Source: Neelides folsomi
Taxonomy: Eukaryota > Arthropoda > Collembola > Neelipleona > Neelidae
DNA length: 64,000 nucleotides
Assembly: GCA_034687125.1 (NCBI GenBank)
Contig: JAQGBZ010000243.1
Location: 33,142 to 97,141, forward strand
Direction of reading: 5' to 3'
Positions 1-64,000 of the stretch are shown here, piece after piece. The translations under genes and the position numbers were made by a program. The notes below the pieces were generated by a model that was not told the DNA's origin, searched no databases, and saw nothing but the letters and a program-made list of their open reading frames with translations. Numbering within the stretch: position 1 is the stretch's first letter; each line of letters starts with the position of its first letter.

Positions 1-1018
1 CTACTTGTTTTTCTTAAGATTTGCCACCAGTTGACATTGTGTTTCTACATGAACGGTCTTATCATGGAAGAATTAAATATCATAAAAACGGAACGTGGCC
101 ACCCATCACTAATACACAATGGATATTTCTATACAATCCATAAAAAACTGAGTTAAAGATTTTTTGGAAATGTTCAAAAAGATCTTATTATGGGAAAGCC
201 CAAACAACTGGGATAGAAATAGTTGAATCTTGTGAACATTCCCATCTTCCTAGCGCAATTGAAAAGGAAGGTCGTAAAGTTAAGGCTCTTATAAAGCAAA
301 AAGCCCAAGAAGACGTGTTCAAACCTACAAGTGTGTTTGCGGAATGTGCCCCTAAACCTGAATTGCTCTCTAGTTTGCCTAAACTCAATTCAATGAGAAA
401 AACTTTTGAAAAATTCCCAACACAACTTAAATCATTGTGTGAGTTAGAAATTTCACAAGAATTTACTGTGCAAGAAGACGGAACAAAAGTTTAATATTTG
501 GATTCTGGCAAATCAAATGATCGTTTTTTAATCTTTACGACAGAAAAGAATCTTAAATACCTTTCCAAATGCAAAAACATTTTTTGAGATGCTACTTTTT
601 CCGTTGTTCCTTCAATATTCAATCAATTGTTTGTTGTAATGGGATATAGAAATGACAAATGTTTTTCTCTTATATATACGTTGATGGCTAACAAGAAAGA
701 AAGCACATATATAAGCGTACTACAAATAAAAAAAATTCTTCCCAATTGGATTCCCATAAATGTAACAATCGATATTGAAAAAACCGAAATTAATTCATTT
801 TATAAAATATGGCCAACTGTACAGAATCATGGTTGCTTTTTCCATTTTGCTCAATGTAATCGATGGAATCTCCAAAAATGTGGTCTAATTGATCGCTTGA
901 AAACGGATTTGAATTTTGAAAAGCATATTAAATTCTTGTATGCCCTGGCAATTATTCCTTCGGATAAAGTGGTCGAGGTATGTATGATATTTTACTTGAT
1001 TAATTTTATTTTAATTAA

Positions 1019-1034
1019 TATATATATATATATA
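1019..1034. repeat. (TA)n microsatellite
   Basis: Eight TA units lie inside the first intron of the transposase relic. It is a simple sequence with no visible function. Confidence 0.8.
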
Positions 1035-1251
1035 TTTTATTTTATTTTAATATAATTAATGTTATAATTAATTAACGAGGTTTGATAAGTTTTAACCTAA
1101 ATATAGATATAATTATTATTATTACAGGTTTACGAATTAATAATACTTCAGGAATATTTTGTAAACAATGAAGCTAACCTGGCAGCTTATCTAACCTATT
1201 TTGAGACAACGTGGATTGGGGTGTTAGATAGACGAGGGATTAGGAAAAGTC

Positions 1252-1550
1252 GGTTGGGGTCAAGATCTTGGGTGTGAAAACGGGTATAAATACCTGAAAA
1301 CGGGTATGTATATCAGGAAACAGTTATACATACCTGAAAACAGGTATACAAATTCGAAATTCGCCGTATAACTGAAAAGAAGTATAGTTGCCCGAAACAA
1401 ATTTCGAACCAGGTAAAGAGGTATACATACCCGCTACTTTATATACAGGATGGTCCAGCCAAATGTTTTGATTTTTAATCAATTATAACTATACATACAT
1501 GTTTTCAGGTATATATACCCGTTTTCACACCCAAGATCTTGAACCCAACC
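1252..1550. mobile_element. Fold-back MITE, MULE-like, with 9-bp target duplication
   Basis: Two long inverted arms, 1252-1301 and 1501-1550, pair over about 50 bp with only two or three mismatches; each starts GGTTGGG at the outer tip. The element is flanked by a perfect direct repeat GGAAAAGTC at 1243-1251 and 1551-1559. A target duplication of about 9 bp is typical of Mutator-like elements. The inside contains imperfect repeats of an ACCTGAAAACGGGTAT-type unit and encodes nothing. Removing the element plus one duplication copy restores an open frame across the host transposase (LDRRGIRKS joined to PIFPIKLWN), so it landed in an exon after that exon existed. Confidence 0.85.
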
Positions 1551-1964
1551 GGAAAAGTCCAATCTTCCCAATAAAACTTTGGAATTGTTACGACGCCTCC
1601 AAAAATGGTAAATATATATATTCATTTATATCCATGATTTTTAGATATTTAGAGATTGGATACTTTAAATTTTACCTTTTATTTTAGACCTTCCAAAGAT
1701 AAATAACTTTTGTGAAGGATGAAACTTTGCATTTACTGCCTTTATAAATTGCAAACACCCTACGATATTTCGTTTTATTAAAAGCTTAAAGCTTAAGCAA
1801 GCATTGGTTGAAGTCAGCATGGATAGAGATAATGCAGGAGAGAGAAATCCAAAAAACCCAAAATAGAAAGTTTAAAGCAACGCATAAAGGCCATTGTTTT
1901 AGATTACGACAACAGGGAGATTATGGAATACATTCGTGCCATTTCGTATAATCTATCCATTTAA

Positions 1965-2285
1965 CTTATTGATCTGCTATATATTTAATATATTACTGTT
2001 TATTATTATTTTACTATTTGAATCAATTACATTCTAATTGTTTATTTCATAATTGAATTTTACTATTACACCTCTATTTAAAAATCAATTTGTTTATTAT
2101 ATTCTCATACTAATAAACTTAATATTTAATGCAATTTACAATATAATGTATTTATTTTCGATGACTAATATTCACATTACAAATAATCATACTTACCAAT
2201 TTTCGCAATTAATAGTTTTCAATTACCAATCTGGGGGTAATCATAAATTACAATAGGTAATCTGATCCTGTAAATTGTTACTCAA
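1965..2285. other. AT-rich spacer between transposase relic and BTB gene
   Basis: About 320 bases of AT-rich sequence with no coding signal on either strand. If the BTB gene continues to the left, this is part of one of its introns. Confidence 0.5.
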
Positions 2286-2939
2286 TTACTTACATTCATA
2301 GTATTCAGCAACCTTGAATATTGAAATGGCATTATTAGGATTCATGCAATCTTGTAAAAATTGAGAAACCCTTTGCTTAAGATCGCGAAGTTCCAACTTC
2401 CCTGAGGCATCCAGAAGTTTCTCACCGGTTCCCCATGTGACCTTAAATTCATCCTTTGATGTTAAATATGCTTGAATCAACTTCAAAGAATCTTGATCAA
2501 TCGGTAGATCAATGGCTTCATCATAGCGTCGTAATTCGCTCAATTTAAACGAATCATTTAAATAAGAGGAACCAGAGCAGAATAAACCTCTGTTGACTTT
2601 AACTATCTAAAATAAATCCAATTTTAAAATTTTAATTGGTCGTTTTATTCACATATCATGAGTTCAGTATTGCTAGTTACATATATACCAAGCCCAGGCG
2701 TCTAATCGAACTTTTACGGTAATAGTAGTTTGATATATAAAGTTATATATTGTATATTATATTTATGGATAGTTAAGTAGGTACATAAATAACTACATTT
2801 AATAATTTACTAAAATAATCTATAGGAGTTTAACATTTATTCAAAGCACCTTTCCATCAGATGTCTTTACAATTGCATTGAGAACATTGGGATGATATTG
2901 AGGGCTTGGCTGTTTGAAATATCCATGTGAATCATTCAT
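2286..2939 (-). CDS. BTB/POZ domain protein, two exons, possibly only the 5' part
   Basis: Exon 1 is 2850-2939 (ATG at 2937-2939) and exon 2 is 2286-2606. They join in frame (...KTSDGK|IVKVNRGLF...) at AAG|GTGCTT and ATTTTAG|ATAG, giving 136 codons. The fold is BTB-like: a short first strand (IVKTSDGKIVKV), the NRGLFCSGSSYLNDSF helix, a central IDLPIDQDSLKLIQAYL segment, the LLDASGKLELRDLKQRVSQFL helix pair, and NPNNAISIFKVAEYYEC, which resembles the BTB-to-BACK junction of kelch-like proteins. BTB domains dimerise and often bind Cullin-3; that role here is inference. The frame reaches TAA at 2286-2288, but a consensus donor (GAAT|GTAAGT) sits a few bases before the stop. The protein may therefore continue into BACK or kelch exons left of the window. 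The start lies 185 bp downstream of the ADCK5 stop on the same strand. Confidence 0.6.
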
Positions 2940-3124
2940 GATTTTGAAGAGATAGCCACCGTTTAATATAAAAATATAATAGATTTAAAGCATACTAACT
3001 AGTTCAAACAAAGACTAACCTAATTGAACAACTTCAATTACAACAATTACTGAACAATTAATTCTTCGAATAAGTTTTTCGTTCATTTAAATAAGCACCG
3101 ACCTTATCTTTCTATAACAACTTC

Positions 3125-5636
3125 TTAAGCTGAATAGTTGATTTTAATCCCCAAAATCCTTAAAATATTGAATATTGAATAGATAATCTTATTTGTGACA
3201 CTGTATGACCATAGGCGAAAGTCGAACATGAATCTTGACCAGTAAAATGAAATCCCGTCTAGAAATCCAGAGTCTTTCCTCACAAAAAGTCCTTGAGTTG
3301 CAATTCTTGCCATTAATGTGAATCTGTCGATGGGAGTATCGTGTTCTTTGGTTAAAGCTCTCACAGTATTTACGTTCCTAAATAAAAAATAAACACTTTT
3401 ATTTATAACAAATTATTATATAAAATATTTTGTATTCGTAATATTCCTTATTTCTGTTTATTTATAAAAATAATCAACTAACTATTTTTTTATAATCATC
3501 ATTTAACACTCTCATTCTTGGGAATTTTCACCTTAAAACGAGGATAAGCTGGGACGGAATTTCAGTCATGCATCTATTTAATTTGTCCCATGCTTCTTGA
3601 TATCTCTTTTCCATTTGTCTTCTTTCATCGGGAGTCATTTGTGCATAAACGTGTTGTGCTATAGATGGGCCCATCCGACCCAAAAATTCATTTTCACGTT
3701 TCTTTGATCCTTCTTCTGGGATATACTTGAGTGATATTAGCATGCAAAACATCCTATATTCTGTAATTAAACAAATTATTGAATTGAAATATTGAATTAA
3801 AAAACTTTTTAAACCTTATAATACATGTTATACTATATAAATAAATTACCTTTCTTCACACCAAGAGCCAAAGCACATTTTCTCATTTCATTGTGATCTT
3901 CCAAAACGATGGCTTTCCAAAGTTTACATAATTGTTGACGGAGATTTTCAGGTAGAATTTCATAAAGGCCATGATCTAACAAAACTATTTCGGGTTGGTT
4001 TTTCGAAGTTTTTCTAATAAGAACTTTCAAAAATACCAAATCATTTTAAGTTTAATAATAATACAATATATAATCTACATTTCTGTAATCTACAAACTTA
4101 ATAATAAAAATATGTCATATATAATTGAATACCATTTCCTGGATGAGGATCAGCATGAACGAATCCTGTATGAAAAATTTGTTCGCCAAACGCTGATATA
4201 ATTTTTTCGTCTAAATCAATAAAATCATATCCTTCCCTTTTCAGTTCTTCTAAATTGTTAACTTTAATGCCGTGAATAAATTCGGTTGTTAGAATTCTCT
4301 AAAATAAAATCATTTAATTCACGACTTTATACATTAAATTTTCAGTTTAATTCTAATTATAAGATAAATCATTATTGAATATAATGAAATACTTACACTT
4401 GTCGTATAATCCCACAAAACTTCAGGTACATGAATATATTTTAAGTGTCTCAAGTCTTTAGCACAACGTTCAGAATTGTGACCCTCGTTTATAAAATCTA
4501 ATTCTAATTTTAAAGCTTCTTTCAGGTCTTCGATAACCCATTTAAACGCAAACTTTGGATGTAGGTACGCAATGACTTCCATTAAAAATTCGATTGTCCA
4601 TATGTCCCCTTTAAATCTGTCTTTCAAGTCAATGTATTGAAGTTTTACTGCAACTTCTCTTCCTTGGTGTGTTTTTGCTCTAAACACCTTATGATAAAAA
4701 TAAAATTAATAAATATTAAAGTTGATAACATCAATAAGTGCTAATAGATAGATTGATGCTGGGATCCAACTATCATGAAAAATAATGTAAAACAAATAAA
4801 TATTTCATCAAAATAACCTGAGCAAGGCTTGCTGCCGCAATAGGAACTTCATCAAATTCAGCAAAAATCTCTTGATGTGATTTTCCAAATTCTTCCTTGA
4901 AGAGCATTTGTGTTTCTTTGCTTTTTCTTGGTAGGCATTTATCTTGAAGCACTTTAAGAGTTTCAATATACTCCAGAGGAAGAACATGATTGAGTGAAAC
5001 AAGTCCTTGGCCTAGTTTAATGTAAATTCCTCCATTAAGAAGACATCCTTTAAGAATATTTTGGGCAGACTTTTGATGAATTTTTCCCAATTCTTGCAAA
5101 TAATTTGCATCTCCTTCGTCCAAGAACTTCAAGCCCCACCAATAATCAAAGGCGATTTTTATACCAATGCGGACCGATCTATAAAACAAACAATTAAAAT
5201 AAAAAATTACATAAATACAATTATTATAAATTGTATAACAAAAATTGAAAACATAAGAAAGCAAATTCTGTGCAGTTTATAATATAGCAGTTAATAGAAT
5301 ATCTTTTAATCCTTTTGTAAATTAAGTATTAAAATGTGTAATTTGTAAATTATATGTTATTCACCTTAAAAATCGCAATGCTCCTTCAATTTTCAAGAAC
5401 AATTTTCTTTTTTGTTTATCAGTTAAATAAAAGCAGTAATATCCAGTTCCAATCCCAAATGAAGTAAGAATTAGTGATCCGAATATCCTTTTACCATTGA
5501 TGGGATTTAAATTAACTAAAGACTTATTTTGAGTATGCATATATCTTCTATAGCTATTTCCAAACTTAACATTTTTATGATTTTGTCGAAAAAGATATAA
5601 ATACTTCCACTGGGAGAATCTGATTTCTTTTAACAT
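3125..5636 (-). CDS. ADCK5: ADCK5-like ABC1/UbiB family atypical kinase, seven exons
   Basis: The exons are 5365-5636, 4818-5178, 4397-4687, 4133-4298, 3850-4023, 3532-3760 and 3125-3377. All introns are GT-AG with matching phases, and the total is 1746 nt (581 aa), close to human ADCK5. The N-terminus is basic and mitochondrial-like, with one hydrophobic span near residues 50-72. UbiB hallmarks are visible: KLGQG at about 145-149, the Ala-rich loop AAAS at about 205-208 in place of a glycine loop, the VAVK lysine at about 226, HADPHPGN at about 356-363, and LLDHGL near 378-383, where DHG replaces DFG. The stretches [22 protein letters not shown] and [12 protein letters not shown] fit ADCK5 better than ADCK1. 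The family is tied to mitochondrial lipid or coenzyme Q metabolism; the substrate of ADCK5 is not established. The first in-frame ATG is used as start. No frame breaks are seen. Confidence 0.92.
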
Positions 5637-8600
5637 TTGAACAAAATTTCAATATAAAGAAAATTAATGCTTATCTAAAAATTAAACTATAATACTAAAT
5701 AATTTACTGATCTTTCAATTAATTTGGTTTTAATTGAGCAAAATACATTATAGATTTATAGAAGTTCAAAAAGACTTTTAAAATAAATATATATTTTCAA
5801 TATATATTGCTTCTCTTATTTTTTCGTTTATCTTTTCCAATGAGAATGAATGACAAATGAGTTTGAGTGTTTGAGTTTAGAATTAGAAATATACGGGAAT
5901 TCAAATAGAGAGAGAATTCTTTCATCCTTTTGACTCTTTTCAGTCGTATGCTTTATATTTCCCCATTTAATTCTTATATGCATTTCATATTAAGCACAGG
6001 TATCAGGTTCATTGGATTGGCTTGTTAAATGAAAATACGTGCTTATTTCAATTGAAAAGGTATCGTGTTTATCGTGGTAATGCATAAAGGTGTTAAAATT
6101 TTATTTCAAAAACTAAGATATTTTATTTAATTAAATAATGGCGAATGATAATAACGATCAATGACGAATGCAACGATTTTATTTGGCTTCCTCGTATAGG
6201 TTTATTTAGTAAAAGAATAAAGAAAACACAATTTATATAATGTGTAGGTATGATAAATAATGAGTACGTTGAATAAATGCACAAATAACCAAGATGCGTT
6301 AATTATTTTTGGTAATATCAGAGTTATTGTTTTTATTTCCCTATTCGTATTATTCCCTTTCACACACATATTTACTAATTCCTATTTTATAGACTTAATA
6401 TAGTACATACTCGGACAACAATCAATGGAGTGAAGAATGTTGATTACGTACACGTTGATTAATATTATAATAATAATTAGCTATATATTATTTATAATAT
6501 TACTCAAGTTCAAACGCTGAACTTCGTCTATACGTCAATCGGGCACATGGATGTACGTATTTAATTTAGCCAATACAACATACGTGTAAGGATTAACCTT
6601 AAATTATATTCAATTGTATGCTTACAGAAAGACACTCTTTGATTTTTTTATTTCGTTTTCACATACGCCTACTTAAAAATTCAAAAAACTCCGAGAGTTT
6701 TATACACAGAGAGGTTTATAATATTTTAATTTTAATTAATTATGTATCATATTTATGTCACAATCGTTAATTAAATAATGTACGAGAATTATTTATACAC
6801 GGATTTAGTAAAATTGATAAAAATCGTGGGTTGATCTATTTTATACACAATATTTATAATGATTTCATCTAAGGTAATAAAATGTTTAACACGGCAATAC
6901 ATAATAATATTATGGAGTAGGCTGGTATCTTAATGTTTAATTTAATTATTAACTTTGGAACGCGTAATGTTCTTGTTCTAAAACATTTTACTTCGAAGTT
7001 ATTTTATCATATACGAGTTTAATGCATAACATCATCTGAAAATTATCACATCACATCTTTAATTTTTGTAACTTTCATCATTGTAGTCTGAATTTAAATT
7101 TATCATATAGTAAATAAAGCTAAAATGTATATCAATTAGTTAGAGGTCAATATAATATTTGTTTCTCGATTTAATTATGTAAAGAAACGACACTCGGTGA
7201 AATATTTAAAATATAGAATATAAACATATAATTTATGCTATCGATTCAATATACTTTAACACACATATTTATGCAATTGCAACATAATGCATGTTTAATA
7301 TTTACGATATTCCTAATATGCTAATAAAATATTGATAAATATTAAGTGCAAGTCATCAAAATTACCTATTACAAGAAAGTTATATGTTTAAAATAAGTAA
7401 CCTTAATTTTAGCTATAAACGGTCTAATTGTTAATCCCCATAATTAATAATTCTCGTACTTTAATTAATAATTAATTACTTTTTAATTACTTTTGCACTT
7501 TTCTGTTTTGCTCTTTAAAATCTTTCATTCGGGCGAATAGCGATTCCCTCACACAAATCACTTCCTTAAATATATATAATATATAGATATATACTTGATA
7601 TTATAATGTAAGAGAATAATGGATTCAAAATCTAACCCTAATTAAGTGTATGCATGATACAAGTATACATACACACACATTTTAATGTAATTGCTAGTTA
7701 CATAAACGTAAATAAGTTTGGATAATCAAGCATTAATTAGTGTAATATAATTATTTGTATTATCTGTTTTATATCGTATCTCTGATAAATTTATGTATCT
7801 ACTTATTTTATGTATGTATGCGCAATTCTCATGTGTTTGGATAACGAAGATCTTCGTTTAAATCAAACGCGCTTGGACATTATGAATATGAGACAGAAAT
7901 TGGCATTGAAGCCTTATAATATATACCTAATAATTTTTTTGCAATCTAATAATAATGCTTTGAAGAATTCACTCAATCTTGTTATCAATTTAAATGAGTG
8001 ATTTCTTTTAAATAAGTGTTTATAGGTATATAATATGTATCGTAGAAGGATTAGCTTTAAAGTATGTTTATCTCTGAAGTTTAAAATAACGTAATATATA
8101 ATCCGGGTTTGTAATGTCCTATATACATTAAGCCGTGAATTAATTATTCGAACATAAAAAAATATCAAAATATGATTAAGATATTAAGAAATACTTAAAT
8201 AAACTCTTAAAATGAATCTTTGTCTCGAGAAAGGCTTTTTCATTTTTATTGTAATATAATTCTAACTATTCTCACTATTAATGACATTTTGTATTTCTCA
8301 ACGTCTCTTGCAGTATATGAAGACTCCTTCAATTAATAATTACTCTCTTCACAAATTGTATCAGTATGATATAATAATAATAAATTTTACCGACCCATCT
8401 CTTCAGTACAAATTTAATTATTTGGATTTGCTTTCAACATGGAAATTTTTTAAAATTCACATTCATTTAAGTAGGAAATTATTTAACCCAATTGAAATAC
8501 TAGCTTAATCATAACTCAATTTCTCACAAAACTACAAATGAAGAGTTTTGAAGGATTTTCTAGTTAAAATTATGTATGAAATTTCTTAAAGTTGAATACT

Positions 8601-11600
8601 TGTCAAGTAAAAAGACTTTTGAAACAGAAAGAGAATTTAAGAGTTTCAGTCGAGAATAAAATTTTGTTCATTTGCGCCTCATTTGTCCAATCATGAAAAA
8701 ATCTAATATTGTATTTTTACATGTTCAATCACACGTATATTTTAAAAAATAAAAAAATGAACGTTATTATTTTGAAAATAATAAAATGAACAGTTCATTC
8801 TTATATAAATGAAACTCATTGGGCATTTTAAAAGACTTACAACTTATTGAAATTTCGAATAAAATACTTTTGATTAAAATTATTTAAGAACAGCGGGGGA
8901 AAGAATCTAAAAATTAATAAAATGTTTCTTCAGCTCGCAATCTCAACCACACACGTGTAAATTAAAATGGCTTTTTATATTAGAAATGAAATTTCCTAGT
9001 TTTTCACATTTCACGAGTAAAATCACAATACGATACGACAAGACGAGAGTTTCGAGTCAAAATAATAATTAATTCTCCGAATCCATCAAAGCCCCAATTT
9101 AGCAGAGATATACTTTGAAGTATATAGTACATCTCGATACGAAACATTTTCCTTTGTTTGTGGTTTAATTACTCTTTTAAATATTCCCTTGTCCCTCGTT
9201 CTTAAATCATTTTTTGACAAATGAAAAGAGTCAAAAGCAGATTTCCCTTCTACTCCCAATTTCCTGGCATCATTAATTTTGTACTTTGAATAATTGTGGT
9301 TTACATCATACATTATTTTTCATCACCCCTGTTCTGTTCTTCATGAATCCTGCACGTGTACTATTTCGAAAAATGCCTCCGTCTTCCAATTTCCAAAATT
9401 GATTAATTGAATCTAGAATTGACCGTTCAACTTTCAACTCTCGAAAGGTCGCGGATTCGCAAATTCCTCAAAAATTACCAAACTTATTTTCAAACCAGAT
9501 CGAACTTTCTGACACAATTCCCTCGTCGAAGATTTTAAGGTACCTATGTAGATAAGTATATATTCGAGACTTGTGTGTGTAGTTAGTATATAACTTATAA
9601 GCTACAATTACATAACGTAGGTACTTATTCCTAGTCAGAGAAGAACTTTTAATTATAATTCGACAACTCATTATATAAGTATTGCCTTAAATAACTTATG
9701 AGATAAACCTTAACTACTTTTGGTTGTGTTTGAAATCATAAAATACTTCACTAAAATACATACAACTAAAGAAATCCTTAACTTTGTATTTATTAATTAT
9801 TTAATTAAAAAGAGTTTCACTCCTGTGCGCCGAAATGAAGAGCGCCAGTAACTCAAATGAGGCTCATAACACACCATGTATTTTTGTGTACGTGTGTATT
9901 CGTCTCTTGATTAAACAATAAGATATTATTAAAATTATATGCCCTTCTCACTAGCACAGGTAAAAAGGTAGGTAAAAGTAATAAGGTTACTTCCTTATTT
10001 AATACTTAAGTGTTATCCTTTCAAATAGGAAGGTAAATCTATAATTAAAGGTTCCTAATCTACAAAATATTCCTTAACTTTGTAAATTCTTGTTAGATTA
10101 TATAATAAGTATAGAACGAAGTATGTATTTAGGTTCGCTAATTACTTATTCATTCTACTCTTAATTAGCTCTGCATTCTAGGCCAGAATTATTATTATCG
10201 ATCATTAATATTTCTTACACTCATCATCATTATTCATTTCCGATCCTTCTAGTACGAATATCTCAATTTCTCGTTCAAGATATTTAAATAACCATTGAGA
10301 TATACTTGGTTTATAAATGTGTGTGTGTGTGAGTTTAGCCGAATTCAGATTCTCAGATTCCTCAGATCCAAAATCCTCATCAAATTCTCATTTTCTTTCC
10401 GCATTGAAAGCAATGGACTGCGCCAAGCCTTTATAATAGCAGATTAACTATCCTATTTATTTATATTCTCTCAGCTTACTCCGAATCTCGGCTTGTTTCT
10501 AATTACTTATACGCAATTGTAATATTTAACACTTGTCCATTTACACAAGCTTAATAACTAGTTTATCTCATATTTTAGATACACTCTATGTATAGCATTT
10601 AATGTATATTTAATATACGACACGGATGATTTTATTTAAATTATTTAAGTGAGAATAATTCTATTCCTTACATTTAGTTAAAACTTCAATTCGAAAGAGG
10701 ACTGTAGTATTTATGTGCACTAGTAAAAATATAAATTTGTCTGTGTGTATATATTGTGTTAATATTGCTGCCAATAATTATTATAATTATTTCATAACCG
10801 ACTTCTTCGGAAAAAGATTAAAACTTTGCTTCTTCGTCTCTCTTATTCTTTTATATACAAAATATTGGGAAAGCGACGTGTGTGAGCCGTTTAAAAACGA
10901 TAGTAGATTAAACCTAATTAGCTTAAAACAAAACGAGTATATCATTTAAACTTTGAATCTCATTGAGAGCTATAAATTACATAGATAGATGGATTCCAGT
11001 TAAAAGCTCATTTAATATCTAAAATTTTAAAATTGGGAAGTAAAGGCTTATATGCTTCTATGTTTAATCTTTACAGTTGTTAGTAGTCTTATAAGCTATT
11101 TCTCTTTATACATTCAAATCTACAATTTGCTAATTACGATCTATCAAATTGTTTTCTACAACAGCGAAAGACTTGACTATGTGACAACGAAACTCTCAGC
11201 AGTTTGACAAATTAACCCTACCGGCAGATATAATATACTTAATATTATCTCAACTAAACTGGCTAATTTGTCATTAGTATTTTAAGGAATTTCCTATTTT
11301 AGTATTTAACGAGATTTTAAAAGACAGCGATGTTTTAATTATGTTATATTATTAATTTAAAAGTTGAAGGAATGGGTTTAGTTTAATAGTATGTATTAAT
11401 ATAATATAATGCGTGATGGACTAAAATTTCTATTGCTTTTCCTCTTCTTATAACCTTCACATTTTGTAAATTCTTTGGTGTGTCGAAAAGTTGGCCGTAC
11501 TTGATTGAATAAATAAATCATGTAAGTCACATCAAATCCTTTCTCATCTCCCATTCTCTTTCCAGATGAAGGAGAAGAGGAAGGGAAGTGGTGCACTTTT

Positions 11601-13384
11601 TCATTGCATACGATCCCCCTTTGCCTGATTCTCCACAAGTACAGAATTTGCTCATTCCCAGACTTAACAAAATTGTCATTATGGTTTCATGAAAGAATCC
11701 CGGTCGTCTTATATTTTTAAATATAGAAGAATTTAAATACTATCTACTACACTTACATTTTACAAACATACATACGTAGTATAGCGTTATTAATGTATAC
11801 TTATTATCTTCTTCTTTAACTTAAAATTCTTATCTTAAGGTTATGCGTCGTAGGAGCTAAATTTAAATAATCTAAAATTTCTTATTAATTATTAAGCTGA
11901 ATGAATCCTCAGAACAATATATTATATACTAACCTAGCTATTACTCATGTATTGAATTTGTAAAGTATGAATAACTCATATTACAGACGTATACATTATA
12001 TTACATACATTATACTTAATTATATGTGTATCTGCATTAGAAGGCTTCTTAAAATTGTAATTGAAGATTACATTTGATTCCATAATAATGTGGGTATATT
12101 ATGTATTATATAGCTTTTCCTCTCGAAAATGACTCAAATAGTACTTTATATAGTGTTTCTTTGTATTATGAGTGATTTGTATTGCTACCAAAACACAATA
12201 TGTTTGAATTCCCATCCGTGCTTATTCAATCTTGAATATGAACATGGGCGAATGGGAATGAAATGTACCTACTATAATTAGTTTTAGCATCTGACTGACT
12301 TTGTGCTTGTCTCCTCATCTCAATCAACCTTTTCGGCATAATTAAATTCCTATTTTATGAGAAAAGTATTCCTGAGGGGTTTCCTTCTCCCTTGAGTATC
12401 TTGCCTCTCTTCACTATCATTTCTTTTTCTCATCATCGATCAATTTTCAAGAGAAAGAAAAGAAGAGTTGAGAGCAATACGAAAGAGAAATAGTTAGGTC
12501 TCAGGTGGGGAAGATTTTCAAATAAACAGTATTACGACAACATTTTCAACGGCTTATATAAACTTTTCAAATGATTCTTAGTATAATAAAAGTAGATAAC
12601 TCTAATAGTATTAAACATTTAGATCATAATGGAAAAGACGGAGAAGACATTTGTATAATTTCCTTTGTCTGTAAGGAGCTAGGGATAAAGATACATTTAG
12701 TACAACAGACTTTGAGGAACGTTATCAAAATCATTATCCAAACTCCTCATCAGACCAAAGTTTTCAAAGAAGGAAGATTTCAGTATCGGATTTCAATTTT
12801 GAAAAGAAAAGATATGGTGAAATTTTAGGAGTAAATATTCCATGTACATGGACTGGAGGGCCATAGCTTCATCTGTGGGGGAATGATTAAGAAAGCTCCG
12901 TGAGTGTCAGAGGAGTCGCGAACAACTCCCAACTTCGGATCCCAAATAGGAGAAAACTCAAACCGGGAGAAAATTAATTAAACGTCAGGTCAGAGTTCCA
13001 AGTAATCTTGTAAAGGTAAGACACGTAGAAATGAATAATGAGAGAGAACCCACACAACTCGAGGAGCTCCAGAAACTATTTTTCTCGAACAATGTCTAAC
13101 ATTTACTGTATGCATGTGGCAAAGGGGCGGGAGGCGGGAGAGACAATATTCCAACTTCTAAATTTCTCCCACCGACTTTTTGTCTTTCACACACCGAGGT
13201 TTACAAAGTTTGTCTTAACACTATATGTAACTTAAGAGCTGATGAGTTGCGGGAAAAAACTTTCCCCTCCATCTCAACATACGACAGTCAAAACCATGTT
13301 AGATCTTCTGGAGGAGAGAGAAGATTATATTTTTAACGAGGATTCCTTGTTCCTTGGCTCTTGAGGAAACTTTGCAAGAGGGAT
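5637..13384. other. AT-rich non-coding interval between ADCK5 and Glut4EF
   Basis: This 7.7-kb stretch has very AT-rich sequence and only short chance open frames. It must hold the ADCK5 5' flank and promoter (right of 5636) and the 3' UTR and polyadenylation site of Glut4EF (left of 13385), but neither boundary can be fixed from sequence alone. A (TG)7 run is at 10318-10331. From about 11.5 kb towards 13.4 kb the composition becomes less AT-rich. I saw no GCCGGC site, no tRNA and no transposase remnant here. Confidence 0.55.
10318..10331. repeat. (TG)7 microsatellite
   Basis: Seven uninterrupted TG units in intergenic AT-rich DNA. Confidence 0.8.
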
Positions 13385-13462
13385 TCATTCTCCAAATCGA
13401 GTGCAGGCTTTCTTCCACTTGCACTGGGTGCACCACAAATCACGTCGCTCCATTCCATACAC
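13385..13462 (-). CDS. Glut4EF: Glut4EF last coding exon 7 (C-clamp, residues 455-479)
   Basis: Acceptor GATTTTCAG|GTGTATGG. Encodes [20 protein letters not shown] and TRFGE, then TGA at 13385-13387. It supplies three of the four C-clamp cysteines. C-clamps (also in TCF/Pangolin) contact GC-rich DNA. Confidence 0.93.
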
Positions 13463-16400
13463 CTGAAAATCACAATTTCCTTATTAGTCACCTCCAATAT
13501 CGACTAAATATTTAAGGATCATCATCTCCATTTTACGAGGAATCGTTATCATCGGATAAATCGAGTAAATCTTCCATTTCTTCATATAAAAATTCCTTAT
13601 TCTCTTCCTCACTCACCAGACTCCACATAAATAAGAGCGAAGAGAGAGAAAGCCATTAAAATATGTGGGATAATAAAAACTTACTTTACGACACTTTTTC
13701 GTATCGCCACGTGGTCGACGGACAGGGCTCGATTTGGGCGAAAGCCTCTTCTTCGGATTAAGATGAGTATTTCCATTTGGAGACTTACGCTGATGCTGCA
13801 TTTGATTTAATTTGTACTCTGGGTCTGGAAAGAGGAAGAAATCTTTCTTCAGCCTCACCACTCACACAAAACTCGTAAAATTTTATTTATTCTCATCAAC
13901 TACGAAATCTCGTGGATGGCTGACGGGAGGAACAACCAGGGGGAAACTTCTTATTCCAAAACTATATACTAACTACATACCCACCTAGAATATATCATCC
14001 ACTTTGATGTAATAACATAATGAATCGCATACTCACAACACGGCCACCAGACCCAAACCTTCATTTCATCTTTAACCCTTTACATTTTTATTCCTCATCT
14101 TTTATGCTTCTCCGTACTTCATTTTCCAGCTTTTCTTGCCCTTTGCATCGCATAAGCTCAAGAAGTAAAAAGAACGTTTTCCCAATCACAGAGAAACAAC
14201 CACACGTGGAAGTTCTCTTCAAGTTGAGAGATAAATGAAATTAGGAGTTTTATAAAGTAGATAAAACAAGAAGATCTCTTAAATTCTTCTCGACTCCAAA
14301 TCAACTTATTCCCATGCTGATTCAATCTGACGACGGATTTGGGAGATGAAGGGAAACATTGTAATAAAATTTTCAAACTCGGAAACTCGATTTGAAAACA
14401 CTCATAACTTGGAGTGTATTTCTCATTTTGAGAAGTTTGAGACGTAGTAAGAAGCTGAAATCCATAGTCGTCTTTCTCTCTCCCTCACTTGAGTTAATTT
14501 GAAAGTCGACCAAGCTTTTAGAAATCTCTAAATCAATTCCAAATCTCCAACGACCCTTTTAATCCCCTACGACTCTCAAACTATTCATTATAATATATAA
14601 TACGTATAAACTCTATGGACAAAAGAAATAAAAGTGGCTGTTATTACATCACAAGAATGATTCTAAGCTTCCCATCGAATCTTCTCAACCCATCCAAACT
14701 TGGGAAGAGTGGAAAGTAAACTTTACACAATATATTATACACACTCTGCTGAACCGGGAGAAAGATGGCTGTAGGGTTAATTCATTTTCTTCATCTTCAA
14801 TCAAAGATATCTTCACAACGTGTCAACAAGGGAAAATGCGACGTTGAGATTCAGATATTTACTTACATATTAAAATCTGTATATCCCAATATTAAAATCT
14901 CTTTCAATTATAATTTCCATGTTTAAATGGACTGTAATATAAATTGATAAAGAATCCTATACTGTATATTATGTATTTGTAAATATATATTTATAAGGAT
15001 GGTCAAAAAAAGATAATTAAATGTAAATAAACATCTAAAAGTTAACTGTGCATTTCTCTGTATTTATAAGCTGCCTTTAAGAAAAATCCCAGCTGTTTCT
15101 TGCACAATTATTCTCACATTTTATAGGACTGTATTATTTAATTGAAGAAATGTAAACTCATTCTGAAAGTTCAAGAAACGAATGACTTTCCTCTCATGAT
15201 CCCATCTATTCCTCCACGAATAAAAATGCACAAATGACGACATTTAATTCCTAAACTACATAGCAGTTTAATCCCCCTGATTCTCCTCTGTTCCTCATTA
15301 ACTCTCGACCGACCACACAAGCAAAGTTCAAGTTCATCTCTCTCCCTATTTTATCAAGTTTCTACATCTTTTCCCTAAAACTACAATTTTCCTCTAAAGA
15401 CATATGATTATTTTAATTGCAACCATTCACAACTCTTTATTGACCCATTCCGTAGTCTCCTCGAATTGTGGATTCCCTATTGTCATTTCTTTCAATTTCG
15501 AGGCTCCTCAATCCCCAAGCCTTTATCTTATAAAAGGATCCTCAATAAATAAGTACAATTGCACGAAAAGGAAATTATAATTTAATCCTCACTCACTCGT
15601 TTGAAAAAAGGGGAAAAGTTGTTCTCTTAAAAATTTATCAACCCGTAATCCACCCTTTTTGTCTATTTTAATAATTGAATAGAACTAAAAACTTCCTCAT
15701 CGATCTTTTAAGCCAAATCCCAAGTAAATATTGCTCAATATAATCAATGCATTGCACAATACGATAAATAACAAAATATCATAAATATATTATTAGATTT
15801 GTAAGTACATACAGTTTAAACAAATTTTAAGCTCCCGTGTGTACTCTACATTACAAAAAACTACATTTGGGACAATGTACTAATGTTAAAATAAAAAAAG
15901 GAGAAATCCTGCATCCATCTCACAATCAGAGTATGTGTGGTTTAGAATACTAAAACACAAAGAAAAGTTGGTCGTGAAAGCCATTAATAAATGAACGGCT
16001 TTATCCTCACATCCACCCATGAAACGATTTAAACGAACGTTGGTGAATTGTACAAAAAAACTTCCCCCAACTTTTAATTTCCCAATTGCCCGTCCTCCCT
16101 CAAATTCAATTTCCTTTCAATTTTCTCTCACCCATTTTTACGACAACTTCGTCCTTCCTTCCATTAAAACTCGATTGTCCTTCTCCGTAAAGCCTTGCTT
16201 GTGTTCAGGCGACACAGAGAGTTAGAAAAAACTAATATAATTTACACTTTACAAGTTCCTTCACAATCACCCGTGTTTCATTCGTTTCAATTCCCTCCTA
16301 CACATCGTGAGGATTCCAATGGTTTAAACCCAAATGCCTAGAACCATTCCATTGAAATGACCTTTACCTTCGTCCAGAAGGGTCAAACTTTTCCTTTTCT

Positions 16401-19400
16401 TACAACTGAAACAGCCCAAGTGAAGAAAGACATGTATTTAAAATGGTAATACAAAGTTGGAGATGAGTAAAGGAGAGTTAAGTGACAACAGTGAGGCAGA
16501 ATTATGAACGGTTGTATAACAAGGATATGGGGAGTCAGTTCCAGCCACGTTTTTCCTCTTCATTCAACATAATATAAAGATTGTAAAATAAGCTGAAATT
16601 TTATGTTCTACCTTCAGATGGTGGTCGGACCATGTCCATGTGTGAGAGTGTGGGAGAGAACGCCATCCCAATCCCACTTGACACTGATCCACCGAATGAA
16701 GATGAAGAACTTGAGAGATCAGGCACTTCGACTTCCGTGTAGTAAAACTCTTCTTCGTGATCTCCAGAACCATCCTGCTTCGGCCTGCTCATAATAAACA
16801 ACATTTTCTCATTTACTCCAAGAGGAAAAAAATTATGATTTTCATTCCTTTCAGTTTGGTAAAAAAATATGGTTTTCATCCCTTGTAAGAAAAAAGTTTA
16901 AAACTGAAGGATTTGAAATCTGAACAAGTTTACTTAAAATGCAAATTAATGCTTATGTAGTGATGGGCTTACCCCAAATGAGCGTATCGGACATGAGCCT
17001 CGATCTCGAAGCAGCTTTCCTTCATCATCGCACAAGTTGGCCAAGTACATTTGAAGATCAGCTTTGTCTTCTTCCTCCTTGGCTCATCCCAGTCACCAAC
17101 GTCACTCTCGATCCCATCGTCCGAAGAAGATGGAGTCGGGCTGCAGTTGTTAAAGCCAACAAAACTACTACTTTCACCGACAGTTCCGGTCCCGGCCACA
17201 ACCACCGGCGTGGTTCCAACGCTTCCTGCAACCCCTGGATTCGTGCTTAACCACGATGAGGCTCCGGAAGAGCTCGAGGAACTCCACGAAGACGAGATCA
17301 TCCCTGCTAAAATATAAAAAAATCCAATTCAATTTATTTGCATTAATTTTAATATCATTTAGTAATTAAAGGGGAAATGCTTTTTCAAACCGCTTCAATC
17401 AATGTAAATAAAATTATGTATTAACATATTACGAGTGACAATATTAATATATCACATTAAAATATGAATAATACAAAGTTTTGTATGGAAATTGACAATC
17501 AGCGCACATATGCCAAGTATCGAATATTTTTATAAAGTACAAGTATAATCGTAAGTGCATTTTCCAGTCACTTCTGTATAAAACATTTCCAACTCGTCTT
17601 CAAATCCCATCTCGAATGAATAAATAATGATAGAAACGAAGTTTTCCCCTTTTCACACTTCTTCGCTGAAGGTTTAATGCTCGAAGAAGTGATGATCAAA
17701 ATTTGGTGGCAAAGTTTTAAAAGGGGGATTCTCCCATCCAAATCAACACTTTAACCATGTACGTAATACATTGCCAAAGGAGAACAGAGATTTGATATCA
17801 AAACTTGGTTTTTTGTATCTCACCCATTTGTGACTGCCAAATACGTTCAAATCCACCAGCACTGCCAAACACATAAAGTTTCTCAAAAGAAAGGAAACTC
17901 TTTTAAGAGATTGAGAGCCAGCCTCTGAACCCATCCCATAAAATATGTCGAAAGTAGAGGATTAGTAGAAGTGAATCCAACACTTCAATATTCAATCCCT
18001 TATTGACTTCCCAGGCTCAAAGAGGAGAAAAAACGAAAAGAAAAAACTCTGTTTTGCTCCTAAGGCCTCTGCTTATAAATACGGCTTATAAATATCCTCG
18101 ACCAGAGCCGCGAGAATGTACTTTAATTAGTCCAATGAACCGATGTATAGAGGATGAAAAAACACTTCGGTCTTATTTCCATCCCATCATCCATGCAAGC
18201 CACTCCAGGTCACAGCTTCACGAGGAATGGGCAAATAACATCATCCTCCTCATCTGTGTTTGTTCGGAAGGAGCAACAAAGAAGAAACAGATTTAAACTC
18301 ATATATAACTCCACGACATGCCTGCATACTGCTCCGAGATGCAACAACGAGAGGCTCATCGTTACACAAAACTCCTACAATTCGACTCTTCATTTCTCCT
18401 CTGTTAAATTTAACCAAGAGCCTTGGAAATCGACTGAAGTGTGCTACCCTTCGAACTGCGCCAACATTCTTCCCAAGCTCTACTTCCGAGACATCCCCAC
18501 CCTTCCACAAGATTCAAGAGAGTCCCCTCCCGAACATACCCGGAATCCCAACATCAGCTGTTCTCAACATATTCCTCCCCAACATCCGTTTCCTTCATAA
18601 GCATAATACCTCTCTTTCAACACTCAACAACTCGCCAAGATGGTGCATTGTGTGATAACATGCATAAGACAATAAGCTGCTATCGTGAACCTATACTTTT
18701 CTATTTAGAATATCATTATAAGAATGCATACTTTTCAGCATATAATTGCATAGTCGACACTCTTATTAACTCTTTTCCGAACTCATCCAATTTTCTTCCT
18801 AATTATAACTAACGTCAAAAAAGAAGGAAGATTGAACCCCTTTCTCGCCCTGTCCTCTTACTTCAAAATAGTCTGAATATTTGAGAGTTCAATTCCAGTC
18901 GTTGAGATAAAGTCGAATAGAGTCTGCAGCGCATTTCCTTCCTCTCCATATCGCGGAAGGAATCAGTCTTGTAAATGTAAATGTATTCATCTTGTCCAAA
19001 ATGGAATGAGATGGATTCAAACTCCCAACACTCCAATTCTATGTGTCCTTAATTTCCATCGTGCTATGAGGATAGGTTATCCATTCCGCATTCATGAAAC
19101 TCCATCAAACTCATAAGAACAGAATAAAGGAAGGGCTTTATCTTCCCCTCTATAACTATAAAAATTTTATGATACATATTACATACATAATATACATTCT
19201 TCAATGCATATCTCCATTCATCTAAAATTACTTGGGCTTATGTACAAAAACTGATATATTAAAGAATAACAGTTTCATTTATTTATTAAAAATTAAATCA
19301 CATGTATTCGAGCTACTATTACTTTACGATATTCGTAATATCCATTTGAGGAAAGACATTTAGAAGCTTATCTCATTCCATGAGCTGGATTATAAAAAAT

Positions 19401-22400
19401 TGTGTATTAAAACTGAGAATATAAACGAATCTTTGAGTAGTTGAAAAGAATGAGATAAAAAAGAGTGCTGGAGGAGGTATCACTATAGATCCAATTCATC
19501 GAGCTTATAAACTCTCCACACAATGGACAAATCCTATCCATCTTCTCAAATAAGAAGAGGCAAATCATTGGATTCTAAGGAATCGAGTAAAAAACCATTC
19601 ACTTCCTCATTATTGAATCTTTGAAGAATTTCCTATTAAAATTCAAAAGTGTGAAATTAATTGCCCCTCATCTCTGGAATGAGCTCATTAGATCATGTTC
19701 CCTTTCCATGATGGAGTGGGAGGGCGTATTGTGTTCTTCTCTTCTCATAGTAATACAAGGATGATATTCATACACATCATATGTTTGGGAGGGTGATAAG
19801 ATAAAAGCTTTGACGTCCAGTTGTCTCAATTTCCCATCACCTGAGCTTCAATGGATCGTGATAAGGTAGAGGAGAAATAGAGTTGATTTGATACATTATT
19901 ATTATTTAGCGGTTCCCATTATTAGACTTGCCGTGTCATACGTACACACTCTCACACACATCCACACACATGTGAGGTGTTTACAAGCAATAATAATAGG
20001 AGGTTCATCCGAGTTTCACTTCATCCCCTCACCAAGGGCACAAAGATAATAATAGGAATAACCGCAAAAGAGAGCCGAAGATAAAGCCAATGCGGTGGTT
20101 GGAAGAGAGCAGAGCTTAACCTCAGAGTTGACCTTTCTCCTCAGCAGAGAACACACAAGTGGATGGAGGTGAACGACACTCGAACGTCTGCCGCCCTCTG
20201 CGACCGCCCCGATCCTCCCGCAACCTCCTTCCATCATCAACTTTAAATACGATAGCTCTCCATCCAGAACCCATCTCCTCTAATGATGATGATAGCCAGC
20301 GGAGACTTTCCAGAGACTCTCAATATTCCAAACCGTTGAGCAAATAAAAGCGACCTCACCACTCCAGTTCAAGATTCCACTTTCCACTGCCACTATTATT
20401 AGAACCCATTTACTCTCTGCCACACATTTGATTCCACAACATTATGACCATCTTTTCCTATTCACTCCCTATTATTCTCACATCCCCGCAACAGACATTG
20501 CAAAACATGAAAACAAACGCATTAAGAGCATTTTCAAACCCATATGGGCTAATGTCTATCTCTATGGCCAACTCGTACATTCTTTGAAGCTTAAGCTGAA
20601 AGGTATGAAAGTAAGTATCTGTATGGTAATATAGGTATGTACATTATGTAGTTTAGAAGTATATCTTTCCCAGTGATGTAGGTAAGAGTTGTGTGATGGG
20701 CCCATTTACATCAACCGCATTTACATTCTCTGCTCCCCACATGAGGCAAATACATTGAGATCAACCAATAACAAAGTGAATATTGTATTGATAGGGTGGA
20801 ATCCAACACACTCTAGCCCATTTTTTCATTTTGTCAAAACAAGTTTATGTTAAATGATATTATTTTGAAGGGAAGTCATTTACTCGGCAAACGGCCGAAT
20901 GTGTTTTCCTTCCCTTTGTCCTCCTCTTACCTCGTCTTCCATTTCGATGGTTGGGAGGACGAGAACCAAATGCCATCGTCTCTTGGCCCGCAATAAAAAA
21001 AGAAGTGACATGAAAAATAAACTACCCGTTCCCTAAAACCTCGTAAATGAACAGATAATAAGCTTTCAACATCTCCACTGAACCCATATTTGTCCCTCAG
21101 AGAAACGACATTACTAAAGAGTTCAAAGGCATATAAAGAGCCCATTGCGCAATCCTCCTCGATTTACAAATATAAATACGAACAAAGAACTCAGTAATTA
21201 AAGGAAAAACATTCGACTGTCACTCTTCACTCTGCTAATAATGAACACAAGGAAGCTTACAGAATATGGATGAATGAATATTGTATGTCATACAATATTG
21301 ATAAATTGCGGTTCACGGTTCAATAAACACGTATCTCCATGTTGAAACGAAAGTACGGGGGAAGATTTAACGCTACAAACATTACCTTATGATATTCATA
21401 TATGTAATATACCATAGTTAGTTCTAGCCTATGCTTTTTTTTAATTATGTCCTCTCGCCTTAACAGCCCTGCACTTATTTAGTCAGATTAATCATACTGA
21501 TTATTCAATTAATCAACGACACTGTTTGGTAATCGTTTTATCATATTTATATTGCCTAAAGCAATGTACTTATATCCTCAATAACTTCAAAACCCTCGTT
21601 CCCTTTTAAGCAAAATCCTCTGTAATTATCTAATACGATAACTAGCTTGATATATTTTGAAATGCAATATTAGTTATAGTCAAAGTCTCTATAAATCTTT
21701 GTTTAATTGCACAAATAGCTTAATTGCATCCCGCATCTCTTCCTCAATATTCCCTCTATATTATCTTCTCATTTTTCCATCATGATTCATGAAGAATATA
21801 CATAAAAGTTAAATCAAAAGATAGCATGGCGATGATGAAAATAATTTGAAGGGTAAATCGTTACCAATTAAGTTATAGCCCCATTGAAGAAACACCATAT
21901 ATGACGAGGATGTTCGACTCGCAGTTAAAAATTTAAATAGTCCTCATCTGGCATTGACAGGATGGTTAATTATTGTTCTCTAACCTGGTTGTTGCAGTAA
22001 AGGCTTCTCAATTGTCTTAATATATCATGCCTACTACCTACGTACTTGATTTAAAAATAATACTCTCATATAATAAGTGTATAGATGAGTGATTATCGAA
22101 GCTGAGCCGCCGGGCGACCTTATCCTTAAATTCTTTTCGTTTCCGCTATCAAATTTTATGTGGTGCTCTCACACAACCCTCTATGAATAGGGCGATGATG
22201 ATGATGATACTCAACATTGTTGATATGAGGAATGAGCCAATAGGAGTAATAATGAGAATTGCGCAGCATAATAAATACTTTAAACATACACAACTCTCGT
22301 ATTTTTCCTCCCTCATTTCTCATTAAAGCTCCTCGCATTTAATCCGGCTCCACTCCTCACACACACACTCTTATATATTTACATACCTACACATTTAAAG

Positions 22401-25400
22401 CATTTCTCTCTCTCCCCCCTCATTTACGGAGCTCTTCAGCTATTTAACTTCAAGAAGGCCAATATTGTTTAAATGCTCAAAGCAACTACAACTATTGCTC
22501 AAGGACTTTAAAAGTCCTTTTTATTGTACACTCCTCCGTATACTATTTACTAAAACATTCTATGACTCGTCGTGTTCAGACTTTCAGACTCCCTGGAGGT
22601 ATTGCATCAAAAGGAAAAAAACAACAAAATAACAAGTATGCTATATACAATCAACATCCAGGAACGACATTTCCCTCAGCTCCGTCAAAGAGCTTATCAA
22701 TCAAAATAGAAAAACTTCTCTCTCATTACATTACCCCCTTTTCCATCAATAGAAAAAAGGGGCAATAATTGAATAATTAAATGAACCTCCTCAAATAAAT
22801 CAATATTCACTCCCAACGTCAACCAATTCTTTATTTAATCCTCAACTCAGGGCCAGAGCACCAAGAAAAAATTCAATTTCTTTTTCTCAATTAACTAAAA
22901 GGGTCTAAATTCGAAAATAATAAATAATAGTTATCATTGATTGAACTCCATTGCTTCCCCTTTCAAAATAGAAAAAACATGATTGACTCAGCTTTTCCGA
23001 CCTTCTGACAATAAGCCTGTCTCCTGCCTACTTGAAAAGGAACTGGATAAAATCGGACTGGGAAAGAAAACACAACATGTCGACTTGTGTTTTGATTTCA
23101 TTTCGAAGAAACTTTGAGCAGGAGCTTGAAGGCAGAAATGAGAGCTGAACAGAGTGAAATACAATTTCCCTTCGGAAAGAGGAATCTTGAGAAAATGTAA
23201 TGATTTAGGATGACAATCGAGAATTCACTCCCATGCAATACTACGGATGAACAACTTGGGCGAGACATGAAAAACAGAAGGCGACATATGTAAAGACCCT
23301 CACAGTTCTTGTATTTTTTGACTCTTCTCGAACAGGAAAAGGAAAAGTGTTCCGATGAACAGGAAAACCATACACATGTACTGTACACCAAACATGCATT
23401 CATGGTAGATTATAAAATTCTTCAAGTGTAGAAACACAGTCGTATACATTTGAAGCATATAATACATACATATCTCACTCTTGATCCCATGATATTTATG
23501 TACAGACCTAGCTAGTATAAGGACAAACAGGGGATTTAATATACACGGGAAGGTGGATGCCTATGTAAGGCAACGTAAAAGAATGATTGAGGGGAGAGAG
23601 ATGATAAAATGATATTGTAAAAGGTCCAACAACACATCGTCGTCGCTGAAGTGTATACAAGAGGAGAGGGAGAAAAAGGCATTCTACACGGAAGAGTAAG
23701 GACAATAGGAGTCAAGAGTGTCAGGGAGACACATGGAGGTCTCTTGTCATTAAAATGACATAAGCCCCTCTCGTAGACCTGAGCGGGCCAATTCATCACT
23801 TCGTTCCCTTTCGTTCCTCAAGGGCTCTTCGAATACAATCCATTATATGCGGAATCCCTCTTGAGAGTCGAACGAGAAATTAGCTAGAGGGATTCACTGG
23901 ATTTATATCATTATTCTTTCTAAACTCCCATATGCCTGAGAGAGAGAAGAATTTGAGAATGCTACAGGTAAATTCCAGGAATGCCAAATAACACCAGTAT
24001 AGGCAACTCGATACAATGCATTATGTGATATTTAGTTATATAAAGTTCACTAATACCGGCCCATAATTCTTCTCTTGCCGGTATGTTCCCTGGTGCATAT
24101 GGCTGTGTTGAAACGGAGACCATTCCAATCTCCTCACCTTTCATCTATCAAATTTATCCCCTTCATCTCTTTCCGTTCGCCCGAAAGCTCAACGACGACT
24201 TTTCCCCAAATTTTAATTCTACTTAAATTTCCTTTTTTCTTCTCCTCTCATCCACTCGACAATCTCACGTAAAAGGAGGAAATGTAAAATAATGTAAATG
24301 ACTCTTTTCCATCAATTTTAAAAGCGGTCCTCGTACTCTTCCCTTATGCAAATGTACATTTGAAGATGAATTTAAAGTGGACACGTAGAAGTCTTAAAAC
24401 TAATTCACATCTCTCTCAATCTCTTCAACACGAACAAGAAGATTCATTACTTTATCCAAATCTCTTTCAATCCTCACCATTAAAAGAAGTTCTACTCACA
24501 GAGCAGAGGAGAACTGAGCAAAGTGACGAATGTGGATGAGCTATCTAACTCATGTAAATGTGCTCATGGATTATACAAGCACTTAGGCATCAAATATATA
24601 TATACAGGTTCAAAACCATTTGCTTCACCGGAATTGCAAAGCCCAACTGTCCGAACATGTGTAAATATTCAACTTCTAATTATAGTTGTTGGACGAGGTA
24701 TCAGCGATCCTTCTCAAAGTGATTCCAAGCATATTGTAATTGTATAATCCATTACGTCCTCTTCCATCCAAATTTTTAAAGGTTTCTCAAGAACCCACAC
24801 GTATACCCGTATTATGTAACCAGCAAAAGCTCCTTGCCTCAACATTGCCAAACATGCCACCGTCTTGAATAACTCTTGTTATAAAAGCCGAGTCAAACTT
24901 GGCCCAAGTGACACATTTCACATTCTCAATGAGCTTTTTATATGAATGTGCTAAAGTTCGGTGGTTCAAATTGACTACGGATCTCAATTTTTTTTATAAA
25001 ACATTCTTTTCTGCTTCAAATGAATACAGAATTAAAAGACCTCTACAATTGCTTTGCCCTTCCTCTCGTTCCAAACCTTTTAGAAATGGGGAAAATTTTT
25101 GAGAAAAAATATCCGCATGTTTACATGCACTAATTTTAAAACCTTATTGAAAACATAATACATAATAAGTTGTTATTCAAAGTTATGAATACCTCTTATT
25201 TTGGCATGTCTTGCTGGGTATAATTAAATATCCGCATTTACGCGTGTAGGTTAAAAGAACATGTCGAGCCTCGTTGTGTAAACATTGTTGTGGATGGGAT
25301 AATAATGGTAAAATAGAGGAGCGAAAAAGGTATATAATTAGAAAAGGAAAAAGCCCTTCTTGTCATTCATGAGAGAAGATGAGGATGACGTCGTTGTTGT

Positions 25401-28400
25401 TTTCCACGCTGGTGTTTTTTTCTCTCCCCTCCTCTCATGCAAGTTGTAATGGAAGGAGGGCGAGGCGGAAGAAGGTTCCAAGGTTTTACCTCTGATCATA
25501 ATATACTCACCCAGTATGTAGTGGAGCTCGGAATGTATGCCAGCAGGAGAGGTTTTCAAGGATTATCGTACCAAGGCTGCGACTCGGGATGCATTTGCCA
25601 ATTCCTCGACGCCATTTGCATTTAAAGGTACTCACTCACAAACGAAATTACTACAATATACGTACAGGTACCTAAATGAGAGTTTTGCAATAATCTCAGG
25701 ATGCAATCTCTCATTCTTTACACGATATACGCCTATTTGTGTGGAGGCCTTAATCCGCCTCTTCGATGTTGAAGCAGCCTTGAGACTCATTTACTATACT
25801 CTGTCTATACACTCACTCTTTCGTTTCGCAAAATTCGTTAGTGGCAGCTCAAGGTGAGTCCCTTAGAGATATAGTCGAGAGGAGCAACAAAACACATAAT
25901 ATCAAATTTGCCATTTATTAAATTCACGAAGGCCGGCCGGCTTTTCATGCCGGTTCCTCAGATAGTGGAATGTGAGCCGGCCGGCTCCCTCCGAATACCT
26001 CACTCTAACATGCACATACATTACATTTACATATAACTTAAGTATGGAGGCCTTCGGGGAACAGTATGCACATACAACATTCGGTCGTAAAGGTGCAGGG
26101 AGCTGCAGTAAAACGCAAATGCACTTTCCTCATCATCCTCGGCCTCCGCTTTGACCCACTTTACTTTTACGATAACTTGCCAAAGAGCTAGATATACCAC
26201 TTGGTACTTTTTATTATGTACTATACATACATAATACATATATGCATATATTCAACATGAAATTCCGCTCTTTAATCCTTAAAATATTCAATGCAACACG
26301 ACACTCCCGGCATTTCCTCATCAACATTTCATAGTGTAAATTCCGGGAGAAGGGAAGAGGTTTAGCTAAATATTCAACTAGACTCATATTCTCCTTCTTG
26401 GAGTATCCAGGGTAGAAAATTGGAGCAATTTAAATAAAGATAACTTCATCATCACCACCGTTGGGTCCTAAATTCTCCACTTTTGAAGAAAGATCCGATG
26501 GGAATTCGCGTTCATAATTTAATTCATCGGAACGGGACAGGAGAGAATAATAATATTTTCTTTTCATTTTATAAAGCATATTTACTTCATCTTGGGAGTT
26601 TCTCTCCTCAGGAGTTTGTAAACTGAAAGCGAGTCGTGCGGAAGAGCCGAGATTATGAAAGCCAGTAAGAAATCCTCGAAGGAGAAGATTACAAAGTGTG
26701 TAAACGAAGAACGGCCGACTTTTTAAAACCCTTCTCGATGAGAATGGGAGCTGAGAGTAAAATGAATGATAATGAGAATAAATATTCGGAGGAGCCACTC
26801 GGAGAGATGTAACTACTTAAATACTCAGCGACGTCAACCTTCCAAGCCTCCAAATCTCAACAGGGGCAGAGGGGATAAAAAGAATTACAAAATGCATCGA
26901 CTGAAAAGCGGTAGCTCAGCAGGGCGATCCACGAGCTTCCCCTTCAATCCACACAAGCCCATCCATATTTCCCTTCATACAATTCCCATCCATCCAGGGA
27001 GGCCGACTTCCAATCTTCTCTCATGAATAGTGAGAGCATTTTGTGAATCTGCTCACCAGAAGGAGAGTCTCTCCAATTCACAATCCCTAACTATGTATAA
27101 GAGCCCTATTCTTCTCCTCTGGGATTCCTATGGGCCTAGTGGAGCAGTAAAGGAGGAGAGCTTTTAATAAAATCAACTCATTCAACTCCTTCATCCTAAT
27201 GAACTCTCAGATTTGAAAAAAAAGGATTCTCTCTAACTTACAGGGAGCAAATCCTCTTTCGACTAAATGGATTTATTCTCTATACAACGAGATCCGCCAG
27301 CCACGCATAAGCCCCTTTCAGACCAACCAATTCTTCATCAGACCCCATTTTTGGATGCATTTGATACAAGGAGTATGGAGGAGGAAATTACATACGCATT
27401 ACCTAATCCCCACAGCTTCTTCTTACTCGATTTCATTTTCACTTTTCCATCCAATCTCATCTCCATTTGATACATTATTCCTTTAATTTCCCTAAATAAC
27501 AATTTACTCATGCAGTCACTTTCATCCTATTAACGACGTCTATTAAACCTTATATACGACTTTGGTTTATTTACCATCCTGGCCATTCTTTCGAGGCTAT
27601 AAAAACTCTTAATTCACTCCACAGAGAATGAGCGAGACGACGACGTGTCTCGCTGTTCTCTTTTAATGAAACTAAAACTAGGAACGATTTCACATTAGCA
27701 TACTACTCTCATTTCACTATTTATTTTCTCACAAACGGCCTCTCCCCATTAATGTGAAATAGGAAGAACGATGAGTTTCAATCTACTCGATTGAAGGACT
27801 CGACTAAAATGTAATGGGGGCATTATTACCTCACCACGTCCAAATTGTCCCGAAACTGATGTGAGTGAGTGAAATTCACGGGTTATTTGTTTTCCTCTTC
27901 ATAATAGGAAGATAGAACTTTTACCTACAATGAGCCAAAAGCTGCTTTAGGAATAGAGACCATTCTTTTCCAGACATATTCTGTATATGAACCAGGATTT
28001 GAAACTCATCTAGTTCCCAGCTCAAATACAAAAGAATACACTTACATAAGTACGTTATACATATGGTACATACGTATTTAGGTATATGCAGTGGATAGAT
28101 AGCCAAAAACCCACATCACATCCACTCAGCTCCGGCGGAATGAAAAGGAAATTAAATCCAATTTTATTGTTTCTCCTTATACAAAATGTTTAATGAGATC
28201 GAAACTTGGAAAGCCGTCTCTCCCAACCATATATAGAAGGAAAATGCGAAATATAATTCTAATCTCTATTTTGTAAATTTAGGCGCATCTTGAAGTCCTT
28301 GGTCGTCCGCCATTGGCTTAATTTCCAACCTTAATTCCAAACTAAAGGGGATGATCAGAGATTCGTGAAACGATTATAATCAACGTTTTCGGTTCTAAAA

Positions 28401-31400
28401 ACTGAATACCCGCCAAAATTTTTGTTCTTATCTTAACAATATTGTACATTATATACTTTTAAAGTAAAACACCCGACAAGATTTGGGTGGAAACCCAAAT
28501 CTTGTCGGGTGTTGATGGAATAGTGAAAAGTTAAAATCGAAATGTTTCACGAATCTCTAATCATTCTGTATTACTTCTTGTTAGATTTCTCTCACTGGGA
28601 ATCCTCCATCATCTCTTTAAATCTCATTAAGGGCAAGGGAAGAATCTCTTCATGCGTGCCGTGTTTAATTTCCAATATTGTGGAATCAGAGAGATAGAAA
28701 GGTAACCTGGTTTAAAAGATCTAGTTTCACTTCACCTCATATCGCGTTTAAAAACTCAAGACGCAAAAGAAACGAGAAGAAATTCTCCCAACGGAAACAA
28801 ACGTATAAATCCAATTGCTCACTTTATATATCAACTGGCTATAGCCTATTACTTATTACTTTTAGAACCCTTTTATAAGATTTTATGTATATGGTTCTGT
28901 GAGATGGATTCATTGAGAGAAAAAAACAAGACTGCGGCGTCAAACACGAAGTATTAAAGGCTATAATCAATTGATAGGGAATGAAACTTGTCGACCTGGG
29001 AACTCATGTTCATTCCTAGTTACCTCAACCTCACGTCCTAATGAGGATTGACAACCGGGAGTAACGTCACTCAGTTCCACAAACACGAAGACAATTTTTT
29101 AACCATTTTTATTCCCTCCACCACGATGGAGAGAAATGAGGAAAAGTTTTTATCAATTGATTCCATACGACCAACTTCTGATATTGCTCGTAAATCATAG
29201 GTAGCAGATATTTCTCATTTCGACCGTCACCGAATATTACTCCTTCCATCCAAATAAGTTTCTCTCACTAACTTCACAATCGCAAGAGTTGGCTTAAGTT
29301 CCCCTTTCTCACAGCTTTAATTCTCCTATCTCCCAGAACCTCATTTCCTCGAAGAACGGAGTGTGTGTGTGTGTGAAGTCTGTATACACACTCGTTGGCT
29401 CCGAATAAGAGACTTATGACAGTTTCAATTAAGAACCAGCATGTGGTTCTCATCTCCACAATGCTCTTGGAATCGTCGTTCATCCGAACAGCTTGAAATG
29501 TAGGGCTCTCTTCCCAGTCAAGACTCTCAAAGTGAGGTCTTGTTGAATAAAGGGAATAATCTTCGTGTTATTCTCTCCTTTTACACCAGGAGGACAGAGA
29601 AAAAGAGAGTATAATCTGATGGGTGATGGATCGTAAAACGAAACTTGGCTTCCCCCCACGAAACCTCATCCTTAATATCCATACCTACCTACATTCATGA
29701 AAATCCCAAGGAATAGGAACATCATCTCGCGCGAGGACGATGAAAAATGAAACAGATCCGTTGAAGAAGGAGAGAGAGAGAAATGCCAAGTTGGAAGACA
29801 TCTTCAACGTGACGAAATCTTTGGCGAGAACCAACTCAGCTGTTCCTTTACGTATTTTTGTCATTCCTCTTTTCTTGCTCAAACCACTACTTCCCTTTAT
29901 AAATATTCAAAAACATTACCCACAATTTCAAATTACTTTCTGTTACTTGCTCAGCATTCAACCTCAACGACAGCTCCAAGGCTTAAGTAATATGCCACAA
30001 CATAATTAGCCCTATACTTTCCATTGGAAGAATTTCTTTATGATTATTACTTTTGTGTTTTATTCTACACTGCTACATCGATGTAAGCATAACTTACTTA
30101 TAATAATATGACGACTCGACAAGGACTTGCCGGTAGGCCACATGGGAAAATGCCGGTAGGAATGCGTTTAAAACCATACAAAATATGTACATAGATACTT
30201 AAGTTGTATGAAATTATGTTTACTTTCCTTCACTCTATCTCTCAGATGTTGATGGATAGGAGAATTTTATTATAATTTTACAACGGGCAAACAAGGGAGC
30301 GTGACAAACACCGGGTTTAAATTAATGAGGATATTTTCTCTAATCAATTCGTGTAATGGAGGAGAGCCGGCTGTTAATGAAGAAGGGAATCAATAATAAT
30401 AAGCTACCTTATATATCATTCTATCCTTTACATCCACAAACACTACAGAGCCGAGTAAATGACTAATGACGTCGAGGGACATGCATATATTTAATCTGTC
30501 ATTATTATTATCATTCTCGATTATTGAGAGAACCAGAAGCAGCCATGAACAATGCCACTTCCAATGTGACCAGATGATACGGCCCATTGTATGCTCTCTT
30601 GTTATTTTCTCATTCCTATCATTTGACACTCTGGTATCATCAGAGTATCATCATCAGCCTCACCACCACTGGTTTCACCCACATACATGGGCTGATGAGC
30701 TCCAGCCTCTTCACTCGGCCTCGCACCATACACAAATATTCACATAATAAATAATAACATTTCCCACTCCCCCATTTACCCGTGACCATGAAGGCTCGAT
30801 AAATAAATAGGATACTTGATATTATTATTCACTCCCCTTCACTTTCCCATTATCTATTTTTTGGTTTCAAAGTCAGCCGGGTTGGTCGATAGCAGAGCAG
30901 TAGCAACTTTGTGTTGAGAACTCTCGGCTTCCACACAATACCTCTGCATTGGAGTGTAACCTTTAAAAGCCCCTTGCCTCTTATTCGTCGAGAATGTGGC
31001 TCTCGAGAGTGTAAATAAGCATTAGGAAAGATATATAAGGTATACATTCATTATCAATAAGATATTCCCTTGTCGCTCTCTTGAGAGGACAATTTATCTC
31101 TGTCACTACTTATCCCTACCTTGAAGCGGAATGAATGGGAGAAGAAGGGGCTACTACCGAACAAACTAATTACCGTTGCTGTTGTCCCAGTGCGGAGAGT
31201 GTGGGCTGCAAGAGAGGCTCATGAGGACCATGGCTGCAGCACATTCGTCCATCACATCATCGCCCTGGAAGGAGACGAGCGGCTGGGAGAGGGCTCCTGA
31301 ACTCGGCCGCCGCTTCCTCGACCTGAAATATTAAAATTAATCAGACTTCTTCTCTTTCATTAAGCTTCGTCGTAAATCCCAAACATCTTATTTCTTAAAT

Positions 31401-34400
31401 AGGATTTATGCATTTGGATGGATTAACAAATCTTAAGAGGATCGTAGTCAACCAAGTTGGTCATAAATTGAAAAACCACGGAGAGCTACAGAGGAACAAG
31501 GCACAAACAGGCGTTGTCCATCAGCCTCCATAGTAAATATTACAGCCTGAATTTCAACACACCTTTAGGATTGAGTTGAGGATATGAATGTCTAAAGAGG
31601 GGCTGCAGAGTACTTTGTAATCAGAGTGGGGACCGGAGTCTCGCCTCGATCCATTCGACTCAAACGGTGAATCTCTGATCCCACAATGGATTCGCCACAT
31701 TGTTAAAGAGTCGAAGGGATTTATCCCTAAGTAAATGCGTGCCCATTTATACACTCTTTCCTCTTCGATTTATCCTCGGTCCCATATCCTCGATCCTTTG
31801 GCCATAAAGAGAACCGTGAAACTTGTAACTCACCGGCTCAAATCCTCATCACTCCATCGGAGAGAACAAAAGGATCGAAATTGCGAAGGGCACAAGAGTT
31901 CCTCGCTTCACTCTCCTCTAACGAGAGAGGCAGGAGTGAGGTTCGGCTGCTGGCAAACTCAATCCGAGATTTGTATTAAAGAGGAGAAACGAGGATGATG
32001 AAGGCAGGGAGGCTTCTCCCCGTCCCATTGTCGCCCAACAGAAAACAAAGCCATAATTTATCTGGGAGCCAGCACAATACAATGAAATGGCCATGGACCA
32101 CTACTAAATAAAATATCTCTTATCAAAAGGAAGAATCTGAAACTCATCTCTCTCCCACCGGTCATTCTCCAGCGAAAAGTCAACGTGCTCTGAGTCTATC
32201 TCCTCCCATCATAAACCATTATTTCCCCTATTTTACAATACACTTTTTTACAATACACAAATTCCACAAAATGCTTTATTGCACCTCCCCTCTCGAGGAC
32301 ATGAAAGATATTAGCCGAAGATGTAGCCAAGACACCTCGAATCTTCACCTCCCTAATTTCCAGTTACACTGGACTTGGTAGTTACTACTTACTCCTCAAG
32401 CCCACGAGTCTCATTCCTCAACGTCCATAATTATTCCTCATTATCTCTATCTCTCCAATGGCATGCGACCAAAGTCGTCTCGAACACACACATATCCCTC
32501 CATAGCTCTCTGTTTCAGAGACGTGTTATAAGAAAACGCACTTACTCTACTCCTCCCTAGTACAACGGGTCTTAAAGGTCGCCTATACATCTTTTAAGTC
32601 TCATCGGGTTTCAAAGGGTGACAGGTGGAATGGAGAATGAGAATCACCGTCTCATCATTTTAGAATTTCCAAGACCCTTCTCGTTAAGTTAATAAGCCTT
32701 CCTTCCCAATACCAAATTTCCCTTTGAAGGGTTGTGGGTGTGAAAAGGAAATAAATGGGGCCTTATTTGACTCCATTTCGCGATAGGTTCTGAATCCATC
32801 AAACCTATTAAGGACACATTTCCGCTCACAATCAACTTCCTTGAACCGGAGCATACTCTGAGGTTAATATATCAAAGTTGAATAATTAATGAAGGATCGA
32901 GAATAAATTCGAATACAAATGGTCTCTAAAGCACAATGCGGACACATGAAATTCGAGTACATTGTAAACCTCGAATCAAAATACAGCGAACGAGGTTGTT
33001 ATGGTGGAGAGCAGAATAAAAGGAAGAGATACTTGGTCCTATATTACTTGTGCGTGGATCCTCTTTGACTCTCAAACCATAGGGCCAAAGATAAAACGAC
33101 GTCAGGAGAATGATCTAGCGAATTCCTATGGTTGAGAGTGAAGTGAAAGTTGGCTTCGTTCGCTCTCCCTCCGACCCCTCTAGTAATTGTATCATTATTC
33201 AATCAAAATGGATGTAGATGGAGATTGCGAGTGTTTGTGTATGAGTGCGAGAGTAGCCGCCGGACTCCTTCGCCCGCCATGACACAATACCGCCATTGTT
33301 ACTCACAGTGAACCAACTCCCCTTCGCCCAGTCTCGTAATAACGGACACATAAATTCATTTATAATCCTCATACAATGTGAGCGACAATTACAATATTGT
33401 TTCAGAAAATAGTTTTCAAGCATATCGTTCTTAGAGATCCAACCTTATTTTCCTCGAAGGAGTTTCAGGGACATTGGATTCGAGAGGCTTCATACATGAG
33501 CCATGTAATCGCGTTTCATAAAAAATCACCGCTGCCCACGCAGTAGCAATTGGGAAGTATATAACATCGATAATCTATTGTGCACTGCGTACCTGTACAA
33601 TTTACGTATGTACCATATACTGTATAAATATACTGTTGTAGTTATACTACCTAACTTATAACTACTTTTACTGCGATGTGAATATTTGAAATTTTGGCTG
33701 TAGCATAGCCCTTAATGTTAAGTTCTTTCAAACTTGGGGTTAGTATATAACGCCAATAGTCGTGTTATTATGGTCCTTAAATCCGTCAAAAACAATCTAT
33801 GAGTCAGAGGAATAAAATTAGGCAAAAGGTCCAGGGTATGCGGTAAAGGCATGAAAAGCTGTCGACAAAGTGTTTAAAAACTCGGAGGCGGACATTGGGA
33901 TCTACGCAATGTGGAAGTTATAATACATATGAGAACTACTGCGGAATCCAATGACGTCGATGAATGCGAGTTGAGGGACGACTTAATTATCTTCTTATGT
34001 ACTGCCTACCTTCCAAACTCCCGGAATCTCATAATAAGTATGCAGGGCGAGAAGCGAACATCCGTCTCTTCGCAGAAGGAAAACACCGTTTCCTCTCCTT
34101 CTTAAGCTTCTTTGACTCATGTATATTTTCTAAATCTCCCTCGCTGCGGAGAGAGAGAAATTCGAAAGGCAAGCGGATTCTTCACCGGCCGGCCTCCGGC
34201 TTCCTCTTCACTAAATAAACTCTATTATACAAGAAGTTCGGGAAAAGGGCCGTGGGTTGATAAATCCTATTTTTTAAAACATCCTAGAATAAATCTCTCG
34301 AAGGAGGAAGCTGAGGATCCAAAATTCACTTTTACTCCAAAAGTAAACTCAAACTAAAGTGGAGGACATGAAACACTCATACATAAGTATAAAGAGAGAA

Positions 34401-37400
34401 TGAGAGTGTGTGTGTGGGTTTGAGAAGCTGCCAAGAAGAAGTTCTTGAGATCGACTCCTCCGAATCGGAATCAACCTTGGCCCTCATTCTCCCCTTCCTT
34501 CTCACAGACGAATCATCATCATTTTCATCATCATCCATGAGAAGGACGAAAGTCAGTTAGGAAGTTTCGGAACGAATTCATTTTCACACCTACACCACAC
34601 TGAGGAATTCGAAATTCATCCAACGACCTCCGCTTCTTTATTCTATATTTTAGAATGCTTTTAAAAGTGAAGAGAAACCTCAAAATGTTTTACAAGGAAT
34701 ATCGATTCACTCCCACGCCCTACATTCATATCATACATTTAACTATACATAAAACTACTTATATACCCAGTCAGGTATACGGTAATATAAATACGTATAC
34801 GTAAATATTCTAAATACGTATGCTGACATCCAGCCCTCCGCAGGATGAATTGAAGGAACTCCCGAAACACCACTGTGGCGGCATTGGTGGATAATGGAAT
34901 TGGAATATTAAATTGTCAACAGGCCCACAAAAATAATATGATGGGGAATGCCGGATTCGTCTCTACTGCTTCCGCATCGATGATTTTTTTTCCTCTACAG
35001 AGCTAAAAGGCCGGGTCTCCCAAAATAATAATAGTCGTAAATGCGAGTTCCATGTTACGTATATTACAACATAAAAATGAAACTTAGAATTTTAATAAAT
35101 AATCCATTCTGAACTCAATACAATACATAATAATATTTATATCTTACGAAGTAGTGAAATGAAAAGGGATATATTAGTATAACTAAATTCACACTTCAAA
35201 TTCTTCTCTATTCCTTTGTCGTTCAAACTAAAGGTCTTATTTTTAACATGAGAATACCAAGAAGCATTTCATTGCTCAAGAAATTGAATTAAGGAATCTT
35301 TTTATAACAAGTAAAGCTTTCAAAGGGAAAGGAGAGAGCTACCGCGTGTTGCGGAGGTGTTATAAAAGGTTCCAACATACACAAAAGTCTCATTGTCTAA
35401 AACCGTTTGCTTTCTAAGTCTCTCACACCAATTTACAATATGAGGCTCGGTAATTATTAGGAAGAATTGGAGGCGAAACGGCCTGAGTAATAACGGTTAC
35501 AAAATCAGCGAGTTTTACAAAGTTGTAAAAACTTTTTAACAATGTCCGCTCTCCCCCTCCCACTCTCATTAAAAATTATCTCAGAGAAGGAGACCATCAG
35601 ACGACAGGAGAGAAGGGAACGACTCGGCTTCGAACACTTCGTGACTTCAGAGACTTTGTGCATGTCATAAATCGCTTCATGGAGGAGAAATGAATTCTCT
35701 GAATAAGGTCACTCAGATTACAAGTCACAATCTTACTATCTCTTCACTTTACGCTAAATCCTCACAACCTCAACTTACGCTCACCCTTATACTTTAGAAG
35801 ACCTAACACAAAGTAAATGAACGAAAATGCCATTACGTCCCTTAGCTCTCCTCTCTCCTTAATTCGAGGACAAATGAGATCTTGACAAAAAACTTCCTCC
35901 TGCCTTATCATTTTCAATTAGCCATAAATAAGCCCAATTTCAATTATCCACAACTTAAAGAGAAAAACTTGAGTCGGACGAAGGACTTTTTACATTGTAT
36001 GAGGAAAATTAGCCAAAGACAATCGTCAATTCCGTAGGAACAAACACCCCCTACTTTTTCCCACTAACTGTCCTTATCACTCATTAGCTAACGAGTGGCG
36101 TATGAAGTCAACGTAATAATGTAACATTGTCTCAATTTCGACCTCATTCCGATTTTATGACCATTTACCACTTCAAATTATATTATTCAAATTTCACTCT
36201 AATTACAGAAAGGGAAATTGCATATTAGTTGTCGGTTATATACTTTAGACACTTCCCTGTCCTGAATCCTAAAACCTAAATTTGTATTCAGGGAGAGGAA
36301 ACTAAAAAGAGGCTCTGCGGACTAACTATTCCTCCCATTCGATGTATCTCTCTACACAATATTACTTTCGAGACTCATCCCCTTCACTCCACAATTTCCT
36401 ATTTACGAGAGGAAAAGGATTAACGAAATCCGGAATTTCTCCAACTCTTCAACCAACTTCTCATTTCAATTTGCATTCAAGTGAGAGGAAAAAAAATATA
36501 GAGCAAGAGGAAAACGATCGAACAATGGAGTATTATTATTATTAAATCAACTCGATTTGAAAAGAGTACCAATATGCTATTAAAGACTCTCCGATATGTA
36601 ATGTAATGCTAATAAACCATTTTTAACAACCACCTCATTCATAGGAACATTTTTAGAAAGGAAATCAGAAACAAATTGTAGTAGTTACTAATAAGTGCAT
36701 ATAACTTCGAGAACACGACAAGGCGCTTGAAACCTTAATGAATATTCTATTGTCCATTCTTAGGTCACTCGAATGCTCTTCAACTCAAAGTACATTCTAA
36801 TTCTTCCATTTGGTAAAATTTAGTTAAATAATAATGGTTAATAATACAGGCATAAATTCAAAAAATAAACATTGTATGTCTATGTATGAAAATACTTTAA
36901 TTGTGTTTCTAATATAAGTAAAGTTTAATTTATTGTATGCATTCGTTTCTTCAGCCTTCAAAGATAATGAAATAACATTAATTTGTTATAGGCTCACTTC
37001 ACTACCTCAGTGAATTTGAAATGCTATAAAGGTTACAATTCAGTATTTAGATATGGATTGTAAATTGTGTATCAAGAGTAGAATATTTAGGAGTCCTCGG
37101 AAACCCATAAGTCCTTTATTGTAATTGTAATTGTAACTAAACTAACTCTCTCTCACAACCTCTCCTTCGCCAATTAAATGCAAACTTGTGCAAAACTCAT
37201 TTTTCTCATTTCTAATTAGAGTTGAACCTCTTCAACTCGGTTCCTCTCGACTAGACAGTTTCTTAACATGAAAACTTTTATTCCTTTCCTCCACTCACTC
37301 ACTCAGAGCCATATTGAGCTTTAAAATGAAACTTGCACTTCATCACCCTCAATTGAAGTAAAATTGGTCTAGGCAGGAATGAATCTCTGACTTTTAGATT

Positions 37401-40400
37401 TTATGTCCTCAATCCCTCGCTCACTTCTCAAACTTCACACATCCCCAATTAAAAGAATTGCAGCCAATGTCGTATCTCTTTATTCATTAATTTAGCTCAC
37501 AGGATACATGAAAGTTAAATTACCTATTTTTATTACTTATGCACTTTAATTTTGATTACGCGTTCAAGGCTGTAGAATCAGCAGAACAGCACCACAATGC
37601 AGCCTTTTATTTTTAATGGCACGTGTGTATTTCCTATCCATTCGATTGAATCGATCCAAGCCATTAATGGTAATAACTAGGAGAGGTCTATCTTATCCTA
37701 TTCCCATGTAGTATTATAAATATTTAACTACATATATTATATGTATGTAGTTATATTGATAGTTAAACCTCGAAGTGCCGTAAATGAATCAAAGAATGAT
37801 TTTGCAATATGTGACAACACATTTACTCTTAGGACTATTCTTATAATTGGCCAGAGACAATGGACACTCTTGCGGATCGATAAGGGGCGAAGAGGCTGAT
37901 TTGAAAATCGAAGGCTACACTCTCAAAAGAGATCCTAATCCACCTCAGCAGGGGCGTAAGGCCATCTCGATCATCTCATGCGAGAGAGAAACGAGGTTGT
38001 GCAAATCTTTAGGGGAAATGTTTTTGGGGCAGGTTGAGTGGAGGCCGGCCGGCTACGCCGTCAACCCACCTTGGACTCTTACTATACAACTTCACTCTCA
38101 TCTCCGTGTGCCACTACAAATATTGTAAGCAGCTCTTTTGTGAAAAACGACGTGAGTGTTGGGTAAGACTCCCGGAGACCCCGAGAGTCGAAAATCAAGT
38201 TTCTCTTCTTCAATTCAATTCATGGGGATAATATAGTCATAAGGAGACGCAGATGAGTTAGAGAGGAGAGACGAGAGGCGCAAGTGGCGATTCCTCGCCA
38301 CCATCTCCTGACATTGACAAATTAAATCCCTATCTCCCCTTGCTACACAACCGTATGAAAAGACGACTAACCAATGGCTCCACGAACCAAACCAGAATGT
38401 TCACCTTTTCGCGAAATGTAGGTATACAGAATCTACCTCATTTCGTTCTCATTGGAAAAAGGAGGAACGGGTCGGGGTCCGAGGAATACAATGCTTTTAT
38501 GCATATCATATTCAACGGCATTCTCTTATACCACGGCCATATCCACTCCTACAACCCCCATGCCCCTCACATTGAATATAAGGAAGAAGGGAAAGTACAG
38601 GGGGGAATAGGCAAAAGAAAAATAAGTGGGCTCTTCCGCCGCGCCGGCCAGCCGACAAAACTCACCCACCCTGGCTCCTTCTTGCACTCGTTTGACCCAG
38701 ACGAGTTTCAATAAGAGCAAAGAAACAAAAATTTAAATACGCAATTTCTTTCCACTTTGTAGCATAACATCTCTTTTTTCCTCAATTCATCCTCACATGA
38801 AATCCAGTAGCAATCAATTGAGTCCCGCCACTTGAGTTTATTATTATTGGTTTTATGCAAAGTTGAATGGGCTCCTTGTCACTGAAGCTACAAATAAAAA
38901 TCTCTCCTTCATTCCTCAATCCTTATTTGGTCTGGAGTGATTAATATCCGGAATATGGTTAAACATTTCATAAAAATGGAAGGCCTCTCCTCTCTACCTT
39001 CATTTTAAACAGCCTCCATTATTAAATCTGTGTTAAAAGTAAATATGGGAGGAAGGAGCTCAGAGACGTCCCTGCTTTAAGTGAGGGAGGAGCCGGCTCT
39101 TGGAATAATATATAGTTAATTCATTCCTTCAACAATAATAAAATGAGGTTGTTTGACCGAGACGAAGAAGCAAGTGTGGCTTGGCCAAAGCAGGTCTCGT
39201 AACTGGATAAGGTAAAGGTCCCCTATATAATTACCATAATTAGGAATAAGGAGAAGAAACTAATAAGCGGAGGTGCAAGTTCCCTTTGGGAAACTAATCC
39301 TAGATTTCATTATCATCCTCGTGTTTCAAGTCCCGTTGACCGCCCATACTACACAGACTATACACCGCCCGATATGATTCAACGAACGAATACAACCGAA
39401 CCTTCATGAAATATTATACGTATGATCGAATATGAACTTTCCTCTTGTTCAGTCTTGAAGTACAGTTGACCATTGTAATCCCTCATCCTCAATGAGGAGA
39501 AATGAAGCGAACACGAGTTTGTAAGTATGAGAGGAAATAAAAGGATTAAATATTGTGTACTTACATATTGCTGTTCCTCGGAACATCGATGGAGGCAGTT
39601 TGCTGGTTGCGCTTCCGGTCCGCTACATCGGCGAGCCGAGCAAAGTCAAAGTCCTGTTCCTGGAGCCGAGCGGATTTCCGGGACTCGAGTAAGCGGACCT
39701 CGTCCAACTTCTTCGTCACATCAAATGGGCCCTGGAAAGGAAACCGAGGAAAAATATGAGCCATCGAATGGAAAATGTATACTTTAGATCATATAAATTT
39801 ATCATCATTCATCCTCTCTCCCCTTCCGCTCCCATCATCCCCTCTAATAATAAAATAAAACCAGGAGATGCAGGTGAAAAATCCCCAGGAACAATTAATT
39901 CACCTAAACACAATGGCCCTATCCCCGCACCCTTTTGTGGTTTCCCCACATCCCATATTACTTTATTACACGGTATATTTTATAATTACACATGATTTGA
40001 ACGAGAGCACATCCCGGCCGAGGTAAGATGTTAATAAGAGATTACAACCTGCTTTACTGTATGCACTCCCATGTATTTTCTATTGACTCCCCCAACGCCC
40101 TCGGAGAGCGATAGGGCTACGTTAAAGATTATCTCCCCTTACGAACGATCAGTAGACGATAGAACATGCATACACTTAACTCTACATTTAATTGAACCTC
40201 GGTGTGTACAAAGTGTGGATAAAAAAACATTTTAACTCATTGTCAGCAAAAAAAGTTGGATTCTGGTGCTTAATTTGATATGTAGGCGATACGGTTCCAA
40301 TGACATTGCATCAGTCAGCATCGTTCCCGGGAATATCATGTTATACTACAATTTTCACTCTCCTTCCTCGTGAACGCCCTCGGAGCTCGGCCCTAATCTC

Positions 40401-43400
40401 CTTTTCAATTACACTCCTCTCACCCGCAAACTCACAGAGGGGCGGAGGGTCCTAAGGGCCCAATTCATCTAGATCATAATCGAAAATGTGGAGAAATCAA
40501 AGGTTGGAAATCCTCTCCAGCCACCACAATTCAATTTTTTCCATACCGGGGAAAGGAACTAAGCCTTGTTACATTTCAAACCCCATCAAGTGAGGTCAAA
40601 AGAAGAAAAAGTTTTCACCCATCCACGAACTTGGACAGTTCCCTTTGAGAGAATGACCATAAGAATGGTAATTAGAGGCAAAGAGAGCTCCTGGCTGGCT
40701 CCTACTTGCTCAAATGACCATATAAAATGAATTTCCTCCCTCACTATCCTGCATGATGAATGGTCAAGAGAAAAATTCCGTTCTCGGTTACCCTCAACCC
40801 ACAAGAACGAGTGGTGTAGTATTCGATAAAGGCCGTCAACGAAACGAAACAACATTCAAGGCGTTTCAATTTATTGCTTCTCATTCCCTTTAAATTCGTT
40901 ATTATACCCCAATGTGAAAACAAAATGAAACTGTTGTTGAGGAATTGAAAGCAATATTCCAAATGCATCATTAAAGGCATATAACTAAATATTATTAAAA
41001 TTTCAATATGATAACATACGCACAAGATTTACCTTGTATATTTATTTAAGGTATGTGTATAATCATGCGAGCATAGAATAAAAAAGATTGAAATTGTAAG
41101 TAAAGCTTTATGCATAAACCAATGTTTAAAATGGTTTAAAATGTGTTGCGTTCATGTGGAAGTTATTCAAAATCTTTCCCTCATCAATTTCATCATTCTT
41201 TTTAGCCGACTTGATCGGCCCAATGGAATTAAGGAGAGAATTAAGGAGAGGACAGGTTCATCAACATGGGTGAGTTGGAGCACCAGCCCTGCCGTCCAAC
41301 CGCCCCGTCAGCCTCCTCAAATCTCTGCGTAGGGATAGTGAGGGATATAATGAGGGCTACCCTCCTCCGTCTCCATCCCGTGTGGTGGAAAGATTTGATG
41401 CGATGAGGAAAGCGGTCCCGTTACCAACCTAACTTTTATTTCCCTCCTCCTTCTTCTTCATCCCTCTCTTCACCTCCATTACCTTTTCAGCTTGCAAATT
41501 CGACTCTCCTTCGCGATAACCATCGGCAATGTGTGTGCAGATATGTATAAGTAAATTTCCTTTTTTTCTTAAGACCATCTACTAAACTATTCTCATTCCA
41601 TGCCCCATTCAACCATGGATGAGAAACTCTAGTTGCTCCTTAGCTCATATTTCTTTTTCGTATTCGCATATACAAGATATGCATAATACAGTCTATAAAG
41701 TATAATCGTAGAAAATCCACTTTATTATTCTACTTTATCGCCTCTTCTCAAAAGCAGTTTGTAAACACACTATATAAACTTAAGAAGCTTACTTAATACT
41801 CATGAAAAGAGAGAGAGTAAATTACAAACTTCATTTGATTTATAAAGGTGTTATATACTACATATACCGTCAAGCTACTTCAATCTACACATAAAGTATT
41901 TACATACTTAATAAGCTACATACATATAGAATTAATGAGTAATATACGTAAGATATGCACCACACATAATTTTACCCTCACGCTCTTCACCTGACAACTA
42001 CCACATACCCTTTGAATTATAAAACACAATTATAATTTAACATTATCTGAGAAATGAGGAGAATTATACGTTATCTATGTGTAAAATCACTCACACACAA
42101 GTGTGGAAACAGAGATGAAGAAAGGGGAAAAGACAAATTCGTATTGTACTCCAAGACAAGTAAATTGAGCACTATGTAAATACTTTTCTCATGGGCATAA
42201 TGTAAACATAGATCTTCGAGATGAATATTCGTGGTTAGCACCAGAAGAGCCCATTGGGTCAGAAACCTCAGTTGTGCACTTAGGAGCGACTGGTACGACT
42301 CAATAAATATGTAGCTGTTTAGGCGGAGGTGTGAGATAAGTAGGGAGCGGTGGAGAGAATAGAATAGGAATAAGAGGAATGGGGTGAGAATTAAGAGAAA
42401 TGCGAAATATAAATTTCCTATTTCTTCAACAATGGTCTTCGGAAGCCCCGAACGCCTTCGAGGTCCTTATTATGGCTGACATCCCCAAGGCAGCTTGGGA
42501 AAGGAAGGAATAAATTGAAGGAAAGAAAGATGGTTTAAGAGGGTAAAGTAGTAAAGATAAGAGGAAAAGACCTATTGTTGGGGAATCAGGGGAAGATGGA
42601 ATCATAATAATAATGTTCCTCTGCTCTTCTCCAAATGATAAATTCGTAGGTAGGAGGGGAGGATTAGCTGGGTTTGGAATCATAACTCATGTCAACTCTC
42701 CTCATTACTTTCTGGCCTCCGTAAGGGAATCCGCGAGTCAAGACTCTGTCGTGGTGGGGAATTCTCTACTTAACAACTTACGCCGGCCCCATTTGTCTCC
42801 ATCCGCTTCAAAATACACAAATCTTGCCAAAAGGGAAAAAGATTCTCATTGTGGGCCTCGCCGTCGACCTGAAGAAGATGATGAAGAATATGAAGGAAGA
42901 GAGAGATACTCGGACGAGACGGCCTCTGGGCTTCATCCACTCAGACCCATTTAAAATAATAATGATGGCCGGGCGAAGGAAATTGCTGGATGATGATGAA
43001 GGAGACGGAGTTCCTCCCTCGTCGGAAGAGACGCTTATATTTCTCCTAATGACAAACCTCACGAACTCTGGATCCCACCACACATGACAATCAACTCCAC
43101 TGGTCACTGTCATCCTCCTCCTCTCTATGCATTCAAATATCACAAGAGGAATCATTAAACTGCATATCCTACGACACAAAAAAGGAAGACTATCCCTTAC
43201 TCGTACTATTCTCCACGGTCTAGGGATCATGCAGAGTTATTAAACAACATGAAAGTATCAAATAGTTGACAGAGGTCAAGTAATACAAGAGATACATTTT
43301 ATCATTCTACTTGTAAACTTATCCTTCCAACTTTTAGGGTTTACTTATGGATACGACCAATTGTAAGTATTGTAAGATTACAACCAACGAGCCACTTGAT

Positions 43401-46400
43401 ACACACCCAATTTTCATGTATTGTCATCCTTATACCAGTTGTGCCTTGTGCCATTTTCTGAAAGTAATACTATAAAATTTATAAGTACCAATACACAATT
43501 CCCCTACTTTGAAAGAGCTTCCAACGTGAGCAGTGGCTCCATTAGTGTCAACCTTCATGTCTTCAAATCGAAGGAAGTTGAGATCTAATGGATGTATGTA
43601 TAATTGGAATGGACTTTATGTGTCGTCCTGCTTCAATGATACAATGATAGGTATACGAGATACATAGAATATTGTATTTGGGAATAAGTAATATAAGTAA
43701 TTTCAAAAAGTCTAACCATTTAAATACAATGTTACTTTTATATGTAGTATATCAAAGTACACTACACCATACACCCTCATGACTACCTGTGCAACTGAGA
43801 TGAAACCATGTATTAGGTAGATGAGGTAGGAAAGAGAGTAATTTTCGTTAATAATGAGCAATAAATTATGGATATGAGGTGAACAGGAAGGACGATAAAG
43901 AAGGAAAGAATCCCATCAAGAAGAGCAGCAGATCAAGGTGTAATTAAGATAAAAAGGGATTTTATTCCATCTCCTACTCGTTGTACACACACGAGAACAA
44001 AGAATAATCTTTCTTCTAAAATCCGAACAACTTACTAATTGATCTTTTGAGGAGTTTGGAGGAGTTTGGCTTAAGTGGCTCTTCAATTTGATTGATAGTA
44101 AATGGGCTGGAGAGATACAAAGCTAATAATTAGCAGAATACCAATATGATTTCAGACAGAACAATGTACAAGATATATTAAGGGGGAAAGTATTGTGTAT
44201 CTCCAATCTATGTACTTCTGCTCCCCTCATTTCTTCGCTCAAGCTCCGAAACTTCGAGTCGCCGTTCACATTTGCGTGTCAAGTGATATTAGAGGATTAT
44301 GAAGGAAGACGGTTGAAGGGCATTCCGCCGTTGAGAAAACAACGGGTATATGTAAAAATCTATTAAATTACTCGCCGCAGCGCGAGAGAAGACAGAAAAT
44401 CCATTATTTCTTCTTCCTCGACTCCCGAGTTCGCTACTGCTTCGCCCTCCTTTTCATCTAACAAAGCCGGATAAATATTATTCATTCACTACGGTCCTTT
44501 TCGTTACGGCACAAGGACCAGCAGTTCAGAACTTTTCGGCAAATTGTGTATTTTATAAGAGCCCAAACATTTAATGCATGCAGAGTACTCAAAGTCAGTA
44601 CCATTACCTAATTTGTACTCATGTTTCTTTATTCCCATATTCCCAGTGACAGACTTTCCAACAATATTTCCATATCATTATAGCCAACAGCCAACTAATA
44701 ATATGGAAGAGCATTATATTTTTTTTCAAATAGGCTTAAACATAAATTCTACGTGCGAAGAATTTAGAATCGAACTTATGAAAATAACAAAAATTTGAAA
44801 CATTCTTTCAACTCTCACAAAACAGCTGAGGGAGTTCTTAATAGCTTCTAATGATTTGTTCCAGACTTTCAAAGGGAAAATAAAAAAGTTCTTAATAAAT
44901 GCATCGTCGATGCGAAGTTTGATCCATGGGGAGTTTGGTGTAAGGTTATTTCTTTATGTATAGAATAATTGGAGCTCGCCTACTCCGCTTCCTCCGCGAG
45001 CAGTCAGAGGTGTTCGTACTTTCCGGTAAAGGTCACTGACGTCCTCGTTCGACTGTCCATATGGAATTCCGCTCATGGAGAATCGCAGAGTCTAAAACTA
45101 CGAGCAGCCACTTTGTAGCATGTATGTAATTAGAGGAACAACGATTTCCTCCTCCTCCTATTCAATCCACATTTGCTTAATCAGGATCCCCTTGTTCGGG
45201 CTCCGAAACGTGAGGACAATGGCAGGGCCTTTTGCACTCGCCCTCACTTCAACATATTCAAACTTTACATTTTAACAGTCGTAATCTCCATTTTAAAATA
45301 TTGGATCGATAACGAGGCATAGGGTCAACAAAATAATGATCGCTGATTATCACTCTGATTAAAATTTACAAGCTAACTTCATTAAACAACTCGCTGAGAT
45401 ACATAAACACACTTGTTTACTCCTTCACAGAATAATCCCCGAGAAATAAAGATTGCACGAATGCAACTTGTATAAAACAATGTTCAATATCACAAGCCTT
45501 GGTAAATCAAAATATCGGCTCAATCCCTATCATATTCCACTCTACTCCACATTTAAAAAATGAGTTATGGTAAACAAAATGACAAGAAAGAAATTAGTTT
45601 AGAAGGATTGAGACGTCATAAATAACCTCCTTTAGTATCTCCAATCTCTGTCAGCTAAATTGTTTCAATTTTGCAAGATTGAAACTTTGGGAATGGATAA
45701 ACACCTCATTTAACTCTTGGAGCATTACTCTGATTGTAAATATAAACAATATAAACAAAAAAGTTCCCTATATAGTGTATGTACTGTATGTATTACTATT
45801 AGGTATACAATGTCCATTTAGTTAAACTTACAAAAAGGGTAATACACTGAATCGGCTAGAATCGTTTTCAAGACTTTGACTCGCAGCTCGTGATCCAAAG
45901 TTTCGAAATCCTTCAATTTTATATATTGGACTAGAGTGAAAAATAATGATGACTGAAGCAATAATACTTTATCATTTTATCCACATAGTAAGAGGTCCAT
46001 AAAGTGCTTTTTGTCCTTCTCAATCATACCTATTCAGATGGAATTTGGGAAGAAACCGTTTAATACATTAAAATTTTAGTGGTTATTTTATTGAATGATT
46101 TTTGTCTTTTATAGAAAAGGTCGATTAATAGAAGATTTTTCTCTGTTTCATGGGAAAAACGCCTCTCATCGCCTTGTTATGTCTGAATTTCTGGTTCAAT
46201 AATTTAACAAAATAATTACAACGCGCGAAGGTTCTCAGCGATACTAATATCGAAATGAAATTCCTGACCAGGAACGAGCCACTCGTGCAAAATCATAAAA
46301 ACCTCACTACTGATAGTAATAATGATACGCATAAGGTCTCTCCATTTGCTCAAGATTCTCTCATGCTTCGAAATGATCCATGCACTTCGATATGTATGTG

Positions 46401-49400
46401 TACGTAACTAATGCTCGACAAGCTTTCTTCATAAGAATCATTCTTGTATGCCTAACCCATCACGAGCCAATAGGTAAGTATGTGTATACTTATATTCATT
46501 GCTTGGCTTTAAACAAGTAAAATAGATATAAAATATTACAATATTCTCGCACACAAAGTGTAATGAATTAAGGTATCATTTAAACTCTTCAAATCTCCCA
46601 TCTCCTCAGTCTCTCCACATTGAATTCCCTAAAACTAAATATTCCTTTAAACTTGTTTGTCTATGCAATATGGAGTTGAACTCTCTGGGGGAGTTGATAT
46701 GTTGTATGTAGATAGAAAGAATCTTAAATACTTACTTCGAGCCAACTTAATCACTAATCACAAAATTCCTCTTTCGCAAAAGGCCAGAGGTAAAAAGATA
46801 TCTTTCTCCCCATGCACGCATCTTTCCTTTACACACACTCACACACACAAATACAACATCTTCCTACCCTCATCGAACTCCTTTGGCTGTAAAATGTAAA
46901 TTTTCACAGCGTGAATTGTAAATTTCCTACACAGATCATAAAAACACCTTCTATGTCTATTTACTTATCTATATTTATCAGCAGGCAAATGCAATAAAAG
47001 CAATTGGTAATATCACCACTACGAGGTCCTATTAAAAGTATTTTACTAACTCGGGTCTCCTGTTAGCTGGATAGTTATATCCGTTCATAATAATGCATTT
47101 AACCTTATCGACTCCACTCTCGTCATGATTCGAATTCATTGAAAGTATTTATTCACAAAGTAGTTTTATAGTCCAATTCAATCCTATCTCAATAAGGTCT
47201 CGTATATGAAATTCTCAATCAAGAGTCCTCGTTCGTAAACACATAAATCTAAGTCGTTAAAATTAGAAATAGAAAATCCTTATCACCATCAACATTGTTC
47301 ATTAATATTCAAAATTACGACACATGCTTATATAATTGCCTTTATGGAGCGAAATAAATTGAAGTGTGAGTGCAATTCCAACCGACACCAATACAAAGAG
47401 AGAACTGATAATATAAATATTATTTTTAATTTTAAAAGCTTCTTACTTACACTTTCACGAAGTTGGCTTCCACCAGTATTATTCGAATATTCAATATGGT
47501 ATAAAATTCAATTCTTCCCTAATGATTATGAAATTAATAATTAACCGAGTCTTGTTTTAAGACAAGGAGTTGTGGAAGAGGAAAAACGACATTATTGCTA
47601 TACTGACTGACTGAGCTTACAAAATTAAATAAAATCGGAACGGAAGAAGATAAAATTGGTAGTTGAAGGGCGGCAGTGGCGGGCAAAGTGAGTGATGTCT
47701 CGGCGCGAGAGCCAATAGAGGTGCTGCTGGGGGCTGAAACAACCACCGGCCGGCGAACCCTCGACGTCAATACACGGTTCTCTATATGTGTCTGGAATAG
47801 CAACTTCCCTTGACTGCAAGACTTTCCCCCTCGTCTGTCAGCTGGGCATATTTTGGTTTTTGGAAGGGATCCCTTCAAGGGCCCTGCCCTTCCACACTAC
47901 CCATACCCTCGAGGAACAAAGACGAATAAAAACTCGTTTTCTTTTACTAAAAGATCCGGCATCGTCTCCAACTCCCTTTATTTGTACATGCGCCTTTAGG
48001 AATCCCCGAAATTGCGCACCAAAAGATCCCTGGGCCAACGACGATGGAACACCATCCAAGTTCTAATACACTATCTCCCAACTCACAGCCTCCATGATGC
48101 TCAATAGGTGTGTGGTTTTATACATATAAAATAAAACATTTTAGCCCATTCTGATGAAACATGAAATATTCCTGTTCAAAAGAAACTGAGATACTTCAAA
48201 TAAGTGAACTTGAGCTATTGAAGTTAATAGAAAAACTTGAAACTCTCAAAACATTTTTCCCTCAACATTATTAAATCAAAATGTACATAATCCATTAAAT
48301 AAATTTACGACATGCATTAATGTGTCTTGTGTATAAAATGAACGGACTCGGCGTCCCCTTCGAATGGTCATACGTATGTAATGAGTTGAGATTGATGGTT
48401 CCTTTTTCATCTTTATGAGTAAAACGATACAGAGAAGGAGTGAATACGAGAGAGAGAGAGATTTGAGGAAAGATAAACCCTTGTATGATATACTGACTTC
48501 AAAAGTTAAATAAATAAACAAGAAAGTCCAAAATAAGAGAATATAAGAGAAATGATAAGAAAGAGCTTGAGGACATGGCGAGGGCAATGAATGTGTGGAC
48601 TAAATTATTAATGCACACGAAAAAAGGAAGATTTTGAAAAATTATTAGTTTTCTAATTAGCATAGCATAAATAATGTGATGGAAGTTGTAAATTAGAGTC
48701 TCAAAGGGCCTTTGAACCTCACAGCTCATAAACGAAAAAGTGAAATGTGTTTTTTAAAACACTGAGGTTCATCTAAAGAAAATTCATAATTGAGACACAT
48801 GAAATTAAATTCTCTCAAGTGTTTGAAAAATAAAGATGTGGAAAGTTACTAAAACTTTTTCAAACACATGGACCTCATATGTAAAACGCTTACACGCTTA
48901 TTTCACTTTTACCTCTTCCAACGAATGTAAAAATGACTAATTTTACCCAATTATTTTGTTAAGTGCCATTTAGTGAATTGTTATATTTTAACACAGGTAG
49001 GAGAGAATAAAAATGAAGAATACGTGAGGAGGATAAAAATGCATAGTGCAAGCAAGTGCACTTGATCACAACCGCGAACACGAAATTGATAATAATAATA
49101 TCCTACCATTTTATCGTCTACTTATAACTGTCAAGGATAAAGCAGTCGAGTCGTTCTCTCACGCATCGGAGGACTCTTCAGTGCTCCCATTGTCTCCCAT
49201 CCATACAACATACAGATTCAAATGAAGGTAAATATTTCAAAGTTTAAAAACTCACCTCGTTGTTGGGTACACCCGTGTTGGTGCTCTGAGGCACAATGTT
49301 GATGAGAACTTCATCGATTTGTGGTCGATGGTACACGACCGTCCCGGTCACTTCTCGACCGTTGTGAGTGACGAAAGTTTTCTGACCGCTTCGAAGCTTT

Positions 49401-49651
49401 AAGCTATTAACTGAGCCAAATCCTGGCCCAATTAGTTCCGACTCTGAAAACTCCCTCGTCTCCCCCGCCTCAAACCTGACGACATAGCGGGAATTTGAAG
49501 TAATCCCCGTGTGGCAGTTGTTGAACGTGAGCTCGTCGGGGTTCTTTGACCCGATGATGAGTCCCGGGTGGAAAAGGCCTGTCTCCTTGCACGGGGCACA
49601 GACTCTCGTCCCCACTATGGACCGCTTGGCCAACCTTTTTCCCGCAGACAT
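13385..49651 (-). CDS. Glut4EF: Glut4EF / ZNF704-ZNF395-SLC2A4RG family transcription factor, seven coding exons
   Basis: Coding exons in order are 49256-49651, 39565-39731, 31174-31322, 16973-17306, 16612-16787, 13685-13824 and 13385-13462. Every junction is GT-AG with matching phase, and the total is 1440 nt (479 aa). Domains: an N-terminal family domain (about 1-187; [45 protein letters not shown]); the conserved [19 protein letters not shown] segment (about 213-231); a Ser-rich linker; a C2H2 finger with C324, C329, H342, H347; [11 protein letters not shown] (about 360-370); and a C-terminal C-clamp ([21 protein letters not shown]) with C452, C465, C468, C474. Human relatives (GEF, HDBP2/ZNF395, ZNF704) are nuclear DNA-binding regulators of metabolic and developmental genes. 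Start: the ATG at 49649-49651 is the first after an in-frame TAA and opens [11 protein letters not shown]. The gene spans over 36 kb because of very long introns. Confidence 0.93.
13685..13824 (-). CDS. Glut4EF: Glut4EF coding exon 6 (residues 408-454)
   Basis: Acceptor CTTTCCAG|ACCCAGAG, donor CGTAAA|GTAAGT (phase 0). Encodes [18 protein letters not shown], a basic Pro/Ser stretch ([16 protein letters not shown]), and the start of the C-clamp (TKKCRK, first Cys C452). Confidence 0.9.
13825..16611 (-). other. Glut4EF intron 5 (2.8 kb)
   Basis: Non-coding, AT-rich. I see no exon, repeat family or GCCGGC site in it. Confidence 0.6.
16612..16787 (-). CDS. Glut4EF: Glut4EF coding exon 5 (residues 349-408)
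   Basis: Encodes [20 protein letters not shown], a Ser run, then [15 protein letters not shown]; donor GAAG|GTAGAA (phase 1). The FYYTEVEV block is a family hallmark directly after the zinc finger. Confidence 0.92.
16788..16972 (-). other. Glut4EF intron 4 (185 bp), tandem acceptor at its 3' end
   Basis: Short GT-AG intron. Its 3' end on the minus strand reads TATTATGAGCAGGCCG, so two AGs three bases apart (edges 16787 and 16784) can both be used in frame. Confidence 0.8.
16973..17306 (-). CDS. Glut4EF: Glut4EF coding exon 4 (Ser-rich linker and C2H2 finger, residues 238-349)
   Basis: Acceptor ATTTTAG|CAGGGATG, donor TTGGG|GTAAGC (phase 2). A Ser/Val/Gly-rich stretch (about 241-300) is followed by [19 protein letters not shown] and then the finger [20 protein letters not shown] with HVRYAH. 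Spacing is C-x4-C-x12-H-x4-H, as in ZNF704 and ZNF395. Confidence 0.92.
20931..20976 (-). CDS. Possible alternative first coding exon of Glut4EF (15 codons)
   Basis: ATG at 20974-20976 opens [15 protein letters not shown] and runs into a strong donor, ACGAG|GTAAGA, in phase 1. Exon 4 of Glut4EF (17306) requires exactly phase 1, so the join would be in frame and yield a short isoform keeping the zinc finger and C-clamp but lacking the N-terminal domain. There is no homology evidence; a chance match is quite possible. Confidence 0.25.
22194..22208. repeat. (GAT)5 microsatellite
   Basis: Five GAT units in Glut4EF intron 3. Confidence 0.75.
25932..25987. promoter_or_regulatory. Cluster of four overlapping GCCGGC sites
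   Basis: GCCGGCCGGC occurs at 25932-25941 and again at 25976-25985. The second lies in a perfect 14-bp palindrome GAGCCGGCCGGCTC (25974-25987). A further GCCGG half-site lies between them. It sits in an AT-rich intron of a gene whose mammalian relatives bind GCCGGCG, so a protein-binding site is plausible but unproven. Confidence 0.4.
28351..28564. repeat. Imperfect inverted repeat with a perfect 21-bp hairpin inside
   Basis: Outer arms 28351-28371 and 28544-28564 (ATGATCAGAGATTCGTGAAAC type) pair at 20 of 21 bases. Inside, 28468-28488 and 28493-28513 are perfect reverse complements (AACACCCGACAAGATTTGGGT) with a GGAA loop. No clear target duplication is seen. A small fold-back (MITE-like) element is the likeliest reading. 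Confidence 0.65.
29361..29375. repeat. (GT)7 microsatellite
   Basis: Seven GT units in Glut4EF intron 3. Confidence 0.75.
31174..31322 (-). CDS. Glut4EF: Glut4EF coding exon 3 (residues 188-238)
   Basis: Acceptor ATTTCAG|GTCGAGG, donor AACG|GTAATT (phase 1). Encodes [18 protein letters not shown] and then [19 protein letters not shown], the family's central conserved segment. The KRRP stretch could act as a nuclear localisation signal (inference). Confidence 0.9.
31323..39564 (-). other. Glut4EF intron 2 (8.2 kb)
   Basis: Non-coding. It contains GCCGGC sites at 34188, 38044/38048 (fused as GCCGGCCGGC), 38643 and 39092, and a short ATT repeat at 36531-36544. No exon is recognised. Confidence 0.6.
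39565..39731 (-). CDS. Glut4EF: Glut4EF coding exon 2 (residues 133-188)
   Basis: Acceptor CTTTCCAG|GGCCCATTT, donor AATAT|GTAAGT (phase 2). Encodes [18 protein letters not shown], then [18 protein letters not shown], a charged helical segment strongly conserved in insect Glut4EF proteins. Confidence 0.9.
39732..49255 (-). other. Glut4EF intron 1 (9.5 kb)
   Basis: No coding exon is recognised. It contains GCCGGC sites at 42782 and 47749, the latter in the GCCGGCG form, plus a (GA)7 run at 48448-48461. Open frames such as the minus-strand one at 42808-43230 show no familiar domain and no splice logic. Confidence 0.6.
48448..48461. repeat. (GA)7 microsatellite
   Basis: Seven GA units in Glut4EF intron 1. 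In arthropods GAGAG runs can bind GAGA factor; there is no direct evidence here. Confidence 0.7.
49256..49651 (-). CDS. Glut4EF: Glut4EF coding exon 1 (residues 1-132)
   Basis: Opens [20 protein letters not shown] and ends [12 protein letters not shown] at the donor GAG|GTGAGT (phase 0). It carries the first half of the N-terminal family domain, including [10 protein letters not shown] and [11 protein letters not shown]. Its G/C-rich codons contrast sharply with the flanks. Confidence 0.9.
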
Positions 49652-49845
49652 AGCTACGTCTTCACGCAAAGTCCATTCTAACCGGCTCACTGGGGCAAGA
49701 CCCAGCGAGAGCAAAGGAGAAGCAATGACCAGCAACGATGAACACCAACAAGGTTACCGATTGTCCACGCTCTCTGGCAGCTTGAGTATGTCCTTATATA
49801 GTAGGATCACTTCAATTACTCCCTGGCCCGAAAATACCTCGTCAC
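49652..49845 (-). other. Glut4EF: 5' UTR part of Glut4EF first coding exon, with splice acceptor
   Basis: Upstream of the start codon the minus strand reads back to TTATTTCAG|GTGACGAGG, a good acceptor with exon edge at 49845. An in-frame TAA lies between this edge and the ATG, so the segment is untranslated in this frame. The acceptor implies at least one further non-coding exon upstream (higher coordinates), which I could not place. Confidence 0.55.
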
Positions 49846-52327
49846 CTGAAATAAAAGAACGAGAATAATTAATAAAGTTGTTAAAGATAATACGAGTGTG
49901 AGCATCAAACAGGAAACAATGGCACCTTGCTAACTACGCATCTCTTCCTACACGCTCATACTGACTCATTCGTCTTTCTGTTATTTTATAGAGTCATTAA
50001 AAGGCCCTGGTTCAACTCTTCCTATCTCTTACAAACAGTCGAAGAGGAACGAGTGAGTTGAGCTTAAATAAAATAAACTAATCAGTTGAGTTCCTGGCAG
50101 TTCCGCCTTCTATTATTTAGTTTAAGCTTTTAGTACGCATATACCCTTGTTTTTTTACATTTTATATTATTGTAATGAACGTAATAGGCACATAGGAGAA
50201 AAAGTACTAATTCCTTCCAACACGACGTACTCACAGCGTCACACCTTTAAACTTCAATAGTAATAAAGTTGACCGACTTAAGATGAGAGAGTATGTGTAG
50301 AAATAATAATCCATTCGAATTACAGTGAAGAGCAAATGAGACACGCACTATTACCTTTTGATGGCTCTGAACCATTGGTGATTCAATGTTGATGTTTGAA
50401 AATATGCACATCCTTCTACGGACCAAGTCCATGTAGTGTTAATTTATATATTTACTTGAAACTATCTGTATTCTTCCCATCTTAATGTACGTATGAGTAC
50501 GTTGTAAATTAGACAATGTTAGCATATTATATGTGAACGCGTGAGTTTAATGTGTATTACTGTATAAGTATTCCACTGCCACGAGCAAAGATATTCACAA
50601 TCAGTGCGTAGTAGGGGCTTTGATTCAATTCTCTACTGCGATCTAATGGTGCTGAAGAAGGAGGGCTAGGGATTGAATGTAGTTATAAATGTCTTCTTCT
50701 CTCCCCGCTTCCTCCTTCCAATGATTCAATGATTGTGGATTGTGTAAAAAGAGAATAATCGTTTTGTTAAAGTCGAAGAAGTTGAATGCAGTTTCAACAT
50801 CTCTGATTATGATGGACCGTGATAGGAAAGTGAGGGCGACCGTTGGTAAACGGCAGCCGGCTTTATATAAGATATACCTACTTATGTGTATATAAAATAT
50901 ATATATTGAAATCTCTTTCGACCCACATCATTGGCCAGGTATATACCCCATCGAGTAAAATGTATATAAAGAGTTCCTGCGGTGGGAGCCAGGGATGGAG
51001 AGTTAAAATGGGAAATGAAGGAGATGCCCGGGGGCCGGAGGGATCCCAGGAGTGAACAGGTGACAAGAAGACCCGACAACGCTGCTCCACCCGCCCTTCT
51101 ACGCATGTAACCCTTCCTCTCTCGGTCCTTCAACAACAATGGGCTTCATCGACGAAGGCTCGCCCAAAGTCATCCTCCCATCTTTTTTATTTAATTTCAC
51201 AGATATTATATTTTACTACACCACCGGCGGATGAAAGGGAGTTCAAAAAACGTTATAAATGAGTTTTCGAAGAAATCAATTCCACGTTAAGTATATGCTA
51301 AATCGATGAAAAAGATAGTGGAAGGTATATATATATAATATTAATTTTTTATGCAGAAAAGGGATGATCATAATAATAATAAAAGGTAACTCCTCTCCGC
51401 TCAACTCGCACTCAACTCAATCGTTCAACCCAAACTTAACTGTGTGAGGAGAAAAAGAGGATTTCCCAACACTGAGGTGAGGTGAAGGAGGAGGAAATTG
51501 ACTTTTTCCTCATTTTCTAAGATCCTTTGACTCATCATTCTCGTCACTCTCCATCAAGGAGTGTAATGCATTGTATTATTTTCTAGTAGGATTTGCAAAG
51601 TTGAGAAACTCATATGAGTTCATTGGAAAAAAAATACTACTTACTCTCATAGCATATAGAAAAGTCAACCTTTGACAAGACAAAGAATTACATTCTTTTA
51701 CATACATTAAAATTAATAGCAGCCCTGTCTTTGGGAAAAGTAAGAATTCTTAAATATTATAGAGATATAATCAATTTACAAAAGATATATAATTTTAATT
51801 TCATAAAAGATAAATAATTTCACAAGTTTACAACAACGATTAGGAAAGTCTTCTCGAATAAAGAAGAGCGAATGTTTTAAAATGGCGGATATCTGGTATA
51901 ATATTTTATGTTTTATAATATAATAAATAATAAATATTTTAATAAATCTTATGAAAAACACTTAAATTAAATTGATAACGATAAATTGAGTTATATTATA
52001 TTTGAAACACTTACAAAGTCGGTGAATTTCCGACGATTTAGAGGATTATTGCCACGAAGGAATAATGTCACAAAGGGATAAGTTCATTAAGAGTAAATTG
52101 ATGGGATTTTCAATTTAGGAAACTGGATGAAAATGAGAGGAAAATTAAAATTTCTCTTAAAATTATTTTGTACTCTCAAGAGATATTTGTCAGGGGGCCG
52201 ATCCACTTTGGGTCAGCGGGATCGATTGTGAATTGAAGTATTGATTATAGGGACTCGGACTGGTGGGAGTGTTGAGAAGGCCCTTGGGGTGTCTTGAGGG
52301 CTATTGAAGAAATTACCCGGTAATCTC

Positions 52328-52591
52328 TCATCTCTCAATGAGAGTTTGGATGAGAGTGGCTTTCGTCTCCGGAGGAGAAGTTGTGGTTGAAGCGAGAGTC
52401 GAAGAGAAACTGCGTATCAGCTCAGAGAACTCTCTGTAGCTCGCATGGGGTGGAGGAGCCGGCCGAAACGACGAGTGAGCCCGACCAGCTGGGTTCGCTT
52501 TCCATGCGTGATCCTCGTCCGCTCCTGCTGGCTGCTGTTGTTGTTCTTCAGGAGGAGGAAAAGGGACGACCGCTTCGTCGTCCCTCACCAT
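52328..52591 (-). other. Unassigned 87-codon open frame in a GC-rich island
   Basis: From ATG at 52589-52591 the frame reads MVRDDEAVVPFPPPEEQQQQ and continues Ala/Pro/Ser-rich to a TGA at 52328-52330. Composition is much more GC-rich than the surroundings. The frame cannot extend Glut4EF through its exon-1 acceptor, because an in-frame stop intervenes there. It could be a 5' UTR exon, an alternative N-terminus or chance. I recognise no domain. Confidence 0.25.
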
Positions 52592-55500
52592 CAACCCAGC
52601 CACGTTTCCACCTTCCGTCCTCGTGAGCCGGCCGGAGGGGAAGCCGGGCCCGGCGAAACAACCGGCCAGCGATCTGGCAGCCCCCGCAGGGCGGACCAAG
52701 AGGAGGGAAACAGCTGATGGCCCACTACGTCACACGGCGTTGACCTCAATTAGGAAAACAGCGAATGTTGATCCTCCACTCTCTCGTCATGATGTGCATT
52801 ACATATAAAATTTATACATGTTTCCACAGAGCTCTCGTCTTCGCCCGGAGGCTCGCAACTCCGCCCACTTGGCGGGCGACCCCGACCTCTGCCCTGGATC
52901 ACTCCTCATTATTACCTTCCTCCCCAACACGGACTCAACACTCCCCCTAAAGAGTGTAAACAATACATAATGATAGTAATAATATTCCATTTGCCCCATA
53001 ACTCACTGATCACATTTTATTGGCAGAGAGATTTCAATATTCAAATTAATTATTACCACATTGTTTAAATATTCCCCTAATAATAATCATAATCAAGCGG
53101 CTTGATTTCATTAAATTATTATTGCGTCCTCATATGGCCAGATTATTATTATTGTTTTTATTTAGCATTAATAATCGGCTGTGCAGAGCATTCTTAACTA
53201 TTATAACAACTAATATAATTTTCATGCAGCAAAAAATCTGTGTCATTGCTTATCCTACACGTAGCATGTAATATATATTACATTATGTATTACACTTGCA
53301 TATTATTTATTTGCCATAGCGTGATGAAAAAGCTATCTCAGAGTTAATTAAAGAACTGCTTTTTGGCATTAGGGAACTACGCTTATTCAATATACGAGTT
53401 TTGAGAAAGAAAAATTACATATGACGTATGTTTACACATATACCCACTTTAATTTTTTCAAGGTACTTAGAATACACACCTACGTGTGTTTATACGTAGG
53501 TAAGTACAGATATACATAAGAGGAGAGTTATTAAAAAGACCACACTCGTTTTTCCCTCAGTTTTTCTTAATACACAAATCTCGTAGACTCATTTATCCGA
53601 AGAGTGTCATAAAGTGGCTATGGCGGAGGGCGTCGGATCATGCATGATTATTTTGATTACAATATTACACGTACACCCCATGCTCTTTCCTCATCCATTC
53701 CAACGGCATCGTGGAAGGGCGGTAGTGGTGCGGATTAGCCACAGTTTCCCTTTTATGCCCTCACGAATTACGAAATTCAATGCATAAATTTCCCTCTCTC
53801 CGTCCCCTTCCCCGCACCCATGAGTCCTTCAATAGGAGTAATATGTGTAATAATCATAATACACCTCCCCTCGTTGAGGAGGGAAAGCTCATTAAGGCGG
53901 AGTGGCGGGATGAGAACATATTCCTTCGCTTCCAAACTCGGGCACACGAAAGTAAATAATCGGGGAGACTGGGAGGGCCAGGGAGCAGTCGCTCCATGTT
54001 CCCTGTCACTCATCGATCACGGCCTTTGATCCTCTTGATAAGAGAAGAAATGACGAAGAGGGCGAAAAGCGCTGCAAACTTGCCGGCCGGCTCACAAACA
54101 TTCAGAAGTGTCCCTTCAAGGCATCACAAATCAGGAAGAAGGAAGAGTCGTGTCGTAAAATGACCAGGCCCAGATTAGTAAGATTATCTCTTTATGGCTT
54201 AACTCTCTCATTCGAGCTTCAATACTCTCATAGGGAACATTAAAGTTATATCTCCCATTCTATGCATAATAATAATGGAGCATTCCACTATACTATAATA
54301 TACAAGTAAGTATCGTTAGATCCAGTATGAGTTCAGAAATAAATGGTATAAGAGGGGAAGAAATAATACTTGACTTATTAATAAGAAGAGCCTCCATCAG
54401 CTCAACTCATTCTTAAAGATTTCAATGGCCCGGAGGGAGCACTGAAACTTACTTTTCTTCTACAGTGAGAGAAATTGTTAGTTGTTTCATGCTAAGCTTA
54501 GCTCAATGTCTCTGCCATGTCTCCAATATATTAGTATAATGTCAGCTTGAGTATAATGCTTATTTTCTGATTAATCTTGTCGTCTAAATCCCTCAAATTA
54601 TTTATTAACTTTTCCCCATGGCTCAAGATGTATACATATAATGAGCATAGGAGAGCATTTACATTATTAGCATTTACTCACAATCAAATTGATCATGATA
54701 CCTTTAAGTTTGACGTCATATTACTTATTATTATTATTATAACCTATGCACATTCATGCACATTTTTAACAAAATGTTGAAGGTCAAACCGTGAATATTA
54801 GGAAGCCGGTACCGATTGCCTTGTCGCCGGGCCTCAACTCCTGGCACGAAATCCTAAACATTCACTAATTCTCTATAACCTCTCCCTCTCCTTAAACTCA
54901 TCTCCAAGTCCCGGCTTTCACTCCCGGCCTAAATTTTAAGTAAATTTCATGGGAGTCCCTTTTTTCAGGAAGGATGTGAGCCAAGTAGGTTCATGGTTAC
55001 TTGAACTCCATTTTCCCGGATTATTGCTCTAAAAAATTTGAATTTCCAAGCCCCATAATAGGAGCAGCCCAATTAAAAGAAATATGAGCAAAAGGAGAAA
55101 AAAGGAAGGGAAATGGAAATTAATACGTGGTCCATCATCCATAATCATTCCTGCATTGTTCCGTCATTTCGAATAAATTCGGTGGTTCGTTAACTCGGGA
55201 CAAAGATAATAGGGAAGATCAAGTTATAAGAAGGCCCCAAAAAGTGGTTCCCGCACGAGTTCCTCCAAACTCACTCTTTTTTATCTCTTCCTCTTCACGT
55301 TCCCTGAGAGGAGCATATAGAATTATGGAAGGAGGCGAGGGAGCACATCCGCTTATGGCGAGAGACGTCGAGCAGATAACCGAGTGGAGACCAGAGCAAA
55401 TCTCCCCTTTTCACGCTCCAGGTTATGATGGAGCTTCATTTCCTCTCCTTCGACTCTTCTTCACATTGCATTCACTGAGATACTCTACATACTTCTGCAT

Positions 55501-57359
55501 ATACTGGATCCATGCACTTACAGTACAAAATGAAATCAACTCATCGTCAGCTACATACAGGAACCTATAATGTATATGTACTTATGAAGAATCCTGAGTT
55601 CCAGCAAAGTATTAACATTCAAATGCATATACCTACTATACATTTTGAAACTAAACATTTGTACTTTTGTCTATAGAACACGGATTGTGATATACATGGT
55701 CATAATATTAAACATAACCTGGTATATTACATATTATAAGACCGGTTCCAGTCGCCGAAACTTGTCGAGTAGCCGGGGGAACTTCGAAAGAGTGAGAAAT
55801 GTGGAGTGTGAGAAATGAGTGAGAATCTCATAGAGAGACAGGAGGGAAGTATTCGGGAGACTCGTCTCCTGACACTGTATAATTGAGGCAGAGTCGACTA
55901 TAATCAAGGAAGGCTCTCGACGGCCCACTCGAACCAAGCTCTCAAGGGCTCTCCCCATCAGAAGTAAATGGAACGGAGTGAATCTCCTTCGCCTGCCCAT
56001 GGCATCATGATACTTCAAACTTCAATATCCACCATCCACTCTCGAAGCCAATTCTCTCGTGTATAACCACAGTGCATTAAGGACAAGATTACCTATAGAA
56101 CTCTTCTCTATCATTCGCTACTCATATGAAGTTGATAAACATTAAGCCTTTCCTAATTCAATATACATTTATACGTACCTCGCTCATGATTCAAGCCCAT
56201 ATTCGAATAATTTTCAACGATTCGACTTTCAGCTATACAATGTATACAATATGAGAGCTTATTATATGTACTAGTTACATGAACCTTAAATCTGGAGAGT
56301 ATTTATGGTATGAGATATGCTTTTACTTTCATCAGCACTTGAGAGGAGACCTGCTGGCTGGAGTTTTTCAAAGTGGCCGGCATGGCCGGCTTCAAACAAC
56401 GTGTAAAACACCAATATAGCATTAGTGATATACACATACCATTCACTTCACAACTTTAAGTATCGTTATATATCTCCTCGTCTATCCTTTCCTATCGAAA
56501 GGCAATGACGTATATGATAGAGCACGAAGGGAGTTCTGGAAAAGTATATTATAGTTTACAAAAGTATTAGGGCTTAATTTCAACCAGGCTGGAGTGGTTG
56601 GTAAAAGGCTATGATGGTTGGGCTGGAGTTTGAGGTCTTGAAGAAGGAAATGGAATCTTTTAAGGATTCTTGCTTTCTGTATCTCGACTCACAAACACTC
56701 CCATTAGGATCCCTTATTACTCAGTAGAGAGGTGAGCCTGGGAGAATAAAGATCCCCTTTCAGACCCTGCATACAATCCCTCACATGGAGAGGACTCTTG
56801 CAGGTTTTCGAACCCTTCAACTCGACTGACTTCATGAGCCGATGGCTATAGTCGATTCATGGGGGTAAAAAAGTGTTTTGTGTCACAACGTGTGAGGAAA
56901 GAGCATTGCATTATAAGGGAGAGGGGAGTGACCTTCGTCAATCTCACTCCGTGCTTCCATCACTCCGAAGATTTCCTCTTATCCCACATGTATTCATGGG
57001 AGATATGGAGGGGTAATATATGAAGGGCATTATTGTAGGGTGTCAGGAGGATCCCTTGGCCACTCATTGTGGAGACGCAAGTTTACGACGTTATCCGACT
57101 CAAAAGGCCCATTATGGTCCGATTCCCCACTGAGGGTTTCCCCCAGTGAGTCCCCAAGATCTCAACAACGGCTGACAGTAAATTTAGGTCCTAAATGTCA
57201 TTTTTCCAATTCTCATACAGAGTTTGGGCCAGATACGCGAAAATCTCATTTAACTTCTCTTTCTCTCTGTGCACCATTCCCACCCATCCCATTTCCCTTC
57301 CTCCACCCTATTTATTATCTCTCCCGAGCTCGAATTCCCACCCATTGGAAAGAACAGAA

Positions 57360-58030
57360 ACTCGTGAGAGCCTGGAGCCCGGCCGGCGAAGCAGACGCGA
57401 ACCGGAGATGGCCGACACACCGACGGCCCGGCGCCCAACATCATCATCATCAAATCTTATATATATGAGGATTCTCCTTTGGTTCTGCTCTTCTTCAGTT
57501 CAACTTCACTCCTTTCCTTGGCAAATCCCTCTCTACCTCTAAGAAATAAAATGCTGAGTGAGCGTGACTGAGGGGGACCCCAAAACCTTCCAATAAACAT
57601 ATGAAAGCTCTTCTTCACGACGTGAACTAAAGGGCATGCACACCCGCCTCTCGAAAGATACATTCGCTCTCTCAGATTTGTTCTCGTTGAGGTTGAAGGG
57701 GGATTGGAGAAGGGGCGTCGAAGGAGAACGGCCTTGTCAGACCCTTCTTTCGACTCTGTTGTGGATGTTCCAGGCTGCGGAGCCCCTCCCTGGCCACCCC
57801 CGACTCAATCCATTTCTCCCACCCGGGAAGGTCGCCCTTCTCTCACCCGTGCCCGGGATCGAGTTCGTGGGCGGAGGGAGGGAGGAAGGGCAAACGGCCC
57901 CGGAGGAACTCACGCCGGCTCCCTCAACCCACTTCTCCCTACAAGTATAGCAACAGGGAGTCGGACGGATGGTGGAAATCAGCCCACAATTCGGCACGTG
58001 TAAGGGGAACGCCGGCCGCTCTGGAGTTCG
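57360..58030. promoter_or_regulatory. GC-rich, CpG-rich island with three GCCGGCG sites
   Basis: A compositional island in AT-rich DNA. GCCGGCG occurs at 57382-57388 (+) and, as the complement, at 57913-57919 and 58010-58016. Such an island upstream of Glut4EF could be a promoter or a first non-coding exon. No TATA box or start site can be assigned. Confidence 0.35.
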
Positions 58031-61000
58031 ATGGGGAAAGCGTATATGACCTCATATCCCCATCATGCCTGCGTCTTCCAGGGCCAAATCCAATTCCCTG
58101 TTCATGAGGGCTAAAGGAGAATCTCGGATTATTTCACTCCTCGCGCCACACGTAGTCACCTCCGCAAGGGTTGTTTCTCCCAACAACCTCAGCTGTCCAT
58201 GGCTCAACGATATGCTTCCACAACATTGGGGAGGAAGGAGCCAGCTGATGAGGAAAACATTCGATTCCTCACTTCTCTCCCTCATAACACTCGGCTATAA
58301 AGGAGCACAGGTCATAAACCGAGAACAAATGAAGAGTCACAAAGCGAGAATTCGTCTAGACTCCCTAAACCTTAACTCATCCTACGTCGTACATTTTATG
58401 TCCTTAGTATCCCTTTTTGTTCTACCTATACTTCTACCAAGGTATACCCTTCGCCAAAAACTTTGTCTTCTACAATGTTCCATACAGTTTTAGGGTTAGT
58501 GTAAGTGCAACTCGCAGGGCAGTCATCTTTGAATCCTCACTTCAAACAAAGACACAATATGACAAAATTCCTTTTCGTGGACTATGACAGTATCGTATTT
58601 CCTTCTCATTCAACTCAACAACCAGAGTTCTTAATAATAGTAATAATAATAAGCTTCGTCGGCTCTAAATGCCTCTTCTGCCTTCGACCAAGAGGTCGAT
58701 TGAGAATTTAGTAACAATGTAACAATGGAAGAAATTGAATGGATACTCGCCAGCCGCTCCCATACACAACTTACACATCCAGTTTTATGAGCGGGTGGAG
58801 TTTGTGAACCTCGCCCTGAAATCAGGGCCACTTGCGATTTCATCTCTATTTGTAAGTGTCAATGAGACTCCGTCTTAGCTCCAAGACTATGGATAGAGCA
58901 GGGCTTAATATTTATGAATTGTAATCCTGCACATTGGAGGGTATGGACAAACATATTCAACTACACATATTAAGATACATATTATAAGAAGTCTTGATCG
59001 TAGACTCTGGAAAGAAACTATAGAGAGAATATTTTATTATATCCTTGTCATTATCTCAGCACTCATCCGCCTCCACTGCCGGCAGTAGAATTCAATTCCA
59101 CATCTATACAAGAGTATTATTGGTGTAAGCTCCGGGCTTGTGTGTGTTTTTGGTCAGAGTGCGGGTTTAGCTCCCTGAAAATGAGAAAAACTCCGTCGTC
59201 GTGTTGGGGCGCTCTTAGAAGTAATCCATAAACAAACGACCCGTTCTCTAAATATGTATTACTGGACACGGTGAAGGAACGTGGTAGGAGCAAATATTAA
59301 TTCCATGTTCAATAACCATCCTCCCTTTATATGTTGGACGGGGCCACCGCACGCTCTGTACATGTTTAACACCCGGTTCTCTCCTCCTCACGAAGTGAAT
59401 ATAAGCTTTCTCCAAATACTCACTTTCAATTTTGATATGAATTCAGTCCCTTCAATTCCACCCACTTTCCGAGTTTCTCTCACTCAAAAGCTGGAGGATT
59501 CGGGAGAGAAAATTAACATTTCATTCCCATGAGAAATGCCAAATACCTATAAGGAGGAGGTTTGTAAGGCATGAATAAAAAATTAAAGGACAGGTTACCA
59601 CTTCGTCCCAAAACTCACAACCGAAAGAAGCTGAAATGGAGAATTGCATTAGAATTTTAATGGAAATAAATACCCATGTCGAGGATTATAATTCCCATAC
59701 TCCTACCCATGGAGGAATAATCGATTCGGGGAACCCCAAACACATACAGTCAAATGTAACGTGTGTAAAGGCTCCGCCGGACATGGCTCCGACTCGTAAT
59801 TAATTTATGTTCCTTCTCTCCTTTCCCTTGTAAAATATACGGTTGAAGGTTTCCTCTAATTCCTAAACTATTATGTGGAACAATATTCCTCCATGTCTCT
59901 TTCCACCTTCTCCAGAGGAGGCAACACGTTTCCATTCCTCTTCCTTCATCCTTCCATATATTATCTCCTTAATAGAAGTAAATGTCGGCTCAGATTGGCA
60001 TATCTGTAAATTACAAACGTAATGCTATCCAACTGTTGTTACATATTGCCATTGCTCCTCGGATCCTCTCTATGTAGATATAAATTCGTCGAAGTGAATC
60101 TCTACAATATTAGAAGCTTTGTTAATAAAAGATTCATGTAGCCGGTACTGTGGTTGTGTTTCTGCACTTGGATTGCATGCGTGTAGATTCCATATAATTC
60201 ATATATATGTCTAATTGTATGTTTAATAATAATAAGTATAGTTTCCTAAAGCATTAACAATATGCGGTAGGTGTTTAGGTATGAAGTGCAGTAAACATGT
60301 TTTCGGGTTCCCTCAACCACTTCTCCAAAAATTTCCAGTTTTCCTCTCCCATTGTTTCCCTTCCGGAAGGCAATGAGGTGTAATTGGGGAGGAGAAGGAT
60401 GTTCAGTTTAATAAAATATATCAAAGAAGGAAACAAGGAAAGCATTAAATTTCCCAACGTTAAAATATTCCGCTCTCCCCATCTGCCTCTTTTATGCTCA
60501 TCGTCAGCGAAAAACGTTGCATGAAAACTCGTTGAGTACGTGAGCGGAGAAATCCGAATTACTCTTCATTTCAATACCCAGGGACTCATTATCGGAGTCT
60601 CTAATCTCAAATGAAGTTAAAATATTAAAGCCGGTAATTACGTCCCTTCCTCCCAAATGGAATGATAAACGGTCGGATGAAGTAATATAAATGTACCCAT
60701 GGATGAGACCATCGAGTTGAAATGTAGTGGAGAGACTTTAATGGATCTCCGCACCGCCCGGAATGAGACAAAATTAAATTATGAGTTGTCGCTTAAATCA
60801 AAGCTCGTTTCCATCACCTTACATCTCTCCAGAGAATCACATACTACGAATCGTCAGCCTGTGGAATGTTCCATATGGAGCTCATATGTATCAAATAATA
60901 TGTGGCTTCTATGTATTGACGGCATGTATTTGGTTCAAGTTGTATTAAATGCTGTGATGCTATCACTCGACCTCTTACACCAAGGTAAAAGTAGTAACAA

Positions 61001-63925
61001 AATGTGAGAGTGGGGGCCAGCAAAAAAGGATTTTGAACATATTTTTCTCCTTGTGACTTAGATTTTGTTAGATGATATAAGTAATCATGCATTGCACTCG
61101 GGCTATGCTGCGTGTACATCACTCACTCCTGTTGCCCACTTTTTATGCTTGCAATAAAATCAGTAACGACTCGCATTAGAGAATGGCTTTACGCCTTTAC
61201 GCCTCTATCCCTAAATGTACTTTCTACAGGTCTGGTAAAAGTCAAAAGTCAAAATCGTTTTTACTAAATATTTCTCAACCAATAAACTTAAAAGGGTTCA
61301 ATTAACTAGACCTTTTTATTTTAATGACTAAATAAAATGCTGTTGTCCAATAGTACAGATACTACTGTTTTCTATCTATGTATAAATCTGAACTGTGTCT
61401 GAAAAAATGTAAAACGATCAATAATGTTTAGAGTTTCCATTTTAGCATTGGAAAAACTTTGAAGTGACTTTGAATTAATATTCAACTCGCATAAAAGAAC
61501 TTTTACATTTAATATCCTAATACATACAAATGCATTTAGGTGTAAAATATTTTGTAAGAACGGTAAACGGGAATGAGTGAGTGGGAGAGCCATAAGTTAG
61601 CTAATTACTAATTTTACACATCTTCCCGTATATTTGAACACTCCAAATCAAATATGCTGAATGATGAAAATTTTCATGTTTAACATCCAACTCATTTCCG
61701 GAAAACTGTAGATAAAGGTGAATTTATTTATTACCAACGTTTAATCAGGGGGATTGGTCAATATTGACTTATTCGAACGGCAAAGGTTGAAAAGGATTTC
61801 ATTTTCCTCGTTTTCAAATTTCGTCACGTGGAGAGAAATGTGTATAGATTATAATACCTATGTAAATGTCAAATAAAGTTCTTTTTAATTTTCTATGTTC
61901 AAACTATTTTATCCACTTGATCATCTTTATACACGTCAACATTGTAAACATTAATAAAACATGGTCCACTGATTTTCAAACATCGGAGATTCCTCTGATT
62001 CGTTCTCCCAGGGTAATTTCCTCTTTCAATTTTGTCCCCAATAATTTTCTCCGACTCGAATCGAAGATCCTTCAAAAAAAATGAGGACGAGCGAAGGAAG
62101 CTCTCATGGAGGAGAAATTACATTACAGAGCCATGGGAAACGTTCGGATGAGTGTGCTATGCGTACTAAAACCGCCTCAACACACATCCTTAATACGGAT
62201 ATTTTCCACTCAACAAAGTTGAAAGCGGCTATAAAATTCCTCAACCTCCCATCCTTCAGCATACATGTGGTCGAGACATGGGAAATTGTAAAATTGAAGA
62301 TCGAGAGAATCAAGAAATATCTCATTTCATGTGAGGAAGTTCCAGTCGCATTTCTCATCCATCTCATCAGACGGGCAGTTTCTGCGAAGCCAAGGCAAGT
62401 CGAAGAAAGAAGAGACATGGACAAATTAGAGATTCCCCCCTCACCGAAAAGAGTCGGAAGTCATAATAAATCACTGCGGACTGCGGACTGAATGAAGGGA
62501 AAGTTGACGGTGAAGAGGGGCTTTATTATGAACAAGAAAGGTTGGGAGAACAGTGGCTAATGTTCGAAAGCTCAAATTGAGATGTTTTACCTATTTCCCT
62601 TATTATGCCCACGATCAACTCCCGTCTTTTCGACTAATAACCTCCCATCTTCTCTGGCGGCAAGGCGTGAAAAATGAGTTTGGAATATAGAATGACCTAC
62701 ATAAAGACGGAATGATGAAGAAGATTCCCCGAACGTTCGTTTCGGAACGGCCGAATCCCTTATTATAAGGGATCCAGGGAACCTAACGTCGTTTCGGGGG
62801 TGGCGGTACGAACTCGGAAATCGATTCCGATTCCGAAAGACTTTATATAGAATCCATATACTAGAATCCGCATAAGAGGCCCAGAATAATATCTCTGTAT
62901 GGATATAAATTCTACATCAACCGACCAACATACATAAAAGTATAGCCAACTTGGAAATCCATGTCTGTAGATACCATACAAGCACGTGTAGTGACTGAAT
63001 GTCGTTCCAATTCAGAAGGAGTGCTACTTGAATAACCATATATACATATAAAGTACATATAAGAGGTGTATGGGCTAATGCATAATGTGTGGGGATGGTA
63101 TTTAATATAGAGAGATTCGGAGGAATCCATAGGACCTCTATAGAGGCCTTTGTGCCTGGAATCCCTCGGTGACTCGGGAGGAGGAATAAACAGCCGAGTC
63201 AGCTGAACTCCTTTTATACTCGTGGAGGAAACGGAGGGAGGAAGGTGGAATGGATTTCGTATGATGATGAGCTTACCAGGACCGACGAGGAGATCAATAA
63301 AGTATGAAGACCAAAGCTTGAGGGTTTGAGAGAATATATAATACGGTTCTTTATATTAGTCGACGGATCAACTACATTTTGGAAATCTTTCAACTTGAGC
63401 CTCAACGTCGACGAACGAGAAATGACTGAACGAGAGTTCGGCCACGAACGAGCGCGAAGGAACCCATGACTCGGCCGCGACAGATATTCAACCACCGTGG
63501 AATTGAGATGACAGCCCAAGGATTCGGAAAACAATGCATGGAAAGAGTTTATTGAAAGCCCAAATCCCTCATTCAACCGCCTTCTCCACCGGGATACAAA
63601 GTTGATGAGAATTAAATGAATTTAAATTGAGGGGATCTGAGTCGCGTATCCATACACTTTATCATAGTCACGGCTCTCTCCAACCATTTTTTCTATAGAC
63701 AAATCCTTCTAAACATCTCACATGTACATTACATTCGTAAATAAATATCTTATGCTTTACAATTTACAAGTGTATTATTACATATTGAAAAACCACAACC
63801 ATTTAAACTTGAATTTAAACTACACTTAAATATGTAGTAATACTGACAATCCTTGGGGTTTTAATGTTTACTCTGAATGTTTGAATACAATATGCAATGG
63901 TTTCCAAATATATCTAATATACATA

Positions 63926-64000
63926 CACTGGACCTCGGTTAAGATCACCCCTCGGATAAGATCACCTTTTTCTATGTTCCCGGCATAGGTATAAGAATTG
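63926..64000 (+). mobile_element. Start of a pogo/Tigger-like DNA transposon (terminal repeat only)
   Basis: A TA dinucleotide (63924-63925) is followed by CACTGGACCTCGGTTAAG. Two tandem 17-bp units (63933-63949 and 63950-63966, CCTCGGTTAAGATCACC type) differ at one base. Repeated CCTCGGNTAAG units after a CAnTGG tip are typical of Tc1/mariner-pogo terminal repeats, which insert at TA. The element runs off the window, so no transposase is visible. Confidence 0.45.

Follow-up and report, generated by a model that had tools for sequence, protein, structure and literature searches.

The closest described relatives of the gene studied here are SLC2A4RG (HDBP1/GLUT4EF), ZNF395 (HDBP2/PBF) and ZNF704 of mammals and Glut4EF of Drosophila, with which it shares a DUF4772 domain and a C-clamp. 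It is common for a transcription factor gene to carry a homotypic cluster of sites for its own product. The Neelides folsomi locus resembles such an arrangement in that many copies of one word are spread through a regulator gene's introns and the DNA upstream of it; in such clusters the gene's own product binds, whereas at this Glut4EF locus binding is predicted. As reported in excerpts of one study, the C-clamp alone suffices for DNA binding by ZNF395 and SLC2A4RG, CCGG is required for binding by the ZNF395 C-clamp, and helper-like sites have the form C(C/G)GGC(C/G) (PMC5339479). These CCGG-type words agree with the view of the initial annotation that C-clamps favour GC-rich DNA. The word enriched at our locus is likewise of CCGG type but differs from the ZNF395 target in being a strict palindrome, longer than CCGG. 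The GCCGGCG consensus that had been claimed for the mammalian proteins was not found for ZNF395 in the portions of the literature searched, nor did the search return a text with SLC2A4RG SELEX or structure 7DTA. A second C-clamp protein, TCF/Pangolin of flies, has Helper sites of the form GCCGCCR, and palindromes such as YGCCGGCR are double-called in motif counts, according to part of PMC4154663; the sites described below are like these in being a GC-rich, palindromic candidate C-clamp target.

Results

The gene in the 64-kb window (the whole stretch of DNA that was analysed) is a Glut4EF relative, as the initial annotation had proposed. One of its exon ORFs encodes a DUF4772 domain, which we take to belong to the Glut4EF/SLC2A4RG/ZNF395/ZNF704 protein family, and a C-clamp with the four cysteines that characterize this family is encoded further downstream (Table 1). 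When the two C-clamp exons were joined by hand and used as the query, 27 of 31 residues were identical to human SLC2A4RG (7dta, SLC2A4 regulator; E 1.2e-15), making the two C-clamps nearly identical, and in a search of the animal's own genome the sole match under E 0.1 was this Glut4EF gene. None of ten chosen open frames at 38-64 kb had a Pfam match above the cut-off that would point to a hidden gene (best DUF5364, E 0.075), and scanning the window for Rfam families and tRNAs returned nothing.

Table 1. Exon ORFs of Glut4EF and GCCGGC sites in the window.
Feature	Position	Strand	Remarks
Glut4EF exon ORF encoding DUF4772, first coding exon identified	49244..49735	-	PF15997, E 2.4e-28
Glut4EF exon ORF with C2H2-type finger CX4CX12HX4H	16969..17328	-	By eye; no Pfam match over cut-off
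ORF with C-clamp exon, part 1	13616..13861	-	Exon reads ..RGDTKKCRK, then GTAAGT splice donor
ORF with C-clamp exon, part 2	13388..13480	-	23 protein letters
Two fused GCCGGCCGGC sites	25932-25941 + 25976-25985	.	Second inside GTGAGCCGGCCGG
GCCGGC pair between C2H2 and DUF4772 ORFs	30366 + 34188	.	Part 30366..34193
Fused GCCGGCCGGC plus two single GCCGGC	38044-38053; 38643, 39092	.	Part 38044..39097
GCCGGC pair between C2H2 and DUF4772 ORFs	42782 + 47749	.	Part 42782..47754
Densest GCCGGC part, upstream of DUF4772 ORF	50856..59083	.	11 sites; starts 50856, 52458, 52627, 54082, 54086, 56376, 56385, 57382, 57914, 58011, 59078

GCCGGC occurs 23 times in the window by direct count, or 19 times once overlapping pairs are merged. 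The recount returned exactly the 23 starts of the initial annotation, which had also noted that the first 25.9 kb are free of the word (the first copy is at 25932) and had expected two or three per 64 kb. This expectation agrees with the mean of 2.20 in dinucleotide shuffles of the window (largest 6; 0 of 100 reached 23) and with the rate in the animal's own genome, where 2682 occurrences in 75,104,828 bases (75.1 Mb) amount to 2.29 per 64 kb; the window thus exceeds the genome rate 10-fold. A similar density genome-wide would have spoken against a special role of the word here, and the density at this locus is instead atypical of the genome. None of the 23 sites lies within an identified exon ORF of Glut4EF: 12 are situated between the C2H2 and DUF4772 ORFs and the other 11 upstream of the DUF4772 ORF, in keeping with the intronic and upstream placement originally suggested.

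The enrichment is specific to this word. In a blind word count contrasted with a 200 kb random sample of the genome (20 of the 100 stretches drawn), the first rank among 5-, 6-, 7- and 8-mers went in each case to GCCGGC, to its core or to a longer word containing it. The four matched GC-only palindromes together occurred 12 times against 11.7 expected (CCGCGG 0, GGCGCC 1, CCCGGG 5 and GGGCCC 6, with same-order expectations of 2.15, 1.51, 4.24 and 3.80), and all nine classes of one-base variants were at 0.6-2.7 times expectation, compared with 13.3 times for GCCGGC itself. Shuffles within local blocks of 50-500 bases (200 each) yielded 1.9-2.5 copies and at most 8, against the 23 observed. The excess over both genome and composition is what is expected of a homotypic site cluster. 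Two related words were raised as well: CGGCCG (16 versus 3.98 expected, 6 of the 16 having no overlap with GCCGGC) and GCCGGGC, a 7-base variant lacking the palindrome (6 versus 0.82).

Extended forms of the site are also concentrated here. The flanks of GCCGGC favour R..Y over Y..R, that is, RGCCGGCY. The fused form GCCGGCCGGC is present at 26 places in the whole genome, a complete list, and 4 of these are in the window, in accordance with the four fused sites noted earlier; nowhere else do two copies fall within 64 kb of one contig. Ten distinct GCCGGCCG sites were found at the Glut4EF locus, compared with at most 5 per 38 kb across contigs 1-28. For GTGAGCCGGCCGG, the threefold occurrence and the position 25972 given by the initial annotation stood, while the other two copies had to be moved to 52623 (from 52625) and 54083 (from 54082), the last being on the minus strand.

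Discussion

The GCCGGC excess, taken together with the binding of a similar word by human relatives of the protein, suggests that Glut4EF may control itself, and we consider it somewhat the better bet that the sites form a homotypic cluster of predicted Glut4EF binding sites and hence serve autoregulation. The most serious alternative is that another factor binds GCCGGC as a regulatory word in general use at GC-richer developmental loci of this genome; Glut4EF would then be one of the targets, a heavily regulated one, and the resemblance of the word to the site of its own protein family would be coincidental. We regard this as possible though distinctly less probable. Smaller clusters do exist, with 7 GCCGGC within 15.6 kb on contig 1 and, over 10 kb, 6 on contig 9 and 5 on contig 13, the last of these enclosing a multi-homeodomain gene, and they make it possible that the word is a general one, bound by Glut4EF or another factor. 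Across contigs 1-28, 8 of 79 merged GCCGGCCG loci were at most 10 kb from a homeobox exon, compared with 2.1 by chance (P 0.002), and 0 of 79 were that close to RRM exons (0.9 by chance); HLH and zf-C4 genes showed no significant association with these loci. However, a control GC word (100 listed of 112 occurrences) also leaned toward homeobox genes (4 of 98 versus 2.1 within 10 kb, P 0.15; 8 of 98 versus 3.7 within 20 kb, P 0.032), so part of the association reflects base composition. For the 22 GCCGGCCGGC copies elsewhere in the genome, no association with any gene family checked was significant. Two other stretches have a density similar to that of the Glut4EF locus over 10 kb, but they were chosen for their clusters, and the densities of L033 and L034 are biased upward because these loci were picked for GCCGGCCG clusters. 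A general word also leaves the top rank of the Glut4EF locus among those found unaccounted for.

These association tests used contig sizes interpolated from 27 known ones and 99 of the 100 GCCGGCCG places listed among 394 occurrences, a set that is complete for contigs 1-28 (~20% of the genome); the row on contig 29 was left out. Family rows were typed by hand (homeobox 88 of 93, HLH 46 of 47, zf-C4 20 of 30, RRM 62 of 90), and most of the omitted rows were exons lying next to another one from the same gene; one omitted RRM row, on contig 92, was no such neighbour.

It is unlikely that the sites are instead Helper sites of TCF/Pangolin and the locus a Wnt target, despite the likeness to YGCCGGCR. 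The HMG words with which such an element is paired were at chance level round the 19 merged sites: within 50 bases, SCTTTGW was found at 0 of 19 (1.1 expected) and CTTTGWW at 2 of 19 (1.9 expected), and within 20, 50 or 100 bases the HMG words accompanied 0 to 3 of the 19, not above random. The flank preference is R..Y rather than Y..R, GCCGCCR showed no clear excess (5 copies in the window against a shuffle mean of 1.88, 5 of 100 shuffles reaching 5), and GGCGGC stood at 1.4 times expectation in the region.

Of the SMAD-like motif words GTCTG and GRCGNC, the former was not above random near the 19 merged sites; the latter accompanied 6 of them at up to 50 bases (2.5 expected, nominal P 0.029) and 8 at up to 100 bases (4.4 expected, nominal P 0.051), a signal on which we do not rely because each is one of twelve tests and the P values are nominal. 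Among eleven other words examined for co-occurrence, only ATGCCGG reached nominal P 0.014.

It is similarly improbable that the excess stems from base composition, from richness in CpG or from a mutational process in a GC-richer stretch. The region has 39.5% GC versus 32.7% in the 200 kb random sample, GC averages 48% in the 100 bases flanking the 19 merged sites, and CGGCCG and GCCGGGC are raised alongside GCCGGC. Nevertheless, the GCCGGC excess has no counterpart in shuffles over blocks as short as 50 bases, in the four matched palindromes or in the nine one-base variant classes, which largely refutes simple composition as the cause. A dispersed repeat or local duplication as the source of the sites, which the three copies of GTGAGCCGGCCGG might suggest, is more improbable still, since the 306-base stretches round the 19 merged sites had no other match by BLAST (E 1e-3) and homologous flanks are absent from the window and ~277 kb of loci, and the fused 10-mer occurs at so few places genome-wide.

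Under autoregulation, the introns and upstream region of Glut4EF would hold a homotypic cluster of sequence-specific sites, GCCGGC with RGCCGGCY preferred and frequently doubled as GCCGGCCGG(C). Of possible binders, Glut4EF itself would be the likeliest, via its C-clamp, and by binding its own gene it would set its own level. Binding of the protein at these sites, feedback and its sign are what we infer from the word and the family. The accessible part of PMC3781154 makes no mention of autoregulation or of an own promoter for this family. Counterpoints to autoregulation are that the published need is for a short CCGG-type word, yet strong enrichment is confined to the full palindrome, that CGGCCG and GCCGGGC are raised, and that smaller GCCGGC clusters occur elsewhere; the word probably also serves other loci.

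As to the direction of the feedback, mammalian relatives of Glut4EF are described, in the sources as excerpted, both as activators and as repressors. Negative feedback appears slightly likelier because fly Glut4EF has a repressive domain that contains the motif AAxxL, according to part of PMC9890238. Counterpoints to a negative sign are that excerpts describe ZNF395 as an activator of a gene set (PMC5339479) and HDBP1/2 as ambiguous in their effect on the HTT promoter (PMC11546943), and that a minus-strand search with the pattern [LIVM]xAAxxL found no AAxxL motif in the identified exons here. The one minus-strand match to this pattern, at ~31340, is outside those exons.

More tentatively, and with rather less than even confidence, we propose that invertebrate Glut4EF binds RGCCGGCY through its C-clamp, best as the doubled GCCGGCCGGC, that it controls itself through ~19 sites in 33 kb, and that the same word is used at other developmental regulator loci, so that Glut4EF targets may be readable from sequence alone. 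If true, this would provide a precise, testable DNA target for an invertebrate C-clamp protein together with a candidate feedback loop, and a count of one palindrome across the genome could then yield a list of further target loci.

GCCGGC sites are concentrated in the Glut4EF locus

The initial annotation reported 23 GCCGGC sites with none before position 25932, and exactly these were recovered by a search of the window (contig 243, 33142-97141); merging overlapping occurrences leaves 19 sites. GCCGGC is also absent from the 33 kb of contig 243 to the left of the window, the right end of which is the end of the contig. Twelve occurrences (0.38 per kb) fall between the C2H2-like and DUF4772 ORFs and 11 (0.77 per kb) upstream of the latter, while none of the 23 lies inside the identified exon ORFs. 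The 13-mer GTGAGCCGGCCGG was found at 25972, as annotated, at 52623, and, on the minus strand, at 54083, so that two of its annotated coordinates (52625 and 54082) were wrong, by two and one nt, respectively.

Features of the window
Feature	Position	Strand	Remarks
MULE transposase domain fragment	627-1055	plus	PF10551, E 2.9e-07
Neighbouring gene	4334-5264	minus	ABC1 atypical kinase domain (PF03109) in each of two ORFs
Glut4EF C-clamp, two exons	about 13.7 kb and about 13.4 kb	minus	
Glut4EF C2H2-like ORF	16969-17328	minus	Reading by eye
Glut4EF DUF4772 ORF	49244-49735	minus	

The 2682 occurrences of GCCGGC in the genome analysed (75.1 Mb, 840 contigs) correspond to 2.29 per 64 kb, versus 23 in the window. 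When positions 25901-64000 (hereafter, the region) were shuffled in blocks of 50, 100, 200 or 500 bases (200 shuffles for each size), mean counts ranged from 1.85 to 2.50 and none exceeded 8. Composition-matched palindromes were counted in the window: CCGCGG (0 versus 2.15 expected), GGCGCC (1 versus 1.51), CCCGGG (5 versus 4.24) and GGGCCC (6 versus 3.80). CGGCCG was observed 16 times versus 3.98 expected, overlapping GCCGGC in 10 cases and separate from it in 6. The 20 random 10 kb genome stretches (L013-L032, 200 kb) contain 2 GCCGGC, versus 5.1 by local shuffling and fewer than the roughly 7 predicted from the genome average; unlike GCCGGC, CGGCCG occurs 15 times in this sample, versus 4.3 by local shuffling. 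GC content is 28.7% in positions 1-13000, 37.2% in 13001-25900 and 39.5% in 25901-64000, and 32.7% in the random sample.

The enrichment is centred on a single word. When the region was compared with the random stretches, the top-ranked words of lengths 5, 6, 7 and 8 were CCGGC, GCCGGC, GCCGGCC and CGGCCGGC. All nine classes of one-base variants occur in the region at 0.6-2.7 times expectation, versus 13.3 times for GCCGGC itself; of the 7-base variants in which the palindrome is broken, GCCGGGC stood out (6 versus 0.82, 7.3-fold). A purine directly precedes the site in 36 of 46 flanks; in eight of these 36 the fused arrangement itself dictates a G, and without them the tally is 28 of 38. The pattern RGCCGGCY fits 14 of the 23 sites. 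ATACGTA (18 versus an adjusted expectation of 3.2) and TAATAATA (33 versus 7.6) are also enriched in the region.

Rank of the locus within the genome

Only for the fused 10-mer GCCGGCCGGC is the locus shown to be the strongest in the genome. For the hexamer no stronger stretch was found, in a comparison that took in contig 1 together with the first 559 kb of contig 2; GCCGGCCG was ranked on contigs 1-28, or some 20% of the genome. The complete list of GCCGGCCGGC comprises 26 places, four of them in the window and two of these 44 bases apart; one other contig has two, spaced by 90 kb. For GAGCCGGCCGG, the window holds 4 of 16 genomic matches, at three places, and for GCCGGCCG 14 of 394, at 10 distinct sites, where the best 38 kb on contigs 1-28 has 5. 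The best 64 kb for GCCGGC has 7 on contig 1 and 6 on the covered part of contig 2. Maxima per 64 kb on contig 1 were 7 for CCGCGG and 9 for CCCGGG, and modest clusters are therefore not GCCGGC-specific.

Possible function of the sites

GCCGGC could have a broader regulatory role, with either Glut4EF or another factor as its binder, as perhaps indicated by clusters elsewhere and a lean toward homeobox genes. Two loci selected because GCCGGCCG clusters there, one on contig 9 and one on contig 13, have 6 and 5 GCCGGC, respectively, in 10 kb. The contig 13 cluster (234-288 kb, partly in L034, the stretch taken from it) lies around four homeodomain matches, of which three share a single 1984-residue frame. 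On contig 9, the GC-rich (45%) interval 230-249 kb, partly in the corresponding stretch L033, has clustered GCCGGC, with no gene identified in it. Homeobox exons lie within 10 kb of 8 of 79 merged GCCGGCCG loci (2.1 expected, P 0.002). A control GC word showed the same lean, more weakly (4 of 98 versus 2.1 expected within 10 kb; 8 versus 3.7 within 20 kb, P 0.032). Association of the GCCGGCCG loci with HLH or zf-C4 was not significant, none of the 79 was near RRM exons (0.9 expected), and the 22 GCCGGCCGGC places beyond the window showed no significant association. A row of plus-strand homeobox matches on contig 20 (97-382 kb) is possibly a Hox cluster.

The case for autoregulation, in which Glut4EF would regulate its own gene via sites in its own locus, begins with the C-clamp. 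Its joined exons share 27 of 31 residues with the C-clamp of human SLC2A4RG. Searched against the animal's own genome, at a sensitivity that could let a TCF C-clamp escape, it gave three matches: the two Glut4EF exons (E 6.4e-12 and 0.107) and a stop-containing match on contig 15 (E 0.137). In ZNF395 and SLC2A4RG the C-clamp alone is reported to bind DNA, and CCGG to be required for ZNF395 binding (PMC5339479). Since the C-clamp is nearly identical to that of human SLC2A4RG and ZNF395 needs CCGG, the Glut4EF protein likely binds GCCGGC. Negative feedback would be slightly favoured because a repressive domain described for fly Glut4EF carries an AAxxL motif (PMC9890238). However, no AAxxL was found within the identified Glut4EF exons, an activating role has been described for ZNF395 (PMC5339479), and the effect of HDBP1/2 on HTT has been termed ambiguous (PMC11546943), all of which count against a negative sign. 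The clustering is genuine, it focuses on one word, no stronger case was found, and relatives of Glut4EF bind a core that matches this word; putative autoregulation by Glut4EF is the best reading, and one we consider moderately probable.
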